Below are positions 1 to 64,000 of a stretch of DNA of 64,000 bases, one piece after another. Origin of the DNA: Pontibacter mucosus (GTDB lineage: Bacteria > Bacteroidota > Bacteroidia > Cytophagales > Hymenobacteraceae); assembly GCF_003054055.1 (NCBI RefSeq), contig NZ_QBKI01000005.1:1-64000 (forward strand), written 5' to 3'. The notes beneath the pieces are model-generated. The model was given only the letters and a program-made list of their open reading frames with translations. It was not told the origin of the DNA and ran no database searches. Within the stretch, counting starts at the first letter, position 1. The number at the start of each line of letters is the position of its first letter. The position numbers and the translations under genes are program-made.

Positions 1-2
1 AA

Positions 3-137
3 AGATGGAGGGTGGAGCGCTTCTTCGCCTGGCTCTTTAACTTCAGAAGAACGTTGGTCAGGCACGAGCACAAAGCAGAAAACTACCTGGCCTTCGTCCT
101 GCTGGCCTGCATGAAAATCATGCTAAGGTATTTTTGA
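3..137 (+). CDS. IS5-type transposase, C-terminal fragment (cut by window edge)
   Basis: An open frame runs in from the window edge and stops with TGA at 135-137. Its 44 residues begin RWRVERFFAWLFNFRR and continue with HEHKAENYLAFVLLACMKI, the typical end of IS5-family DDE transposases. The Glu of RWRVER would be the third catalytic acidic residue. The rest of the element lies outside the window, so it cannot be judged intact or dead. I did not find a clear terminal inverted repeat in the next 240 bases, which hold no gene. Confidence 0.75.
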   Translation, partial: RWRVERFFAWLFNFRRTLVRHEHKAENYLAFVLLACMKIMLRYF

Positions 138-381
138 GATAGCTTCTAGTTAATATCAAAAGTGACTTCTTACAATTTTATAACAACTAAGTGCTCAGGC
201 TCCTATATTATTTAATGACTCTCTCCCTTGTGGCACGCGGCTGGGGAGTAGGCTAAACAAACCTGCTATGGCAAGCTTTAATCCCGTTAAACTGCCCCTG
301 CCGGCATATCCTTTTAGCCAAAGTATAAGTATGAGGTGTATGAGGCCACAGGCCCGAGAACGTTAACCTAGCATTTATACT

Positions 382-678
382 ATGGATAATTACCCTTTGA
401 AACCCGAAAACATGCGCGTGCCGGAGCACCTCACCAAGGGCGAGGTGCAGAAGAGCCTCGATGAGCTGGACAATAAAATCAAAACCCTCAAGGCCCGCGT
501 AAACGCCACCGCTGCGGACTCCAACCATACGTACCATGAGCATATTGCCGGGCTGGAGCGGAAGCGCGAGCTGATCCTGCAGAAAATGGGAGACCCCAAC
601 AACAACGAGCAGCACTGGAGCGATTTGCACAAGAACATTGGTAACCTCCACAACGACGCCGACGGCCTGATGAAATAA
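382..678 (+). CDS. Hypothetical small charged helical protein
   Basis: This 98-residue protein has no signal peptide or membrane segment. It is rich in Lys, Glu and Asn. Residues 20-70 have the heptad-like pattern of a coiled coil (KSLDELDNKIKTLKARV, then GLERKRELILQKM). It stands alone, convergent with paaN, with a shared terminator directly after its stop codon. I do not recognise the family. Codon use fits the neighbourhood, so it is probably a real gene of unknown role. Confidence 0.6.
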   Translation: MDNYPLKPENMRVPEHLTKGEVQKSLDELDNKIKTLKARVNATAADSNHTYHEHIAGLERKRELILQKMGDPNNNEQHWSDLHKNIGNLHNDADGLMK

Positions 679-711
679 AGAAAGCCCCTGCGTTGCTGCA
701 GGGGCTTTCTT
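678..711. terminator. Bidirectional intrinsic terminator
   Basis: A perfect 14-bp stem (AAGAAAGCCCCTGC and its complement) with a 6-base loop sits between the convergent 98-aa gene and paaN. It is followed by AAGTATA at 714 and TATACTT at 726. Confidence 0.85.
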
Positions 712-732
712 ATAAGTATAAGTTTATACTTT

Positions 733-2406
733 TTAGCCTGCCACCGGCTCACGGAAGCCCACCCAGGTAAAGCGCTTGATCACAAACTCAGGGTTGGTGA
801 AAGAAGCGTTGCCCGCCGGGTTGCCGCCCGTTACGTGGAAGTCGGAGAAGCTGGCGTTCTGGTTCACGTAGATGCCGCCCGTCAGGTTGAAGCTAACGGG
901 GGTGCCTGCCAATCCCATCTCATCCATAATCTTCTCTTTCGTGGCTGGGTCTGTGGTATAGGCACCGCAGGAGATGGCGCCGTATTTGGAAGCCATTTCG
1001 CTCGCAATTTCTATACTTTGATCTGTGTCCTTTGTCTTGATGACTAACGCTACCGGACCGAACAGTTCGCGGCTGTAGCTTTCTTTCTCGGTGGCATCCA
1101 CCTCGTAGATAACCGGAGTGCAGGTGCGGGCCTTGCTGAACATCGGGTTCTCAAAATCGCAGCTGCTCAGCACCTCGCGGCCTTTCACGGTGGCAGCGCT
1201 CTTCACACGCTCGGCCGTGGCCGGGTTCTGGATGGCGCCCAGGATGTGCGGACCAGCCTTCGGGTTATTCACCAGCGCAGTCACGGCACCGGTTATTTTC
1301 TCCACCACCTGCTCGTAAGGCACCTTTTCTCCGGCTACCTTCACGCCGCTCTCCGGCACAAAGAAGTTCTGCGGGGCGGTACACATCTGCCCGGAGTAGA
1401 GCGAGATGGAAAAGGCCAGGTTCTGCACCACCTTGTCCAAATCCTCCACCGAGTCGAGGATAATCGAGTTAACGCCTGTTTTCTCGGTAAACGTTACCTT
1501 GCCGGGCAGACTCTCGATGTAATTTCCAAACTCGGAGCTACCGGTATAGTCAATGATTTTCACTTTCCGGTGCTCGGCCAGTTCCTTGGTGATCAGGCGG
1601 TCGTCGGCATCTACGGCCAGTTGGCAGATGTTTGGGTTGAGTCCGTTCTGCTGCAGCACCTTCTGTACTTCGGCTACCACAATGGCAATCGGCAGCACGG
1701 CTTTCGGGTGCGGCTTCACGATAACAGGGTTTCCTGTTACCAGGCTGGCAAACATGCCGGGCACCGTGTTCCAGGTCGGGAAGGTAGAGCAGCCGATGGC
1801 CAGGGCCACACCTTTTGGAACTGCCTTCCAGGTTTTATTTAGCTTGAGGTTATACTTGCCCATGGGCTTCTCCCACTCGGCGCTCTCCGGAAAACGGGTC
1901 TGCTCCTCATAACCGGCAGCCACGGCCTCCAGGGCACGGTCGGCGGCGTGCGGACCTGATGCCTGGAATGACATCATGTACGCCTGCCCGGTGGTGTGCA
2001 TGGTAGCGTAGGCAATCTCAAAGAAGCGGTTGCGCATATTCTCCAGCGCCTCTACCAGCAGGGCCGCCCTGTCCAGCGGCTTTACTTTACGCCATTGGTG
2101 GAAGGCCTCTTCAGCCCGGCTCACCAGCGTCTCCGGTTCAAAATATGGGTACTTTATGCCCAGCGGCTGTTGCTCATACGGCGACTCCTCCTGCCCCACC
2201 CAGGCCTGCTCGCCCTGCTGCAGCAACTCGGTAAATTTATTGTTCAGTGTGCCTTTATACTTTTCACGGCCTTCCTTGTCGGCGGTCTCACCATATACCT
2301 CCGGAGATGGGTTTTCGGGGTAATGGGCAAAGAAGGTACGCTGGTGCAAGGCTTGCACGGCCTTTTGTAATGTTTCGCGGTGTTTGTCGGCTAATTCCAG
2401 ATTCAT
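733..2406 (-). CDS. paaN: Phenylacetate degradation aldehyde dehydrogenase PaaN
   Basis: This is a 557-residue aldehyde dehydrogenase-fold protein of the PaaN type. That family is assigned to aldehyde oxidation after ring opening in the phenylacetyl-CoA pathway. The catalytic Cys is Cys342 in the motif SGQMCTAPQ, and the general-base Glu is Glu308 in VTFTEKTG. The nucleotide-binding region includes NPVIVKPHP near residue 230. It lacks the C-terminal MaoC-like hydratase domain of the bifunctional PaaZ, so ring hydrolysis would need another protein. It sits alone, 53 kb from paaABCD. The start at 2406 follows an A-rich leader without a Shine-Dalgarno sequence, usual for Bacteroidota. Another aldehyde dehydrogenase role is possible but less likely given the paa genes in the window. 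Confidence 0.82.
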   Translation of the reverse strand: MNLELADKHRETLQKAVQALHQRTFFAHYPENPSPEVYGETADKEGREKYKGTLNNKFTELLQQGEQAWVGQEESPYEQQPLGIKYPYFEPETLVSRAEEAFHQWRKVKPLDRAALLVEALENMRNRFFEIAYATMHTTGQAYMMSFQASGPHAADRALEAVAAGYEEQTRFPESAEWEKPMGKYNLKLNKTWKAVPKGVALAIGCSTFPTWNTVPGMFASLVTGNPVIVKPHPKAVLPIAIVVAEVQKVLQQNGLNPNICQLAVDADDRLITKELAEHRKVKIIDYTGSSEFGNYIESLPGKVTFTEKTGVNSIILDSVEDLDKVVQNLAFSISLYSGQMCTAPQNFFVPESGVKVAGEKVPYEQVVEKITGAVTALVNNPKAGPHILGAIQNPATAERVKSAATVKGREVLSSCDFENPMFSKARTCTPVIYEVDATEKESYSRELFGPVALVIKTKDTDQSIEIASEMASKYGAISCGAYTTDPATKEKIMDEMGLAGTPVSFNLTGGIYVNQNASFSDFHVTGGNPAGNASFTNPEFVIKRFTWVGFREPVAG

Positions 2407-2528
2407 AGTTATTTTTTAATATTTAATAGCAAAATAGAAACATTTATTTGTAATTATCAGTTGAAGGAAATATACATAATTTATTTGTAAGACAAGGCTG
2501 CATCAGATTTTTTTGTCATGGAAGTTTG

Positions 2529-2536
2529 TACTTTTG
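2529..2536 (+). promoter_or_regulatory. Candidate -7 element (TACTTTTG)
   Basis: TACTTTTG matches the Bacteroidota -7 consensus TAnnTTTG and lies 64 bases before the subtilisin start. No well-spaced TTG is present, so the -33 box is weak or absent. Confidence 0.45.
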
Positions 2537-2600
2537 CGGTACCCTGCCATGATATTCTACATATTCGGAACCAGGTATTAACAGGACTTCTATCGAGCAG

Positions 2601-5600
2601 ATGTTTACCCTTATCCCGCTGCCAAAGCGCAGCTTTGTTTTTGCAGTCCTTCTGCTGCTCTACGTACCCTTGCTGTACGCACAGCGCCCTGCTTTGGACT
2701 TTGGAGCTAAAACCATCCAAGGCAGAGTCGTCTACAAGCTCAAGCCACAGCAGTCCGCCCAGCTGCGCAAACCGAGCGGGGACGGCATGGCCCATGCCCT
2801 GCGGCAAATAGGGGCCCGCGACGTCGTGCAGAAGTTTCCGGAAGTGGCGGCCCGGCAAACCCTAGCCAACGCCCGCAAGGCAGCTCCAGCCGTAGACCTC
2901 TCGCTCCTATACGAGTTACAGTACGGCTCCGGCCATACGTTTGAGCAGGTGCAGGCCGCTTTGATAGCCACCGGACAGGTGGAGTACGTGGAACCGCTCT
3001 ACATCCGGGAGCCCTTTCACCAGCCCAACGACCCTGCCTCCGACTCCACCAAAACCACGCAGTATTACCTCAAAAAGATACAGGCCTATGCTGGCTGGGC
3101 CGTCGAGCAAGCCGATACCACCATCGTCATCGGCATCCTGGACACTGGTTTCCGCCTTTCCCACCACGACCTGAAGAGCAAGGTAAAGTATAACTACGCT
3201 GACCCGGTGGACGGGATTGACAACGACGGCGACGGACTGGTAGACAACTTCAGCGGCTGGGACTTTGCCGATGGCGACAACGACGTGTCGGACGATACAG
3301 CCTGGAAAGGCCACGGTACAGCTGTAGCGGGAGTAGCGGCGGGGGCCACCAACAATGGCATCGGCATTGCCGGCACCGGGTACAACGCCCTGTTTTTGCC
3401 CCTGAAGGTGTTCTCTTCCTATCCTGGCGGAGGATTTGGCGGATACGAGGCCATTGTCTACGCCGTTAACAAAGGATGTAAGGTTATTAACCTGTCCTGG
3501 GGTGGAACTGGCTTTTCGAAGTATGAGCAGGATGTCATCAACTATGCCGTGCTGGAAAAAGACGTGGTAGTGATTGCCTCAGGCGGCAACACCAACGCTT
3601 TCATGGACATCTATCCCGCCGCTTATGATAACGTTATCTCGGTAGGCGGCTCCAACAACCAGGATGTCAAGTATAAAGACCATACCTACAACTATAACAT
3701 CGACCTGATCTCGCCGGGCATCAACATTTACAGCACCTCCCAATCCGGCGACGAGCGGTATGGCAACGTGGGCGGCACCTCTTTTGCGGCACCTACCGTG
3801 GCAGGTGGCGCAGCCCTCATCCGCGCCCGCTTCCCGGAACTGAACGCCCGCCAGGTAGCCGAGCGCCTCCGGGCCAGCACCGACAGCATCTACCACCTGG
3901 ATGGCAACCGCCCCTACCTGGAGATGCTGGGCACCGGCCGCTTTAACCTGAAAAAGGCACTGAAGCTGGAAAACCCGAAATCGGTGCGGTGCGTGTCCTT
4001 CTCCCCTTCGCCAAAGCAGAGCCTGGTGGCCGGAAACGAGGTTACCATCGATGCCAGCTTCTTAAACTTCCTGGCGCCGGTGCAAGGTATGCAGGTAGAG
4101 CTCACCTCTTTGAGTCCGCACGTGCTGGTAACCCGGGGGCAGGCCACCTTGGGAAGTATGGGCACCATGGCCACGGCCTCCACCAAGGAGCCTTTTGTCA
4201 TCAAAATCAGCGAACGCTCCCCTTCCAACCTGAAAGTATACTTGCGCCTGGGCTTTACCGATGGGGAGTACACCGACTTTCAGCACTTTGCTATCGTTAT
4301 TAACCACAACTACGCTACCCTGACGGCCAACAACCTGCACCTGAGCCTCAACAGCGAAGGCAACATCGGCTACAACGGCCTGAACATGAGCCAGGGGGTT
4401 GGGGTAAAGTATAAAGGCAGCGCTTCTTTGCTCTTCGAGGGCGGGCTTATACTTTCCGCCGACAGCGGCAAGGTAGCCGATAACGTGCATAACTCCTCCT
4501 GGCAGAATAACCGGGGCTTTAAGCCGAGTATGCTTACCCGGGCCTACTACAACACCAGCATGGCCGACCAGGAACTGCGGGGCATTATGCAGACCGACGT
4601 GAGCGGACATCCGGAGGTAGAGGTAAAAACAGTGGCCTACGCCTGGTCAGAGTCGCCCTACCAGGACTTTGTGATAATGGAGTATAAGCTTACCAACCGT
4701 TCTTCCGAGACGATTCCCTACCTGCACGCGGGCCTCTTTGCGGACTGGGATATCGGCAACTATACCGAAAACAAAGCCGGCTGGGATGAGGACCTGCAGC
4801 TCGGTTACGCTTACCATGCCTACGCCGATCTGCCTTATACCGGGCTGACACTGCTGACGCCGGAGACGCTTCCTATTTACCATGCCATTGATAACATTGG
4901 CAGCAACGACTCTACCGTAACCGTGGACGACGGCTTCTCCAATGCAGAAAAGTATAAGGTAATCTCCAAAGGGGTGAGCCGCACGAAAGCCGGAGGAAAG
5001 AACGGCAATAGCATCTCGCACATTTTAGGTGCCACCGCCATCAACCTGGCCCCAGGCCAAACCAAAACGCTGGCCATTGCTATACTTGCCGGTGATGATT
5101 TGGAGGCTTTGAAGGAGCACGCCAGGACAGCGCAACTGAAGTATAGGGGCATCAAATCGGGTCCGGAGCCGGTGCCGATGGCTTTCCAGGCCTGCGTGGC
5201 GGATGCCGTGGTGATTGCCCCGCAAGGCGGAAGCTCCTTTAATTTCTACACCGATGCAAGCGCCTCGGTCCTGCTCGGAACGGGTCCTACTTATACGTTG
5301 ACAGAAGCACTGGAGAACAGCACCATCTACGTGGCGAATGCAGACTCTATTTACCTGAGCGATCTGGTGCCGATGGACGTGCAGATACTGTCTGCCTCGG
5401 AGGCTGGGTTTAAACCAGGAAACAACTTTGCACAGGTAAGCAAGGGAGTCCAGTTTCAGGACAACAGCCTGCATGCTACCAGCTGGCTCTGGGATTTTGG
5501 GGACGGAAATCAGTCGGCTGCACAGCACCCGCTGCACCAGTACAAAAAGCCGGGCACGTATACCATATCGCTTACAGTTACGAATGTGCTGGAGTGTACC

Positions 5601-5894
5601 CGTAGCACTTACCAACAGGTGCTGGATGTATACGCTACCAGTCCGGCCTTATACCCTAACCCGGCCTCGGGCAGCATCCACCTGAGCCTGACTGCCCCGC
5701 TTACGGAGTTACAAAACTCTCAGCCACAGCTCCGGCTCACAGACATGACCGGCAAAAGTATAGCGGCTACCCCCGTATCGGTGATAGGCACGCAACTGCA
5801 GTACGATCTGAGCCAGTTGAAGGCGGGCCTGTACATTGCGCATATTACCTACCAGGGTGAGACTTTTGTAGAGAAGATACTGGTGAGGAAATAA
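2601..5894 (+). CDS. Secreted subtilisin-like serine peptidase (S8) with PKD domain and T9SS tail
   Basis: This 1097-residue exported protease has a signal peptide at 1-28 (hydrophobic run, then YAQ) and a propeptide-like region around 40-140. The S8 catalytic domain follows, with Asp181 (GILDTGF), His238 (GHGTAVAG), oxyanion Asn330 (ASGGNT) and Ser394 (GGTSFAAP). An Asp-rich loop near 201-232 looks calcium-binding. A long beta-rich middle region follows, then a PKD domain near 955-1005 (WLWDFGDG). The last 80 residues form a type A T9SS sorting domain (YPNPASGSIHLSL, ending KILVRK). It probably degrades extracellular protein at the cell surface or after release. It is monocistronic and ends in a hairpin terminator. 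Confidence 0.9.
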   Translation: MFTLIPLPKRSFVFAVLLLLYVPLLYAQRPALDFGAKTIQGRVVYKLKPQQSAQLRKPSGDGMAHALRQIGARDVVQKFPEVAARQTLANARKAAPAVDLSLLYELQYGSGHTFEQVQAALIATGQVEYVEPLYIREPFHQPNDPASDSTKTTQYYLKKIQAYAGWAVEQADTTIVIGILDTGFRLSHHDLKSKVKYNYADPVDGIDNDGDGLVDNFSGWDFADGDNDVSDDTAWKGHGTAVAGVAAGATNNGIGIAGTGYNALFLPLKVFSSYPGGGFGGYEAIVYAVNKGCKVINLSWGGTGFSKYEQDVINYAVLEKDVVVIASGGNTNAFMDIYPAAYDNVISVGGSNNQDVKYKDHTYNYNIDLISPGINIYSTSQSGDERYGNVGGTSFAAPTVAGGAALIRARFPELNARQVAERLRASTDSIYHLDGNRPYLEMLGTGRFNLKKALKLENPKSVRCVSFSPSPKQSLVAGNEVTIDASFLNFLAPVQGMQVELTSLSPHVLVTRGQATLGSMGTMATASTKEPFVIKISERSPSNLKVYLRLGFTDGEYTDFQHFAIVINHNYATLTANNLHLSLNSEGNIGYNGLNMSQGVGVKYKGSASLLFEGGLILSADSGKVADNVHNSSWQNNRGFKPSMLTRAYYNTSMADQELRGIMQTDVSGHPEVEVKTVAYAWSESPYQDFVIMEYKLTNRSSETIPYLHAGLFADWDIGNYTENKAGWDEDLQLGYAYHAYADLPYTGLTLLTPETLPIYHAIDNIGSNDSTVTVDDGFSNAEKYKVISKGVSRTKAGGKNGNSISHILGATAINLAPGQTKTLAIAILAGDDLEALKEHARTAQLKYRGIKSGPEPVPMAFQACVADAVVIAPQGGSSFNFYTDASASVLLGTGPTYTLTEALENSTIYVANADSIYLSDLVPMDVQILSASEAGFKPGNNFAQVSKGVQFQDNSLHATSWLWDFGDGNQSAAQHPLHQYKKPGTYTISLTVTNVLECTRSTYQQVLDVYATSPALYPNPASGSIHLSLTAPLTELQNSQPQLRLTDMTGKSIAATPVSVIGTQLQYDLSQLKAGLYIAHITYQGETFVEKILVRK

Positions 5895-5926
5895 TGGATT
5901 TATACTTCTAAAGTATAAATCCATTA
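5892..5926. terminator. Hairpin terminator containing TATACTT/AAGTATA
   Basis: A perfect 16-bp stem overlaps the stop codon of the peptidase gene. The loop is CTA, and the loop-proximal parts of the arms are TATACTT and AAGTATA. It has no strong U-tract, so its efficiency is uncertain. Confidence 0.6.
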
Positions 5927-6052
5927 TAGGGTAATTAGTGCGCAACTGATAATCTTGTTGTTTTCAAACCCACCCTTGTTAATTAGACCCGTTAGGTTTT
6001 AATTAACAGCGCTAATTCATATCAATAAGGTTGAAAATAGTAAATGCTAGAT

Positions 6053-6213
6053 TCTCCCCTTGAGGACAAACGAGCACGGGAGTGCGTAGTTTGCGAACAC
6101 AGTTCATAGAGGGGTGTTTACTTTTAGGGAAGACTTTTGCCACTGGCTTTACACCCCTATTGAGCTTTGCTCGCAAGTTTCGAACTTCCGTTCTCACTTG
6201 TCCTCAAGGGGAC
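6053..6213. repeat. 160-bp imperfect palindrome, non-coding
   Basis: The gap between the subtilisin and aconitase genes holds two roughly 68-base arms in inverted orientation, 6053-6122 and 6146-6213, about 70% complementary by eye. The outer ends read CCCCTTGAGGACAA and the inner ends contain AGGGGTGTTTA. A short relative of the same words (CCCCTTGAGGGGAC, then AGGGGTGTTTAA) recurs at about 10647-10675. This suggests a dispersed palindromic element. No gene is supported here. Confidence 0.6.
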
Positions 6214-6317
6214 AGTTTGCGGTAGAACTTAGCAACCCTGCCTCTAAGTAGAGGAATTGACGTTGTAGGGCAAGTCGTTACGTTGCGCTTAAATGGAATA
6301 GTTGACTCTATACTTCA

Positions 6318-6359
6318 ATAAACAAAAAGGCCCCGCTGTGGCGGGGCCTTTTTGTTTAT
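6318..6359. terminator. Strong intrinsic terminator of aconitase gene
   Basis: A perfect 19-bp stem (outer half ATAAACAAAAAGG, inner half CCCCGC) has a TGTG loop and A-rich and T-rich flanks that serve both strands. TATACTT motifs lie on both sides. Confidence 0.9.
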
Positions 6360-6376
6360 ACTTAGCAACGTCGCAA

Positions 6377-8650
6377 TTAAGCGTTTTGCTTCTGCTGCTG
6401 GCTGATCAGGTTGAGGGCAGAACCTGCCTTGAACCACGCGATCTGGCCTTCGTTATACGTATGATTTACCTGGATTACATCCTGGCTTCCATCTTTGTGG
6501 TGCAGTACCACTTTAAGCGGCTGTCCTGGTGTGAAGTTCTCCAGTCCGATGATGTCGATGGAGTCGTTCTCCTCGATCAGATCATAATCCGACTTGTTGG
6601 CAAACGTAAGCGCCAGCATACCCTGCTTCTTCAGGTTGGTTTCGTGGATACGGGCGAATGACTTCACCAGCACGGCACGAACACCCAGGTGGCGTGGCTC
6701 CATGGCCGCATGCTCACGGGATGAACCCTCACCATAGTTCTCGTCGCCTACTACTACAGTACCGATACCGGCAGCCTTGTATGTACGGGCTGTGGCAGGC
6801 ACCGTGTCATAACCACGGGTCATGTCGTTGTACACGCTGTTAGCCTCGCCATTGAACGCGTTGATGGCACCGATAAGCATGTTGTTGGAGATGTTGTCCA
6901 GGTGACCGCGGAACTTCAACCAAGGACCTGCCATCGAGATGTGGTCCGTCGTACACTTGCCCTGTGCTTTGATAAGCAGTTTCAGGCCTTTCAGGTCTGT
7001 GCCTTCCCATGGCTTAAAGCCTTCGAGCAGCTGCAAACGGTCAGAAGCCGGATCAACCACTACCTGTACCTTGCTGCCATCCTCTGCAGGAGCCACATAA
7101 CCGGCATCCTCCACGGCAAAGCCGTTTACTGGCAGCTCAATACCTCTCGGCTCGTCCAGTTTCACCTGCTGGCCATCCTTGTTTGTCAGGGTGTCCGTCA
7201 GTGGGTTAAACGTCAGGTCGCCGGCAATGGCGAAAGCCGTTACGATCTCAGGAGAGGCCACGAACGCGTGCGTGTTCGGGTTACCGTCGTTACGCTTGGC
7301 AAAGTTACGGTTAAAGGAAGTGATGATAGAGTTCTTACGAGTCGGGTCGTCGGTATGACGTGCCCACTGGCCGATGCACGGACCGCAGGCGTTTGCCAGT
7401 ACCACACCACCCATCTGCGCGAACGTGTCGAGCAGACCATCGCGGGCGGTGGTATAACGTACCATCTCAGAACCCGGTGTAATGGTAAACTCAGCCTGGG
7501 CAACCAGATTTTTAGTTACAGCCTGCTCCGCGATAGAAGCGGCACGGGTCAGGTCTTCGTAAGAAGAGTTGGTACAAGAACCAATCAGACCTACCTCCAG
7601 CTTAGCTGGCCAGCCGTGCTCTTTCACCACAGCGGCGAACTGTGAGATTGGCCAGGCAGCGTCCGGCGTGAACGGGCCGTTTACGTGCGGCTCCAGCGTA
7701 GAAAGGTCGATTTCGATCAGCTGATCGTAGAAAGCAGCAGGGTCCGCGTATACTTCGTCGTCGGCGCGCAGGTGCTGGGCTACTCCGTCAGCCATCTGCA
7801 CGATCTCCTCGCGGTTTGTAGCGTTCAGGTAAGCGCGCATGCTGTTGTCGTAAGCAAACACAGAAGTAGTCGCCCCGATCTCGGCACCCATGTTACAGAT
7901 AGTGCCTTTACCCGTACAAGACATGGACTCAGCGCCCTCGCCAAAGTACTCCACGATAGCACCCGTTCCGCCTTTTACAGTCAGGATTCCGGCTACTTTC
8001 AGGATCACGTCTTTCGGAGAGGTCCAGCCGTTCATTTTACCGGTCAGCTTCACACCGATGATTTTCGGGAACTTCAGCTCCCAAGGCATGCCAGCCATCA
8101 CGTCCACGGCATCAGCACCACCCACACCGATGGCGATCATACCCAGACCACCCGCGTTAGGCGTGTGCGAGTCCGTACCAATCATCATACCGCCCGGGAA
8201 TGCGTAGTTTTCCAGCACTACCTGGTGGATGATACCGGCACCCGGCTTCCAGAAACCGATGCCATACTTGTTGGAAACAGAAGCAAGGAAGTCATAAACT
8301 TCTTTGTTCTCTGTGTAGGCGTCCTGCAGGTCGGAGTCAGCACCCACGCGAGCCTGAATCAGGTGGTCGCAGTGCACGGTAGAAGGCACAGCCACGGTTG
8401 GCTTACCAGCCTGCATGAACTGAAGCAAGGCCATCTGTGCCGTAGCATCCTGCATGGCAACCCTGTCCGGAGCGAAGTCTACGTAAGACTTTCCGCGCTC
8501 AAAAGCCTGCTGCGCCTTTCCATCGAAAAGGTGTGCATACAGGATTTTTTCTGTCAGAGTAAGCGGACGCCCAACTGCCTGGCGGGCAGCAGCAATTCGC
8601 TCATCCATGCCGGCATACACTGCCTTGATCATTCCTAAATCAAATGCCAT
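6377..8650 (-). CDS. acnA: Aconitate hydratase
   Basis: This TCA-cycle enzyme interconverts citrate and isocitrate. The 757 residues match the mitochondrial-type aconitase length. The [4Fe-4S] ligands are Cys359 (GSCTNSS) and Cys422 and Cys425 (ACGPCIGQW). Other active-site blocks are visible, including [10 protein letters not shown] near 88 and [13 protein letters not shown] near 158. It is monocistronic with its own promoter and terminator. Only one AAGTATA-type motif is found in the gene, unlike its neighbours, which suits a highly expressed gene. The symbol could equally be written acn. Confidence 0.95.
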
Positions 8651-8695
8651 AGTTTTGCTATTGTTAATGTTTTATACTCTTTTTTATGAGGTTCA

Positions 8696-8703
8696 CAAAT
8701 GTA
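8696..8703 (-). promoter_or_regulatory. -7 element of aconitase promoter (TACATTTG)
   Basis: TACATTTG on the minus strand matches TAnnTTTG exactly, 46 bases before the aconitase start. A T-rich run 18 bases upstream stands where the TTG of the -33 box would be. Confidence 0.6.
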
Positions 8704-8805
8704 CGAAAACTATATCTCTGTAAAAAACATTAGCCTCCATGAATATGTTGCTACATGAATATGTAGGCATAATTAGCAGATTAAGGTTTTTCCGTTCGTA
8801 TCCCG

Positions 8806-8813
8806 TACTTTTG
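8806..8813 (+). promoter_or_regulatory. -7 element (TACTTTTG) for the TlpA-like lipoprotein gene
   Basis: TACTTTTGC is identical to the element before the subtilisin gene and lies 26 bases before the start codon. The -33 region is only T-rich. Confidence 0.55.
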
Positions 8814-8839
8814 CGCTACGTTATTATCAGATTCCGCTC

Positions 8840-10102
8840 ATGAAACTTTCCTATACTAATACCCGCACCACCCTATTTTTGTTTTTGACACTTCTAATTC
8901 CACAGCTTATAACATCCTGTACCTCTATGACATCTACCGACAATACCATTAAGCCCGGCAGCTGGCGAGTAGCCCTGCAGCACGCCGACGGGAAAGAGAT
9001 CCCATTCGTAATGGAAGCCGAGGAAAAAAGCGGCAAAACTGTCCTGTTCCTGATAAACGGTGAGGAGCGCATCCTGGTAGATGAAATTGAGCAAGCCGGA
9101 GATTCCGTAAAGATTGGCCTCCACATTTTTGATGCCGACTTAATAGCGAAGGTGGAAGGGGAGAAAATGACCGGCCGCTTTGTGAAGAACGACACGGCTA
9201 CTCCTTATTCAGTGCCTTTTACTGCTGAGCACGGCAAGAGCAACCGGTTTGAGGAAAATCCTGCTCCTGCCTCATTCGACTTCGGTGGCAAATGGGAAGT
9301 GCTGTTCACTGACCGCGACGGCAAAAGCTACAAGGCTATCGGCGAGTTCGAGCAGAAGGACAATTACGCCACCGGCACGTTTATGACCGAGACTGGTGAT
9401 TATCGTTACCTGGAGGGGCAGGTAGCCGGCAACGCACTGAAGCTCTCTACCTTTGATGGCAACCACACCTACCTGTTCACAGCTACCCCGGAAAACGACA
9501 GCACCCTGAAAGGCAACTTCTACTCGGGTATGAACTACTCCGAAACTTGGACGGCCAAACGCAACCCCGATGTGCAACTGGCCAGCGCCGACACGCTTAC
9601 GTACCTGAAGCCGGGCTACGAAACCCTTTCCTTCTCGTTCCCGAACCTGGAGGGCGAGCAGGTGTCGCTGGCAGATAACAAGTATAAAGGTAAGGTAGTG
9701 CTGGTGCAGCTGCTGGGTTCCTGGTGCCCGAACTGTATGGACGAAACCAACTTCCTGGCGCCTTACTACGACAAGAACAAGGACCGTGGCCTGGAAATCA
9801 TCGGCCTAGGATTCGAGCGCAGCCCTGAGTTCGACAAGGCTGCTGCCCGCCTGAAGAAGATGCAGGAGCGCCTGAATGTAAACTACGACCTGCTGGTAGC
9901 CGGCACGTCGGATAAAGAGGCGGCGGCCAAAGCCCTGCCGGCCCTAAACCACGTGCTCTCCTACCCTACCACCATCTTCATCGGCCGCGACGGCAAAGTA
10001 CGTAAGATCCACACCGGCTTTTCCGGCCCCGGCACTGGAAAATATTATGAAGAATGGGTAGTGGATTTTAACAAAACGATGGATGAGTTGTTGGCGGAGT
10101 AG
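8840..10102 (+). CDS. TlpA-family thioredoxin-fold lipoprotein
   Basis: This is a 420-residue envelope lipoprotein. The lipobox LITSC places the lipidated Cys at residue 27, and there is no Asp right after it. Residues 40-245 are beta-rich and of no family I recognise. Residues 265-420 form a thioredoxin-like TlpA/AhpC-TSA domain with the redox motif WCPNC at Cys296 and Cys299 and the cis-Pro strand YPTTIFIG. It probably reduces or isomerises disulfides, or serves cytochrome maturation, facing the periplasm or surface. It is monocistronic, with a promoter 26 bases upstream and a strong hairpin terminator. Confidence 0.85.
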   Translation: MKLSYTNTRTTLFLFLTLLIPQLITSCTSMTSTDNTIKPGSWRVALQHADGKEIPFVMEAEEKSGKTVLFLINGEERILVDEIEQAGDSVKIGLHIFDADLIAKVEGEKMTGRFVKNDTATPYSVPFTAEHGKSNRFEENPAPASFDFGGKWEVLFTDRDGKSYKAIGEFEQKDNYATGTFMTETGDYRYLEGQVAGNALKLSTFDGNHTYLFTATPENDSTLKGNFYSGMNYSETWTAKRNPDVQLASADTLTYLKPGYETLSFSFPNLEGEQVSLADNKYKGKVVLVQLLGSWCPNCMDETNFLAPYYDKNKDRGLEIIGLGFERSPEFDKAAARLKKMQERLNVNYDLLVAGTSDKEAAAKALPALNHVLSYPTTIFIGRDGKVRKIHTGFSGPGTGKYYEEWVVDFNKTMDELLAE

Positions 10103-10137
10103 TTTCGTTATTTGTTGCTCGTTTTTCGTTGATCGAA

Positions 10138-10192
10138 AAGTATAAACTGGAAGGCCGTTGCTGTAAAAGTAACGGCCTTCCAGTTTATACTT
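10138..10192. terminator. Intrinsic terminator with AAGTATA/TATACTT stem base
   Basis: A perfect 22-bp stem (10138-10159 and 10171-10192) has an 11-base loop. The GC-rich part is CTGGAAGGCCGTT. The outermost seven bases of the arms are AAGTATA and TATACTT. Confidence 0.85.
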
Positions 10193-10387
10193 TGGCTATA
10201 CTTTTATACTTGAGTTATACTTTATACTTGGTTGCTATACTTTCCCAGCCCTCTCGCTGGCGCGAGTTTGCAACTCGTGCCTACGATGGTGTCAAGTTTG
10301 TAACTTAACTGGCTTGAAAAGCCATACTTATACTTTGGTTTTACTTTTATACTTGAGCTATACTCTTATACTTACCGGCTTATACTT
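10186..10387 (+). repeat. Array of ten TATACTT heptamers, one orientation
   Basis: Copies start at 10186, 10197, 10205, 10216, 10223, 10236, 10329, 10348, 10367 and 10381, all on the plus strand. They form two blocks separated by about 85 bases. Spacing is irregular, from 7 to 19 bases within blocks. No gene is present. This is the densest concentration of a motif that occurs throughout the window. Confidence 0.8.
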
Positions 10388-10483
10388 TCCTAGCCGCCGC
10401 TTCCTATAACTTGATCCAAGCTATCCTCTCTAGCTACCGTTCATCCTCCAGACTTACATGAGCTACTGTTGCACATCTACTTT

Positions 10484-10675
10484 GGAGCTCTCAAGCCCGA
10501 GAGGGCCCGCCTTCGGGCATCGCGCGGCTTTCGCTTCCTGCCCTCGTGCCTCGGGCTGCCTCGCCTCTGGCTCGTCACCGGAACCTCTCGAGGCGCTCCA
10601 CCCAAAGGCTGGGAACAGAATCGATAGCCGCTGCTATTACTACTGTCCCCTTGAGGGGACCATAGGGGTGTTTAA
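10484..10675. other. Hairpin-rich GC-rich non-coding stretch
   Basis: Part of the 717-base gap between the lipoprotein and methyltransferase genes. It carries short complementary words (CCCGAGAGGGC, GCCTCGGGC, CCTCTCGAGGCGC) and ends in the CCCCTTGAGGGGAC / AGGGGTGTTTAA words shared with the palindrome at 6053. A frame is open at 10458-10712, but its composition (Arg, Ser, Cys, Pro) is that of translated repeat DNA. No gene is called. Confidence 0.45.
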
Positions 10676-10715
10676 CACTTTGACTATGCAACCCATACTT
10701 CTGCATCAGTAAAAA

Positions 10716-10771
10716 CAGGCTCCCCTCCTTGGACAAGGAGGGGCCAGGGGTGGTTGGACCCGGTCCTGCAA
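10716..10771 (+). repeat. 56-bp dispersed repeat, copy A
   Basis: This sequence recurs in inverted orientation at 11563-11618 with 3 differences in 56 bases. It contains an internal hairpin, CCCCTCCTTG / CAAGGAGGGG. The two copies bracket the methyltransferase gene. Confidence 0.85.
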
Positions 10772-10819
10772 AGCTCTCTGTAAAAAAAGCCCCTTCCCCA
10801 TTTTAGAACTAGAATTGGT

Positions 10820-11437
10820 TTACTTCCGCAATCTCACCACCCTGAAGGTACCGTTAAAAGCGGCTGTTTCGTTCAGTTCTACACGCAAGGAAGTATGACT
10901 CACGATGCTACCTATACTTCGGTTGATATCAGAAAAGAGCGTGCTGGCCACCTGATTGAGCAAGCGGCGAAGCAGGGAAGGCTGTTGCCCGTCGGGCAGG
11001 AACTTATCAAACACCATCACCGTACCGCCCGGCTTCAGGACGCGCTCCACTTCTTTGATGCAAGCCACCGGATCCGGAATCACGGCAAGTATGAGGTGAA
11101 GTATAACCGCATCGAAAGAAGCATCGGCAAAGCGAAGTTGCTGCCCGTTCATCACCTGCGCTTTTACGGGGATGTGCAGTTCTGCTGCCCGCTGCTTAAG
11201 TTTGCTGATCATGCCGGGCGTGATATCGATGGCGGTGAGGTTGGTGTACCCCTGCAGGTACGGCAGATCAAGGCCAGTGCCAGCACCAAGTATGAGAATG
11301 GCATCATCAGGCTTGCCCCCCAGCAACTGCACGGAACGCTTTCTATACTTCCGGAAAATGCGGTCGGCAATAGAATCGTAGATGGGCAGGTACAAGCTAT
11401 ACCGCAGACGGTTCCAGGCGTTGGTGTTCAGGCTCAT
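10820..11437 (-). CDS. Class I SAM-dependent methyltransferase
   Basis: This 205-residue soluble methyltransferase has the glycine-rich SAM-binding motif ILGAGTGLD near residue 50. An acidic residue ends strand 2 (LTAIDIT), and post-motif blocks LRFADASFDAVILH and RVLKPGGTVMVFDK are visible. This is the Methyltransf_11 pattern. The N-terminus (YSLYLPIYDSIADRIF) resembles small phospholipid N-methyltransferases, but substrate cannot be told from sequence. The gene stands alone, flanked by an inverted pair of 56-bp repeats, and has no clear terminator. Confidence 0.8.
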   Translation of the reverse strand: MSLNTNAWNRLRYSLYLPIYDSIADRIFRKYRKRSVQLLGGKPDDAILILGAGTGLDLPYLQGYTNLTAIDITPGMISKLKQRAAELHIPVKAQVMNGQQLRFADASFDAVILHLILAVIPDPVACIKEVERVLKPGGTVMVFDKFLPDGQQPSLLRRLLNQVASTLFSDINRSIGSIVSHTSLRVELNETAAFNGTFRVVRLRK

Positions 11438-11562
11438 TGTTCATAGGTTATTTTGCTTGTGCAAAGCTACCCAGTGATAATATACTGCCTTTTACAAAAT
11501 TCCGGCTGAGGATTACAAATTTGTCTGGATCAGGATTTTCAGAATTGAGTTGATTGGCAGGA

Positions 11563-11618
11563 TTGCAGCACCGGGCCCAACCACCCCTGGCCCCTCCTTA
11601 TCCAAGGAGGGGAGCCTG
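11563..11618 (-). repeat. 56-bp dispersed repeat, copy B (inverted)
   Basis: This is the reverse complement of copy A at 10716-10771 with 53 of 56 positions identical, lying upstream of the methyltransferase gene. The rest of the 280-base gap (11438-11717) holds one AAGTATA motif near 11634 and nothing else recognised. Confidence 0.85.
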
Positions 11619-11717
11619 TGATTACTAATACTAAAGTATAAGTTTTATAACTGCAGGTATCGCGTGTACAGATCACGACGTGTCCCTATAAAGCAACTTA
11701 GCCATTAAGCGATTAGC

Positions 11718-12695
11718 CTACTTCTCCCGCTCAATAGTATAAGCGATGAGCTGCTCCAGCGAGCGGCGGGATGGGGATTCGGGGTAAGTATGGAGAATTT
11801 CCAGTGCCTCGGCATGGTAGCGGTTCATCACCTCAATGGTATACTGTATGCCGCCGGATTGCTTCACGAAATCGATTACCTGCTGCACGCGCTTATTATC
11901 GCCGTTGTTGTTTTTCACGTTGTAAATCACGCGGCGTTTGGTCAGCCAGTCGGCCTCGCGCAGGGCGTGGATCAGCGGCAGGGTCATCTTCTTTTCCTTG
12001 ATGTCGATGCCCACGGGTTTGCCGATCTCAGCGGTGCCGTAATCAAAGAGGTCGTCCTTGATCTGGAAAGCGATGCCCACTTTCTCCCCAAACAAACGGG
12101 CTTTCTCAATTTCCTCCTTACACGCACCGGCAGAGGCAGCGCCCACGGCGCAGCAGGAGGCAATCAGCGAAGCGGTTTTCTGGCGAATGATGTCGAAGTA
12201 TACTTCCTCGGTAATATCGAGGCGGCGGGCTTTTTCAATCTGCAGTAACTCTCCTTCGCTCATCTCCTTCACCGCGTTCGACACGATCTTGAGCAGCTCG
12301 TAATCGTCGTTCTGCAACGATAGCAGCAGGCCTTTGGAAAGCAGGTAGTCGCCCACCAGCACGGCGATCTTGTTTTTCCAGAGCGCGTTTACAGAGAAAA
12401 AGCCCCGGCGGTAGTTGGCATCGTCCACCACGTCGTCGTGCACCAGCGTAGCCGTGTGCAGCAGCTCGATAAGGGCGGCACCGCGGTAAGTGGCCTCGGC
12501 TATACTTTCGTTGAAAAGCTTGGCGGTGAAGAACACGAACATAGGCCGCATCTGCTTTCCCTTGCGCTTCACGATGTAGCTCATGATCCGATCCAGAAGC
12601 AGTACACGGGTCTTCATCGAAGCCCTGAACTTCTTCTCGAATTGCTGCATCTCGGGCGCAATGGGCGCCTGTATTTCGTTTAAACTTATGCTCAT
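11718..12695 (-). CDS. ispB: All-trans polyprenyl diphosphate synthase (IspB-like)
   Basis: This enzyme adds isopentenyl units to an allylic diphosphate to build the long isoprenoid chain, probably of menaquinone. The first Asp-rich motif is DDVVDD at residues 87-92 and the second is KDDLFD at 213-218. The start is taken at 12695 (MSISLNEIQAP). A frame open from 12752 adds 19 residues with no family likeness. The 325-residue length fits the octaprenyl/heptaprenyl group. Chain length is inferred from the bulk of the family, and a shorter product such as geranylgeranyl diphosphate for the carotenoid genes cannot be excluded. Confidence 0.85.
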   Translation of the reverse strand: MSISLNEIQAPIAPEMQQFEKKFRASMKTRVLLLDRIMSYIVKRKGKQMRPMFVFFTAKLFNESIAEATYRGAALIELLHTATLVHDDVVDDANYRRGFFSVNALWKNKIAVLVGDYLLSKGLLLSLQNDDYELLKIVSNAVKEMSEGELLQIEKARRLDITEEVYFDIIRQKTASLIASCCAVGAASAGACKEEIEKARLFGEKVGIAFQIKDDLFDYGTAEIGKPVGIDIKEKKMTLPLIHALREADWLTKRRVIYNVKNNNGDNKRVQQVIDFVKQSGGIQYTIEVMNRYHAEALEILHTYPESPSRRSLEQLIAYTIEREK

Positions 12696-12877
12696 GTGTT
12701 GGGTCCGCAATATTACGGTCTCTGGCAGTGCTTTCCAAACCCGGGCTGGCAAAACAGCATTTAATTGTTAAATTGCTCGATGGTTAAATTGTAGAGATAG
12801 ATGCTGCCCTTGCACCCGCTCCTCCGTAAACCAAACAATCACTTTTGTAGCAATTTAGCCATTCAATCCTAAAACAG

Positions 12878-13723
12878 ATGAAAGTCGATTTTGTAGTATA
12901 CCCTGAGCACGGCCGCCCCTTTACCGCCGACGCCACCTATTGGCCCGACGGCAGCCCAAAGCCTGTGGTGATTTTTGCCCACGGCTTTAAAGGCTTCAAG
13001 GACTGGGGGCACTTTAACCTGCTGGCTACCTACTTTGCCCGGCAGGCCTTCGTGTTCATCAAGTTTAACTTTGCCTACAACGGCACTACCGTGGATAACC
13101 ACACCGACATGCACGACATGGAGGCCTTTGGGCAAAACAACTTCAGCCTGGAGCTCGACGACATGCAGGCCCTGATCGAGCTGCTGCACTCAGATAACCC
13201 TCCTGTAGCGAAAAACGAGCTGGACCTGAGCCGCATTTACCTGATCGGGCATAGCCGTGGCGGCGGAGCCGTGATCTTAAAAGCCGCCGAAGAGCCGCGC
13301 GTGAAAGCCGTGGCCACCTGGGCCGCCGTGAACCGCTACGACAACCGCTGGAGCGACCTGCAGATGGAGCAGTGGAAAAAAGAAGGCGTGCAGTATGTGC
13401 CAAATGCCCGTACCGGGATGCAGATGCCGCTCTACTACCAGATTGTAGAGAATTTTATAGAGAATAGGTACCGCCTGGACATCCCTACGGTGGTGAAGCG
13501 CCTGCAACAGCCCCTGCTCCTGCTCCACGGCGAGCTGGACGAAACGCTGCCCACCCAAATGGCCCACGACCTGCAAAGCTGGAAACCCGACGCCGAGCTG
13601 CACCTGCTGCCCGAGGCCGACCACTCTTTTGGCGGCAAACACCCGTACGAGCAGGAAGAGCTTCCGGAGGCCGCCCGCCAGGCTGCCGATTTGACGATAG
13701 ACTTTTTCCGCCGCCATGCCTAA
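12878..13723 (+). CDS. Alpha/beta hydrolase
   Basis: This 281-residue cytoplasmic hydrolase has nucleophile Ser126 in GHSRGG, a likely Asp in LLHGELDETLP and a catalytic His in LPEADHSFGG. The oxyanion-side motif VIFAHGFKGFKDWGHF lies near residue 31. The fold resembles dienelactone hydrolase or small acyl esterases; substrate is unknown. It overlaps folK by 8 bases, so the two are translationally coupled. A near-consensus -7 element (CACTTTTG) lies about 30 bases upstream in the divergent gap with the polyprenyl synthase gene. Confidence 0.82.
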   Translation: MKVDFVVYPEHGRPFTADATYWPDGSPKPVVIFAHGFKGFKDWGHFNLLATYFARQAFVFIKFNFAYNGTTVDNHTDMHDMEAFGQNNFSLELDDMQALIELLHSDNPPVAKNELDLSRIYLIGHSRGGGAVILKAAEEPRVKAVATWAAVNRYDNRWSDLQMEQWKKEGVQYVPNARTGMQMPLYYQIVENFIENRYRLDIPTVVKRLQQPLLLLHGELDETLPTQMAHDLQSWKPDAELHLLPEADHSFGGKHPYEQEELPEAARQAADLTIDFFRRHA

Positions 13724-14195
13724 GGTATACTTGCTTTTGGGCGGCAACCTCGGCGACCGCATCTTATACTTGCAGCAGGCCCGCGAAAGTATAAACCGGC
13801 AGGTAGGCACCCTCACGCGCAGCTCCAAAGTATACGAGACGGCCGCGTGGGGCAAAACCGACCAGCCCAATTTCCTGAACCAGGTGCTGGAGGTGCAGAC
13901 GGAGCTTACGCCGGAAGAGGTGCTGCAGAGTATAAATGCCATTGAACAGGAGCTTGGCCGGGTGCGGCAAGAGCACTGGGGCGCCCGCGTCATCGACATC
14001 GACATACTTTTTTACGACAACCTGGTGCAGCAGACACAGCGCCTCACCATCCCTCACCCGCAGCTGCACCTGCGCCGGTTTACGTTATTGCCACTGGCAG
14101 AGCTGGCTCCGGAACTGATACATCCGGTGCTTAGCAAAAGTATAAACCAGTTGCTGCAGGAATGCCCGGATAAGCTGGAGGTGTGGGGGATTTGA
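13716..14195 (+). CDS. folK: 2-amino-4-hydroxy-6-hydroxymethyldihydropteridine pyrophosphokinase
   Basis: FolK transfers pyrophosphate from ATP to 6-hydroxymethyl-dihydropterin in folate synthesis. The 159 residues show the family blocks LLLGGNLGDR at the start, QPNFLNQVLEVQT, ELGRVR, the metal-binding RVIDIDILFYD, and IPHPQLHLRRFTLLPLAELAP. It begins inside the end of the hydrolase gene. It is unusually dense in the genome-wide motif: five AAGTATA/TATACTT copies in 480 bases (13726, 13765, 13787, 13828, 14138). Two of them encode Ser-Ile-Asn through the uncommon codon pair AGT ATA. Confidence 0.95.
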   Translation: MPKVYLLLGGNLGDRILYLQQARESINRQVGTLTRSSKVYETAAWGKTDQPNFLNQVLEVQTELTPEEVLQSINAIEQELGRVRQEHWGARVIDIDILFYDNLVQQTQRLTIPHPQLHLRRFTLLPLAELAPELIHPVLSKSINQLLQECPDKLEVWGI

Positions 14196-14375
14196 GGGGT
14201 AGGTTACTTTTTTACTTCCTCGGAAAAGTATAGCCTTTTCACCGACCGCCGCCCTGTGCCAAATAGCAAGGCAAAAAGGACAGAATTAACATTTATGCAT
14301 TTGAAAGGTTAATTAAAGACCAGACCTGGCCAGGCATTCTGGTTTTAAATTAAGTTTCAACTAAAATGTTAAGAT

Positions 14376-15272
14376 ATGAAAATTAAAGATGTAGCTGTTG
14401 CTGGAACGGGAGTTTTGGGGAGCCAAATCGCTTTTCAAACAGCATTTAAAGGGTTTGAGGTTTCAGCTTACGATATTAATGATGAGGCACTGGAGAAGGC
14501 GAAAGAAAGGTTTAACGTCTTAAAAGAACGCTACCAGGAAGACAAGTATGGCACGAAGGAAGAAGTAGAGGCTGCCTACAACCGTATCTCCTTGCATACG
14601 GATTTGGCGAAAGCAGTAGAGAACGCTGATCTGGTCATCGAGGCAGTTCCTGAATTGCTCGATATAAAGCAAAACTTCTATAAGAAGTTATCACAAGTCG
14701 CGAAAAAGGAAACCATTTTCGCTTCTAACTCCTCTACCATGATACCAAGCCAATTGGTTGGTTTTACAGATCGCCCGGAAAAGTACTTGCATTTGCATTT
14801 CGCCAACGAGATCTGGAAACTTAACATCGCCGAGGTTATGAAACATGAAGGTACTGCCCCTGAAGTGTTTGACGAAGTAATTGAGTTTGCAAAAGCAATC
14901 GGGATGGTTCCGATTCCACTTCATAAAGAGCAGCCCGGCTATGTTCTGAATACGTTGCTGGTTCCGCACCTGAAGGCTGCCATGCAAATGGTGGTAGATG
15001 GAGTGGCAGCGCCTGAAGTAGTGGATAAGACCTGGATGATTTCGACTGGCGCGCCGCTTGGCCCATTCGCATTCCTGGATATCATCGGACCAAATACGCC
15101 CTATAACCTGTACAAAGCATGGGGAGAGGAAGGAGATGAATTATCTGCGAGGGTAGCCGGATGGATTAAATCGGAATACCTGGATAAAGGGAAAATGGGA
15201 ACGGCAAATGGTAAAGGTGTCTATACCTATCCCAATCCAGCTTATCAGGATCCTGACTTTCTGAAATCATAA
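14376..15272 (+). CDS. 3-hydroxyacyl-CoA dehydrogenase
   Basis: This 298-residue NAD-dependent enzyme oxidises 3-hydroxyacyl-CoA. The Rossmann motif GTGVLGSQIA lies at residues 10-19. ENADLVIEAVPE and SNSSTMIPSQL mark the NAD domain, with the likely catalytic His in HLHFANE. The C-terminal domain begins PGYVLNTLLVP, where the usual NEA of the family reads KAA. It could serve fatty acid or phenylacetate beta-oxidation. Base composition is more AT-rich than the flanking genes and it has no AAGTATA motif, which may reflect later arrival or different expression. It is monocistronic with a clear terminator. Confidence 0.85.
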   Translation: MKIKDVAVAGTGVLGSQIAFQTAFKGFEVSAYDINDEALEKAKERFNVLKERYQEDKYGTKEEVEAAYNRISLHTDLAKAVENADLVIEAVPELLDIKQNFYKKLSQVAKKETIFASNSSTMIPSQLVGFTDRPEKYLHLHFANEIWKLNIAEVMKHEGTAPEVFDEVIEFAKAIGMVPIPLHKEQPGYVLNTLLVPHLKAAMQMVVDGVAAPEVVDKTWMISTGAPLGPFAFLDIIGPNTPYNLYKAWGEEGDELSARVAGWIKSEYLDKGKMGTANGKGVYTYPNPAYQDPDFLKS

Positions 15273-15320
15273 ATTAAAAGGAACGGCAACTAACTGGAAT
15301 CATTTCTGTAGATTTCTGGA

Positions 15321-15355
15321 TAAAAAAATGCACATTTACCATGTGCATTTTTTTA
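15321..15355. terminator. Intrinsic terminator
   Basis: The stem is AAAAAAATGCACAT paired with ATGTGCATTTTTTT around a 5-base loop, 48 bases after the dehydrogenase stop. The T-run follows directly. Confidence 0.9.
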
Positions 15356-15487
15356 TTTGTGGAAGTGCACAGAGAAAGTCCGAAAAAATTCAGATAGGCG
15401 CTTTTGATATTACTTGCTGCATGAAATTGGATGGGAAATGCGTAGATTTAGCTTGCTATTTTAGACGCAACCTGATTAAATCTGAAT

Positions 15488-15853
15488 GTGATTGAAAATG
15501 TGCTTGGGTTTTTAACACCTCTCCTCTTTATCATGCTTTTCCCATTTGTCCTTTTCATAAAAAGGAGAAGAGAGAAGTTGAATGAGTTTCTTTTTAGATT
15601 TAGAAGCGAGGGTTATTTGACAGTCCGAGAATATAACCGTTATACCCAAGCCTATAATGCCCCTGTCTTAGCTCAAGCTAATATTTTTCGTTTGCCAACA
15701 CCGGAAGAAATCAGCTACAGCCTCCAGGATTCCGACTATGCCAGGTTCTATAAAAAGTCGAACAGGATCATGAAGTTTTTCCTGTTATACTTCTCATTTG
15801 GCTTTTTGACACTTATCTTTCTTCTGCTTGTAAGAGACTTTATTCTGCGGTAG
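15488..15853 (+). CDS. Hypothetical small membrane protein
   Basis: This 121-residue protein has two predicted membrane helices, residues 5-24 and 95-117, around a basic, Tyr-rich soluble middle. I do not recognise a family. It is markedly AT-rich compared with most of the window, like the dehydrogenase before it. It has one TATACTT motif near its end. A 13-bp tandem repeat follows the stop. The start ATG is the only sensible one in frame. Confidence 0.5.
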   Translation: MIENVLGFLTPLLFIMLFPFVLFIKRRREKLNEFLFRFRSEGYLTVREYNRYTQAYNAPVLAQANIFRLPTPEEISYSLQDSDYARFYKKSNRIMKFFLLYFSFGFLTLIFLLLVRDFILR

Positions 15854-15859
15854 AAGTAC

Positions 15860-15893
15860 AGTAAAGATGTATAGTAAAGATGTATAGTAAAGA
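15860..15893 (+). repeat. 13-bp tandem repeat, about 2.6 copies
   Basis: The unit AGTAAAGATGTAT occurs twice perfectly and then partially, between the small membrane protein gene and the acetyltransferase gene. It probably arose by slippage. Confidence 0.8.
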
Positions 15894-15939
15894 GACTTGG
15901 AAAGACTAAATCGACCACACCAAAAATGCCTGTCTGGCC

Positions 15940-16497
15940 ATGATGCAGATGAAGAACAAACTGACAAACGAACAAGCCTTGGAAACCTTTCAGACTTTCG
16001 AGACCGAGCGGCTGCTCCTGAGACCAACTTCTTACGAGGACGCTCCTTTTATACTGGAGTTGCTCAACACGCCGGAGTGGCTCCAGTTTATCGGCGACCG
16101 CAACGTAAAAAGCATAGAAGCTGCTAAAGAGTACATCAGCACCCGCATGATGCCCCAGCTGCAACGCCTTGGCTATGGCAATTACACGGTTATCCGCAAG
16201 TCCGACGGCGCCAAGCTCGGCTCCTGCGGCCTCTACGACCGCGAAGGCCTGGAGGGTATCGACATCGGCTTTGCTTTCCTAAAGGCGTATGGTGGGCAGG
16301 GCTATGCGTTCGAGGCAGCCAACAAAGTAAAAGAAGCGGCTTTCGGTGTTTTTGGCATTAAACAACTCGTCGCCATCACCACGAAAGATAACTTTGCTTC
16401 CCAGAAATTGCTGGAAAAGCTGGGCCTGAAGTATAGCCGGATGGTAAAACTGCCCAACGATGACGAAGAACTGATGTTCTACGAGCTGTCCCTGTAA
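15940..16497 (+). CDS. GNAT N-acetyltransferase (RimJ/RimL type)
   Basis: This 185-residue acetyltransferase belongs to the Acetyltransf_3 group. It opens with TERLLLRPTSYEDAPFILELL, has the acceptor-side strand LGSCGLYDREG and the acetyl-CoA loop region GGQGYAFEAANKV, and ends with the NFASQKLLEKLGL block that is strongly conserved in RimJ/RimL-like proteins. The substrate may be a protein N-terminus or a small amine. Three nearby Met codons make the exact start uncertain. It converges on the CPBP gene with 7 bases between them and no terminator. Confidence 0.85.
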   Translation: MMQMKNKLTNEQALETFQTFETERLLLRPTSYEDAPFILELLNTPEWLQFIGDRNVKSIEAAKEYISTRMMPQLQRLGYGNYTVIRKSDGAKLGSCGLYDREGLEGIDIGFAFLKAYGGQGYAFEAANKVKEAAFGVFGIKQLVAITTKDNFASQKLLEKLGLKYSRMVKLPNDDEELMFYELSL

Positions 16498-16504
16498 GAA
16501 CAGG

Positions 16505-17320
16505 TTAAGTATAACTTTGAGGTAAATCGCCCCTGCCCTCAACTTGCGTAGGCTGCTCTTGTTTATACTTTGATTTCAGTACAAAGTATACCGCCGGCAG
16601 CATAAGGGCTGTTACCGCTAAGCTCACCCAATCGTAAAGCGGCGCTTCGCGCACGTTTTCCAGTTGCCACACGCCGTTGCCATCGAAGCCATACAGCACG
16701 CGGTACATCATGTTGCCGCCCCAATGCAGGCCTAGAGACATCCAGATGGCGCCGGTTTTGAGCACGGTGTAGGCAAACGTTGCCCCAAGTATGGCAGAGA
16801 ACACCAGGTTCAGCGGGTCCAGCCCAGCATTCCAAACATCATCCAACGTGTAAAGTATAGTGGCCGCAAAAACGTACCAGGCCAGCAACTGCCGTCGCCG
16901 GAAAAAGGCGTACCAATAGCCCCGAATGGTAATGTCGTTGAGGATGGAGGAGAAAAACATGGCCAGCAGCGCCTGCCCCAGCATCGGAAGTATAAAAGCA
17001 AGCTCCAGCAGCCCCGCCACCTCAAACTTGCCCAGCCTCCAGAAAGCAAAATACTTTAAGGCATACACGCCTAAGCCAATCACAAACCCAATGCCCAGGT
17101 TCTGCAGCCACCCTTTTTGCCGCTCCATGCCCAGCTGCCCTAGCCCCTGCAGCTTCAGCAGGAACCTGCTCACCAGGTAGGCCAGCACAAAAAAGCCGGC
17201 CCAGTAAGCAGACCACAGTGATACATTGCCGGCATCAAAAAAGCGGGGCAACAGGTGCACGTACAGGCTCAGCAGCACGAAGCCAAGTAGCCAAATTGCC
17301 AGCGGGGTTTGCTTTTTCAT
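16505..17320 (-). CDS. CPBP-like integral membrane protein with degenerate active site
   Basis: About eight hydrophobic helices and the arrangement of conserved blocks point to the CPBP (CAAX protease / bacteriocin-processing) family. The first active-site motif, usually EExxxR, reads NDITIR, so both glutamates are lost. The second motif region reads TLDDVWN without the usual His. The third, GLHWGGN, keeps His and Asn. It is probably not a protease, and a pseudoenzyme or scaffold role is possible. The start at 17320 (MKKQTPLAIW) is chosen because an upstream in-frame ATG at 17371 adds 17 non-hydrophobic residues. Confidence 0.65.
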   Translation of the reverse strand: MKKQTPLAIWLLGFVLLSLYVHLLPRFFDAGNVSLWSAYWAGFFVLAYLVSRFLLKLQGLGQLGMERQKGWLQNLGIGFVIGLGVYALKYFAFWRLGKFEVAGLLELAFILPMLGQALLAMFFSSILNDITIRGYWYAFFRRRQLLAWYVFAATILYTLDDVWNAGLDPLNLVFSAILGATFAYTVLKTGAIWMSLGLHWGGNMMYRVLYGFDGNGVWQLENVREAPLYDWVSLAVTALMLPAVYFVLKSKYKQEQPTQVEGRGDLPQSYT

Positions 17321-17411
17321 GTAGCAGAAAGTATGCAGTGGTAAATGTAGCGATTTATACTTTGCTACCAATAGGTTATACTTTACCCGCTTCCTAAAAC
17401 CATACTTCCCG

Positions 17412-17461
17412 AAAGTATAAACGCCCTCCCAGCGCTTGGCCAGGGAGGGCGTTTATACTTT
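17412..17461. terminator. Terminator of fabD with AAAGTATA-type stem base
   Basis: A perfect 19-bp stem (17412-17430 and 17443-17461) has the GC-rich inner part ACGCCCTCCC. AAAGTATAA and TTATACTTT form its base. Confidence 0.85.
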
Positions 17462-17478
17462 ATACTTTCTAAAGGAGA

Positions 17479-18357
17479 TTACTCTGCTGAGCTAACTTCG
17501 GCGGTGCGCTCAATTTTCTTCACCAGTCCCTGCAGCACTTTGCCCGGGCCACACTCTACAAAGTGCGTGGCACCGTCGGCAACCATCTGCTGCACCGACT
17601 GCGTCCAGCGCACAGGGGCTGTCAGCTGCTTAATCAGGTTCTGCTTGATTTCGGCAGGATTGGTGTGCGGCTTGGCGTCCACGTTCTGGTAGATCGGGCA
17701 GATGCCTTGTGCGAAAGTAGTTTCCTCGATGGCTTTAGCCAGCTCTTCCTCAGCCGGCTTCATCAGCGGCGAGTGGAACGCGCCTCCTACCGGAAGCGGC
17801 AGGGCACGCTTGGCACCGGCCTCTTTCATTTTCTCGCAGGCAATCTCGATGCCTTTATTTGAGCCGGAAATTACCAGCTGACCAGGGCAGTTATAGTTGG
17901 CAGCTACCACTACCTCGCCTTCCACAGCGGCACATACTTCCTCTACTTTCGCATCGTCCAGGCCAAGTATGGCGGCCATGGTGGATGGGTTGGCCTCACA
18001 AGCTGCCTGCATCGCCAGCGCTCTTTTCGATACCAGCCTCAGACCGTCCTCAAAGCTAAGCACTTTACTAGCTACTAAGGCAGAAAACTCACCCAGCGAG
18101 TGACCAGCCACCATATCCGGGGCAAAGTCTTTGGCTACGGCTGCCTGCGCCACAGAGTGCAGAAAAATGGCCGGCTGCGTTACTTTCGTCTGCTTCAGCT
18201 CCTCATCGGTGCCGTTAAACATGATCTCGGTGATATTGAAACCCAGGATCTCGTTTGCCTTGTCAAACAGCTGCTTCGCCTCTTCGTGCTGCTCGTACAG
18301 GTCTTTGCCCATCCCTACAAACTGAGAACCCTGTCCCGGGAAAACGTATGCTTTCAT
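17479..18357 (-). CDS. fabD: Malonyl-CoA:ACP transacylase
   Basis: FabD loads malonyl groups onto acyl carrier protein for fatty acid synthesis. The 292 residues begin with the family block FPGQGSQFVGMG. The nucleophile is Ser87 in GHSLGE and the catalytic His is His195 in GAFHSPLM. The length is normal. It stands apart from other fab genes here and is preceded by a spacer of TTCGTTATT-type words. A dedicated terminator follows. Confidence 0.95.
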   Translation of the reverse strand: MKAYVFPGQGSQFVGMGKDLYEQHEEAKQLFDKANEILGFNITEIMFNGTDEELKQTKVTQPAIFLHSVAQAAVAKDFAPDMVAGHSLGEFSALVASKVLSFEDGLRLVSKRALAMQAACEANPSTMAAILGLDDAKVEEVCAAVEGEVVVAANYNCPGQLVISGSNKGIEIACEKMKEAGAKRALPLPVGGAFHSPLMKPAEEELAKAIEETTFAQGICPIYQNVDAKPHTNPAEIKQNLIKQLTAPVRWTQSVQQMVADGATHFVECGPGKVLQGLVKKIERTAEVSSAE

Positions 18358-18503
18358 TCGTTGTTCGTTATTAGTTTTTCGTTATTCGATACTTCCTTTT
18401 GCCCGTTGATTTGCTGAATGGTGGCTTTTTAAAGTATAGTTCTATACTTCCCGGATTTATACTTTACCGGGAACAACAATTTAACCATCAACACTTAAAC
18501 AAT

Positions 18504-18932
18504 TTACCCTACAAACCTGGCCCTTTGCTCGGGGCTGGGCAGCAGGCAGGCTTCGGTGCGGCCGGCAATGCGGTAGCGGTTTTTAGCCACCAGCCGGTAC
18601 ACAAAATTGCGGAAAGATAAGGGAATAATGCGAAACACAGCAAGTATGGATAGCGGAAAATCGAGGTGACCGGCAATGCGCAGCGCCGCCTCCGACTCTG
18701 TATAGAGCCTGCCCTTCTCGTAAAAAAGCATGGAGTCCGGTAGCGGATCAGGTATTTGGGACTTGGGCACCAGCGCCTCCAGCACCCCCGATTGCAGGGC
18801 GGCAAAGTATAAATGCTGCCGTGCGTTATACTTTAGAGCAATCTGAACACTGCCTTGGCAAAAGCCGCAGGTGCCGTCGTAAAACACAACGGGCTTGTCC
18901 TGCAGCTGCTCCAGGTCTGGTAAGTTTTTCAT
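18504..18932 (-). CDS. DCC-family thiol-disulfide oxidoreductase-like protein (DUF393)
   Basis: This 142-residue protein has the defining motif YDGTCGFC near residue 19, a thioredoxin-like pair of cysteines. Later blocks LYTESEAALRIAGHL and IPLSFRNFVYRLVAKNRYRI are typical of the DCC family. The physiological partner is unknown for the family. Its start codon overlaps the stop of the large secreted-protein gene upstream by one base, so the two are coupled, although a functional link is not evident. Confidence 0.85.
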   Translation of the reverse strand: MKNLPDLEQLQDKPVVFYDGTCGFCQGSVQIALKYNARQHLYFAALQSGVLEALVPKSQIPDPLPDSMLFYEKGRLYTESEAALRIAGHLDFPLSILAVFRIIPLSFRNFVYRLVAKNRYRIAGRTEACLLPSPEQRARFVG

Positions 18933-21697
18933 TAGCGTACTATCTCCACCCAGCCCTTGTACGTGGCGCGCGCCTTGGCCGGGTCTAAGGTATAAAATTC
19001 AACTTCTGCCTCGTAGTAGTAGGTGCCGTCGGTCAGGCGGTTGCCATCGTTGTCAACGCCCGGCCAGTTAATGTAGCGGCCCTCTCCCTGCGAAACGGTT
19101 CCTCCATCATACACCTGCACACCCCAGCGGTTGTATACCCTGAAGCGCATGCTCCTGATAAAGGCCCGTACTTTCGGACGGAATACGTCATTGAGGTTGT
19201 CGCCGTTCGGTGTGATGATGTTTGGAAGTATAAACGAGATACAGTTGTCGTTGCACACCTCGTTGCTGAACGCGCTCTCGCGCCCGTTCACGTCGGTGGC
19301 CGTTACCACATAGCAGCCAGCGAAAGTTTCCAGGCCGCTGTGCGTATAGGTGGTCTCGGTGGTGGTGTCCAGCGGGGTATACTCGGCATCCAGTGTCGGT
19401 TTGAAGTATACGGTGTAATAGGCTATCTCATCGGTGCAGTCGCCGGTTATGTTGGGCACCCAGTTGAGCACGTTCTGGTAAGGTGGCTCGGTTGGGTTCT
19501 GATTAAACACGTTACAATCGAGCTGCTGTATACTTAGCTCCGGCGGGCAGATCAGCTTCGGCAGCGTAACGCAAACGCGCTGGCTGTAGTTGAGCAACGG
19601 CTCCGGTATCCCCTTAATCTGGTAGGTACCAGCTGTTACTACGTAGTAGCAGTACTCCTGCCCGCGCACCAGTTCCTCGCCATTAAATGTACCCCTGTCG
19701 GTGTAGGAGCCGCTCGTAGCCGTTGCCGACACGCTGTCAATCAGCACAAACTCGCCACCCGTTGCCTGACGGTAGATATAGTGCTGCAGCACCTCATTTT
19801 TCCACGGCACGTTGTAGGTCCAGTTTAAGGCTACTTCTTTCGCTTCTCCCTCAGCCGGTGTTAAACTTAAGTATACACTGGAGGCCTCGGCGCTATCGCG
19901 CAGTAAGGAGGGCTGTCCGCCAGGGGCCGGGCTGCGGTAAAACTCCAGGCGATAACGGTAAGCGTTTTCTACTGTGTTCAGGTTTCTGTCGACAAAGGTA
20001 GTGTCGGCCATGTTGCGGGTGCGCTTCACCTCTGTAAAGCCGTTGCCGGCCTCCATGCCCACCTTGCGGTACAGGCGGTACTCCAGCGGCGGGGTGAGCT
20101 TCTCTACGTCAATCGGCTGTGTCCACTTCACAGTTATCTGGCCGTTGGTGGTGCTGGTTTCATCTACGGTCACATTGGTCAGGTAAGGGATGTCCTGGTC
20201 GATAACCACGCATACTTCCAGGGAGGCAAGGCTCTCCCCGCGCCCCGGAGCCGGGAAAGTCGCGTAGATGATGTAGCAGTATTCCACCCCAGCCTTCAGG
20301 TTTGGGTCGTCGTCGAAGAAGGTTGTCTCACCGGCATCCACCTCCCCTATCAGCACATAGCCCGTAGAGGCAGGCACACCGGTCTGGCAATAGTCCGGCA
20401 CAAAGTTACTAGGCCCCTCCCGCCTGTAGATGCGTATTTTATCGGCATTCTGGCAGGTGTAGGAATCCCAGGTGAGGGTGACGTTGCGGTCGGCGCTGGT
20501 GGCATCCAGGTTCTCGGGCGCAGGCCCTATCACGGTGATGTTCCAGGGCTGCAGGTCGGCCAAGCGCTTATCGCCCTGCGGCCTGACGTCTTCAGCACGG
20601 AAAATCACCTGGTAAGGCGAGCGGCGCACATTGGCGCATTCGGTGTTCCAGATAAACAGGCCTGTGGCAGAGCCCGGGGTATTGGTTCTTTGCTCGAAAG
20701 TGGCCGGAGGCACAATCCCGCTACCGGCAACGGTCAGGTTGATCAAGTCGCCATCCGGGTCGGTGGCCCTTACGATGCCACGCAGTGTCGTACCAGCTAC
20801 CACGCAGGTATCCTTCGGTTCCAGCACAGGCGGCCGGTTTTCGTTCTCCTCCACGTTAATGCGCATGTCGCGCACCACCTCGCCTATCTTCACAGCACCA
20901 CCGTTCGGCCCGCGCCGCCACTCTTCCACCACAAAGGCAATGTTGTACCTGCCCGCAAGGCAGGGAGCATCCCAGGTGAGCTGACCGGTGATGGGATCGA
21001 GCCGGAAGAAGGCAGGGCCGCTATCGTCGGAGGTACGGCAGTTGGCCACCTGATCGGGGTGGCGGTAGCCGGGCACTACAGTAATGGCGCCGCTGGGATC
21101 GCGGTAGCGCGGGGCCACCAGCTTAAAGGAAAGGCTGTCACCGTCGGCATCATAAGCGCCGGGGTTGTGCACAAACTTGCGGAACATCGCCGCATCATCA
21201 ATGGGCTCCACGGTAAGCACCGGAGTGGAGTTAAAGCCGCGAAGCGCGTTTATATCGATGGTCGTGGAGATGAAGAAAGAACGCTGGTCTGACGGGGCCG
21301 CCATGTTCAGGATATTATTGTCGCGGTTCTCCCCTACCCAATACGTCGTATAAGTACCATCTGAGGGGTACGTATATTCCCATTCAAACACCTCGCGATC
21401 GGTTTCGGAGTTAATCGGGGTAACGGATTTGCGGGGAACGATGATAGACGTGGTACCAACCCCTGGATAAATAGTTACCTCCGGGTCCTCGGCCTGCGAG
21501 AGGTGGTTGGTATAGATAATCATGGTGAAAAAGAAGCGGCGGGGATTAGGGTTTGGCGTCGTGTCCCGCTTGGCAGTAATATCCCCTGCTCTAATATGAG
21601 TAGCCTGTGCCTCCGGAGAAGCACCCAACAGCAACAGAATCAACACCCACAACAGACTCCCATGCAGCAGATACTTATGGCGTAAATGGTTTAGCAT
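18932..21697 (-). CDS. Large secreted protein with gliding-motility C-terminal domain (T9SS cargo)
   Basis: This 921-residue protein has a signal peptide ending near residue 33 (PEAQA). A cadherin- or Ig-like beta region spans about 35-390, with repeated Asp-rich turns such as AYDADGDSLSF and ATDPDGDLINL. Several fibronectin type III-like repeats follow, from 390 to 820. Residues about 830-921 match the gliding-motility-associated C-terminal domain (PNIITPNGDNLND, RVYNRWGVQVYDGG, DGTYYY), the type B sorting signal for the type IX system. It is likely a cell-surface adhesin or matrix protein; ligand unknown. Confidence 0.88.
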   Translation of the reverse strand: MLNHLRHKYLLHGSLLWVLILLLLGASPEAQATHIRAGDITAKRDTTPNPNPRRFFFTMIIYTNHLSQAEDPEVTIYPGVGTTSIIVPRKSVTPINSETDREVFEWEYTYPSDGTYTTYWVGENRDNNILNMAAPSDQRSFFISTTIDINALRGFNSTPVLTVEPIDDAAMFRKFVHNPGAYDADGDSLSFKLVAPRYRDPSGAITVVPGYRHPDQVANCRTSDDSGPAFFRLDPITGQLTWDAPCLAGRYNIAFVVEEWRRGPNGGAVKIGEVVRDMRINVEENENRPPVLEPKDTCVVAGTTLRGIVRATDPDGDLINLTVAGSGIVPPATFEQRTNTPGSATGLFIWNTECANVRRSPYQVIFRAEDVRPQGDKRLADLQPWNITVIGPAPENLDATSADRNVTLTWDSYTCQNADKIRIYRREGPSNFVPDYCQTGVPASTGYVLIGEVDAGETTFFDDDPNLKAGVEYCYIIYATFPAPGRGESLASLEVCVVIDQDIPYLTNVTVDETSTTNGQITVKWTQPIDVEKLTPPLEYRLYRKVGMEAGNGFTEVKRTRNMADTTFVDRNLNTVENAYRYRLEFYRSPAPGGQPSLLRDSAEASSVYLSLTPAEGEAKEVALNWTYNVPWKNEVLQHYIYRQATGGEFVLIDSVSATATSGSYTDRGTFNGEELVRGQEYCYYVVTAGTYQIKGIPEPLLNYSQRVCVTLPKLICPPELSIQQLDCNVFNQNPTEPPYQNVLNWVPNITGDCTDEIAYYTVYFKPTLDAEYTPLDTTTETTYTHSGLETFAGCYVVTATDVNGRESAFSNEVCNDNCISFILPNIITPNGDNLNDVFRPKVRAFIRSMRFRVYNRWGVQVYDGGTVSQGEGRYINWPGVDNDGNRLTDGTYYYEAEVEFYTLDPAKARATYKGWVEIVR

Positions 21698-21847
21698 AGA
21701 TCATTTGGGTTAGGCGGTAAATATAGTATAATCTTAAACTAAACTTATACTAAAATGTTGTGTATATGGGCTGTCAGCGGGGAAAAAGATGTTGCTTCTC
21801 TGAATTACGGCCTTCAATTTAGATTGATTCAAAATATTGTGGAGAAA

Positions 21848-21878
21848 TTGCTTTCTACGTGGCCTCCGTGTACCTTTG
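21848..21878 (+). promoter_or_regulatory. sdhCAB promoter (TTG-N20-TACCTTTG)
   Basis: TTG at 21848-21850 and TACCTTTG at 21871-21878 match the Bacteroidota -33 and -7 boxes with 20-base spacing. They lie 52 bases before the sdhC start. This is one of the two best promoters in the window. Confidence 0.8.
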
Positions 21879-21929
21879 GGCAGTAAAAACACTACGCTTA
21901 ATCACAATTTAAATCTATAACAAACACAG

Positions 21930-22604
21930 ATGAATTGGTTTACTAAAACGTTTTCCAGTACAGTCGGGCGAAAGATCGTAATGTCTGTTACGGGCCTTTT
22001 CCTTTGCTCCTTCCTGGTAGTGCACCTGATCGGTAACCTTCAGTTGTTCCGAAACGACGGTGGAGAGGCCTTTAACATTTACTCAGACTTCATGGCCCAC
22101 AACGGCATCATCCGTTTCATGGAGATCATTCTGGTACTGGGTTTCCTGTTCCACATTTATGATGCCCTCGTTCTGACGCGCCGCAACAAGGCTGCCCGTC
22201 CTGTTGCTTACGCCAACAGCCACCCGGAGGAGAACAGCTCCTGGGCTTCGCGCAACATGGGCCTGCTGGGCACGGTTATCCTGGTGTTCCTGATCGTGCA
22301 CCTTTGGAACTTCTTCGTCCCGGCCCGTTTCGGGGGTCTGGAGGCCGTTCCGGACAAAGACTACGACAACCTTTACAGCGAGATTGTACTGGCGTTTAAG
22401 AACCCGATATACGTGGCCATTTACGTTATCTCCATGGTAGCCCTGGCGTACCACCTGATCCACGGCTTCCAGAGCGCCTTCCAGACCCTGGGCCTTGACC
22501 ACAAGAAATACACTCCTTTTATACAGAAGTTCGGCGTGGCCTTCTCCATCCTTATTTGCCTTGGCTTCGCGAGCATTCCGCTGTACTTCTTCTTCTTTGT
22601 GTAA
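21930..22604 (+). CDS. sdhC: Succinate dehydrogenase cytochrome b558 subunit
   Basis: This is the single membrane anchor of the Bacteroidota-type complex II, with 224 residues and five membrane helices. It binds two haems b and passes electrons from succinate to menaquinone. Candidate haem-ligand histidines lie in VVHLIGNL, FLFHIYDAL, IVHLWNFF and YHLIHGF. It is the first gene of sdhCAB with its own promoter, and sdhA starts 22 bases after its stop. Confidence 0.93.
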   Translation: MNWFTKTFSSTVGRKIVMSVTGLFLCSFLVVHLIGNLQLFRNDGGEAFNIYSDFMAHNGIIRFMEIILVLGFLFHIYDALVLTRRNKAARPVAYANSHPEENSSWASRNMGLLGTVILVFLIVHLWNFFVPARFGGLEAVPDKDYDNLYSEIVLAFKNPIYVAIYVISMVALAYHLIHGFQSAFQTLGLDHKKYTPFIQKFGVAFSILICLGFASIPLYFFFFV

Positions 22605-22626
22605 TTAAAAGCTATCTATCATTACT

Positions 22627-24561
22627 ATGATATTAGATTCAAAAATCCCGGAGGGCGCCTTAGCCGAGAAGTGGGACAAGCATAAATTCAACGTAAAGCT
22701 GGTAAACCCGGCCAACAAGCGTAAATACGATATTATCGTGGTGGGTACGGGCCTTGCCGGTGCTTCTGCCGCTGCTTCTTTCGGAGAGCTGGGCTACAAC
22801 GTGAAAGCCTTCTGCTTCCAGGATTCTCCCCGCCGCGCGCACTCTATCGCGGCGCAGGGTGGTATAAACGCCGCCAAAAACTACCAGAACGACGGCGACT
22901 CTATCTTCCGTCTGTTCTACGATACGATTAAAGGTGGTGACTACCGTGCCCGTGAGGCCAACGTATACCGCCTGGCCCAGGTGTCTGTTGACATCATCGA
23001 CCAGTGCGTGGCGCAGGGTGTGCCTTTTGCCCGTGAGTACGGCGGCCTGCTGGCCAACCGTTCGTTCGGTGGCGCGCAGGTATCGCGTACGTTCTACGCC
23101 CGCGGCCAAACGGGACAGCAGTTGCTGCTGGGTGCCTACTCTGCCCTGAACCGCCAGATTGCATACGGTAAGGTAAAAATGTACCCACGCACCGAGATGC
23201 TGGACCTGGTAATGGTGGATGGCAAAGCGCGCGGTATTGTGGTGCGTAACCTCATCACCGGTAAAATAGAGTCGCACAGCGCGCATGCCGTTGTACTGGC
23301 AACAGGTGGTTATGGCAACGTATTCTACCTCTCTACCAACGCCATGGGCTCCAACGCTACAGCGGCCTGGAGAGCTTACAAGAAAGGTGCTTTGTTCGCC
23401 AACCCTTGCTATACTCAGATTCACCCAACCTGTATCCCTGTTTCCGGCGATTACCAGTCTAAACTGACGCTGATGTCAGAGTCGCTGCGTAACGATGGCC
23501 GCGTATGGGTACCGAAAACAAAGGAAACGGCTGAGAAGCTGCGCAGAGGCGAAATCAAAATAAACGACATTGCCGAGCAGGACCGTGATTACTACCTGGA
23601 GCGTAAGTACCCGGCCTTCGGTAACCTGGTGCCTCGTGACGTGGCTTCCCGCAACGCGAAGCTGGTTTGCGACGAAGGACGCGGCGTAGGTGCCTCTGGC
23701 CTTGCCGTATTCCTCGACTTTGCCGATGCTATCAGACGCGAAGGCCAGCCGGCTATTGCCGCCAAGTATGGCAACCTGTTCGATATGTATGAGAAGATCA
23801 CCGACGAGAACCCATACGAGCAGCCAATGCGCATTTACCCGGCTGTACACTACACCATGGGTGGCCTTTGGGTAGACTACAACCTGATGACCAACATCCC
23901 GGGACTGTACGCTGCCGGTGAGGCAAACTTCTCAGACCACGGTGCAAACCGCCTGGGTGCCTCTGCGCTGATGCAGGGTCTGGCTGACGGCTACTTCGTG
24001 CTGCCTTACACCATCGGTGATTACCTGGCGAAAATGCCTTACGACAAAGTAGCGGTGGACCACCCTGCTTTCAAAGAAGCTGAGCAGAATGTTGTCGATA
24101 TCAACAACAGGTTACTCTCCATCAACGGTAACCGCACTGTGGATGACTTCCATAAGGCGCTGGGCCACATTATGTGGGAGTACTGCGGCATGGCCCGTAA
24201 CGCGGAAGGCCTGCAGTTTGCCAAGCAAGAGATCCGCAAGCTGCGCGACGAGTTCTGGCGCGATGTGAAAGTAGTTGGCGTGAACGAGGAGCTGAACATC
24301 ACCCTGGAAAAAGCCAACCGCGTTGCTGACTTCCTGGAGTTGGGCGAACTGATGGTAGAAGATGCCTTGCACAGAAACGAGTCTTGCGGTGGTCACTTCC
24401 GTGAAGAATACCAGACACCGGAGAACGAGGCCCTTCGTGATGATGAGAACTTTGCATACGTAGCCGCCTGGGAGTTTACAGGGGTAGGCAACGATCCGGT
24501 GCTGCACAAGGAGGACCTGAAGTTCGAAAACGTGAAGCTAACGCAGCGTAGCTATAAATAA
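22627..24561 (+). CDS. sdhA: Succinate dehydrogenase flavoprotein subunit
   Basis: This 644-residue catalytic subunit carries covalent FAD and oxidises succinate to fumarate. The dinucleotide-binding motif [16 protein letters not shown] lies near residue 37. [14 protein letters not shown] contains the His expected to hold FAD. Substrate-site blocks [16 protein letters not shown] and [19 protein letters not shown], and the FAD-binding [20 protein letters not shown], are present. Like the rest of this operon it has no AAGTATA heptamer in either orientation. Confidence 0.97.
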
Positions 24562-24562
24562 T

Positions 24563-24640
24563 GATTAATGAATGATTAAGAATGCGTCTGGAAGCAGGCG
24601 GTTTCAGGTTCTTAATTAGAGATTCTTAATTCGTAATTAA
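24563..24640. repeat. Inverted word repeat in sdhA-sdhB spacer
   Basis: The spacer reads as repeats of GATTAATGAATGATTAAGAA followed by inverted TTCTTAATT-type words, around a short hairpin (CTGGAAGCAGGCGGTTTCAG). It could form a stem in the operon mRNA between sdhA and sdhB. Confidence 0.5.
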
Positions 24641-24647
24641 AAAGAAA

Positions 24648-25430
24648 ATGGCTGGAAGTAATCCAAATGCTAAACTGATGGACCTTACACTAAAGGTTTG
24701 GCGCCAAAAAGATAAAAATTCACCAGGCCAAATGGTGACCTACCCTGTTAAGGGAATTTCTCCGGATATGTCTTTCCTGGAGATGATGGACGTTCTGAAC
24801 GAGGACCTGCTGCGCAAAGGCGAAGATCCAATCGCTTTTGACCACGACTGCCGCGAGGGTATCTGCGGTATGTGCAGCCTCTACATCAACGGTCGTCCGC
24901 ACGGCCCGGAGCGTGGCACGACCACATGCCAGCTGCACATGCGCCACTTTAAAGACGGTGACACCATCACAGTTGAGCCCTGGAGAGCAGCCGCCTTCCC
25001 GGTTCACAAAGACCTGGTGGTAGACCGTTCGGCTTTCGAGCGTATTCAGCAGGCAGGTGGTTACATCTCTGTAAACACAGGTGGTGTGCCCGATGCCAAT
25101 GCGATTCCTATTCCAAAATCCATTGCTGATAAGGCTTTTGACGCAGCTACTTGTATCGGATGCGGTGCCTGCGTGGCTGCCTGTAAAAATGCCTCTGCTA
25201 TGCTGTTCGTGTCTGCTAAGGTTTCTCAGCTGGCTTTGTTGCCACAGGGCAAGGCAGAGCGTAAAACCCGTGTGGAGAACATGGTTGCGCAAATGGATAT
25301 CGAAGGATTTGGTGCCTGCAGTAACACAGGGGCCTGCGCCGCCGAGTGCCCGGTTGGTATCTCCATGGAGAACATCAACATGCTCCGAAGCGAGTACTTA
25401 TACGCTAAAGCTACTTCAGAAAATATATAG
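24648..25430 (+). CDS. sdhB: Succinate dehydrogenase iron-sulfur subunit
   Basis: This 260-residue protein carries the electron wire of complex II. The [2Fe-2S] ligands are in [16 protein letters not shown] and the later Cys of [11 protein letters not shown]. The C-terminal cluster cysteines lie in [13 protein letters not shown] and [15 protein letters not shown]. This is the Bacteroidota/epsilonproteobacterial fumarate-reductase-like form. A hairpin terminator follows. Confidence 0.96.
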
Positions 25431-25452
25431 CTAGCTTTGCAAACAAAGTATG

Positions 25453-25485
25453 GAAAGGCGGGGCAGTTACTGTTCCCGCCTTTTC
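25453..25485 (+). terminator. sdh operon terminator
   Basis: The arms GAAAGGCGGG and CCCGCCTTTTC pair around a 12-base loop, 22 bases after the sdhB stop. Confidence 0.8.
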
Positions 25486-25518
25486 TATTATACACTGCGC
25501 TACCTATTGGCAACTTTT

Positions 25519-25552
25519 TTTATACTTCCTCCAAGTATAAATGAGTATACTT
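25519..25552. repeat. TATACTT-AAGTATA hairpin plus third copy
   Basis: TTTATACTT (25519-25527) and AAGTATAAA (25533-25541) form a 9-bp stem with loop CCTCC, and a further TATACTT lies at 25546. It sits in the gap before the flavin reductase gene, after the sdh terminator. Confidence 0.6.
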
Positions 25553-25620
25553 GTACTTACGGCTTAAGTGCAGGCCTACATATAGGCCTCATCAAGAGCC
25601 GTTGAAGCAACATCAAAAGT

Positions 25621-26145
25621 ATGATTACACTGATATCGGGCACGAACAGGCCTCAGTCCACCTCAAGAGCTATAGTAAATTTGTACGCCGCTATGCTAGA
25701 GCAGCGCGGGCAAGCTTACCAGATCCTGGACCTGGCAGATCTCCCTGCAGACTTTATCCAGACCGCCCTATACGAAAACACCGGAAAAAACGAGCAGTTT
25801 AACGCGCTAGCCTCTAAGATTGCAGTCTCTGACAAGATCGTGTTTGTGGTGCCCGAGTATAACTCCTCCTTCCCGGGCGTGCTGAAGGCTTTTATAGATG
25901 GTTTAGCCTACCCCAATACCCTGAAGGACAAAAAAGGAGCTTTGATAGGACTGTCCTCCGGCATGCAGGGCAGTGGCATTGCGCTAAGCCATTTGTCGGA
26001 TGTACTGAACTACCTGGGGATGCATGTGATGGCGATGCGGATGAAGCTGGCTCACATCGAAAAAAACTTTGATGGCCAGCAATTTACCAACAAGTTTTAC
26101 CAGGAGTTACTGGAGCAGCATGTGGAGCAATTCCTGAAATTCTAA
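25621..26145 (+). CDS. NAD(P)H-dependent FMN reductase-like flavoprotein
   Basis: This 174-residue flavodoxin-fold protein has the phosphate-binding block ISGTNRPQSTSRAI at the start and the FMN-site block PEYNSSFPGVLKAFIDG near residue 78. LIGLSSGMQGSGIALSHL fits the loop over the isoalloxazine ring. It may reduce quinones, azo compounds or FMN; substrate unknown. It is monocistronic and converges on ftsZ. Confidence 0.87.
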   Translation: MITLISGTNRPQSTSRAIVNLYAAMLEQRGQAYQILDLADLPADFIQTALYENTGKNEQFNALASKIAVSDKIVFVVPEYNSSFPGVLKAFIDGLAYPNTLKDKKGALIGLSSGMQGSGIALSHLSDVLNYLGMHVMAMRMKLAHIEKNFDGQQFTNKFYQELLEQHVEQFLKF

Positions 26146-26287
26146 CAGCTGAAGCTACGGGAAAGTGTAAATTGTAAAAGGTATAAAGTATAAATTACCA
26201 GCAATTTATATTTCAGAGGCCTTTATACTTAATGCAGAGTATACACAAAAGAATATATCAAAACCCCTCGATCACACCTTAAAATTT

Positions 26288-26337
26288 AAAGTATAAAATA
26301 GGGGCTGCAGATAACTGCAGCCCCTATTTTATACTTT
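26288..26337. terminator. Bidirectional terminator at the end of the dcw cluster
   Basis: A perfect 23-bp stem (26288-26310 and 26315-26337) has loop ATAA and inner part TAGGGGCTGCAG. The arms begin AAAGTATAAAA and end in the complement, so the motif forms the stem base and doubles as the T-rich tail on both strands. Confidence 0.9.
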
Positions 26338-26349
26338 GAGTCCAGGCGA

Positions 26350-27903
26350 TTAGTCTACGTTATCGTGCAGGAAGCGGTTATCGCCCAGGATTTCATTGTC
26401 ATCGTTCAGATTGAAGCGGGAGATGTTACGCTCAGAAGAGTGTGCTACTCTGTCCAGGGCAACGTTGCGGCGCAGGTAAGCCGGCACCTCAAGCTTCTCT
26501 TTAATAGCTTCGGAAGTAGTCTCGGCACTCAGCATGCGCAGGCGCTCACGACGCTCCTCGGCACGGCGCTGCATGATCTCACGCTCCTCAGCCAGGCGCT
26601 GGGCTGCCTCACGTCTCTCGCGGGCCTCACGTGCTTCTTCTTCGCGCGCAAAGCTGTTGTTCTGGAACATGTCGTTTTGCGAGTTTCCCTCCAGATCAAA
26701 CACCACACGCTGCGGCTGTGCCGGCTGCGGGCGCATGGAGCTGCTGTTGTCAAACGTGCTTGGTGCTTGTGGCGCAGCAGGCTTTGGAGTAATAACCGGA
26801 GCCGGCGCTACAGGCTTGGCAAACGTGGTAATCTCAGGGGCAACCTCTGGTTTAGCAGGCTCAGCTACCTCAATTTTTTTTTGGCTATCGAGGTCAAATA
26901 CCGTTTTCTTTGGCTCGATGATGCTCTCGGCATCGCTGGCAAAACCTGTGGCGATAACCGTAACACGGATGCTCTGACCCAAGGCCGCGTCAATACCATG
27001 TCCGAAGATAACCTCAGCTTCCTGACCGGCTTTGTCCTGGATATACTCTGTAATCTCGGTCAACTCATCCATTTCCAGCTCGGCCTGCTCGCCAGACATG
27101 ATAGAAAGCAGGATTTTCTGAGCACCATGAATATCAGTGTTGTTCAGCAGCGGAGATGAAAGCGCCTCTTCGGCGGCACGCAGGGCACGGCCCTCGCCCT
27201 CTGTTGTCGCAGAACCCATCACTGCGGCACCAGAGTCTTTCATTACCGTCTTAACGTCCTCAAAGTCAACGTTCACCTCGGCAGTTACCGTGATGATCTC
27301 AGCAATAGACTTGGCAGCAGTCGTTAAAACATTGTCCGCTTTCGCAAATGCCTCACGGATGGTCAGGTTACCGAACATCTCGCGCAGTTTGTCGTTGAGG
27401 ATCACCAGAATAGTGTCGCAGTTTTCGCTCAGCTCTTTCACGCCGTTTTCAGCGGCCACTTTTTTCTTCTTACCCTCAAAAGCAAAAGGAGCAGTTACGA
27501 TACCCACGGTAAGTATACCCAACTCTTTGGCAACCCTTGCGATAACAGGAGCAGCACCGGTTCCGGTACCTCCGCCCATACCGGCAGTAATAAATACCAT
27601 CTTGGTGTCATTGCTGAGCATGTCCCGAATCTCCTCCTTGCTCTCCAGAGCCGCCTGCTTTCCTTTTTCAGGGTTAGCGCCTGCTCCAAGGCCCTCGGTA
27701 AGGTTCTGGCCAATCTGCAGCCTGTTTGGCACAGCTGCACTCTGCAGAGCCTGGGCATCTGTGTTGCAGATGATGAACTCTACGTCTTTGATACCCTGGC
27801 TGTACATGTGGTTTACGGCATTGCTGCCCCCACCGCCCACACCGATCACCTTGATGATGGATTTACCGCCGGTTGGTAAATCAAATGCATATGCTGATGT
27901 CAT
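26350..27903 (-). CDS. ftsZ: Cell division GTPase FtsZ
   Basis: FtsZ polymerises into the division ring. The tubulin signature GGGTGTGAAPV lies near residue 108, and the GTP-site start VIGVGGGGSNAVNHM near residue 20. At 517 residues it is longer than the usual 380-400 because of a Pro/Ala-rich linker (about 345-400) and a charged Arg/Glu helix (about 415-455). The conserved C-terminal peptide reads VPAYLRRN near 472 and is followed by about 40 more residues. A run of nine A bases in the coding strand (26874-26882 on the plus strand) lies in the linker. It is the last gene of the dcw cluster. Confidence 0.97.
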   Translation of the reverse strand: MTSAYAFDLPTGGKSIIKVIGVGGGGSNAVNHMYSQGIKDVEFIICNTDAQALQSAAVPNRLQIGQNLTEGLGAGANPEKGKQAALESKEEIRDMLSNDTKMVFITAGMGGGTGTGAAPVIARVAKELGILTVGIVTAPFAFEGKKKKVAAENGVKELSENCDTILVILNDKLREMFGNLTIREAFAKADNVLTTAAKSIAEIITVTAEVNVDFEDVKTVMKDSGAAVMGSATTEGEGRALRAAEEALSSPLLNNTDIHGAQKILLSIMSGEQAELEMDELTEITEYIQDKAGQEAEVIFGHGIDAALGQSIRVTVIATGFASDAESIIEPKKTVFDLDSQKKIEVAEPAKPEVAPEITTFAKPVAPAPVITPKPAAPQAPSTFDNSSSMRPQPAQPQRVVFDLEGNSQNDMFQNNSFAREEEAREARERREAAQRLAEEREIMQRRAEERRERLRMLSAETTSEAIKEKLEVPAYLRRNVALDRVAHSSERNISRFNLNDDNEILGDNRFLHDNVD

Positions 27904-27946
27904 ACTAATGTCTCCTGCTTGTTTATGGGTTGTAATTTCTTTGTTC

Positions 27947-29242
27947 TTAGTCTATATCGTCTGATAAAAATCCTTTGAGCTTCTGCAACAATCCTCCGCT
28001 GCTGCTACTGCTGGCACCGGTGCTTTTTGGCTCGGCTACCTTATTGTATACTTGCTCCGACACCTCCGATCGGCGCTCTATGCGCTGGTCGAGCGGGTAG
28101 TAACCTGCCAGCACAAGACCTACGCTGGTCGCGTACATCGGCCCCTTCACGGCGTCTACCTTCGATCTGCCCAGGTGCTCGTTCGGGTACCCGATGCGGG
28201 TATCCATGCCGGTGATGTATTCTACCAGCTGCACCAGGTTCTGCAGCTGCGCGCCGCCGCCAGTAATCACAATGCCACCGGCCAAGCTGTTGGCGTACCC
28301 GGAGCGTACGATCTCCGCATAAACAAGCTCCACAATTTCCTCCATCCTTGCCTCTATGATGTAAGCCAGGTTTTTGAGGGAAATCTCCTTGGGCGTGCGG
28401 TCGCGCAAGCCTGGAATGGATACGATCTCATTCTCAGAAGCCTCATCGGCAATGGCGCGTCCGAACTTCACCTTCAGCTGCTCGGCCTGGTTCTGCATCA
28501 CCATGCAACCCTGCTTAATGTCAGAGGTGATGATATTGCCCCCGAATGGAAGAACAGCGGTATGGCGTATAATATTGTCTTTGAAGATTGCCAAATCTGT
28601 GGTGCCGCCTCCAATATCCACTAATGCTACCCCAGCCTCTTTCTCCTCATCGCTCAGCACAGACATACTCGATGCCAGTGGCTCCAGTATCATCTGCTCT
28701 ACCTCCAGTCCGGCACGGGACACACACTTGTTGATGTTGTTGATAGCATTCGACTGCGCTGTGATGATGTGGAAGTTGCCCTCCAGGCGCACACCCGACA
28801 TACCCACCGGATCAACTATACCTTCCTCGTAGTCCACCTTGTACTCCTGTGGCATCACATGGATGATCTCGCTTCCCGGAGGCGTCACCAAGCGGTACAT
28901 GTCGTTGGTCAGCCGGTTTACATCCTCCAGCGTGATCTCATCATCCGATACCTGACGCGTGATGCTGCCGTTGTGCTGCAAGCTCTTGATATGCTGCCCG
29001 GCAATGCCCACGTTTACCACTCCGATGTTGATGCCTGACTGCTCCTCGGCCTGACGGATGGCTTTCTTGATGGCATCTACCGTTTTGTCGATATTGCTCA
29101 CAATACCCCGCACCACACCTTCCGATGTAGCTTTGCCCATGCCCAATATCTCCAGCTTGCCAAATTCATTCTTCCGACCAACAAGTGCGCAAATCTTGGT
29201 TGTCCCAATATCCAAGCCTACTACAATTTTGTCGTTCTGCAT
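27947..29242 (-). CDS. ftsA: Cell division protein FtsA
   Basis: This actin-like ATPase tethers FtsZ to the membrane. The phosphate-1 block VVGLDIGTTKICALVG is at the start. Phosphate-2 reads VDIGGGTTDLAIF, and the adenosine block is GGIVITGGGAQLQNL. The C-terminus ends with a candidate amphipathic membrane helix (GGLLQKLKGFLSDDI). The start at 29242 (MQNDKIVVG) leaves 11 bases after the ftsQ stop. An in-frame ATG at 29263 would overlap ftsQ by 10 bases and add 7 residues, and cannot be ruled out. Confidence 0.95.
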   Translation of the reverse strand: MQNDKIVVGLDIGTTKICALVGRKNEFGKLEILGMGKATSEGVVRGIVSNIDKTVDAIKKAIRQAEEQSGINIGVVNVGIAGQHIKSLQHNGSITRQVSDDEITLEDVNRLTNDMYRLVTPPGSEIIHVMPQEYKVDYEEGIVDPVGMSGVRLEGNFHIITAQSNAINNINKCVSRAGLEVEQMILEPLASSMSVLSDEEKEAGVALVDIGGGTTDLAIFKDNIIRHTAVLPFGGNIITSDIKQGCMVMQNQAEQLKVKFGRAIADEASENEIVSIPGLRDRTPKEISLKNLAYIIEARMEEIVELVYAEIVRSGYANSLAGGIVITGGGAQLQNLVQLVEYITGMDTRIGYPNEHLGRSKVDAVKGPMYATSVGLVLAGYYPLDQRIERRSEVSEQVYNKVAEPKSTGASSSSSGGLLQKLKGFLSDDID

Positions 29243-29253
29243 ATCTATGTTTC

Positions 29254-30024
29254 TTATTCGCAAATAATCTGATCTTCGAACTCCACGTTAACCCTCTTGT
29301 AGCGGTCCCATCCCATGGTGGGCAGTACCTTCTTATAAAGTATGGCTAACTTCTTAAACTTCTCCTCCACCTTCTCCGGCTTGCCGAACTCAATCGTGTG
29401 CTCGCCTACCTGGGGCAGAAAAGAGACCTTGCCTCTGCCGTCTATGTGCATATGGGCAAGTTGTGCCTTCCAGAACTCGTCGTTTTCGATAAACTGGAGC
29501 AATGAAAGGTATGAATGGCCTAAAGAATCCCTGAAGAATCCCCGGTCAGTCGGTTTTAATTGTGCTGACTTAGTTATTGGTATTACACGCGCCGTGTATC
29601 TGTCGGAGAGGGGCAGAATGTTCCCCTCAGCATCGATGTAGACATCTTGATCTTGTCGTATAATTCTTGCAATAGGCCTGTTCTGTTTTACAAATACCTG
29701 GATGTTTCCATCTAACCCTCTGTAAACTTCCGCATCCCTCACAAATTTATGCGATTCTATGCGTTTTTCAAGGTTTTTCAGGTCGATGTTCTGGTTAGGC
29801 AGCCCTTCTAGTTTGCGCTCGCCTTCCCGTGTTAGCAGCCCTCGTACTTCGCTATCACCAATAAAGTAATTATTGTACTCATTATCAATTTTAATTGACA
29901 CTTTTTCACAGATTTTTTCATTCTGTTTAGATGTCGCAAAAGCCGCCAGGCCCCCAATTGACAGGACGCTACAACATGCAAAAATTAAAGATTTTATTCT
30001 ACTTTTCAAGCCCATACCCTCCAT
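29254..30024 (-). CDS. ftsQ: Cell division protein FtsQ
   Basis: This 256-residue bitopic membrane protein of the divisome has a membrane helix at about 11-30 (SLIFACCSVLSIGGLAAFA). A POTRA-like region follows, with the EKRIESHKFVRDAEVYR block, and then a beta-rich C-terminal domain. The divergence is typical for Bacteroidota FtsQ. Its 5' end overlaps the end of murC by 26 bases. Confidence 0.88.
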   Translation of the reverse strand: MEGMGLKSRIKSLIFACCSVLSIGGLAAFATSKQNEKICEKVSIKIDNEYNNYFIGDSEVRGLLTREGERKLEGLPNQNIDLKNLEKRIESHKFVRDAEVYRGLDGNIQVFVKQNRPIARIIRQDQDVYIDAEGNILPLSDRYTARVIPITKSAQLKPTDRGFFRDSLGHSYLSLLQFIENDEFWKAQLAHMHIDGRGKVSFLPQVGEHTIEFGKPEKVEEKFKKLAILYKKVLPTMGWDRYKRVNVEFEDQIICE

Positions 30025-31411
30025 TTCCTAAAATATTTTTGATAGGCTTAACAAGCGTGTCAATATCACCTGCCCCAACGGTCGCAAGTACGTCAAAATC
30101 GCTGTTTTTAAGCAGATTTGCCACAACATCCTCCTTGTGCATCAGCTCCTTTACCGGACAGTTCACCTGCTCCAGAATCATCGCTGAGGTAACACCAGGT
30201 ATAGGCTTTTCGCGGGCCGGGTAGATATCGAGCAGTACCAGTTCATCTGCCTTGCTGAGGCTTGCCGCAAACTCGGCGGCAAAGTCGCGGGTGCGGGTAA
30301 ACAGGTGCGGCTGAAATATCACTTTTAGGCGCTTGTCCGGGTACAGCGCACGCAGCGATCCCATAAAGGCATCGATCTCTTTGGGATGGTGCGCGTAATC
30401 GTCGATGTATACTTTACCCTGCCCCTCGTACACAAACTCGAAGCGACGCTTCACGCCGGCAAAGGCCTCCACGCCAGCTTTTATACTTTGTGCCGGCACT
30501 CCCAGCACCTGCGCCGCCAGTATGGCCGCCAGCGTATTTTCAGTATTATGGAAGCCAGGTACCCCTAACCTTAATCCGGCTATATTTCCGAAAGGGCTTA
30601 CCACATCAAACTCAAACCAGCGCCCGTTTACCTGCAGGTTTTGCACATGCGCCTGCCCGTTGTTCAGGCTATACTGGTACACCTGTACGCCTTCCTGCAC
30701 CAGTTGCGTGAGGCGGGAATCCAACCCTTCGTGCAGGAACAGGAAGCCCCCGGGCTTCACCTGGCTGATGAAGCGCTGGAAGGTCCGGATCATCTCCTCG
30801 TGGTCGCCGTAGATATCCAGGTGATCCGGGTCTGCCGACGTGACAATGGCCACATCCGGGAACAGCGTCAGGAAGGAGCGATCATACTCATCGGCCTCCA
30901 CCACTACCACTTCTTGCTCCCTTGTGCCTTGGCTTATCAGCAGATTTGAGTTCAGGTTGGTGGAAATCCCGCCCAGGAAAGCGGAGCAATCCACGCCGGC
31001 ATGATGCAGCAAGTGCGCCACAATGCTGGAAGTGGTGGTTTTGCCGTGCGTACCGGCCACCGCCACCGTATAGGCCGAGGCCGTGATGATGCCCAGCACC
31101 TCTGAGCGCTTCTTAATCGTATAGCCCTGCTCCTTCAGGTAAGCCCACTCGGTATGCTCGGCTGGTATGGCCGGGGTCAGTACGACCAGGGTCTTGTCCT
31201 TATGTTGCAGGATCTCCTCTGGCAGATGCACCAGGTTGTCCTCGTAGTGCACAGCTATCCCCTCCTGCTCCAATGCCTCCGTCAGTGCGGTGCGGGTTTT
31301 GTCGTAGCCCCACACCGGATAGCCTTTGGCCTTGAACCAGCGGGCAATGGCGCTCATGCCGATGCCGCCAATGCCAAGGAAGTAGATATAGCTGTAGTCC
31401 TCCAGTTTCAC
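29999..31411 (-). CDS. murC: UDP-N-acetylmuramate--L-alanine ligase
   Basis: MurC adds the first amino acid to UDP-MurNAc. The N-terminal Rossmann block is FLGIGGIGMSAIARWF and the P-loop is AGTHGKTTTSSIVAHLL. DDYAHHPKEIDAF is the central-domain motif characteristic of MurC, and HLFTRTRDF marks the C-terminal domain. The 470 residues are normal. It overlaps murG by 4 bases. Confidence 0.95.
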   Translation of the reverse strand: MKLEDYSYIYFLGIGGIGMSAIARWFKAKGYPVWGYDKTRTALTEALEQEGIAVHYEDNLVHLPEEILQHKDKTLVVLTPAIPAEHTEWAYLKEQGYTIKKRSEVLGIITASAYTVAVAGTHGKTTTSSIVAHLLHHAGVDCSAFLGGISTNLNSNLLISQGTREQEVVVVEADEYDRSFLTLFPDVAIVTSADPDHLDIYGDHEEMIRTFQRFISQVKPGGFLFLHEGLDSRLTQLVQEGVQVYQYSLNNGQAHVQNLQVNGRWFEFDVVSPFGNIAGLRLGVPGFHNTENTLAAILAAQVLGVPAQSIKAGVEAFAGVKRRFEFVYEGQGKVYIDDYAHHPKEIDAFMGSLRALYPDKRLKVIFQPHLFTRTRDFAAEFAASLSKADELVLLDIYPAREKPIPGVTSAMILEQVNCPVKELMHKEDVVANLLKNSDFDVLATVGAGDIDTLVKPIKNILGNGGYGLEK

Positions 31412-32520
31412 CTAATCAATTTTACCAGTTCGTTCACAATATCGGCTGCCGCGTTAGGGCGAGCCATTTTAAGTATATTTTGATGCAGTCGTTGCTGCTC
31501 CTTCTCATCTTTTACAAGCTGCAGTGCCGTGGGCACTAGCTTTTCCATGGCCTCTGCATCCCGCACAAGTATGGCGGCCTGCTGTTCCACCAGGGCCATA
31601 GCGTTTTTGGTCTGGTGGTCTTCGGCCACATTCGGCGACGGTACCAGCACGGCAGGCTTGCCAGCCAGGCAGAGCTCCGAAATGGACAAAGCACCGGCCC
31701 TGGAGATCACCACATCGGCAGCAGCGTAAGCCAGATCCATGAGCTTGATAAAATCCAGTGTGCGAACACCTTGGTTTTTATACTTCGCCTCCAGTTCCTG
31801 GGCCTGCGGGTAAAACACCTTTCCTGTCTGCCAGATAAGTTGATAACCAGCTGTTGCTATACTTTGCAGGTTGGCGGCTATACTTTGGTTGATGGTTCTG
31901 GCCCCCAGGCTTCCACCAATCACCAGTATTGTCTTTTTCTCCGGGCTCAGGCCAAAATGCTGCAACGCCTCCTCCCGCTTTCCTTCCAGGTGCATGATGT
32001 CGGAGCGCACCGGGTTCCCGGTCAGCACGATTTTATCCTCCGGGAAGAAAGCCTCCATCCCCGGATAAGCCACGCATACTTTATGCACCCGTTTGGCCAG
32101 CAGCTTATTGGTGATGCCCGCATAGGAATTCTGCTCCTGGATTAGGGCCGGAATTCCACGCGAGGTGGCCGCGTACAGCAACGGACCGCTCGCATAGCCA
32201 CCCACACCCACCACGGCGTCAGGCTTAAACTCTTTTAAAATCTTGTGCGAGACGCGCACGCTCCTGAGCACTTTCAGCGGAAACGACAGGTTGTCCAACG
32301 TCAGCCGTCGCTGCAGCCCGCTTATCCACAGCCCCACAATTTTATACCCCGCCTCCGGCACCCGCGTCATCTCCATTTTCCCCTGTGCTCCCACAAACAG
32401 AATCTCCGCCTCCGAATTTATTTCCCGAAGTTGGTTGGCGATGGCCACGGCCGGGTATATATGCCCTCCGGTACCACCACCACTGATGATCACGCGATAT
32501 GGTTGCCCCTGCCTAGGCAT
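31408..32520 (-). CDS. murG: UDP-GlcNAc:undecaprenyl-PP-MurNAc-pentapeptide GlcNAc transferase
   Basis: MurG makes lipid II from lipid I on the inner face of the membrane. The first glycine-rich loop is ISGGGTGGHIYPAVAIA. The second (VIGGSLGARTIN) and the nucleotide-sugar block SRAGALSISELCLAGKPAVLVPSP are clear. The 370 residues are normal. It overlaps ftsW by 8 bases and murC by 4. Confidence 0.95.
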   Translation of the reverse strand: MPRQGQPYRVIISGGGTGGHIYPAVAIANQLREINSEAEILFVGAQGKMEMTRVPEAGYKIVGLWISGLQRRLTLDNLSFPLKVLRSVRVSHKILKEFKPDAVVGVGGYASGPLLYAATSRGIPALIQEQNSYAGITNKLLAKRVHKVCVAYPGMEAFFPEDKIVLTGNPVRSDIMHLEGKREEALQHFGLSPEKKTILVIGGSLGARTINQSIAANLQSIATAGYQLIWQTGKVFYPQAQELEAKYKNQGVRTLDFIKLMDLAYAAADVVISRAGALSISELCLAGKPAVLVPSPNVAEDHQTKNAMALVEQQAAILVRDAEAMEKLVPTALQLVKDEKEQQRLHQNILKMARPNAAADIVNELVKLIR

Positions 32521-33679
32521 GCACGGCTCCTTTCACTGTTGCTTTCGCAGTTGCCGCGCCTACAGGGCGTTCCTCGTTTATATCCTGCCGGCTGACACTA
32601 AGTATAATGCCGATGGAAATACCGGTGAAAATCAAAGAGGTACCACCCATACTTAGCAGCGGCAGCGGCAAACCTGTGATGGGACCCAGCCCAACGGCTA
32701 CAGCCATATTGATCATGCCCTGCAACACCAGGCTAAAGCTCAGCCCGGCAGAAAGCAACCCTGCAAAGGCTCCATCGCTTTTACTAACTGTTACCAGCCC
32801 CCTGTATAACAAGGCCAGATATAAAAACAAGACAAACACACCCCCGAACAGGCCATACTCTTCCAGGATGATGGCATAGATGAAGTCGGAGTAAGGGTGT
32901 GGCAAAATGTCGCGCTGATCGCTGTTGCCGGGTCCCTTGCCCACCAAACCGCCCGTTGCAATGGCGATGTAAGACTGCTCCAGCTGGAACGGCACCTCGT
33001 TTGGATCCATAAAGTCCTGCACGCGGCTAATGGCTGTGTCCATACGCTGACCGGCTGCCAGCGCCCCGCCTCCAATCACCAGGCCTGCCAGCACCACGAT
33101 TGCCAGGTATTTCACCGGCACCCGGCCAATGAACATCAGCAGCATGCAGGTAGCAAAAAGCAGGATGGCTGTCGAGGTATTGGTCATGGCAATCAGAGCG
33201 CAGATGGCCACCGTCCAGATCATCATCGGCACCAGCGTTGATTTCCAGTCCTCGAGGTACTGCTGCTTTTTGGACAGCATGCTCGCCAGGTAGGAGATCA
33301 GCGCTAGCTTTGCCAAGTCCGAAGGCTGGAACGTCTGGTTGATAACCGGAATCGTGATCCAGCGGGAGGCCTCGTTGATATTGGAGCCATAGAAATATGT
33401 CACCAGCAAAAGCGGCGCAGACACCACCAGCGCCACCAGCGAAAGCTTGGAGTAGAAGCGGTACGGGATCTTGTGCGCCAGCCACATAAAGGCAAGCCCC
33501 ACCAAAATCAGGGAGGTATGCTTAAACAGGAAGTACTCCGTGTTCCCCTCCATTTTCTTATAAGCCAGGGTACCTGTGGCAGAGTAAACCACGGCCACGC
33601 TGATCAGCGAGAACGCGATCACGATGCCCCATAGCACCGGGTCTCCCTTCAGGTTTTTCTGTAACCACTGCTTTACCAT
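32513..33679 (-). CDS. ftsW: SEDS-family peptidoglycan glycosyltransferase FtsW
   Basis: This is a 388-residue protein with about ten membrane helices. SEDS signatures include ASRWITIPVINQTFQPSDLAKLALI, TGGLVGKGPGNSDQRDILP with the large extracellular loop, and the C-terminal PLLSMGGTSLI. The place in the dcw cluster points to FtsW (septal polymerase paired with FtsI) rather than RodA. Confidence 0.93.
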   Translation of the reverse strand: MVKQWLQKNLKGDPVLWGIVIAFSLISVAVVYSATGTLAYKKMEGNTEYFLFKHTSLILVGLAFMWLAHKIPYRFYSKLSLVALVVSAPLLLVTYFYGSNINEASRWITIPVINQTFQPSDLAKLALISYLASMLSKKQQYLEDWKSTLVPMMIWTVAICALIAMTNTSTAILLFATCMLLMFIGRVPVKYLAIVVLAGLVIGGGALAAGQRMDTAISRVQDFMDPNEVPFQLEQSYIAIATGGLVGKGPGNSDQRDILPHPYSDFIYAIILEEYGLFGGVFVLFLYLALLYRGLVTVSKSDGAFAGLLSAGLSFSLVLQGMINMAVAVGLGPITGLPLPLLSMGGTSLIFTGISIGIILSVSRQDINEERPVGAATAKATVKGAVHA

Positions 33680-33703
33680 ACCTTTGGCTTATACTTTTAT
33701 ACT

Positions 33704-35047
33704 TTACTTCTTCAGCACTATCTTCTCCACAGCCTCCTTGAAGCGCTGCCCCCGGTGTTCGTAATTATTAAAAAGGTCGAAACTGGCGCAGGCCGGCGAA
33801 AGCAGCACCACGTCGCCGGGCGTTGCCAGCGAACGGCTCAGGCGCACGGCATATTCTATGGAGGTGGTTTCCGCGATAATCGGCACCACGCGCCCGAAGG
33901 CCTCCTTCAGTTTCTCATTGTCTATGCCCAGGCACACGAGCACCTTCACCTTCTCACGGGCAAGCGCTACCAGCGTGCTGTAATCGTTGCCTTTGTCCAC
34001 GCCACCGGCGATCCAGACAATGGGCTGTTTTATACCTTCCAGCGCATACCACACCGCTTCCACGTTGGTCGCCTTGGAGTCGTTGATGTAGCTGACCTCC
34101 TTGGCAATGGCCACCAGTTGCAGCCTGTGGTCGGCATTCTCAAACGTCTCCAGCGCCTGCTCAATCTGCGCGTCCTCCACGCCCATCAGCTTGGCCACGG
34201 CCACGGCCGCCATGGTGTTGTACTGATTATGTTTTCCAATCAGGCCGGATTTTGAGGTATCCACCGTGCCCTCATGGAATTTGGCAGCTACTTTTATACT
34301 GCTGCCCTCAACGTATACTTTCGCCTCATCAGCACCTTGCAGCGAGAAAGGTACGGTAACACCGCCAAAGCTGGCTGCGTCAAAGGCCTTCCGGATGTTC
34401 TCGTCATCTGCGTTGTAGATGAAGAAATCCTCGCCCGCCATGTTCTGCACAATGCGCAGCTTGGAGGCCGCATACTTGTCCATGCTATACTCGTAGCGGT
34501 CCAGGTGGTCCGGGGTGATGTTGGTAAGCACGGCAATATGCGGCCGGAACCTGTACATGTTGTCGAGCTGAAAACTGCTCAGCTCCACCACGTAGTAGTC
34601 GTGCTTGTCCTCGATCACCTTCTCTGCCAGGCTCTCCCCAATATTCCCTGCCAGCCCCACATTGATGCCTGCGTTTTTGAGCAGGTGGTAAGTGAGCAGC
34701 GTGGTAGTGGTTTTGCCATTGGTCCCCGTAATGCAGATGAACTTCGCATCGGTGTACCGGCCGGCAAACTCAATTTCAGATATTACAGGTATCTGTTTCT
34801 TGGTTGCCTCTTGGATAACTGCAGCTTTATCAGGAATGCCAGGACTTTTAATGATTTCATCGGCGTTGAGTATGGTTTCTAACGTATGATTTCCCTCTTC
34901 GAAAGGGATGGCAGCCGTGGCCAGCTTAGCCTTGTACTGCTCCTTAATCTCACCTTTATCAGACACGAATACCTCCAGCCCCTTTGCCTTTGCCAGCAAA
35001 GCTGCCCCTACTCCGCTTTCCCCTGCTCCTAGTATCGCTATCTTCAT
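33704..35047 (-). CDS. murD: UDP-N-acetylmuramoylalanine--D-glutamate ligase
   Basis: MurD adds D-Glu to UDP-MurNAc-L-Ala. The N-terminal block ILGAGESGVGAALLA and the P-loop TGTNGKTTTTLLTYHLL are present. NDSKATNVEAVWYAL is the MurD central-domain motif, and LLSPACASFDLFNNYEHRG the C-terminal signature. The 447 residues are normal. Confidence 0.95.
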   Translation of the reverse strand: MKIAILGAGESGVGAALLAKAKGLEVFVSDKGEIKEQYKAKLATAAIPFEEGNHTLETILNADEIIKSPGIPDKAAVIQEATKKQIPVISEIEFAGRYTDAKFICITGTNGKTTTTLLTYHLLKNAGINVGLAGNIGESLAEKVIEDKHDYYVVELSSFQLDNMYRFRPHIAVLTNITPDHLDRYEYSMDKYAASKLRIVQNMAGEDFFIYNADDENIRKAFDAASFGGVTVPFSLQGADEAKVYVEGSSIKVAAKFHEGTVDTSKSGLIGKHNQYNTMAAVAVAKLMGVEDAQIEQALETFENADHRLQLVAIAKEVSYINDSKATNVEAVWYALEGIKQPIVWIAGGVDKGNDYSTLVALAREKVKVLVCLGIDNEKLKEAFGRVVPIIAETTSIEYAVRLSRSLATPGDVVLLSPACASFDLFNNYEHRGQRFKEAVEKIVLKK

Positions 35048-35086
35048 TTTGGTTACTAGTTTTTAGTTGTCAGTTATTAGGGATAA

Positions 35087-35473
35087 CTATAGCCCTCTAT
35101 AATACTTAATGAAGCCGTTAAGCAACTTCTTGCATTCCATAATATCTCCTAACACGCTCTTCAGCTGCTCCGGCGAGATATACTCTAAGTCTGCTGCAAC
35201 ATAAAGCTGCGTTTCTGTCTCATAAAGTGAGCCTCTTGCAATATGAAAGAAGTTAATTGCCTCTTTGGCATACTGCCTGCCGCAGCCTTCTGCTATGTTA
35301 GAAGGAACGGAAATTACTGCATTTCTAACCTGGGCCGTCAACCCAAACATTTCTTCCCTCGGGAAAGCCTTGCTTAACAAATAAACATGTTTAACCAAGG
35401 CCCTACTTTTTATCCATACTTCCAGCGAAGTATAACTTCTCCCTACTTCAGCTCCTTCCAAATCTTCTAACAA
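35087..35473 (-). CDS. Four-helix-bundle protein (S23 / 23S rRNA intervening-sequence family)
   Basis: This 128-residue all-helical protein has the family pattern WIKSRALVKHVYLLSKAFP, then FGLTAQVRNAVISVPSNIAEGCGRQ and FFHIARGSLYETETQLYVA. The family was named from proteins encoded in 23S rRNA intervening sequences and is usually found as scattered single genes of unknown role. Here it is embedded between mraY and murD. The gaps on both sides (39 and 28 bases) carry inverted AACTAATAACT / AGTTATTAG-type words. An older insertion into the dcw cluster is the simplest explanation. Confidence 0.85.
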   Translation of the reverse strand: MLEDLEGAEVGRSYTSLEVWIKSRALVKHVYLLSKAFPREEMFGLTAQVRNAVISVPSNIAEGCGRQYAKEAINFFHIARGSLYETETQLYVAADLEYISPEQLKSVLGDIMECKKLLNGFIKYYRGL

Positions 35474-35501
35474 CTAATAACTATCATCCAACAACTACAC
35501 C

Positions 35502-36722
35502 CTATCTCAGTTTCAACGTTGCCAGTGTCAGAATTGCGAGCATGATGCCCACAATCCAGAAGCGGCCCACGATCTTTGACTCATGGTAGCCCAGTTTCTG
35601 GTAATGGTGGTGCAGCGGCGACATCTTGAAGATGCGGCGGCCCTCGCCATACTTCTTTTTGGTATACTTAAAGTAACTCACCTGCAGCATCACCGACAGG
35701 TTCTCTACCAGGAAGATGCCGCAAAGTATAGGAATCAGCAGCTCCTTGCGCACAATCAGGGCCAGCACCGCGATGATGCCGCCAATGGCAAGGCTGCCTG
35801 TATCGCCCATGAACACCTGCGCCGGGTAGGTATTGTACCACAGAAAGCCTACGCAGGCCCCCACAAAGGCCAGACAGAAAATCGTTAGCTCACCGGAGTT
35901 CGGGATAAACATGATGTCCAGGTAATCGGCAAAGATGGTGTTACCTGATAGCCAGGCAAAAATGGCCAGCGTCAGACCGATGATGGCCGACGTACCCGCT
36001 GCCAAACCGTCGATACCGTCTGTGATATTAGCGCCGTTGGATACGGCGGTGATAACCAGGATCACGAAAGGGATATACAGGTAGCAGGACCACCCCTCGA
36101 ACAGCGGACCTGCAAACGAAAACAGGTTGCAATAGTCCAGCTCGTTGTTTTTGCGGAACGGAATGGTGGTGATCATGCTGTGCACGTCGGTATACTGCCT
36201 GGAGGCATTTACCGCGGAGGTACTGCCGTCGGCCAGGATGTACTGGCGCACCACCACGTCCTCGTGAAAGTATAAGGTCAGGCCCACGATCAGCCCCAGG
36301 CCCACCTGGCCCAGAATCTTAAAGCGCCCGGCCAGGCCTTCCTTGTTCTTCTTAAAAACCTTGATATAATCGTCCAGGAAGCCGATCAGACCCAGCCAAA
36401 CGGTGGATACGATCATCAACTGCACATACACGTTGTCGAGGCGGGCAAACAGCAGCACCGGCACCAGGATGGCCAGCAGAATGATGAGGCCGCCCATGGT
36501 GGGAGTGCCCTTTTTCTCCATCTGCCCCTCCAGGCCCAGGTCCCGGATAGACTCGCCTACCTGCTTGCGCTGCAGCACTTTTATCAGTCTGCCGCCAAAA
36601 ATCATCGCAATCAGCAGCGAAACCAGTGTCGCCATACCCGCCCTGAACGAGATGTACTGGAACACGCCGGCACCAAACAGGTCGAACTCGCGGTCGAGGT
36701 ATGTAAAAAGGTGGTAAAGCAT
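35502..36722 (-). CDS. mraY: Phospho-N-acetylmuramoyl-pentapeptide transferase
   Basis: MraY forms lipid I by transferring phospho-MurNAc-pentapeptide to undecaprenyl phosphate. The protein has about ten membrane helices over 406 residues. MraY blocks are [16 protein letters not shown], the Asp motif [27 protein letters not shown], the late Asp pair region [14 protein letters not shown], and the His-rich [11 protein letters not shown]. An extra loop of about 55 residues (approximately 155-210) between helices is typical of Bacteroidota MraY. Confidence 0.95.
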
Positions 36723-36770
36723 TTACTCTGTAATCAGTATCCTTTGGCTAAAAATTGTTTTGCTAATCGT

Positions 36771-38234
36771 TTATTTTCCCAGTTGCTGCATCAGCTCGCG
36801 CAGCACCTGCTTGTCATCGAAATCATACTTCACCCCTTTTATCTCCTGGTATGTCTCGTGGCCTTTTCCGGCAATAAGGATGATGTCGTTCGGCTCGGCC
36901 AGCATACAGGCAGTTTTAATGGCCTCCTTACGGTCCAGCACCGAAAGCGTTTTCTTATAATCCAGCGGCTTCACGCCTTTCTGCATATCATCCAATATGG
37001 CCTGCGGCTCCTCGAAGCGCGGATTGTCAGAAGTAAGTATAACTTTATCGCTCAGGCGGCAGGCAATATCAGCCATCAACGGGCGCTTGGCCGCGTCGCG
37101 GTTTCCCCCGCAGCCCACCAGCGTTATCACTTTCTGGTTAGGGTTTCGGATCTGCTGGATAGTGTTCAGCACGTTCTCCAGCGCGTCCGGTGTATGGGCA
37201 TAGTCCACAATGCCAGTTATTTGCGACTCCGACACGATGTAATCGAAGCGCCCGGCTGCAGAGTTCAGGCTGGAAAGCACAGTCAGGGCTTCTGTCGGGT
37301 CCTCACCCAGCAGCACGGCCACACCATAGGCAACCAGCAGGTTGTAGGCATTGAACGTTCCGATGAGCTTGGCCCATATCTCCTGCCCGTCCACCTCCAG
37401 GTGCAATCCCTGAATAGTATTATCGATGATGCGGCCCTTAAACTCCACCGCCCTGCGTAAAGCATAAAAATGCGTGCTGGCTTTGGTGTTTTGTACCATT
37501 ACCGGCCCGCGTTTATCGTCTGCGTTAATCAGGGCAAAAGCATTTTTCGGCAGCATATCAAAGAAAGACTTCTTTGCCTTGATATATTCATCGAATGTGC
37601 CGTGGTAATCAAGGTGATCGTGGGTAATGTTGGTGAAAACACCCCCGGCAAACGTGATGCCCACTACCCGGTGCTGCACCATCGCGTGCGAGCTTACCTC
37701 CATGAAAACATGCGTGCAGCCGGCCTTGGCCATCTGCGCCAGCAACTCGTTCAGCTTCACGGCATCCGGCGTGGTGTGGGTGGAGGGGATTACCTCCTCG
37801 TCTATCTGGTTCTGCACTGTCGAGATCAGCCCAACATGGTAGCCCAGCTCGCGGAAAAGCTTGTGGAGCAGCGTTACCGAGGTGGTTTTTCCGTTTGTGC
37901 CGGTCACCCCGATCAGCTTCAGCTTCGCGGATGGGTTGCCGTAGAAGGCAGAGGCCAGGTAGCCCAGCGCTTCGGAAGAGTCCTTCACCTGAACATAGGT
38001 TATACTTGGGCTTAGCTCCTGCGGCAGCTCCTCACAGACAATCGCCACGGCGTTGGCCTCTTCTGCTTTGCTGATAAACGTATGGCCGTCAGCCTGCACC
38101 CCGCGCACCGCCACAAACAGCACCCCCTCCCGCACCTGGCGCGAGTCGAAGGTGATGCCCTGCACGGCCACATCCAGCGGACCGTGGGTGCTCAGCGCGG
38201 TTACATTCTGTAGTATGTTCTGCAGTAGCTGCAT
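36771..38234 (-). CDS. murE: UDP-MurNAc-tripeptide synthetase
   Basis: MurE adds the third peptide residue. The P-loop is GTNGKTTSVTLLHKLF. The motif TSDNPRFEEPQ contains DNPR, associated with meso-diaminopimelate specificity, and GKGHETYQEI is the family C-terminal block. The 487 residues are normal. Its start overlaps the ftsI stop by one base. Confidence 0.95.
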   Translation of the reverse strand: MQLLQNILQNVTALSTHGPLDVAVQGITFDSRQVREGVLFVAVRGVQADGHTFISKAEEANAVAIVCEELPQELSPSITYVQVKDSSEALGYLASAFYGNPSAKLKLIGVTGTNGKTTSVTLLHKLFRELGYHVGLISTVQNQIDEEVIPSTHTTPDAVKLNELLAQMAKAGCTHVFMEVSSHAMVQHRVVGITFAGGVFTNITHDHLDYHGTFDEYIKAKKSFFDMLPKNAFALINADDKRGPVMVQNTKASTHFYALRRAVEFKGRIIDNTIQGLHLEVDGQEIWAKLIGTFNAYNLLVAYGVAVLLGEDPTEALTVLSSLNSAAGRFDYIVSESQITGIVDYAHTPDALENVLNTIQQIRNPNQKVITLVGCGGNRDAAKRPLMADIACRLSDKVILTSDNPRFEEPQAILDDMQKGVKPLDYKKTLSVLDRKEAIKTACMLAEPNDIILIAGKGHETYQEIKGVKYDFDDKQVLRELMQQLGK

Positions 38235-40333
38235 CAGCCAAGTATAATAGTTATCGTTTTCTCTTCGTTTATATCGGTTCCGGGAGCCAAGGACTGTTTC
38301 TTCACACGCTTGCCCATCCCCTGCACATCCACTTTCAGATGCTGGTTGCCAAGTATGTACAAGGCATCTCTCAGCGTCATTCCCACCACATCCGGCACCT
38401 TATTCTGCAGCACCGGGTTGGGTTTAAACTCCAGAGAGCGTCTCTGAGCTTCCACCTTCACCCAATCCTCCTCCGTTACGCCCGCCCGGGTGCTTACGCC
38501 CAGGTTGTTATAGATCAGCTTCAGATCGTCCAGACTTCCTGCCTGCACCACCGGCAAGCTCTCCTTGTCCGGAACTACGCGCTCGTGCATGGGCTTGTGC
38601 ATGCCCAGGTCGAGGGCATAGGCCTTGTCGGCCAGTTCCTTAAACACCGGCGCCGCCACGTCGCTGCCGTACACGTTCACCCCTTTCGGGCTGTCGATGA
38701 TCACGATGCAGCTATACTTCGGGTTATCGGCCGGGAAGTAGCCGGCAAAGGAAGTAGAGTACTCGCGCACATAGCGTCCGTTCTTCACTTTGCGGGCCGT
38801 ACCGGTTTTACCTGCAATTTTATAGTCTGCGTTGCGGATGCTACGAGCCGTTCCATTCTCCACCACGCCTTCCAGCATCACCTTCAGCTTCTTCAGCGTT
38901 TCGTCTGAGCAGATCTTCTCGTTCAGCACGCGGGTCTGAAACGATTGCACCACCTCATCCACCTTGCGGATTTCCTTCACGATGATCGGCTGAATCAGGA
39001 CGCCGTTATTGGCCACCGCGTTATAGAAGGCCAGCGTATGCAGGGGCGACAGCTTGAGCTCGTACCCGATGGACATGGAGGTAAGCGTGGTGCCGTACCA
39101 ATCCTTGTCATGCGTACTCTTCATGTAAGGCACCGCCTCTCCATCCATCTGGAAGCCCAGAGTGCTGTTCAATCCAAACTTGTTCAGGTAATCGACATAA
39201 GCCTGCTGCTCATGTCCGAAATATTGCTCCATCAGCTTGGCGATGCCGATGTTGGATGACTTCTCAAAAACCTGCTGTACCGTTATCTTACCGTAGCCGT
39301 TAATCTTGGCGTCGGTCATAATGGTGTTTTTGATGCGGTAGCGGCCATCCCCGGCGTCCACCGTATCGGTTAGGCTGATGTCGGGGCGGTGCTCAAACAA
39401 GGCCATCATAGAGGCCAGCTTAAACGTAGAACCCGGCTCGGTTCGCCCCTGGTTGCCTACTGCGTAGTTATAGTCCTCTATATAACCGCCCTTGGTTTTG
39501 CCCAGGTTGGCAATGGCCTTTATCTCGCCTGTTTTCACCTCCATCAGAATCACGGTTCCATACTCCGCGTCCGTGCGCTCCAGCGCCTTGTACAGCGCGC
39601 TCTCGGCCACGTCCTGCAGATTCACGTTCAGCGTGGTTTTGATATCATACCCGTGCTGCGGCTTCACCTCCGTTCCATCGTAGATGGGCTTGCTGCCACC
39701 GGCTATGCGCTCGAAAAGCGCCTCTCCGTCTACCCCGGACAGGTTGGCGTTGAAGCTGTACTCCAGGCCGGCCCCGTTCTTATCCTCGTTTATGAAGCCA
39801 ATGGTACGCTCGGCTAGTATACCAAATGGCTTGAAGCGTTTTTCTACTTTCTCAAAAATCACCCCGCCCTTGTTCTTGCCTTCCCGGAAGATGGGCCAGC
39901 GGGACATCACCTTCTTATCCTGGTAGCCAATCTGCCTGCTGTTCAGGCGAACGTACCTTTTGCCGGAGTGCCGCGCGTTCTTCATCTTGCGGCGGTAGTG
40001 TTCGGCCGACTTATCACCATAGAAGCGCGAAAGCAGCATGGCCAGCGAATCTACCCCTGCATTAAACACCTCCGGCTTTGCCACGGTGGGGTCGAAGGCC
40101 ACCCGGTAAAACGGCAGCGACGTGGCCAGTATGCTCTCGTTATCGGAGAGGATATTGCCACGCGTTGCGTGCACCGGCTTGTAAAAAATGCGGCGCTCGT
40201 TAGAGATATTCTTCCACTTGTCGCCGTCCAGAAACTGGATATGCACGATCTTATACACGATCGCGCATGCAAACAGGCAGACAAAAAGGAAGACCAGCCT
40301 AACCCGAACCAGTATGGATTTCTTAATACTCAT
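38234..40333 (-). CDS. ftsI: Division-specific penicillin-binding protein (transpeptidase) with PASTA domain
   Basis: This 699-residue class B PBP crosslinks septal peptidoglycan. A single N-terminal membrane helix (LVFLFVCLFACAIVYKIV) is followed by the pedestal domain. The transpeptidase domain has SxxK in PGSTFKLASM, SxN in KSSNIGIAKLM and KTG in AGKTGTARKV. A C-terminal PASTA domain (VPDVVGMTLRDALYILG, ending KTITIILG) makes it SpoVD-like. It overlaps the ftsL-like gene by 11 bases. Confidence 0.94.
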   Translation of the reverse strand: MSIKKSILVRVRLVFLFVCLFACAIVYKIVHIQFLDGDKWKNISNERRIFYKPVHATRGNILSDNESILATSLPFYRVAFDPTVAKPEVFNAGVDSLAMLLSRFYGDKSAEHYRRKMKNARHSGKRYVRLNSRQIGYQDKKVMSRWPIFREGKNKGGVIFEKVEKRFKPFGILAERTIGFINEDKNGAGLEYSFNANLSGVDGEALFERIAGGSKPIYDGTEVKPQHGYDIKTTLNVNLQDVAESALYKALERTDAEYGTVILMEVKTGEIKAIANLGKTKGGYIEDYNYAVGNQGRTEPGSTFKLASMMALFEHRPDISLTDTVDAGDGRYRIKNTIMTDAKINGYGKITVQQVFEKSSNIGIAKLMEQYFGHEQQAYVDYLNKFGLNSTLGFQMDGEAVPYMKSTHDKDWYGTTLTSMSIGYELKLSPLHTLAFYNAVANNGVLIQPIIVKEIRKVDEVVQSFQTRVLNEKICSDETLKKLKVMLEGVVENGTARSIRNADYKIAGKTGTARKVKNGRYVREYSTSFAGYFPADNPKYSCIVIIDSPKGVNVYGSDVAAPVFKELADKAYALDLGMHKPMHERVVPDKESLPVVQAGSLDDLKLIYNNLGVSTRAGVTEEDWVKVEAQRRSLEFKPNPVLQNKVPDVVGMTLRDALYILGNQHLKVDVQGMGKRVKKQSLAPGTDINEEKTITIILG

Positions 40334-40754
40334 CTGGGCTCACGATAACCTGGTATGGCGGCCGGGAGCTTTCCTCCAGGCCGAGCGGGGCCACATTGCG
40401 GGCCACCTCCGATTGCTTACTCGCCTCCATGTACTCCGACTTCAGCGTGGAGTAGTCGGCGCGAAGGTCTTCCACCTCCACTTTCACCTTGTCGATCTGC
40501 CGTATGGTTTTGACGGCGAAATGGGTATTGCCTATGTATAAAAGCGTAATGCCCGTCAGAAACAGAACGCGCGGCATATACTTAAGCGGCACCCCCTCTT
40601 CAAACAAGGCATCAACATTGGCGTATTTATCCAGCAGTGCAAACAGGCTGAATCCCTTCTTCTTTGGCCTTACCGGCTCCTCTGCCTCTTGCTTCACTCG
40701 CGCCGCGTTCTTCTTCGGGGCGTCTGTATTTTTAATGAGTACATTAGAAGCCAT
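40323..40754 (-). CDS. ftsL: FtsL-like divisome protein
   Basis: This 143-residue bitopic protein has a charged cytoplasmic N-terminus and one membrane helix at about 64-82 (VLFLTGITLLYIGNTHFAV). A coiled-coil segment follows (IRQIDKVKVEVEDLRADYSTLKSEY, approximately). Sequence identity in FtsL is low. The call rests on size, topology and its place between rsmH and ftsI, where Bacteroidota have this gene. Confidence 0.75.
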   Translation of the reverse strand: MASNVLIKNTDAPKKNAARVKQEAEEPVRPKKKGFSLFALLDKYANVDALFEEGVPLKYMPRVLFLTGITLLYIGNTHFAVKTIRQIDKVKVEVEDLRADYSTLKSEYMEASKQSEVARNVAPLGLEESSRPPYQVIVSPDEY

Positions 40755-40781
40755 ACTTGTTTCCTCTAGCTAATAAGTTTG

Positions 40782-41702
40782 TTACTTTTCTTCGCGCTCC
40801 TCCTTCTTCTCTGCCACTCTTAGCTTGGCACTTCTGGAGCGGCTGTTCTGCAGCAGCTCCTCCTCTGTTGGCGTGATCGGCTTGCGATGCACCGACTCCA
40901 GCGGCTTTATCTCGTTCCCGAAAAGGTCTTTCTCCACCTCCCCGAAAAATTTACCCTTTGCAATAAAATTCTTCACCATCCGGTCTTCCAGCGAGTGATA
41001 CGAAATCACCGACAGCCTTCCGCCCGGCTTCAGCGCCTCGGCCGCCTGCTCCAGCATTTCCTCCAGCGCCTTCATCTCGTCGTTCACCTCGATGCGGAGC
41101 GCCTGGAACACCTGCGCCAGGTACTTATTCTCCTTTCCCCTCGGGGTGCAGGAGCTGATGACCTGCTTAAACTGCGCGATGGTTTCCAATGGCTGGCGGT
41201 TGCGCTTCTCCACCACTGTTCTGGCCAGGGTTTTGGCGTTCTTCACCTCCCCGTAGATGCCGAAGATGCGGTGCAACTGCTCCTCTGAGTAAGTCTCCAG
41301 CACCTCCTGCGCCGTGATACCGGCATCCGGGTTCATGCGCATGTCCAACGGTCCGTCGAAGCGGGTGGAGAACCCACGCTCCGGCACATCAAACTGATGC
41401 GACGAAACCCCCAGGTCTGCCAGAATCCCATCTACTTTCTTTACACCATACAGGCGCAGGTACTTTTTCAAATCCCGGAAGTTGGCGCGCACAAACTGAA
41501 AGTTTGGTCCCTCCAACCTCTTCGACTGCTCCTGCGCGTCGCTGTCCTGATCAAAACTGTAGAGCTTACCAGTTGTCAGCTCTTTCAGGATGCGCGCCGA
41601 GTGGCCACCGCCACCAAACGTCACATCCACATATATTCCGTCTGGCTTTATGGCCAGCGCCTCAACCGACTCCTCCAGTAAAACTGGGCGATGATATTCC
41701 AT
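40782..41702 (-). CDS. rsmH: 16S rRNA (cytosine(1402)-N(4))-methyltransferase
   Basis: RsmH (MraW) methylates C1402 in the ribosomal P site. The N-terminal block YHRPVLLEESVEAL and the SAM motif YVDVTFGGGGHSARIL are diagnostic. DGILADLGVSSHQFD and RLSVISYHSLEDRMVKNF are further family blocks. The 306 residues are normal. It overlaps the mraZ stop by one base. Confidence 0.96.
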   Translation of the reverse strand: MEYHRPVLLEESVEALAIKPDGIYVDVTFGGGGHSARILKELTTGKLYSFDQDSDAQEQSKRLEGPNFQFVRANFRDLKKYLRLYGVKKVDGILADLGVSSHQFDVPERGFSTRFDGPLDMRMNPDAGITAQEVLETYSEEQLHRIFGIYGEVKNAKTLARTVVEKRNRQPLETIAQFKQVISSCTPRGKENKYLAQVFQALRIEVNDEMKALEEMLEQAAEALKPGGRLSVISYHSLEDRMVKNFIAKGKFFGEVEKDLFGNEIKPLESVHRKPITPTEEELLQNSRSRSAKLRVAEKKEEREEK

Positions 41703-42169
41703 TATATACTTGTCTCCTCTGCCGGTTTATCACCCAAAAACTTCTGGGCGAGCTGCGAGAAACTCTGCTGGTCCTTGATCAGGAACTCCTCATACTTATC
41801 AGGGTTCCAGATCTCCACGCGGTTGCCCAGCCCCACCACAATCGCCTCCTTCTCCAGGTCCGCGAAACGGGCCATGGTTTTGGGAACGATAAAGCGCCCG
41901 GCGCCATCCAGCTCTATCTCCGTGTTACCCCGAAAGAAGTTTCGCTGGAAGTGGCGGTACTCCTCGTTAAACTCATTCAGGCCGGCCACCTTATCGTAAA
42001 TCACTTTCCACTCTGCCTTCGGATACAGCACCAGACACGGCTCAAACCCCCTCATCAGCACCACATGATTGCCAGACGCCTCCGGCAGGTTGGATTTTAT
42101 CTTCGCAGGTAAAACCAACCTTCCCTTCGGATCGATCTTGCACTCGTATTCGCCGGAGAGGAAGTTCAT
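41702..42169 (-). CDS. mraZ: Transcriptional regulator MraZ
   Basis: MraZ is an AbrB-like double-fold DNA-binding protein that controls the dcw cluster by binding repeated boxes upstream of its own gene. The 155 residues start MNFLSGEYECKIDPKGRLVLP and contain the two MraZ repeats; the second reads IELDGAGRFIVPKTMARFA. The start at 42169 is preferred over an in-frame ATG at 42238. The promoter -7 box lies at 42209-42216, so the longer version would begin upstream of transcription, and family proteins begin at this Met. Confidence 0.95.
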   Translation of the reverse strand: MNFLSGEYECKIDPKGRLVLPAKIKSNLPEASGNHVVLMRGFEPCLVLYPKAEWKVIYDKVAGLNEFNEEYRHFQRNFFRGNTEIELDGAGRFIVPKTMARFADLEKEAIVVGLGNRVEIWNPDKYEEFLIKDQQSFSQLAQKFLGDKPAEETSI

Positions 42170-42208
42170 AGACGATGTCGCTTTGGCCCGTATAGACTTT
42201 GGACTATA

Positions 42209-42238
42209 CAAATGTAGCCATTCAACCAAAGATAGCAA
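42209..42238 (-). promoter_or_regulatory. mraZ/dcw promoter (TTG-N19-TACATTTG)
   Basis: On the minus strand TTG (42238-42236) and TACATTTG (42216-42209) are spaced by 19 bases, an ideal Bacteroidota promoter. The expected start is near 42202. Three MraZ-type boxes begin directly upstream of the TTG. Confidence 0.85.
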
Positions 42239-42265
42239 CCACTATCTCCCACTTTTTACCACTTT
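42239..42265 (-). promoter_or_regulatory. Three 10-bp-phased MraZ-type boxes before mraZ
   Basis: On the minus strand AAAGTGG (42265-42259), AAAGTGG (42255-42249) and ATAGTGG (42245-42239) recur every 10 bases. Known MraZ operators are such arrays (AAAGTG[T/G] with 3-base gaps in mollicutes, TGGGN repeats in E. coli). They abut the -33 box, so MraZ autoregulation is expected. Confidence 0.75.
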
Positions 42266-42311
42266 GTGGATAAATTATGGTAATCCACACCACTTATCCA
42301 CATTATCCACA
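42265..42311. promoter_or_regulatory. Cluster of four DnaA boxes
   Basis: Perfect 9-mers TTATCCACA lie at 42294-42302 and 42303-42311 on the plus strand and at 42265-42273 on the minus strand. A one-mismatch box (TAATCCACA) lies at 42281-42289. An AT-rich stretch without genes follows to about 42450. Either a replication-origin element or a DnaA-responsive operator for the dcw cluster would fit. Confidence 0.7.
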
Positions 42312-42461
42312 CCACCGCCCTCTGATTTTGGGTATAACTAAATTTGCTGCGTATCCTTAAAATCTGTAAAATACGAGCCAACTAAAACACAAAGAACTGA
42401 TTATCATATTAATACACCTTTAACATAGAACATACACTATTTTTTATACTTAGCCACACCC

Positions 42462-42527
42462 AAAGTGGGGCAAAATGGCAAAAGTGGGAGAAAGTGGAAG
42501 GGATATTACCAAGGTGGAGCAAAGTGG
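42462..42527 (+). promoter_or_regulatory. Second array of six phased AAAGTGG-type boxes
   Basis: The GTGG/ATGG cores start at 42465, 42475, 42484, 42494, 42514 and 42524, that is every 10 bases with one 9-base step and one skipped position. Most boxes read AAAGTGG. They lie on the coding strand of the divergent metal operon, just before its -7 element, mirroring the array at mraZ. Confidence 0.65.
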
Positions 42528-42539
42528 AGGAGATTTTCA

Positions 42540-42547
42540 TACATTTG
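42540..42547 (+). promoter_or_regulatory. -7 element (TACATTTG) of the metal-type operon
   Basis: TACATTTG is identical to the mraZ -7 box. No TTG lies at the -33 position, which is covered by AAAGTGG boxes, so an activator may be required. Confidence 0.6.
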
Positions 42548-42551
42548 TAGC

Positions 42552-42950
42552 GTGAGAAACACCTTCCGACATACGGTTCTGCTGGCCCTGAGCCTGAGCG
42601 TGCTGCTGGGCTCCTTTGGGGTAGCCCTGAGCAGCCGCTTCTGCGAGGTAACCGGCCTTTCTCCGAATGCTGTAGCCGCGCAGCCAGACACATGCTGTGA
42701 GCACCCGGAAGACGGCGAAACGGATGACTGCTGCGAAAAACAGGTGTCTTACGAAAAGCTGGAGCCAGTTCAGGAACACAAGGCCTTCCACCTGCCCCAG
42801 CCGCTGCTCTCACAAAGCGCTGCTTTGCGCCCTGTTCTCCACTTTCTGGCAGGTGCAACCACTTCACAGCCCATTTATACTTACAGCGACAGCTCGCCCC
42901 CGCTGTACGGCAGGCAACTGCTGTATTTCCTGCATACCCTGATTGTTTAG
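42552..42950 (+). CDS. HYC_CC_PP-like small exported protein
   Basis: This 132-residue protein has a signal or anchor helix (TVLLALSLSVLLGSFGVALSS). It then shows the spaced motifs of the Bacteroidota HYC_CC_PP family: RFC in place of HYC, CC pairs in PDTCCEHPED and DDCCEKQ, and SSPPLYGRQLLYFLHTLIV at the end. Members usually sit upstream of a TonB receptor and an HMA protein, exactly as here. Cysteines suggest metal handling, but the function is unproven. The start is taken as GTG at 42552, since the promoter -7 box ends at 42547. Translation would then be leaderless or nearly so. The frame stays open upstream to 42465, but that part covers the AAAGTGG boxes. Confidence 0.65.
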   Translation: MRNTFRHTVLLALSLSVLLGSFGVALSSRFCEVTGLSPNAVAAQPDTCCEHPEDGETDDCCEKQVSYEKLEPVQEHKAFHLPQPLLSQSAALRPVLHFLAGATTSQPIYTYSDSSPPLYGRQLLYFLHTLIV

Positions 42951-43033
42951 CCTGCTTCAGAAAACTACCCTGCGCTTGGTCCCATGCCCTGCGCCTGTCC
43001 TGTTTATTCTGAAGGCTTAACGATTCATTTACC

Positions 43034-45244
43034 ATGTCCTACTTAAGCGGCAACACCAGAGGCTTTATACTCCTTCTGCTTGCCATACTTTCCATACAAC
43101 AAGCCACAGCCCAGCAACTACAGGGCAAGGTGGTAGATAAAACCAATCCTGCCCAGCCCCTGATAGGAGCCAATGTGGTGTGGCTCGGTACCGACAAGGG
43201 CACTGCCACCGACGGTTCCGGTAACTTCACGCTCCAACAGGCCGATGCCGCCACGCCGCAGGTAGTGGTGACCTATATTGGCTATACTTCTGACACGGTG
43301 GATGTGGCCGGCAAGAACCAGGTGATACTATCGCTGAGTCCCGCTTCCGGGCTGAAGGAGGTGGTGATTGAGGGACAGGTAGAGCGCCACTCGGCCCTTA
43401 CTCCCACTCAAACGGAGATCATCACCCGGCGGGATTTGGAGAAATCAGCCTGCTGCAACCTGGCTGAAAGCTTCGAGACCAACGCCTCGGTGGAGGTAAG
43501 TATGACCGACGCCGTATCCGGCGCCAAACAGATACAGATGCTCGGTCTGGACGGTTCTTATACTTTGTTGACGACTGATAACGTGCCTGCGCTGCACGGA
43601 TTGGCCACACCTTACCGGCTCAACTACCTCTCGGGTACCTTTATTGAGTCCATCGACATCATCAAGGGCATGGGCTCGGTACTGAATGGCTACGAGTCGA
43701 TATCCGGGCAAGTGAACGTGACGCTGCGCGACCCGGCTAAGGCGGAGCGGCTATACTTTAACCTCTATGGCAACAGCCTGGCCCGTTACGACGCCAACCT
43801 GAACCTGGCCACCGGCCTGGGCAAAAAATGGAGCACCCTGCTCATGCTGCACACCAACCAGCTCCACAACCGCACCGACCGCAACGACGACGGCTTTATG
43901 GACCTCTCGCTGGGTTCGCAGTACAATGTGTACAACAAGTGGAAGTATGAACACGGCGCCTGGGTATCAGAGTTTGGGCTGAATGCGCTGCGCGAGACGA
44001 AAGTGGGTGGGCAGATGGCGTATGACGAGGACATCCCGCAGGCGGAGCAAGCTTACTACGGCACCGAATCGGAAGTGGACCGGCTATCAGGCTTTAACAA
44101 GACTTCCTATACTTTCCCCGGCAAGCCTTACCAGAGCCTGGGCCTCATTACCTCGGCTACGCACCATAGGTTCAACTCGCAGTATGGCCTGCGCACCTAC
44201 GACGGCGAGCAGAACAGCGCCAACGCCCGGCTTATCTTCCAGTCCATCATCGGGGACACGCGCCATACGTATAAAACCGGCCTGAGCTATACTTTCGAGG
44301 ACTACCATGAGGCTTTAACCGACTCTGCCTTTAGCCGCAACGAGCGGGTGCCGGGCGCGTTTGCCGAGTATATCTACAACAACGCCGAGAACCTGACCGT
44401 GGTAGCCGGGTCCCGTGTGGATTTCCACAACCTCTACGGCAACGTGTTTACGCCAAGGCTCAATGTGAAGTATGATTTCTCGCCCAATACGATTGTGCGC
44501 CTGGCAGCAGGCAAGGGCTTCCGGGTAGCAAACGCGATTGCCGAGAACACCTCCGCGCTCGTCAGCTCCAGAAGGCTGACCGTGCAGGAGGAGCTGCAGC
44601 CGGAGGAGGCCTGGAACGTGGGTGGGTCGTTTACCCATTACTTTGAACTAGCCGGCCGTCCGGGCGCTTTCGTGACGGACTTTTACCACACCAACTTCCT
44701 CAACCAAGTGGTAGCAGATATGTACAGCCAGCCGGGGCAGGTGCTTTTCTATAATCTGGATGGTCGCTCCTACTCCAACAGCTTCCAGGCCGAACTGCAG
44801 TACGAGGTCCTCAAAGGCCTGGACGCCAAGGCTGCCTATAAGTACTACGACGTGAAGACCAGCTATCAGGGAGAGTTGCTGCAGCGGCCCATGATACCGG
44901 AGCACCGCTTCTTTGTAAACCTGGGCTTTGCCACCCCGTTCGACAAGTGGCGTGCCGACCTGACCACCCAATACTTTGGTTTGATGCCGCTTGCGCCTGT
45001 AGCTGGAAATGCGGAGGAGCCGGCGCAGACTTCCAAGCGATTTGCCACCGTCAATACGCAGGTCACGCGTGCGTTTAAGCAGTGGGATGTTTACCTGGGA
45101 GCGGAAAACCTGTTAAATTACCGCCAAGCAGACCCTATCATGGGCGCTAACGATCCTTTTGGCAGCGACTTTGATGCAAGCATGGTCTGGGGACCGGTAA
45201 CCGGGCGCATTGTGTATGCCGGCCTGCGATTCAGAATTAATTAA
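43034..45244 (+). CDS. TonB-dependent outer-membrane receptor
   Basis: This 736-residue receptor has a signal peptide (to about ATAQ, residue 26) and a carboxypeptidase-regulatory-like domain (LQGKVVDKTNPAQPLIGANVV). The plug domain follows (residues about 115-230, with YLSGTFIESIDIIKGMGSV), then a 22-strand barrel ending RIVYAGLRFRIN. Substrate is not evident from sequence. The HYC_CC_PP-like and HMA partners suggest a transition metal such as copper or a metal chelate. It is co-oriented 83 bases after the small exported gene. Confidence 0.88.
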   Translation: MSYLSGNTRGFILLLLAILSIQQATAQQLQGKVVDKTNPAQPLIGANVVWLGTDKGTATDGSGNFTLQQADAATPQVVVTYIGYTSDTVDVAGKNQVILSLSPASGLKEVVIEGQVERHSALTPTQTEIITRRDLEKSACCNLAESFETNASVEVSMTDAVSGAKQIQMLGLDGSYTLLTTDNVPALHGLATPYRLNYLSGTFIESIDIIKGMGSVLNGYESISGQVNVTLRDPAKAERLYFNLYGNSLARYDANLNLATGLGKKWSTLLMLHTNQLHNRTDRNDDGFMDLSLGSQYNVYNKWKYEHGAWVSEFGLNALRETKVGGQMAYDEDIPQAEQAYYGTESEVDRLSGFNKTSYTFPGKPYQSLGLITSATHHRFNSQYGLRTYDGEQNSANARLIFQSIIGDTRHTYKTGLSYTFEDYHEALTDSAFSRNERVPGAFAEYIYNNAENLTVVAGSRVDFHNLYGNVFTPRLNVKYDFSPNTIVRLAAGKGFRVANAIAENTSALVSSRRLTVQEELQPEEAWNVGGSFTHYFELAGRPGAFVTDFYHTNFLNQVVADMYSQPGQVLFYNLDGRSYSNSFQAELQYEVLKGLDAKAAYKYYDVKTSYQGELLQRPMIPEHRFFVNLGFATPFDKWRADLTTQYFGLMPLAPVAGNAEEPAQTSKRFATVNTQVTRAFKQWDVYLGAENLLNYRQADPIMGANDPFGSDFDASMVWGPVTGRIVYAGLRFRIN

Positions 45245-45279
45245 TTATTTCTCCTGTTATACTTTAAAATCAAATACAG

Positions 45280-45633
45280 ATGAAACAACTCCGCATCTTC
45301 TTCTCGATGGCGCTGGCCCTGGTAAGTATGGCCGCGAACGCACAAGGCCAGAAAGGCAACACCGAAACGGTACAGATTAAAACCTCTGCCGTGTGCAGCA
45401 TGTGTAAAACCACGCTGGAGAAAGCCATGGCCTACGAAAAAGGGGTAAAGTCCTCAAACCTGGACGTGAAATCGAAGGTGCTGACCGTGGTGTTCGATAC
45501 CCGCAAGACCAACACCGATAACGTGCTGAAGGCAGTAACGAAGGCAGGCTACGACGCCAATGAGCTTCCGGCCGATGCGCGCGCCTACAACCGCCTCGAC
45601 GACTGCTGCAAGAAAGAAGCCGGCGACCACTAA
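45280..45633 (+). CDS. Exported heavy-metal-associated (HMA) domain protein
   Basis: This 117-residue protein has a signal peptide (ending about ANAQ) and a ferredoxin-like HMA domain. Its metal site reads SAVCSMCKTTLEKA, a CxxC motif as in CopZ/Atx1 chaperones. A second Cys pair, DDCCKK, lies at the C-terminus. It probably binds copper or a similar ion in the periplasm for or from the adjacent TonB receptor. It is the last gene of the operon, followed by a 27-bp perfect terminator stem. Confidence 0.87.
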   Translation: MKQLRIFFSMALALVSMAANAQGQKGNTETVQIKTSAVCSMCKTTLEKAMAYEKGVKSSNLDVKSKVLTVVFDTRKTNTDNVLKAVTKAGYDANELPADARAYNRLDDCCKKEAGDH

Positions 45634-45640
45634 GCTTTTC

Positions 45641-45700
45641 AAAGTATAAAGTATAAAAAAAGGAGCCTGACCGGGCTCCTTTTTTTATACTTTATACTTT
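45641..45700. terminator. Bidirectional terminator with doubled AAGTATA motif
   Basis: A perfect 27-bp stem (45641-45667 and 45674-45700) has a 6-base loop between convergent genes. Each arm carries two overlapping copies of the heptamer outside a short GGAGCC core. Confidence 0.92.
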
Positions 45701-45713
45701 GCAGTTATGCTCT

Positions 45714-46310
45714 TTAAAACCTGAAGCCCAGGTGCAACCCGATGGAAAGTATGGGCGTGCCATCATTGAAGTGGAAGTAAGAAATTTTGCCCCCGGCGAT
45801 GCCATTACGGAGTATGTCAAAGTCATTTTCCAGAAAGCCGTGAAAGCCAACATCGGAGGTTTTGATATGGGTAACGGAGCCATCCTGCGTTCCCTGCCCC
45901 TCCGGGTCGGAGTTTATCTCGGCGCGGTGCCGGAAGGCCGGGCCTGCCCCGAATCGCACATCCACCTTCTCGCCGTGCATCACATCAAAAGCAGCCTCCA
46001 GTGAACCCATGTAGAAAGTATTCTGGATAGTATAGATTTGCTTGGCATCGTCGTAGCGCTTGGCAGACAACAGGCCCAGGTTGAGCCCCAGCGCCAGGCG
46101 CTTGCCCAGGTAATGGCTAAAGTTATTGCTGAACATCAGTCCCTGGCTGTCGTTTTCAGAAAGCCACACAAAACTAACGCCCGCCTTCACCGAAGCAGGC
46201 TCCTTTCCGGCACCTCCGTTTACAAAGGTCTGGGCTGCAGCATCAGGCCGACATAGCACAAACAGGCTCAGCAGGGCACCAAGAGCCAAAAAGCTTGATC
46301 TGGATTTCAT
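45714..46310 (-). CDS. Predicted small outer-membrane beta-barrel protein
   Basis: The protein is about 198 residues from Met at 46310 (MKSRSSFLALGALL), with a signal peptide ending near DAAAQ. Alternating hydrophobic strands (LALGLNLGLLSAKRY, VDVRFGAGPAFRHR) and the final GLHLGFRF suggest an eight-strand barrel like other small Bacteroidota OMPs. No specific function. An in-frame ATG at 46325 is possible but weaker. Confidence 0.65.
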   Translation of the reverse strand: MKSRSSFLALGALLSLFVLCRPDAAAQTFVNGGAGKEPASVKAGVSFVWLSENDSQGLMFSNNFSHYLGKRLALGLNLGLLSAKRYDDAKQIYTIQNTFYMGSLEAAFDVMHGEKVDVRFGAGPAFRHRAEINSDPEGQGTQDGSVTHIKTSDVGFHGFLENDFDILRNGIAGGKISYFHFNDGTPILSIGLHLGFRF

Positions 46311-46413
46311 GTACAGGAATGGCAAAGGTTAACGTCATCATAAACCTTTACCGATACGGCAGCCGCCCCGCTGCTGTTGCGAAACAGGGGGTAACAATTT
46401 ATACTTTATCCAC

Positions 46414-47106
46414 CTATATTTTGGTTTTATAGAGCTGCCACCACGGAATGTAAGGCTTGTCGTGGTGCTCGTAGTGGTAGCCGAAGAAGTAACAACTCAG
46501 GAAAGCCCACAGGTGGTTTTTAGCCTGGGTGGTGGATTTATGGGGATTTTCTTCCGGGTGCTCGCCCCGGTGCGGCTGGTAGGTGCCGAAGTAAAACAGC
46601 TGAAACGTAGCCAAAATGGCGGGCAGCATCCAGAACAGCACCACGTTCTCCAGCGGGAAGTATAACTGAAGCACATTAAACGTGAGGGCCATGAGCAGCA
46701 GCTGCCACCATGTAATGTACTGCCTCAGGAAACTCAGGTACCAGGGCCAGAAGGAGCCGTGGTGATAATCAGGGTCATGCTCAGTGGCCACGTGGCGGTG
46801 GTGCTGGTGGTGGCGCGGCAACAGGCGCGGATACCAGTTATAGGCAAACAGCAGGGCCGTAATGGTGCCAATGAGCCTGTTCAGTTTGGGCCTGCCGGGG
46901 GCGGCCACGCCGTGCATGGCATCGTGGGCCGTGATGAACAAGCCGGTGTAAAGGTGCGTCTGCAGCAAGATAAAAAGATAAGTCAACGGCGAGGTGAAGT
47001 TCACCGTGAAGGTCGTCAGCAAGTATACCAATAGCCCGGCCCAGCAGACAAGTATACCTGCCGCTATCCAAACTCCCCGGAAATCGCTTTTTCTTGCTAT
47101 GGCCAT
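46414..47106 (-). CDS. crtW: Beta-carotene ketolase
   Basis: This membrane di-iron oxygenase adds 4-keto groups to beta-carotene or zeaxanthin. CrtW His motifs are HDAMHG, HHQHHRHV with EHDPDYHHG, the GTYQPHRG block and FGYHYEHHDKPYIPWWQL at the end. The start at 47106 (MAIARKSDF) gives 230 residues; an in-frame ATG at 47130 adds 8. With crtZ in the same region, astaxanthin-type products are expected. Confidence 0.9.
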   Translation of the reverse strand: MAIARKSDFRGVWIAAGILVCWAGLLVYLLTTFTVNFTSPLTYLFILLQTHLYTGLFITAHDAMHGVAAPGRPKLNRLIGTITALLFAYNWYPRLLPRHHQHHRHVATEHDPDYHHGSFWPWYLSFLRQYITWWQLLLMALTFNVLQLYFPLENVVLFWMLPAILATFQLFYFGTYQPHRGEHPEENPHKSTTQAKNHLWAFLSCYFFGYHYEHHDKPYIPWWQLYKTKI

Positions 47107-47115
47107 CTTGCTTAT

Positions 47116-47264
47116 CGTATCACGTAGCACGTATCACGAAGTACGATTGTGGTCTTTTCCGCTTTGACAAAAGACTGTTTGACAAAATATCAGATAGTCT
47201 TTAGTCCTTTGTCACAAAAACTTATGTCCTAAATCGTGATACGTGATACGAAATACGTGATTCG
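47116..47264. repeat. Inverted word repeats in crtW-ispH gap
   Basis: Outer arms 47116-47148 and 47232-47264 consist of GTATCACGTA-type words and pair at about 26 of 33 positions. Inner arms near 47167 and 47210 contain GACAAAAGACT and AGTCCTTTGTC. No gene is present. Confidence 0.6.
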
Positions 47265-47267
47265 TAA

Positions 47268-48119
47268 CTAAAGTTCATACTTCAGCAACTCGTCGCGCAC
47301 CTGCTCCATCAGCCACATGGGCGTGGAAGTAGCCCCGCAGATGCCTATCGACTCGCCGGCCGCAAACCACTCCGGCTGCAGCTGCTCTACCTTGGAAACA
47401 AAGTATGTTTGCGGGTTGGTATCCTTGCACACCTGGTACAACACCCTGCCGTTGCTCGACTTGGTTCCGGACACGAAAACCACCTTATCGAATTTGGCGG
47501 CAAAAGTACGCAACTCCTTATCGCGGTTGGATACCTGGCGGCAAATGGTGTCGTTTGCGTCTACCTCATAGCCTTGGCCCTCCAGGCGCTGTTTTATACT
47601 ATAGAAATTGTCGGTGCTCTTAGTCGTCTGGCTATAGAGCGTGATTTTAGGCGGCAGCTGGTGTTGCAGCAACTCCTCCATACTTTCAAACACCACGGCC
47701 TGGTTGTTTGTCTGGCCCAGCAAGCCCATCACCTCGGCATGCCCATGCTTTCCGTAAATGTAGATCTGCTCACTCTTATCGAAAGAGGACTTGATGCGGT
47801 TCTGCAGCTTAAGCACCACCGGGCAGCTGGCATCGATGAGGGTTAGGTTGTTTTGCAGGGCAATCTGGTAGGTTTCAGGCGGCTCGCCGTGCGCGCGGAT
47901 AAGCACCGTCTCGTTCTTCAGCTCCCGCAGCTGATCATGACAGATAATACGCAGGCCGCGGCGCTGCAACCGCTCCACTTCCACATCGTTGTGCACGATA
48001 TCCCCCAGGCAGTATAAATACTCCTGCTCCTCCAGCATGTCCTCTGCCATCTGGATGGCATACACTACCCCAAAGCAGAAGCCGGAGTTATTATCAATCG
48101 TTACGTGCAGGGTGCCCAT
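47268..48119 (-). CDS. ispH: 4-hydroxy-3-methylbut-2-enyl diphosphate reductase
   Basis: IspH (LytB) makes IPP and DMAPP in the last step of the MEP pathway. The three cluster cysteines lie in NSGFCFGVVYA, DASCPVVLKL and GICGATSTPMWL. RAHGEPPETY and YGKHGHAEVMGL supply substrate-site His residues. The 283 residues are normal. Its place among crt genes links precursor supply to carotenoid synthesis. Confidence 0.93.
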   Translation of the reverse strand: MGTLHVTIDNNSGFCFGVVYAIQMAEDMLEEQEYLYCLGDIVHNDVEVERLQRRGLRIICHDQLRELKNETVLIRAHGEPPETYQIALQNNLTLIDASCPVVLKLQNRIKSSFDKSEQIYIYGKHGHAEVMGLLGQTNNQAVVFESMEELLQHQLPPKITLYSQTTKSTDNFYSIKQRLEGQGYEVDANDTICRQVSNRDKELRTFAAKFDKVVFVSGTKSSNGRVLYQVCKDTNPQTYFVSKVEQLQPEWFAAGESIGICGATSTPMWLMEQVRDELLKYEL

Positions 48120-48124
48120 ACTCT

Positions 48125-48832
48125 CTATACCGTTACAGGCCGATATTGTTTGACACTTTTTCGGCTCCTAATCCCCTCATACACAGAGATTGTCAGCAAA
48201 AGCATCAGCATGGAATACAAGGTATCTTCCACCGGAATGGACACGATGCGCAGGCCCAGGATGTAGGCGTCGTTGTACCACACAACCGGCATATAAGTAA
48301 GCACGCCGTTAACCAGCAGAAAGGGCACCAGGTGCACCAGGTATGCCAGGTAAAAGCGCCCCAGGTAGCGCGTGCCGAAAAACCTGAGGTGCACCAAATG
48401 CATGATCGTGAGCAGCATAAAGGTGATGGAAGTATACACCTGTCCCATATGGAAGACAGCGATCAGCGGCAGGACCAGCATCAGGCCCACAGCGATGGTT
48501 TTAGCGTATGGCTGCAGCAGGTCTTTGGTGATGTAGGCGTTGAGTACATCGTAGATGAACACGCAGGCGTAGGGCACGGTCAGGAAAAAGAGCACCTCCT
48601 CCAGCGGCAGGTTAAAAAGGTAAATCCCGGTCAGGTACTCCTCGTTAAAGCCCCAGATACCCGCCTCGGTAAACAGGGCATCCCATACTATAAAAAATAC
48701 GCCGTTAGCCAAAATCGCCGGGAAAAGCGCCCCCCAATCTTTATAAAAAGCCACTTTGCGGTCGAAGGACAGCAGAAAAGGGAATAGGATGGTGAAAATA
48801 TTCAGATACAGGTAGAGGTACATACTTCCCAA
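48125..48832 (-). CDS. crtY: Lycopene cyclase (fused CrtYc-CrtYd type)
   Basis: This 235-residue, roughly seven-helix membrane protein contains two copies of the lycopene cyclase domain. The paired motifs are NLPLEEVLFFLTVPY in the first half and SIPVEDTLYSMLMLL in the second. In actinobacteria these are two subunits, CrtYc and CrtYd; Bacteroidota have the fusion. It converts lycopene to beta-carotene. The stop lies 5 bases before the ispH start. Confidence 0.88.
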   Translation of the reverse strand: MGSMYLYLYLNIFTILFPFLLSFDRKVAFYKDWGALFPAILANGVFFIVWDALFTEAGIWGFNEEYLTGIYLFNLPLEEVLFFLTVPYACVFIYDVLNAYITKDLLQPYAKTIAVGLMLVLPLIAVFHMGQVYTSITFMLLTIMHLVHLRFFGTRYLGRFYLAYLVHLVPFLLVNGVLTYMPVVWYNDAYILGLRIVSIPVEDTLYSMLMLLLTISVYEGIRSRKSVKQYRPVTV

Positions 48833-48958
48833 TGATTAATGAAGAACGGGTAATGGGTAAAAGCTAAAGGACACAAATTCTGCGGCATCTATACTTTAAC
48901 CACTCCCTATACTTTGGTTTTGCAACAGGTACGCACCAACTGCCCCGTATACTTTCCC

Positions 48959-49492
48959 CTAAATCCTGATGCGGCGGATCTCCTCCTTCTCTGCCTCGGT
49001 GCAATGATCCTTGGAGAGCAGGAAGTCGCGCATGGTGCGGGCAAACTCCGTGGAAACTCCTGACTGCGGATGCGCCTTCAGGCTGTTAATCATCACCCGC
49101 TTGTCGCTCTCCAGGTTGGGGCTCAGGTTAAGGTAGCGGGGCACGTAATGCTCCACCGTGAAGCGTAGAAACCGAATCTCCGGATGCTTTTCATCCAGTT
49201 GCACCGCCTCCTCAAAAAGGGCGGCAGCGGTTTTAACCTGCTTCAGCTTGCTGTAGGGGTTCCAGACATACTTGGCCATCACCGCCTCTGAGGCAGCTTT
49301 GTAGGCCAGCATCAGGGGATCATTCCCTTTGTAGCCAGCCATCTTTTTGTTAAACTGTTCGGCAGCGGCCTTGTCCAGGCTCGCCTCCAGGTACTCGTTT
49401 CTCAGTTCACTCAGGTTGTAGCGGGCCTTGGCGTCAGCCAGGGCAAGCTGCGCCACAAGCAGTAAAAGTATAAGGGGTAATTTATATAGCAT
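48959..49492 (-). CDS. Hypothetical exported protein of the carotenoid cluster
   Basis: This 177-residue protein has a signal peptide (LPLILLLLVAQLALADAKA) and an all-helical body with a TPR-like look (KTAAALFEEAVQLDEKHPEIRF, approximately). I do not know a function. It directly abuts crtB and lies just before crtY on the same strand, so it is probably co-transcribed with them. A periplasmic helper for carotenoid or membrane organisation is conceivable but unsupported. Confidence 0.6.
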   Translation of the reverse strand: MLYKLPLILLLLVAQLALADAKARYNLSELRNEYLEASLDKAAAEQFNKKMAGYKGNDPLMLAYKAASEAVMAKYVWNPYSKLKQVKTAAALFEEAVQLDEKHPEIRFLRFTVEHYVPRYLNLSPNLESDKRVMINSLKAHPQSGVSTEFARTMRDFLLSKDHCTEAEKEEIRRIRI

Positions 49493-50329
49493 TTAAATCG
49501 CGTTAAATCGGTACTTGACGTAGGAGCTGAGCAACAGTGCCAGCTTCGTGTTGTCAGGTACTCTTACGCGCTCATTCAGGATATGGGTTGCCGGCAGGCC
49601 CTGGATCTTGCGGAAAAGCTTGAGGTAGTACACATACGCCAGGTACACGCCCATGCGCGCCGAGCGGGGTAAGGCCATAATGCCCACGTAGGCACTGTTA
49701 AAGTCCTGCATGATATCCTGCTCTATCTCAGCCTTGCACTGGTTACAGAACTGCATGTAGTCCACCTTCGGGAAGTATACCCGGCCGCGCTCATCATAAT
49801 CGCTCTTCATGTCGCGCAGGAAGTTCACTTTCTGAAAAGCCGCCCCCAGGCTGCGCGCCGGCTTCTCCAGCCTGGAGAACATCTCCCGGTCCCCCTCGCA
49901 AAACACTTTCAGGCACATCAGCCCCACCACCTCTGCCGAGCCGTAGATGTACTCGTTGTAGAGCTCGCGGTCGTAGGCGTGCGGCTCCAGGTCCATTTCC
50001 ATACTTTTGAGGAAGGCCTCGATGTACGCCTTGTCGATGCCATATCGGTTGACCACACACTGAAAGGCATGCAGCACCGGGTTCAGGCTTAGCTTCTGGT
50101 CGATGGCCTCGTAGGTCTGCTGCCTGAAATCGGCCAGCAGCTTGCGCTTGTCATGGTTATGAAACGTGTCCACGATCTCGTCGGCACAGCGCACAAAGCC
50201 ATAAATGGCGTAGATGGGCAAGTGGAACTTCTTGTCCAGCGACTTGATGCCCAGGGAAAAGGAGGTACTGTAGGCTTGGGTAATAATCTTGCTGCATTGC
50301 ATGCAGGTGTCTTCAAAGAGCTGCTCCAT
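49493..50329 (-). CDS. crtB: Phytoene synthase
   Basis: CrtB condenses two geranylgeranyl diphosphates to phytoene. Family blocks are FHLPIYAIYGFVRCADEIVDTF with the first Asp-rich motif, VGLMCLKVF, and the second site block LGAAFQKVNFLRDMKSDYDERGRVYFP. The 278 residues are normal. It follows crtI by 17 bases. Confidence 0.93.
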   Translation of the reverse strand: MEQLFEDTCMQCSKIITQAYSTSFSLGIKSLDKKFHLPIYAIYGFVRCADEIVDTFHNHDKRKLLADFRQQTYEAIDQKLSLNPVLHAFQCVVNRYGIDKAYIEAFLKSMEMDLEPHAYDRELYNEYIYGSAEVVGLMCLKVFCEGDREMFSRLEKPARSLGAAFQKVNFLRDMKSDYDERGRVYFPKVDYMQFCNQCKAEIEQDIMQDFNSAYVGIMALPRSARMGVYLAYVYYLKLFRKIQGLPATHILNERVRVPDNTKLALLLSSYVKYRFNAI

Positions 50330-50346
50330 ACGCTATGGGTTCTGGG

Positions 50347-51843
50347 TTATACATGTACGGTAACCGGCGGTGCGTATTCCTTCTCAATTTCCTTCGCCAC
50401 AACCTGCCCCGATATAAGTGAGGGCGGCACGCCAGGCCCGGGCACGGTGAGTTGCCCGGTATAGTAGAGGTTCCGGACTTTTCGGCTCTTCAGGCTCGGC
50501 TTGAGGAGGGCGGTTTGCAGCAGCGTGTTGGCCAACCCGTAGGCGTTGCCTTTAAAAGCGTTGTAGTCCTGGATAAAATCGCGGTGCGCATAGCTGCGCT
50601 TGTAGGTAATGTGGCTTCGGATCTCCTGCTTCGTCAGGCGCTCCAGGCGGTCCATCACCAGGTGAAAGTATTTCTCGCGCAGCTCCTCGGTATCTTCCAG
50701 GCCCGGCGCGACAGGGATAAGTACAAACAGGTTCTCACAGCCCTCCGGCGCCACGCTAGCGTCGGTTACGGAAGGCGCGGAAACATAGAAAAGCGGTTTG
50801 CGGGGCCACTGCGGCGAAGTATAAATCTCCTCGGCGTGCGGGCCAAAGTCCTCGTCAAAAAAGAGGTTGTGGTGGCGCAGGTACTGCAGGCGTTTGTTCA
50901 CGCCCAGGTAAAACAAGAGCGAAGAAGGCGCCATCACGCGGCTGTCCCAGTAAGTATCTGAATAGCTCTGGCTGGATTTCGGCAACAGCTCCGTCTCCAC
51001 GTGGTGGTAGTCGGCGCTGGCCACTACCACGTCTGCCTCAAACACATCCGTGGCCGTTATTACCTGGTTTATACTTCCCCCCTTCACCTCCAGCCGCTGC
51101 ACGTCCTGGTTGTAAATAAACTTTACGCCCTTCTCTTCTGCCAGGCACACCATTCCCTCCACAATCTTATACATGCCGCCCATCGGGTACCAGGTACCCA
51201 GGCTGATGTCGGCGTAGTTCATGAGGCTGTACAGGGCGGGGGTATTCTGCGGCAAAGCTCCCAAAAACAGGATGGGAAACTCCATGAGCTTGATAATTTT
51301 CCCGTGCCGGAAGAAGCGGCGGATGTGCTTGTGAAACGACTGGAACACATCCAGGCGCAGCACATCGAGCAGCAGGCGCGGGCTCATAAACTCGGTTACG
51401 GAGCGGCCCGGCTTGTATACAAGCTGGTTAATGCCCACTTCATACTTGTAGGCAGCCTGGGCCAGAAACAAATCCAGCTGCGCAGCGCTGCCGGGCTCCA
51501 TACTTTCCAGGAGCGCCTGCAGCTCCGGCAGCCGGGCTGGTATGTCTACAAAATCGTCCTCGCCGAAGATAACCGTATAGGAAGGATCCAGGCGGCGCAG
51601 GTCGTAATAATCGGAAGTGCTTTTCCCGAATTTATTGAAATAGGCCTCGAACACGTCGGGCATCCAGTACCAGCTGGGGCCCATGTCAAACGTGAATCCA
51701 TCGGCGGTAAAGCTTCGGGCGCGGCCACCGGGGCCGCTGTTCTTCTCCAGCACGGTTACCTCATAGCCTTTTGCCGCCAGGCTGGTAGCAGCCGACAAAC
51801 CCGAAAAGCCCGAGCCGATAACGATCACGCGTGTTCCACCCAT
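50347..51843 (-). CDS. crtI: Phytoene desaturase
   Basis: This FAD enzyme converts phytoene to lycopene. The N-terminal dinucleotide site is VIVIGSGFSGLSAATSLA, followed by LEKNSGPGGRARSF. The C-terminal family block is NLYYTGQLTVPGPGVPPSLISGQ. The 498 residues are normal for CrtI. It follows the ECF sigma gene by 24 bases. Confidence 0.94.
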   Translation of the reverse strand: MGGTRVIVIGSGFSGLSAATSLAAKGYEVTVLEKNSGPGGRARSFTADGFTFDMGPSWYWMPDVFEAYFNKFGKSTSDYYDLRRLDPSYTVIFGEDDFVDIPARLPELQALLESMEPGSAAQLDLFLAQAAYKYEVGINQLVYKPGRSVTEFMSPRLLLDVLRLDVFQSFHKHIRRFFRHGKIIKLMEFPILFLGALPQNTPALYSLMNYADISLGTWYPMGGMYKIVEGMVCLAEEKGVKFIYNQDVQRLEVKGGSINQVITATDVFEADVVVASADYHHVETELLPKSSQSYSDTYWDSRVMAPSSLLFYLGVNKRLQYLRHHNLFFDEDFGPHAEEIYTSPQWPRKPLFYVSAPSVTDASVAPEGCENLFVLIPVAPGLEDTEELREKYFHLVMDRLERLTKQEIRSHITYKRSYAHRDFIQDYNAFKGNAYGLANTLLQTALLKPSLKSRKVRNLYYTGQLTVPGPGVPPSLISGQVVAKEIEKEYAPPVTVHV

Positions 51844-51867
51844 ATAGTAGGTTTAGGTTATACTTGC

Positions 51868-52383
51868 TTACGCCTCCAGCTCATACACCTTCAGCATTTT
51901 TTTTAATTCCTTGCGGGCAATGTGGATGCGGTTCTTTACCGTACCGATCGGAATCTGCAGTTTCTCTGCAATCTCCAGGTACTTATAACCGACATAGTAC
52001 ATCATGAAAGGCGTGCGATGCTCCTCATTCAGTGCAGCAATGGCCGTGTTGATATCATTCATGACGAAAGTTGCCGTCCCTTTGTTCTGGGTCACGTAGT
52101 TCTCGTCGGTATTCAGGTACTGCAGGTATTCGGTGCTATCTACGTTGCTGCTGCGCTTGGTTACCTTATTATAGTTGTTAATGAAGGTGTTGCGCATGAT
52201 AGTATAGAGCCAGGCCTTCAGGTTGGTTCCGGCTTTAAACTTATCGCGGTTGGTAAGGGCTTTCAGCATGGTCTCCTGCACCAGGTCCTTGGCATCGTCC
52301 AGGTTGCGGGTAAGGTTCATGGCAGCAGGCCGGAGCGACTGCGCCACATTCTGTACAAGGGTATTAAATTCCAGAGCTGTCAT
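51868..52383 (-). CDS. ECF-type RNA polymerase sigma factor
   Basis: This 171-residue sigma factor has region 2 ([14 protein letters not shown], then [20 protein letters not shown]) and region 4 with helix-turn-helix ([28 protein letters not shown]). No anti-sigma gene is next to it. It heads the crtI-crtB genes, which suggests it drives carotenoid synthesis, for example in light or oxidative stress, as CarQ does in Myxococcus; this is inference. Confidence 0.9.
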
Positions 52384-52414
52384 TCTGTTTAAAGTTTTAT
52401 GGTTAAACCATAAA

Positions 52415-52422
52415 CAAATATA
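52415..52422 (-). promoter_or_regulatory. -7 element (TATATTTG) of the sigma-crtIB unit
   Basis: TATATTTG on the minus strand fits TAnnTTTG, 31 bases before the sigma gene. The -33 position is T-rich without TTG. Confidence 0.55.
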
Positions 52423-52570
52423 CGATTATCTTCGAAATAAAAATAGGTTTGTGTAATCTATTTTTGCGTTTACTTAAACAATTTCGACAAATAACGCATT
52501 CTTAACCCGTGTACGTACATATTTTCAGGGTAAACGACAGGATAACCCGACGAAAGGGGCCAAATAAAAT

Positions 52571-52610
52571 CGGGCCACCGCTCCCTTTAAACGCAAGGAG
52601 CGGTGGCCCG
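52571..52610. terminator. Terminator of the crtZ-merR unit
   Basis: A perfect 14-bp GC-rich stem (CGGGCCACCGCTCC and complement) lies 22 bases after the MerR-type gene stop. An A/T-rich stretch follows on the minus strand. Confidence 0.8.
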
Positions 52611-52632
52611 ACCAGGAAATGGTGCAAAAATT

Positions 52633-53508
52633 TTACTTTAATTTGGCTATTAAGTCTTTCATGCAGGTTAGGCGCACCACATTTTCAGGGAACACCAGGA
52701 AGTCGTGCTGCGCCTGGTAGCCATACAGGTAAATGGTGCTATCGGGGAAACGCGCCGACAATTTATCGATGTAGGCCTGCACCTGCTCCCGCTCCGGAAC
52801 GGTGGTGAGGACCGTGCAGAGGAACTCTGCCTGGAACTGCTCGTGGGTGAGCTCCAGATCTTTGAACGGCAGGTGTTGCCCCATGTAAATAACCCGCTGC
52901 TGATGGGCCCGCAAGACATAGTTCATGTACAGCAGCGCCAGTTCGTGCAGCTCTCCCTCGGGCAAGTATAAAATATAAACGGGCGCGTCCTCCGCCCAGC
53001 GGGCTGTCTGTCCGTCAATGGCCACCAGCAGCTTCTGCCGGATAAGGTTACTGACGAAATGCTCGTGCGCCGGCGTAATATTACCCGTTTGCCAAAGCAC
53101 GCCAATCTTGTTCAGGAAAGGGTAAATCACCTCCTGCATCGTCTCCTGAAAGCCTATCTGCAGGGCTGCCTTGGAGAGCACCCGGTCGAAGAGCGGCTCG
53201 TCCATGTCCACCATCGCCGACACCAGCTCCTTGACGTGGTGCGCCCCCGCGCAGGGCTGCTCGCACAGCTGCTGCACCGTCTCCTGTATCTGCTGCTCAT
53301 CCATCTGCGCTATCTTGGAGATCTTGTAGCCCCGTTCGTTCAGCAGCGAGATGTTGAGCAGCGACTTCAGGTCAGCGTCATCGTAATAGCGGATGTTTGT
53401 TTCGGTGCGCATGGGATTGAGAATACCATAGCGCTGCTCCCATATCCGGATGGTATGGGCCTTGATGCCCGAAAGATGTTCAAGTTCTTTAATAGTGTAC
53501 TGAGCCAC
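52633..53508 (-). CDS. MerR-family regulator with cobalamin-binding-like domain (CarH-like)
   Basis: This 291-residue protein has an N-terminal MerR helix-turn-helix (YTIKELEHLSGIKAHTIRIWEQRYG) and a helical bundle plus Rossmann-like C-terminal half, as in the B12-dependent photoreceptor CarH. The CarH motif W-x9-EH is intact: Trp139, Glu149, His150. The lower-ligand motif ExHxxG reads ELHELA (Glu186, His188, with Ala191 for Gly). The residue after Trp139 is Gln. It overlaps crtZ by 20 bases. It probably represses carotenoid genes in the dark, but the altered Gly leaves B12 binding open. Confidence 0.82.
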   Translation of the reverse strand: MAQYTIKELEHLSGIKAHTIRIWEQRYGILNPMRTETNIRYYDDADLKSLLNISLLNERGYKISKIAQMDEQQIQETVQQLCEQPCAGAHHVKELVSAMVDMDEPLFDRVLSKAALQIGFQETMQEVIYPFLNKIGVLWQTGNITPAHEHFVSNLIRQKLLVAIDGQTARWAEDAPVYILYLPEGELHELALLYMNYVLRAHQQRVIYMGQHLPFKDLELTHEQFQAEFLCTVLTTVPEREQVQAYIDKLSARFPDSTIYLYGYQAQHDFLVFPENVVRLTCMKDLIAKLK

Positions 53509-53986
53509 GATTCTCCTGTTCCTGTTTCTTAACTAATTCCTGGGCTAACCGGAAATAGCGTGGGGCCACCCACAGCATTCCGAACGACTCTGAGCCATGC
53601 TTGCCCTGTACTTTGTGGTGCACCTTATGCGCCATGTTTAAAGCTTTCAGGTAAACGTTAGACGTTTTCCCGAACAACTTTAACCGCCTATGAATGAACA
53701 CATCATGTATCAGAAAGTAGGCTAGCCCGTAAAGGGTGATGCCTGCGCCGATCCAGAACCTGTAATCTAACGGGTCGGTGCCGAAGATGAAAAACAGCAT
53801 CGCCAGCGCCCCATAATAGGCAAAAAACAGGTCGTTCCATTCAAAAGCGTGTTGATGGCGTGTATGGTGCGACTTGTGCAGAAACCACAGGAAGCCGTGC
53901 AATATATACTTGTGCATGAGCCACGCCACGCCCTCCATCGCCACAAAAGTCAGAAGCATAACTCCGATGCCTGTCAGCATACACAA
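53489..53986 (-). CDS. crtZ: Beta-carotene hydroxylase
   Basis: This membrane di-iron hydroxylase of the CrtZ type makes zeaxanthin from beta-carotene. The His motifs are HKYILHG, HKSHHTRHQH, HDVFIHRR and HKVHHKV. The 165 residues are normal. The first Met could be residue 1 or 3. It leads the unit with the CarH-like regulator. Confidence 0.92.
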   Translation of the reverse strand: MCMLTGIGVMLLTFVAMEGVAWLMHKYILHGFLWFLHKSHHTRHQHAFEWNDLFFAYYGALAMLFFIFGTDPLDYRFWIGAGITLYGLAYFLIHDVFIHRRLKLFGKTSNVYLKALNMAHKVHHKVQGKHGSESFGMLWVAPRYFRLAQELVKKQEQENRGSVHY

Positions 53987-54029
53987 AACAGCAAGTTTAA
54001 GGAATAGTTTAAAAAACTTAAACAGAAGG

Positions 54030-54839
54030 CTACCACTTTATTTCTTCTTTGTTCAGAAAAGCGGCAATTCCGCGCTGGCAATCCTCGCTGCCGCGCGCCA
54101 CGGCGTTCATTTCGGCGGCATACTGGAGGCCCTCCTCCAGCGACATACTCTGTACGCGGGCAATCATTTCCTTGGTTACCTCCATACTTTGTCTGGAGTT
54201 CTCGGCGCAAAGCTTTTGAGCAAAGGCGAACACCCGCTCCTCCAGCTCCCGGGCGGGCACCACATAGTTCACCAACCCATACCTCTCTGCCTCCTCAGCA
54301 GCTATCAGATCGCCGGTCAGCAGCAGCTGCTTGGCCCTCGACTCCCCAATTTTGCGCAGCAGGAACACCTTCACAATCGCCGGGATAAAGCCGATTTTCA
54401 CCTCCGTGTAGCCGAACCGGGCCTCGGGCACCGTGAAACCAAAATCGCAGATGGCTGCCAGCCCGCAGCCGCCCGCAATGGCGTGGCCGTGTATTTGGGC
54501 GATAGCCACTTTCTTCAACGTATAAATCAAACGGAAAAGCTCCATCAGGTGGGTCGAGTCCAGCAGGTTCTCGTGGTAATCGTTTTCCTGCAGGCGCTGT
54601 ATGTACTCCAGGTCGGCACCGGCGCAGAACACTTTGCCCTCCGCCCGCAACACAATCACTTTGCAGGCCTCGTCCTCCTCGGCGATGCTAAAAGCGCGCT
54701 TCAGCTCAGATACTACCTCATAGTTCAGGGCATTACGTTTCTCTGCCCGGGCCAGGGTGATGTACCCTACCCGCTCTTTTACCTCATAGTGCACGAACTC
54801 CATTGTCAGCCGCTCGGCCGTATTTGTCAGGTCAGTCAT
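54030..54839 (-). CDS. Enoyl-CoA hydratase/isomerase family protein
   Basis: This 269-residue crotonase has the oxyanion blocks VFCAGADLEYIQRL and GHAIAGGCGLAAICDFGF. The catalytic-acid region reads ARFGYTEVKIGFIPAIV, with one of the usual two glutamates visible. It lies divergent from paaR and the paa operon, so a hydratase or isomerase step of phenylacetate beta-oxidation (PaaF or PaaG role) is plausible. A methylglutaconyl-CoA hydratase role is an alternative. A second start at Met13 is possible. Confidence 0.82.
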   Translation of the reverse strand: MTDLTNTAERLTMEFVHYEVKERVGYITLARAEKRNALNYEVVSELKRAFSIAEEDEACKVIVLRAEGKVFCAGADLEYIQRLQENDYHENLLDSTHLMELFRLIYTLKKVAIAQIHGHAIAGGCGLAAICDFGFTVPEARFGYTEVKIGFIPAIVKVFLLRKIGESRAKQLLLTGDLIAAEEAERYGLVNYVVPARELEERVFAFAQKLCAENSRQSMEVTKEMIARVQSMSLEEGLQYAAEMNAVARGSEDCQRGIAAFLNKEEIKW

Positions 54840-54968
54840 GATGTTTGTCGTTTAGTAAATAAGGGCTTGGTAAATATACGCAACCGCCGACGCAACGCTG
54901 CATTAATTGGAAGACATATAATTTCTCCCCGAACCCCTTGGGTTGTGATTACATTAACCTTCTAAAAG

Positions 54969-54982
54969 TATAAACGTTTATA
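54969..54982. promoter_or_regulatory. Perfect 14-bp palindrome near paaR promoter
   Basis: TATAAACGTTTATA is fully palindromic and ends 3 bases before the paaR -7 box. It could bind a second regulator or be part of the PaaR site. Confidence 0.35.
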
Positions 54983-54985
54983 AAA

Positions 54986-54993
54986 TAAATTTG
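54986..54993 (+). promoter_or_regulatory. -7 element (TAAATTTG) of paaR
   Basis: TAAATTTG fits the Bacteroidota -7 box exactly and is directly followed by the PaaR-type operator, which would cover the transcription start. No clear TTG was found. Confidence 0.65.
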
Positions 54994-55007
54994 CTAACGA
55001 ACGTTAG
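54994..55007. promoter_or_regulatory. PaaR-type operator (CTAACGAACGTTAG)
   Basis: CTAACG and CGTTAG form a 6-bp inverted repeat with AA between. As I recall it, the operator of the TetR-family PaaR of Thermus thermophilus is CNAACGNNCGTTNG, which this fits at every fixed base. The position over the start point implies autorepression. Confidence 0.75.
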
Positions 55008-55032
55008 GTTGTGTATGTTTGTTACTTATAGT

Positions 55033-55608
55033 ATGGAAGCAGTATTGACCAGAAAGGAGCAAATCGAAAAGACCGCCACGGCTCTCTTTAAAAGGAAGGG
55101 GTACACGGCCACCTCGATGCGCGACCTGGCCAATGCGCTGGGCATCGAAGCCGCCAGCATTTACTCGCACATCCGGTCGAAAGAGGAGATACTGCAGCGG
55201 GTGTGCTTTAAGATGGCCGATGAGTTTTTTGATGCCCTGGATGCTGCCGAAAGTATGGCAGGCCCCGCCACCGTGCGCCTGCAGCGCGCCATTGCCGCCC
55301 ACGTGCAGGTGCTGACGCAGAACACAGAAGCCTCGGCCGTTTTCCTGCACGAGTGGCGCCACCTGAGCGAGCCGCTGCACAGCAACTTTCTGGCCCTGCG
55401 CGATAAGTATGAGGCCCGCTTCCGGGAAATCATTCGCGAGGGCATTCAGCGCGGGGAGTTTTCCGTGCCTGACGAGAAATTTGCCGTGCTCACCATACTT
55501 TCCGCCCTTAACTGGATTCACACCTGGTACAAGCCAGAGGGCAAGATGACGCCAACGGAGATTGCCGAAAACCTGTCGGAGATGCTACTAAACGGCCTGC
55601 GAAACTAA
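55033..55608 (+). CDS. paaR: TetR-family repressor of phenylacetate genes
   Basis: This 191-residue TetR protein starts at 55033 (MEAVLTRKEQIEKTA). An upstream frame extension to 54991 overlaps the promoter and operator and is rejected. The helix-turn-helix is TSMRDLANALGIEAASIYSHIRSKEEIL. The C-terminal ligand domain is diverse, as usual. Location before paaABCD and the matching operator support the name PaaR, with phenylacetyl-CoA as likely inducer (from the Thermus protein). Confidence 0.82.
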   Translation: MEAVLTRKEQIEKTATALFKRKGYTATSMRDLANALGIEAASIYSHIRSKEEILQRVCFKMADEFFDALDAAESMAGPATVRLQRAIAAHVQVLTQNTEASAVFLHEWRHLSEPLHSNFLALRDKYEARFREIIREGIQRGEFSVPDEKFAVLTILSALNWIHTWYKPEGKMTPTEIAENLSEMLLNGLRN

Positions 55609-55663
55609 CGCAAGGCCATACATCATACCTACTCTCACCTTGATACACCTTAAACAAACAATC

Positions 55664-55687
55664 GCCGGGCTGGTAACGCGGCCCGGC
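55664..55687 (+). terminator. Hairpin between paaR and paaA
   Basis: GCCGGGC and GCCCGGC pair around a 10-base loop, followed by ACTTTTACC. It may end paaR transcription or attenuate read-through into paaA. Confidence 0.5.
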
Positions 55688-55718
55688 ACTTTTACCGAAC
55701 CTTAAAACTGTAAATACT

Positions 55719-56705
55719 ATGTACGGAGGAGGAAACGTTTTTGAGGCCACCAAATTCGACACCCTGCAGAACGAAGACCCTGCAAAGCTGGCCGAGTTTG
55801 AGGCGCGCATCGCTCGCGGCGAAAAAATAGAGCCTACCGACTGGATGCCGGAACTCTACCGCAAGCAGCTTATCCGCATGATCGAGCAGCATGCGCACTC
55901 CGAAATTATCGGCGCCTTGCCCGAAGGCACTTGGATTACACGCGCCCCCGGCTTCCGCCGCAAAATGGCTCAGATGGCCAAGGTGCAGGACGAGGTAGGC
56001 CATGCGCAGCTTTTATACTCTGCCGCCGAAACGCTGGGCAAATCGCGCGAGCAGATGCTGACCGACCTGATCAACGGCAAGTCCAAGTACTCGAACGTGT
56101 TTAACTACCCGGCCTTTACCTGGGCCGACTCCAATATTATTTCCTGGCTGATTGATGCGGGGGCGATCGTAAACCAGCTGGCCAACGCCAAGGGCAGCTA
56201 CGGTCCGTACTGCCGTGCCCTGGACCGCATTTGCGCCGAGGAGGCCTTCCACCTGAAGTATGGCCACGACGCCGTGGTGCACATGGCCACCGGCTCTCCT
56301 AAACAGCGCGAGATGATACAGGCTGCCCTCAACCGTTGGTGGACGCCAATTATGCATTTTTTCGGGCCGCCGGACAAGATGAGCACGCACACCGAGATTC
56401 TGATGCGCTGGAAAGTGAAAATGGCCTCCAACGACGACATGCGCCAGCAGTTCCTGGACATGTACGTGCCTAAGATTTGGGAACTGGGCCTGACAGTTCC
56501 GGACCCCAACCTGAAGAAGAACCCCGAAACCGGTAAGTGGGATTACACTGAGCCAGACTGGGAGGAGTTCAAGCGTGTGATAAACGGTGACGGCCCGTGC
56601 AATGCCGAGCGCCTGGCCGTGCGACGCACCGCCGAAGAACGCGGCGCCTGGGTACGCCGTGCCCTGCTCCACCCGAAAGCAAAGTATGTGAAGCCGTTAG
56701 CCTAA
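55719..56705 (+). CDS. paaA: 1,2-phenylacetyl-CoA epoxidase, catalytic subunit A
   Basis: PaaA is the di-iron oxygenase subunit that epoxidises the ring of phenylacetyl-CoA. Iron-ligand helices are seen in [24 protein letters not shown] and [18 protein letters not shown]. The 328 residues are close to the 309 of E. coli PaaA with a small C-terminal extension. It heads paaABCD. Confidence 0.95.
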
Positions 56706-56720
56706 AGGCGTAATGGCTTC

Positions 56721-56794
56721 AGTTAAAAGTTGAGAGTTAAGAGTTAAAAGTAAATCAACTCATAACTCTTAACTCTTCACTCTTAACTATTCAC
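56721..56794. repeat. Inverted word repeat in paaA-paaB spacer
   Basis: The spacer is made of AGTTAAAAGTTGAGAGTTAA-type words followed by their inverted counterparts (AACTCTTAACTCTT). It would fold into a long hairpin in the mRNA just before paaB. Confidence 0.6.
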
Positions 56795-56796
56795 TC

Positions 56797-57429
56797 ATGT
56801 TGAAGTCCCTTGACCCGAGAGTAACCCGACTGAATCTGCCCGAAGGCGCGCTGCCCCCAGCGGAGCCGAAGCCTGTGCTGGATCAGTTTGAAACCTACGA
56901 GACTTTCCACCAGAAAAAAGAAGGCGCTGCCTATACGTATGTAGGCCCGGTGCATGCGCCCAACGAGGAGGTGGCATTCCTTTTCTCAAAGGAGCAATAC
57001 AGCCGCCGCGCTGCCTGCAGTGGCATGTGGGTGGCCCGCACCTCGCATATCATGGTGACGCCCTACGTAGGCGATGATGAGAACGTGTACGACGTGATTC
57101 GCCTGGAGGAGCCTACCGAGCGCAGCGAACAACCGGAGCCTTACGAGATCTTTCACCTGAAGAAGCGTGGCAAAGCCCACACCCATGCCGGTCGTGTTGT
57201 GGCGACCTCCTACCAGGAGGCCCTGCAAGAGGCAAAGCGGCAGTTCGGAGACAAAGGCCCGATTGTGAATGTGTGGGTGGTCAAGTCGAAGCATGTACTG
57301 CAGTCGGCGGAGGAGGACAAGGACATGTGGCTGACCGTGCCCGAGAAAAAGTACCGCGAAGCCACGGCCTATAAGGTGATGGACAAGATTACAAAGTATA
57401 AGGAGGAACAAAAAAGTACTGCCCCATAA
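56797..57429 (+). CDS. paaB: 1,2-phenylacetyl-CoA epoxidase subunit B, tandem-domain form
   Basis: PaaB is the small structural subunit of the epoxidase, about 95 residues in E. coli. Here it is 210 residues with two PaaB-like domains. The first (about 31-88) reads YETFHQKKEGAAYTYVG, then MWVARTSHI. The second (about 115-180) reads YEIFHLKKRGKAHTHAG, then VWVVKSKHV. The copies are diverged, so the duplication is old. The stop overlaps the paaC start by one base. Confidence 0.88.
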   Translation: MLKSLDPRVTRLNLPEGALPPAEPKPVLDQFETYETFHQKKEGAAYTYVGPVHAPNEEVAFLFSKEQYSRRAACSGMWVARTSHIMVTPYVGDDENVYDVIRLEEPTERSEQPEPYEIFHLKKRGKAHTHAGRVVATSYQEALQEAKRQFGDKGPIVNVWVVKSKHVLQSAEEDKDMWLTVPEKKYREATAYKVMDKITKYKEEQKSTAP

Positions 57430-58184
57430 TGAACGAGCAAGCAATAAAAGACCTGTTATACAAACTAGCCGACGACCAGCTTATACTTGGCCACCGCAAC
57501 TCCGAGTGGACCGGCTTCGGCCCGATACTGGAGGAGGACATTGCCTTTTCGTCGATGGCGCAGGATAAAATTGGCCACAGCCTTGCCTTTTATACGTTGC
57601 TGCAGGAGTTTGGCGAGGCCGACCCGGACACGGTGGCGTTTACCCGCAACGCCAACCAGTTCCACAGCAGCCAGCTGGTAGAGCTGCCAAATGGCGAGTA
57701 TGATTTCAGTTTGATCCGCCACTTCCTCTACGACAATGCCGAGTTCATCCGCTTCGAGATGCTGGCCCAGTCAAGTTACGAGCCAATTGCCAAGGTAGCC
57801 ACCAAGCTCAAAGGGGAGGTAAAATACCACGTGCTGCACGCCAATACCTGGATCAAGAACCTCGGCTCCTCCACGGAAGAAGCCATCCTTCGCTTGCAAT
57901 CCTCGCTTAACGAGGCGCTGCCTTATGCGCTGGGGATGTTCGAAAAATCGAAGTATGAGCAGGAACTGATTGATACGGGTGTGTATGCCGGAGAAGAAGC
58001 GGTGAAAGCGGAATGGCTCAAGCGCATACAGGCTGTCATCGAGAAAACGGAGCTGAAGCTGCCTGACCTGGAAAGCACAGCACCCAAGTATGGCGGACGC
58101 TACGGCGACCACACTGAGCACCTGCAGCCGCTACTGGACGAGATGGCCGAGGTATTTAAGATCGACCCGACAGCTGAATGGTAA
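57429..58184 (+). CDS. paaC: 1,2-phenylacetyl-CoA epoxidase subunit C
   Basis: PaaC is the non-catalytic ferritin-like partner of PaaA. Its 251 residues include GHRNSEWTGFGPILEEDIAFSSMAQDKIGHS, with only part of the di-iron ligand set, and KGEVKYHVLHANTWIKNLG. The length matches E. coli PaaC. It overlaps paaB by one base. Confidence 0.94.
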   Translation: MNEQAIKDLLYKLADDQLILGHRNSEWTGFGPILEEDIAFSSMAQDKIGHSLAFYTLLQEFGEADPDTVAFTRNANQFHSSQLVELPNGEYDFSLIRHFLYDNAEFIRFEMLAQSSYEPIAKVATKLKGEVKYHVLHANTWIKNLGSSTEEAILRLQSSLNEALPYALGMFEKSKYEQELIDTGVYAGEEAVKAEWLKRIQAVIEKTELKLPDLESTAPKYGGRYGDHTEHLQPLLDEMAEVFKIDPTAEW

Positions 58185-58195
58185 TTTTTTTGACG

Positions 58196-58271
58196 AAGGA
58201 CTATGTGACAAAGGACAAATGACTCTGTTTATCAGTAAAGCATCTCTTTTGTCCTTTATCACACAGTCTTT
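58196..58271. repeat. Inverted word repeat in paaC-paaD spacer
   Basis: Arms 58196-58222 and 58245-58271 pair imperfectly and are built of GACAAAGGACAAA / TTTTGTCCTTT words. The same words occur in the crtW-ispH gap near 47167-47215. Confidence 0.65.
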
Positions 58272-58288
58272 TGTCTGGAATCAAAAGT

Positions 58289-58774
58289 ATGAACCTGACC
58301 AAAGAACACATATTAACCCTGCTGGAGGAGGTGAAAGACCCGGAGATACCGGTGCTGTCGCTGGTGGATTTGGGGGTGATCACAGGCGTGGACATTTCGG
58401 AAGAGGGGCACGTAACCGTGAACATGACGCCCACCTTCGCCGGCTGCCCGGCCATGGACTACATGAAAAAGGACGTGGAGCGCACGCTGGAGAAGCATGG
58501 CATCGGCAAGTATACGGTTAACATGAGTTTCGACAAGCCCTGGGACAGCAACAAGCTTAGCGAGCGAGGCCGGCAACACCTTAAAGAATTTGGCCTTGCC
58601 CCACCGCCCAAGTATGACCTGATTCTGGACCTGGATATTCTGGAGCACGTCAGGTGCCCTTACTGCGACAGCGAGGACACAAGCTTGAGAACCCCATTCG
58701 GCCCTACGCTTTGCCGCTCCATGCACTACTGCAACAACTGCCGCCAGATGTTTGAGCAATTTAAGCCGCTATAA
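58289..58774 (+). CDS. paaD: Phenylacetate degradation protein PaaD
   Basis: PaaD (PaaJ) belongs to the MIP18/DUF59 family and probably helps assemble metal clusters of the epoxidase. The MIP18 domain (LLEEVKDPEIPVLSLVDLG) fills residues 5-90. A C-terminal zinc-ribbon follows, with CPYC and CNNC pairs. The start at 58289 (MNLTKEHIL) is chosen over an in-frame ATG 18 bases upstream that lies at the edge of the inverted repeat. Confidence 0.92.
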   Translation: MNLTKEHILTLLEEVKDPEIPVLSLVDLGVITGVDISEEGHVTVNMTPTFAGCPAMDYMKKDVERTLEKHGIGKYTVNMSFDKPWDSNKLSERGRQHLKEFGLAPPPKYDLILDLDILEHVRCPYCDSEDTSLRTPFGPTLCRSMHYCNNCRQMFEQFKPL

Positions 58775-58790
58775 TCAGCCTATAAAGTAT

Positions 58791-58833
58791 AAACCAGCAG
58801 CGCCGGCTAAAGTATAGCCGGCGCTGCTGGTTT
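58791..58833. terminator. Terminator of the paa operon
   Basis: A perfect 18-bp stem (AAACCAGCAGCGCCGGCT and complement) has the loop AAAGTAT, so here the iterated motif is in the loop. Further AAGTATA copies flank both sides. Confidence 0.85.
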
Positions 58834-58847
58834 ACAGAAAGTATAAA

Positions 58848-59651
58848 TTACTTCTGGGGCTGCAGGACCATGACCTCAGTTCCGTTATGCAGCAGCCGCA
58901 GCTTATCGTTCTCAATTTTATACTCAAACTCGCGCTTGCTCAGCTCCTGCAGCACCTGGCTCTCTATGTCCATGTCCGGACAGGCCATGCGGGTGGCAGC
59001 TATCGCGCCGAAGTATAATTTTTTGCCTCTGGCTTCCATGCCTCCGGAAATTCGGTTGCAGCCTGCGTTGCCAGACACGCTGCTTTCAGACAGAGAAAAG
59101 CTTAGGAATGGTACACGCTCAACGGCCACCTCTTTCCCACGGAGCTGCTGCAGCACCCAGGTTCCCTCCAGCCTGGCGTCGCTGAGGTAGTTGCCGCAGC
59201 CGCTATACTCCTGCCCTTTGTAGCGCACCGTTACCGTATAGGGGGATTTTTTACCGGACATCGTATCCTCGCAGGGCTGGCGCAGCAGCCGTACTTCCAA
59301 AGGCCCGGAACTTGTCTGTGCTTTGTAGATAGTTCCTTCCTCCCCGGGAATCCTTTCAGCAGCCGGCATTGGTACTTTTATACTTTCTTCTCCCTCACTC
59401 AGCGTTTTAAACACGAGCTGCCCTTCCTCATCCAGCTCCAGCGACCAGAACGGCTCGTTTCCTGTGGCAACAAAATCAATGCCCCGCTCAAATTTCTCTT
59501 GCCAGAGCTTCGGGTTGTCCTCCACCTGCTCTGCTGTGGGCGTTTGTTGGGAAACGCTTTCCTGAGCAGTAACCGCTTTTTTGGAGGCGCAGGAACTGAC
59601 CATCATAAGTATAAACAGTGACAGGGGCAGGTAAAAATTGGTTTTTAACAT
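58848..59651 (-). CDS. META-domain lipoprotein
   Basis: This 267-residue lipoprotein has lipobox VSSC (Cys21). Residues 60-160 resemble the COG3650-type domain (ATGNEPFWSLELDE). Residues 165-267 form a META/HslJ domain (LEGTWVLQQLRGKE, SGNAGCNRISGG, TRMACPDMDIE). Such proteins are envelope-stress or heat-shock related in E. coli; the role here is unknown. It interrupts the paa genes on the opposite strand. Confidence 0.85.
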   Translation of the reverse strand: MLKTNFYLPLSLFILMMVSSCASKKAVTAQESVSQQTPTAEQVEDNPKLWQEKFERGIDFVATGNEPFWSLELDEEGQLVFKTLSEGEESIKVPMPAAERIPGEEGTIYKAQTSSGPLEVRLLRQPCEDTMSGKKSPYTVTVRYKGQEYSGCGNYLSDARLEGTWVLQQLRGKEVAVERVPFLSFSLSESSVSGNAGCNRISGGMEARGKKLYFGAIAATRMACPDMDIESQVLQELSKREFEYKIENDKLRLLHNGTEVMVLQPQK

Positions 59652-59823
59652 AGTTTTAGTAGAATAATTGGGTAAAATAATAAACGCTTTCCGCTCTGCT
59701 GCGGACGCTCAACCCCAAACCAAAAGCTATGCCAGTATTAAGCTTCTGCTATACTTTGTCTTTGCCAGGAATACCACTACAAAAGTAACCCTCCGGCAAT
59801 CAGCCTTATACCTGTAAAAAAAG

Positions 59824-59860
59824 AATCGCCCCGCTGCCAAGTAATGACAGCGGGGCGATT
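59824..59860. terminator. Terminator of the M3 peptidase gene
   Basis: The arms AATCGCCCCGCTG and CAGCGGGGCGATT pair around an 11-base loop, 26 bases beyond the peptidase stop, with AAGTATA at its edge. The rest of the 235-base gap (59652-59886) shows no gene. Confidence 0.85.
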
Positions 59861-59886
59861 TATAAGTATAAACAGAGAGTCTGTAT

Positions 59887-61620
59887 TTATAGCTTCTCCA
59901 TTTCGCCGCGCACAAAATCCACCAGGCTCTTGATGTACTCGGTGCTGAAGTCGAACTTAATGCCGGCTGCCTCATACACCTCGCCGATGGAGACCGTGTA
60001 GCCCAGGCTCAGGGCGCGTTTGTAAGCCGCCAGCCCTTCGGCAGCGTTCTCCTTATAGTTCTTCCAGACAGCGATGGCGCCGAGCTGGGCCATCGCATAC
60101 TCGATGTAGTAGAACGGTACCTCGTAAATGTGCAGCTGTTTCTGCCACATAAACGGCTTATACTTCTCCAGCCCCTGCCAGCTTACGGTTCTGTGGTTGA
60201 ATGTCTCGAAAATGTTGAGCCATTCCTGGTGGCGCTGCTCCTGCGTTTGCTCCGGATGCTCGTAAATCCAGTGCTGGAACTTATCCACAGTGGCCACCCA
60301 CGGGAAGGTTTCCAGTACGCTTTCCAGGTGCGTTTTCTTGGCGCGGCGCAGCTCGTCCTCATCCTCGAAGAAAGCATCCCAGTAATCCATGGAGATTAGC
60401 TCCATGGACATAGATGCCAGCTCTGCCACCTCTGACGGCGGATGCTTGAAGGAGTTAAGCCACAGGTCGCGGGTAAGGAAGGAATGCACCGCGTGGCCGC
60501 CTTCGTGCAGCATTGTGATCACGTCGCGCAGGCTGGAGGTAGCGTTCATAAAGATAAACGGCACCCCGATCTCATCCAGCGGGTAGTTGTAGCCACCCGG
60601 CGCCTTTCCTTTTCTCGATTCCAGGTCCAGATGTCCCATCTCGCGCATGATGGCCAGGCAGTCGCCCAGGTAGGTATCCAGCCTGTAGAACACCTGTATG
60701 GTTTTCTCCAAAAGCTCCTCCCCTTTCTTAAAGGGCTCCAGCGGTTTTTTGCCACTCGGGTCTACGTCCAGGTCCCATGGCCGGAGCGTATCCAGCCCCA
60801 GCTGTTGCTTGCGCTCTTCATCGATTTGCGTGAGCAGCGGCACGATGGTTTCCTCTATGGATGTGTGGAAGTCGAAGCAATCCTGCGGCGTGTAGTCGAA
60901 GCGGCCCATGGCGGCAAACATATAGTCGCGGAAGTTCTCAAAATCAGCGTTGGCGGCTACCTGGTGGCGCAGCTTTAACAGCTCGTCGAACAGGTTGTCC
61001 AGCTTTTCGTGATCCTGGTAGCGACGCTCCTGCACCGCGCGCCAGGCCTCTTCCCGCACCGCACGGTCTGTGCGCTTCAGACGGTCTGCGGCACGCTGCA
61101 GGGTCATTTCCTCGCCATCCAGCGTCACGGTCATGGCACCGGTAATGGCCGCGTAGTGCTGCTGCTTGGTGCTGATCTCCGTTTGCAAGGGCACGTTCTC
61201 TTCCCGGAAAATTTCCAACGCCCGCTCTACTCCCCGCAGGTAAATTTTGTACTTTTCCTTGTCGAGCCCGTTGACGTACGGCGAGTGCATCAGCTTCAGA
61301 TTCAGCTCGTGGTCCAGCGGCGCAATGTTGGGCTCTATCTCCGAAACGAAGTACTGAAAAGCCTGTGTGGTTTCCTCATCCTGCGTGTTGCAGGTCATGC
61401 GGATGTAGCGCCAGCCAAGGTCCTCAGAAAGCACGCTCTCAAGCTCGCTGCGGTCATGCATCCACTGCTCCAGCTCTTCTACGTTGTTTATTGGGCGGGC
61501 TTTTAACTCCTCAAAGTATGGTTGTATAGTTTCCCATTTCTCCACCTTAAAATCCTCGGACAGGTAGGTACGCGGCAGACGCTTGGGCAGGGTAAGGTCA
61601 GTTGTTTGTTGTATTGTCAT
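59887..61620 (-). CDS. M3-family oligoendopeptidase
   Basis: This is a cytoplasmic zinc peptidase of the PepF/thimet class. The zinc motif is MLHEGGHAVHSF (HExxH), and the third ligand Glu lies in SMSMELISMDYWDAFF. The start at 61620 (MTIQQTTDLTLP) gives 577 residues. An in-frame ATG at 61674 adds 18 residues of non-family sequence. It probably trims peptides. Confidence 0.92.
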   Translation of the reverse strand: MTIQQTTDLTLPKRLPRTYLSEDFKVEKWETIQPYFEELKARPINNVEELEQWMHDRSELESVLSEDLGWRYIRMTCNTQDEETTQAFQYFVSEIEPNIAPLDHELNLKLMHSPYVNGLDKEKYKIYLRGVERALEIFREENVPLQTEISTKQQHYAAITGAMTVTLDGEEMTLQRAADRLKRTDRAVREEAWRAVQERRYQDHEKLDNLFDELLKLRHQVAANADFENFRDYMFAAMGRFDYTPQDCFDFHTSIEETIVPLLTQIDEERKQQLGLDTLRPWDLDVDPSGKKPLEPFKKGEELLEKTIQVFYRLDTYLGDCLAIMREMGHLDLESRKGKAPGGYNYPLDEIGVPFIFMNATSSLRDVITMLHEGGHAVHSFLTRDLWLNSFKHPPSEVAELASMSMELISMDYWDAFFEDEDELRRAKKTHLESVLETFPWVATVDKFQHWIYEHPEQTQEQRHQEWLNIFETFNHRTVSWQGLEKYKPFMWQKQLHIYEVPFYYIEYAMAQLGAIAVWKNYKENAAEGLAAYKRALSLGYTVSIGEVYEAAGIKFDFSTEYIKSLVDFVRGEMEKL

Positions 61621-61681
61621 TACAGCAATGTATATTTCAGAAGTACAATATAGGCACTTCTTACGAAAGTACAAATAAATA

Positions 61682-61714
61682 AGCAGAACCTGGAAATGTT
61701 TCCAAAGATTCTGC
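61682..61714. terminator. Two-part hairpin after paaE
   Basis: An outer stem AGCAGAA / TTCTGCT encloses an inner TGGAAA / TTTCCA. It lies between paaE and the peptidase gene on the same strand. Confidence 0.55.
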
Positions 61715-61735
61715 TTCTGTATACGTTTTTATGGA

Positions 61736-62821
61736 CTATCCTATCTCAATAACTACGTTAGGAGTTAGCGGATGCCCCACACAGTTAAGGGTATAGCCCT
61801 CTTCCATCTCGGCATCAGAGAGCCCCTCGCGCTCTTCCAGGTGCACCTTTCCGCTCAGGCATTTGCCGCGGCAGGCGGTGCAAAGGCCGGCCTGGCAGGA
61901 GTATGGCAGGTCGATGTCCTGCTCCAGGGCTGCCTCCAGTATGGTCTGGTCCGGCTCCACCACAAAGCTATATTCGGTGCCTTCGTAAATTACCGTCACG
62001 GTCTGGGTGGTAATCTCCCCGTCATCTTCTGATGAAACCACGGTGCCGTGCTGCTCCTGCTGTTGCTTGTCCTGCAGCTTGTTGCTCACGAAACTCTCCC
62101 GGAAAATCTGGTCTGCCGGCACATGCAGCACATTCAGCGCGTGCCGCACTTCGTCCATCATACCTTCGGGTCCGCACATAAAGTATACGCCGTTGCTTAT
62201 CTTGGCCAGCTGCAGGCGCTCCAGTATCCGGATAATCATACTTTGGTTCATGCGGCCGCGGTAGTCGCAGGCCTGCCTGGGCTGGCTGTAGATGTAGACC
62301 ACACGCAGGCGCTCCGGGTAATCTGCCTCCAGCTGCTGCAGCTGTTCCTTAAAGATGACGGAATCCTCGTTGCTGTTGCCGTAAAGCAGCGTCACCTTGC
62401 TGCTGGGCTCCTCGTGCAGCACCGCCTTCAGGATGGACATAAGGGGCGTGATGCCGCTGCCGGCACCGAACAGCAGCACCTGCCGCTGGTTGGTGGGGGC
62501 GCAGGTAAGGCAGAAATTACCGAGTGGCTCCATCACCTTCACCTCCTGCCCCACCTGCAGGGTGTCCAGCAGGTAGTTCGACACCAGGCCGCCCTCCACG
62601 CGCTTTACCGTTACCGACAGGCGCGGGGCCTCGTGCGGGGTGCTGCACAGGGAGTAGGAGCGGCGCACTTCCTTGCCCTCGATGGGCAGTATAAGCGTCA
62701 GGAACTGGCCGGGCTTGTAGTCTATTTTCTGTTTCTGGGGATGTTCAAAATGTATGGTGGCGGCGTCTGCCGTTTCGTGTGTAATCTCTACAACCTTCAG
62801 GTTTAGATAAGGGCTACTCAT
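61736..62821 (-). CDS. paaE: Phenylacetyl-CoA epoxidase reductase subunit PaaE
   Basis: PaaE passes electrons from NADPH to the PaaABC oxygenase. Residues 1-240 form an FNR domain with the FAD block RRSYSLCS (53-60), the NADPH loop GAGSGITPLMSIL and the CGPEGMMDEV block. Residues about 275-361 form a plant-type [2Fe-2S] ferredoxin with Cys309, Cys314, Cys317 and Cys347. The start at 62821 gives 361 residues; a frame open to 62947 adds 42 unrelated residues. It is separated from paaABCD and on the opposite strand. Confidence 0.92.
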   Translation of the reverse strand: MSSPYLNLKVVEITHETADAATIHFEHPQKQKIDYKPGQFLTLILPIEGKEVRRSYSLCSTPHEAPRLSVTVKRVEGGLVSNYLLDTLQVGQEVKVMEPLGNFCLTCAPTNQRQVLLFGAGSGITPLMSILKAVLHEEPSSKVTLLYGNSNEDSVIFKEQLQQLEADYPERLRVVYIYSQPRQACDYRGRMNQSMIIRILERLQLAKISNGVYFMCGPEGMMDEVRHALNVLHVPADQIFRESFVSNKLQDKQQQEQHGTVVSSEDDGEITTQTVTVIYEGTEYSFVVEPDQTILEAALEQDIDLPYSCQAGLCTACRGKCLSGKVHLEEREGLSDAEMEEGYTLNCVGHPLTPNVVIEIG

Positions 62822-63080
62822 GTTAGTGTATACTTTGCTCTGATTAGTCTTGTTGTAAAACTTCTTTTGGTGCTGAAAGTTACGACAATCCCTCCTGTTA
62901 CAGGAAAGTATCGTATAAATTTTAGGATGCGGGTGCCGGCTACACAATAATATTTTTGAATATTAGTTGTAAAATATATTAAAAAAAAGCTGAACTTTAC
63001 CGAACGCTGCCATGGCGATGGTTCCCACCTGTGCCCATGCTTGTGTAATCAACGCATCCTTTTAACATGAAAACAACAAC

Positions 63081-63650
63081 ATGCTGTACAAACTAACGCT
63101 AAAAAACTGTGAAAAAACGGTAGTGGTGGACGACACTACTTATGACTACATCCAAAGCAATGCATACCTGCAACAAATTGAGTTTCTGAAGCACCTGCGC
63201 ATCCACTCCAACGGGTATGCCTTCTTCCAGAAAAACTGGCCGCTCAAGAACGGGAAATACCGCAACGAGACCATTTATCTGCACAAGATGATTGGCGAGC
63301 AACTGCTGGACAAGCCGGAGAGCGACCTGAAGCTGTACGTGCACTTTAAAAACGGCAACAAGCTCGATTGCCGCCGCGAGAACCTGGAGTGGGCCCCGCT
63401 CTGCAAAATCGTGCGCAACACCACCAAAACCGAGAACAAGCTCGGGGTGCGCGGCGTGCACAAGGAGGCTCAGAAATACCGGGCCATCATCCACCATAAC
63501 AAGCAGCGTATCAACCTGGGCACTTTCGAGACCCTGCAGGAGGCCGCCCTGGCTTACAGCAGAAAATCGGAAGAGCTCTTCGGTAAAACCAAAAGCCTGA
63601 AAACCTTCTCCAAAGTGCTGGAGGAAGAGGAGTCTGCACCATTAAGCTAA
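63081..63650 (+). CDS. HNH-like / AP2-domain DNA-binding protein
   Basis: This 189-residue protein has a region (about 70-115) like HNH homing-type endonucleases (IYLHKMIGEQLL, then VHFKNGNKLDCRRENLEWAP), with catalytic residues eroded. An AP2/ERF-type domain follows (about 120-172: LGVRGVHKEAQKYRAII, then INLGTFETLQEAALAYSRKSEELFG). In phages such proteins are selfish endonucleases. Here it is a lone chromosomal gene with ordinary codon use and no mobile genes beside it, so a DNA-binding role is more likely than cutting. The 259-base gap before it is AT-rich near 62950-62995 with no clear promoter. Confidence 0.7.
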   Translation: MLYKLTLKNCEKTVVVDDTTYDYIQSNAYLQQIEFLKHLRIHSNGYAFFQKNWPLKNGKYRNETIYLHKMIGEQLLDKPESDLKLYVHFKNGNKLDCRRENLEWAPLCKIVRNTTKTENKLGVRGVHKEAQKYRAIIHHNKQRINLGTFETLQEAALAYSRKSEELFGKTKSLKTFSKVLEEEESAPLS

Positions 63651-63660
63651 TTCTGCTTAA

Positions 63661-63701
63661 CTTGCATAAAAGGTACTTCCTTTACGTGCCTTTTATGCAA
63701 G
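63661..63701 (+). terminator. Hairpin terminator
   Basis: CTTGCATAAAAGGTAC pairs with GTGCCTTTTATGCAAG (one G-U) around a 9-base loop, 10 bases after the AP2-type gene. Confidence 0.75.
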
Positions 63702-63704
63702 TAT

Positions 63705-64000
63705 ATGAACGAAGAGACAACCCTTAGCGACCTATTAAAGCTTCACCGCCACACCTTCGCCCCTGTTCTGGACACTGACCTGAACGCCGACAGCGTGTGC
63801 TTACTCGACTTTTCCGAAAAAAACGAGCTGCTGCAAGAAACCGACCTGCAGGATACAGTTGCTTTCAATGCCGCCGTGGCGCAGCTGCTGCAACAGCAAC
63901 AGGCCACCACAGGCGTAGGGGGTTATCTGGAGGACCGCTTTATTTACCGCCGCAGCCGCCATTTTGATGCCGAGACCCAAAGCCGCAACCTGCACCTGGG
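63705..64000 (+). CDS. Probable M23 peptidase, N-terminal part (cut by window edge)
   Basis: An ATG at 63705 opens a frame that runs off the window after 98 codons. The stretch GGYLEDRFIYRRSRHFDAE followed by SRNLHLG resembles the region just before the first zinc-ligand His in Bacteroidota M23 (LytM-type) peptidases, where HLG begins the catalytic domain. No signal peptide is seen. The call rests on a short segment. Confidence 0.55.
   Translation, partial: MNEETTLSDLLKLHRHTFAPVLDTDLNADSVCLLDFSEKNELLQETDLQDTVAFNAAVAQLLQQQQATTGVGGYLEDRFIYRRSRHFDAETQSRNLHL

Follow-up and report, generated by a model that had tools for sequence, protein, structure and literature searches.

AAGTATA, a highly iterated word with lineage-specific dialects in Pontibacter, as a putative self-DNA uptake tag

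Why does one short word, AAGTATA (TATACTT on the opposite strand), recur so often in Pontibacter DNA? The window, i.e., the whole stretch of 64,000 nt that was analysed, contains 139 exact copies dispersed over positions 1 to 64,000 (62 on the forward and 77 on the reverse strand). One hundred dinucleotide shuffles of the window gave 4.50 ± 2.06 copies, with a maximum of 10. No other 7-mer of the window exceeds its expectation as strongly (139 vs 4.6 under a first-order Markov model). The whole genome (5.23 Mb) carries 11,818 copies, or 2.26/kb (5911 + 5907 by strand), whereas the reversed word, taken as a control, occurs 333 times (169 + 164). The original prediction of an iterated motif was thus borne out, with an excess larger than it claimed. 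Its hand count of 24 copies in the first 10.2 kb was exact, since 24 copies end by position 10,200 and the 25th straddles it, and AAGTATG, which it also described as frequent, is found 59 times vs 6.3 (first-order Markov model). The order-5 Markov comparison that it proposed, built from the 6-mers of the window, gives a small ratio (139 vs 125.5) because AAGTAT (207 vs 21.8) and AGTATA (174 vs 16.7) hold the same excess. The base just before the word is preferentially A (71 of 139 copies in the window) and the base just after it is rarely T (5 of 139).

The excess might have come from the codons. We found 85 copies in the coding sequences of the window, whereas 200 rounds of synonymous shuffling inside the genes gave 9.9 ± 2.7 and never more than 17. 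All six gene frames carry the word (8 to 22 copies per frame) and its orientation in genes is balanced (44 sense, 41 antisense). The density between genes is 6.45/kb vs 1.52/kb inside them, a 4.2-fold difference in which genes were called from substitution patterns in aligned relatives and unaligned DNA was scored as intergenic. The DNA lacking alignment to any of six relatives (2.6 kb) has 13 copies (5.0/kb), and there genes and gaps are indistinguishable because the gene calls require aligned relatives; leaving it aside, 41 intergenic copies remain in 5.6 kb. This unaligned DNA does not look poor in the word, in possible contrast to recently acquired genes, which hold few copies of DUS, the uptake tags of Neisseriaceae. 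A functionless origin in context-dependent mutation bias or codon effects is largely refuted by the excess over the shuffles, in all frames and between genes, and by near-misses at positions 4 to 6 of the word, which show no clear excess in the window. Background word biases do exist, as CAGGTA-type words are mildly in excess in many of the genomes that we compared, including motif-less ones, but we regard this explanation as very improbable.

The word was thus rightly expected in genes and gaps, in both orientations and in all frames. The expectation of an even density did not hold. Eleven copies, ten of them in the same orientation, are packed in 250 bp (10,138–10,387) between the genes at 8,840–10,102 (+) and 10,820–11,437 (-). 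The longest copy-free stretch (19,876–25,520) covers the 5' part of the gene at 18,932–21,697 (-), whose match to a T9SS type B sorting domain stays below the cut-off of that domain, and a region with sdhA (22,627–24,561, +). This stretch was ruled out as a foreign island because it contains sdhA and has aligned relatives. Two overlapping inverted copies (4,234–4,243) lie inside the coding sequence at 2,601–5,894 (+), whose product is subtilisin-like and carries a T9SS type A sorting domain.

Some copies form inverted pairs. We folded four of them, picked by eye, and three were far more stable than their shuffles. The most stable (45,640–45,701; -29.4 kcal/mol as DNA, z -11.8) has two tandem copies per arm and a GC stem, and is flanked by the convergent genes at 45,280–45,633 (+) and 45,714–46,325 (-). 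A terminator-like hairpin with one copy per arm (26,288–26,337; z -10.8) lies directly beyond the 3' end of ftsZ and separates the convergent genes at 25,621–26,145 (+) and 26,350–27,903 (-). The third (17,412–17,467; z -6.8), between same-strand genes, has one copy per arm and an adjoining tandem copy. The weaker pair (26,178–26,240; z -1.75) folds no better than 12 of its 200 shuffles. The terminator-like hairpins of the window resemble DUS inverted pairs, which sit in rho-independent terminators (PMC2397512).

A short asymmetric word could also be a Chi-like recombination signal, read by a nuclease of the RecBCD/AddAB type. In agreement with this, the genome G259, which is a single contig, has a mild bias for the presumed leading strand (129 leading vs 92 lagging copies in 11 stretches, the leading strand being assigned by the sign of GC skew). 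The orientation bias of E. coli Chi is about 3:1, i.e., stronger than that of G259, and neither the strands of the window (62:77) nor its genes show an orientation preference of this kind. A 30-fold excess and hairpin pairs would also be out of character for Chi, which makes this explanation unlikely.

To place the word in its genus, we compared 50 genomes, using as common block the dcw cluster (26,350–42,238, -). Its ftsZ and murD were identified with NCBIfam, and we presume the names of its other genes from the usual gene order and from conservation in relatives. AAGTATA prevails in 20 genomes (4,114–11,818 copies each), AGGTATA in 12 (5,748–9,303) and AACTATA in five (11,674–13,168), one of which (G202) has an additional 5,110 AAGTATA. 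Two genomes are mixed (8,118 AACTATA with 7,552 AAGTATA, and 6,094 with 9,116), one uses ATATATA (102 vs 3.1 in 80 kb), one GGTATR (GGTATA, 107 vs 13.3 in 60 kb), and nine are without a strong motif. These labels were drawn from 20 to 280 kb per genome (20 to 64 kb in one table) and from the numbers of three words in the complete genomes. Sampling began with 20 genomes, four of which yielded no stretch and were later covered via the dcw block; in the word survey of further loci, four of the 80 loci (<9 kb) were left out. By that survey P. roseus has AGGTATA, and P. flavimaris and P. chinhatensis have AAGTATA. Each motif-bearing genome has one or a few peaks among the 16 ANNTATA words. The dialect words share TATR and vary mainly in one dinucleotide, and four dialects avoid T at position 8 (4 to 6%). 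A word of Zeaxanthinibacter was discarded as a motif, since it is a 108-bp tandem repeat.

The dialects track the species tree. The AGG dialect forms a single clade (SH-aLRT 100), as do the AAC and mixed genomes together (SH-aLRT 100), and the motif is absent at four places of the tree. The same behaviour is known for DUS, whose dialects follow phylogeny around an invariant core, with one genome carrying two dialects (Frye et al., PMC3630211). The Pontibacter words resemble DUS in all these respects and also in their thousands of copies on both strands. They differ in length (a 7-mer instead of a 10- to 12-mer) and in phylum. At 2.26/kb, the word comes close to the top density published for DUS (5,918 in 2.4 Mb; same source), which we counted against an uptake tag. 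Like the USS of Haemophilus influenzae (Pasteurellaceae), a short word found about once per kb, AAGTATA occurs in both orientations; sequence, phylum and number of dialects set them apart.

Alternates and absences are also the mark of HIP1 in cyanobacteria, a highly iterated word with lineage-specific alternates that are matched to methyltransferases (PMC4390886). In Pontibacter, a methyltransferase or a methylation-dependent repair system might likewise read ANNTATR and bias mutation or repair, in which case the dialects would be changes of specificity. The density of 2.26/kb, the two orientations in genes, the replacement of dialects and their absences also fit HIP sites as described there, and a methyltransferase with an asymmetric site would be compatible with a core that lasts while one dinucleotide varies. 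HIP sites are GC-rich palindromes, whereas ANNTATR is AT-rich and asymmetric. AAGTATA differs from its own reverse complement, and the C at position 8 that a palindrome demands is present in 25 of the 139 copies. The hairpin pairs and the intergenic excess rather resemble DUS. The likeness to HIP1 that was originally proposed is therefore weaker than that to DUS and USS, and we consider such a mechanism improbable, if slightly less so than a Chi-like signal. As unlikely as the latter is a role in marking the chromosome, in which an abundant protein that belongs to the nucleoid or organises the chromosome would bind the word. Such a protein would account for a word with an AT-rich core that is dispersed over window and genome in both orientations and enriched between genes, but on its own would leave dialect replacement, lineage absences and hairpin capping unexplained.

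How do copies arise and disappear? When the window was aligned pairwise with six relatives, 44–78% of places kept the exact copy, vs 30–64% for AT-rich control 7-mers. Gaps were met at 4 to 10 of the 82–124 aligned copies; so few gaps rule out the insertion of mobile elements as the source of the copies, which in these alignments change by point substitution. In a leave-one-out analysis of the dcw block, shared motif sites were kept above the control 7-mers in six of 12 genomes and below them in the other six.

An uptake tag requires a reader. To our knowledge, uptake tags are known in Neisseriaceae and Pasteurellaceae only, in both cases with pilus machines. In Pontibacter we found three transformation genes, encoding ComEC, a helix-hairpin-helix (HHH) ComEA-like protein and DprA. 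A full-length pilus motor (PF00437) was not found in any of the 50 genomes, which gave weak partial matches of at most 25.9 bits (the best over about 60 of 370 positions), marginally above the 24.9-bit cut-off in three genomes. For this reason the known, pilus-linked kind of reader looks excluded and a reader of the ComP type (a minor pilin) is unlikely, which distinguishes Pontibacter from both DUS and USS systems. Riemerella (Flavobacteriaceae) offers a precedent in Bacteroidota for transformation without pili and for preference of own DNA. It requires ComEC, DprA and a helix-hairpin-helix protein (PMC8459023), all present in Pontibacter, and Riemerella columbina favours its own DNA (PMC7965970). 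Unlike in Pontibacter, its top k-mers are A/T-rich low-complexity words and no clear uptake word emerged in the latter paper. DUF5689, a domain of a Riemerella protein essential for transformation, was rejected as a genus-wide reader: it was matched in 22 of 50 genomes and had no match in that of the window. Six of these 22 loci were opened, and by eye the domain was beside SusD-/SusC-like or other genes, or within a protein of >1,000 aa. Among the gene neighbours of comEC and HHH in 20 genomes, none tracked dialect or motif loss, in a comparison restricted to genes present in G000 (queries for both) or G256 (queries for HHH). ComEC and HHH diverged no faster between dialects than within them; two residue columns in HHH and seven in ComEC were linked to dialect.

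Genomes with broken genes bear on this point. All three proteins, ComEC, HHH and DprA, are broken in G259. Its fold excesses of AAGTATA (x8) and of AAGTATG (x3.4, next to x3.5) are the smallest of the 20 AAGTATA genomes, values that its AT-richer composition lowers, and its ratio of one-off to exact copies is the highest, by a small margin (1.18 vs 1.11 and 1.02). Decay site by site was not seen in its dcw block, where 14 of 29 shared sites were kept (8 to 19 of 25 to 30 in the other 11 genomes). The screen marked as broken 12 of 58 listed query rows: four for ComEC and HHH (two each), four low-identity frames (43–59%) with 4 or 5 stops that we took as spurious, and four with a single stop each; one of 14 dcw queries had no row. 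We count G259, whose margin over the other genomes is narrow, in favour of an uptake tag. Against it stand G275, where ComEC and DprA are broken (a recent loss or, alternatively, an assembly error) yet the motif is dense (9,303 copies), and the nine motif-less genomes. All nine keep ComEC, HHH and DprA intact. The presence of the three genes is therefore no predictor of the motif, another difference from DUS. Motif-less species have larger genomes (mean 5.80 Mb vs 4.63 Mb), a gain of 1.07 Mb when the tree is taken into account (p = 9e-6).

Abundance, both orientations, all frames, intergenic excess, hairpin pairs and, most strongly, the tree-following dialects make up the profile of an uptake signal. 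That part of the original prediction stands; the pilus motor of the DUS and USS systems is what was not found. By analogy with these systems, we propose, with a probability of about 0.6, that a putative genus-wide self-DNA uptake tag, kept abundant via transformation, has AAGTATR as its local dialect. Free DNA would enter Pontibacter through a pilus-independent machine with ComEC, the HHH ComEA-like protein and DprA, and a candidate receptor would bind A-NN-TATR. Fragments bearing the word would be taken up and recombined more often, and the word would spread by this molecular drive wherever coding constraint permits. The dinucleotide specificity of the receptor may shift (from AG to GG, AC, TA, or to GG without the leading A), after which the genome would slowly be rewritten into the new dialect, the mixed genomes being intermediates. 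Where specific reading is lost, the word would decay. More tentatively, and with the odds somewhat against it, Pontibacter may recognise self-DNA without type IV pili through a novel kind of receptor, with several switches of the dinucleotide in A-NN-TATR, rewritten genomes, and non-reading lineages about 1 Mb larger.

The open-access literature searched, a body of work that mostly leaves out subscription papers, gave us no report on the transformability of Pontibacter, and it is consistent with the statement that no such element has been described for Bacteroidota; the paper that came closest was the one on Riemerella columbina (PMC7965970). If true, a dense tag with some five dialects in a single genus of Bacteroidota would provide an evolutionary replicate of uptake tags that arose independently, with switches caught half-way in the mixed genomes, four absences, and one genome whose transformation genes have decayed. 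Such a system would make it possible to test the joint change of reader and tag, selfish drive versus mate recognition, and whether tag loss allows genome growth. The tag may also offer a handle for the transformation of Pontibacter.

AAGTATA occurs 139 times on both strands of the 64-kb window, whereas dinucleotide shuffling gave an expectation of 4.5 and a maximum of 10 in 100 shuffles, and it is the top-ranked 7-mer of the window under a first-order Markov model. The genome of Pontibacter mucosus (5,231,950 bp counted, in 23 contigs) holds 5,911 + 5,907 copies; for the reversed word the counts are 169 + 164. The high iteration announced in the original prediction is therefore real and genome-wide. 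One intergenic stretch between two flanking genes (10138-10387) contains 11 copies in 250 bp, 10 of them in the same orientation. The closest relatives of the MurD protein are from Pontibacter (family Hymenobacteraceae), the nearest named one being P. chinhatensis LP51 (97% identical).

Codon bias is not the cause of this excess. We called genes from the excess of third-position substitutions in aligned relatives, which gave 54 genes and a window that is 87% coding. Genes contain 85 copies (1.52 per kb), intergenic DNA 53 (6.45 per kb), and one lies at an edge; since gene calling relies on aligned relatives, the intergenic class includes 2.6 kb of unaligned DNA, and leaving it out gives 41 copies in 5.6 kb. 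Within-gene synonymous shuffling yielded 9.9 ± 2.7 coding copies (maximum 17 in 200 shuffles). The genic copies occupy all six gene-relative frames (8 to 22 per frame), 44 in sense and 41 in antisense orientation. Presence in genes and gaps, in both orientations and all frames, was thus correctly predicted, and the codon bias in one frame and strand that had been named as a possible refutation was not found. Inverted copies bracket the stems of intergenic terminator-like hairpins in the window, as DUS pairs flank terminator hairpins in Neisseria (PMC2397512). Four hairpins, picked by eye, were folded: three had folds much more stable than those of shuffled sequences (z = -11.8, -10.8 and -6.8) and the fourth did not (z = -1.75).

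The effective word is A-A-G-TATR followed by a base other than T. The only strongly enriched one-off variant in the window has G at position 7: AAGTATG, indeed common as first claimed, is present 59 times against 6.3 expected under the first-order Markov model. Variants at positions 4 to 6 reach 0.3 to 1.7 times expectation; of the nine at positions 1 to 3, eight lie between 1.7 and 4.6 times. An A directly precedes 71 of the 139 copies and directly follows 82, and T directly after the word is rare (4 to 6%) in four dialects, i.e., variants of one word, ANNTATA or GGTATR, that share TATR. Words of the CAGGTA/ACCTG type are mildly enriched in the window and in many relatives, including motif-less genomes.

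Comparison with related genera confined the strong excess to the window's genus: among 241 sampled genomes of the order, AAGTATA outside this genus exceeded the reversed word at most about 2.5-fold. The genus, which as grouped for our set of 50 genomes takes in one record titled Botryobacter ruber, has AAGTATA in thousands in about half of its genomes and few copies in the remainder. Samples of 20 kb from 16 of these genomes (20 were asked for) showed AGGTATA in nine and TATATAA in one. We assigned dialects on the syntenic cell-division (dcw) block (26350-42238 in the window), fetched for 49 relatives. AAGTATA characterises 20 of the 50 genomes, AGGTATA 12 (5,748 to 9,303 copies genome-wide; named loci of P. 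roseus, P. indicus, P. lucknowensis and P. ramchanderi), and AACTATA five (11,674 to 13,168 copies). Two genomes mix AACTATA (8,118 and 6,094 copies genome-wide) with AAGTATA, one has ATATATA (80-kb sample only), one GGTATR (60-kb sample only), and nine lack a strong word. Named loci with AACTATA are those of P. populi, P. burrus and P. fetidus; none of these dialect words marks the named loci of, among others, P. diazotrophicus, P. pamirensis, P. qinzhouensis, P. beigongshangensis and Botryobacter ruber. For the three words that were counted genome-wide, the totals agree with the labels. The boundaries between labels are blurred: one AACTATA genome (G202) also carries 5,110 AAGTATA and one AAGTATA genome (G284) also carries 3,531 AACTATA, four times the control. 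Dialects of DUS have been described in Neisseriaceae (PMC3630211).

Other repeats were met outside the genus. Adhaeribacter terrigena (locus L218, 1101-20337) has another iterated word, AAAACGCTA, 11 times in 21 kb, 10 in the same orientation; whole-genome counts against the reversed word are 1,410 vs 51 in this species, 343 vs 50 in A. soli, 35 vs 25 in Rufibacter latericius and 53 vs 19 in Sabulibacter ruber. Zeaxanthinibacter enoshimensis (locus L237, 19818-20369) carries a tandem repeat with at least six copies of a 108-bp unit.

We mapped the dialects onto a phylogeny inferred from 11 dcw proteins (4,784 columns, 50 rows, LG+G4, SH-aLRT, midpoint root). The 12 AGGTATA genomes form a single clade, as do the AACTATA and mixed genomes together (both SH-aLRT 100). 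The seven labels require 10 changes, against a shuffled mean of 26.8, and the motif-less state four, three of them forced by well-supported branches. AAGTATA is most simply the ancestral dialect, because it is spread over the rest of the tree. Turnover was followed by aligning the window with six relatives of 80 to 93% nucleotide identity. Full conservation of exact copies ranged from 44 to 78% of aligned places, compared with 30 to 64% for AT-rich control 7-mers; where a copy was not conserved, it mostly differed by one to three substitutions, and gaps hit just 4 to 10 of the 82 to 124 aligned copies. A stricter leave-one-out analysis of the dcw block found shared motif sites retained better than control 7-mers in six of 12 genomes and worse in the other six. 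Site-by-site conservation thus offers weak or uneven support, and the case rests on distribution and dialects. In-place conversion between dialects was seen at four of 24 aligned AGGTATA sites of genome G268, which read AAGTATA in G269; 12 of the 24 carry at least two differences.

Our preferred interpretation is that the motif serves as the tag in a self-DNA uptake system whose reader would be of a new kind. A HIP-like element (HIP words are described in PMC4390886), a Chi-like signal, i.e., other kinds of genome-wide word, or a nucleoid-protein site are possible at lower odds. The uptake-signal-like character originally proposed holds for behaviour, which would be that of DUS and USS (uptake-word drive is treated in PMC1939737), yet the tag should not be filed under either name, because the pilus motor that reading requires there was sought and not found, and because we infer uptake itself. 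The PilB/PilT/GspE-type ATPase family (PF00437) gave weak partial matches only in all 50 genomes, three barely above the cut-off. Riemerella anatipestifer, in which no pili have been detected, is reported to transform by means of ComEC, DprA, ComF and RecA together with four proteins of unknown function, one of which is helix-hairpin-helix (PMC8459023). R. columbina favours its own DNA in competition, and the frequent words its authors list are A/T-rich only (PMC7965970).

Across the genus, ComEC and DprA were matched in all 50 genomes (DprA with a broken frame in two), and a ComEA-like protein with repeated helix-hairpin-helix motifs (about 304-346 residues) was listed intact in 49. Only the single-contig genome G259 (loci L140 and L160) has all three broken: ComEC is split over two frames and the helix-hairpin-helix protein over three, both with stops, and DprA has two stops. 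Thirteen dcw genes and most neighbouring genes are intact there, and it is apparently a natural loss of transformation. Among the 20 AAGTATA genomes it has the lowest enrichment of AAGTATA (8-fold, the next 10-fold) and of AAGTATG (3.4-fold, the next 3.5-fold), and the largest excess of one-off per exact copies (1.18, then 1.11 and 1.02). It is the one direct link from transformation genes to motif upkeep, and consists of one genome at the extreme of a continuum. Genome G275 has broken ComEC and DprA and a full motif.

The nine motif-less genomes average 5.80 Mb (4.9 to 6.5), the other 41 average 4.63 Mb (3.8 to 5.6); regression on the tree under Brownian motion gives the former an additional 1.07 Mb (p = 9e-6), with sizes rounded to 0.1 Mb except for the window's genome and motif status taken from samples. 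They still hold AAGTATA at 1.3 to 4.0 times the reversed word, perhaps a relic. ComEC, the helix-hairpin-helix protein and DprA are intact in all nine; therefore, if the uptake-tag model is right, these genomes have lost specificity, not transformation.
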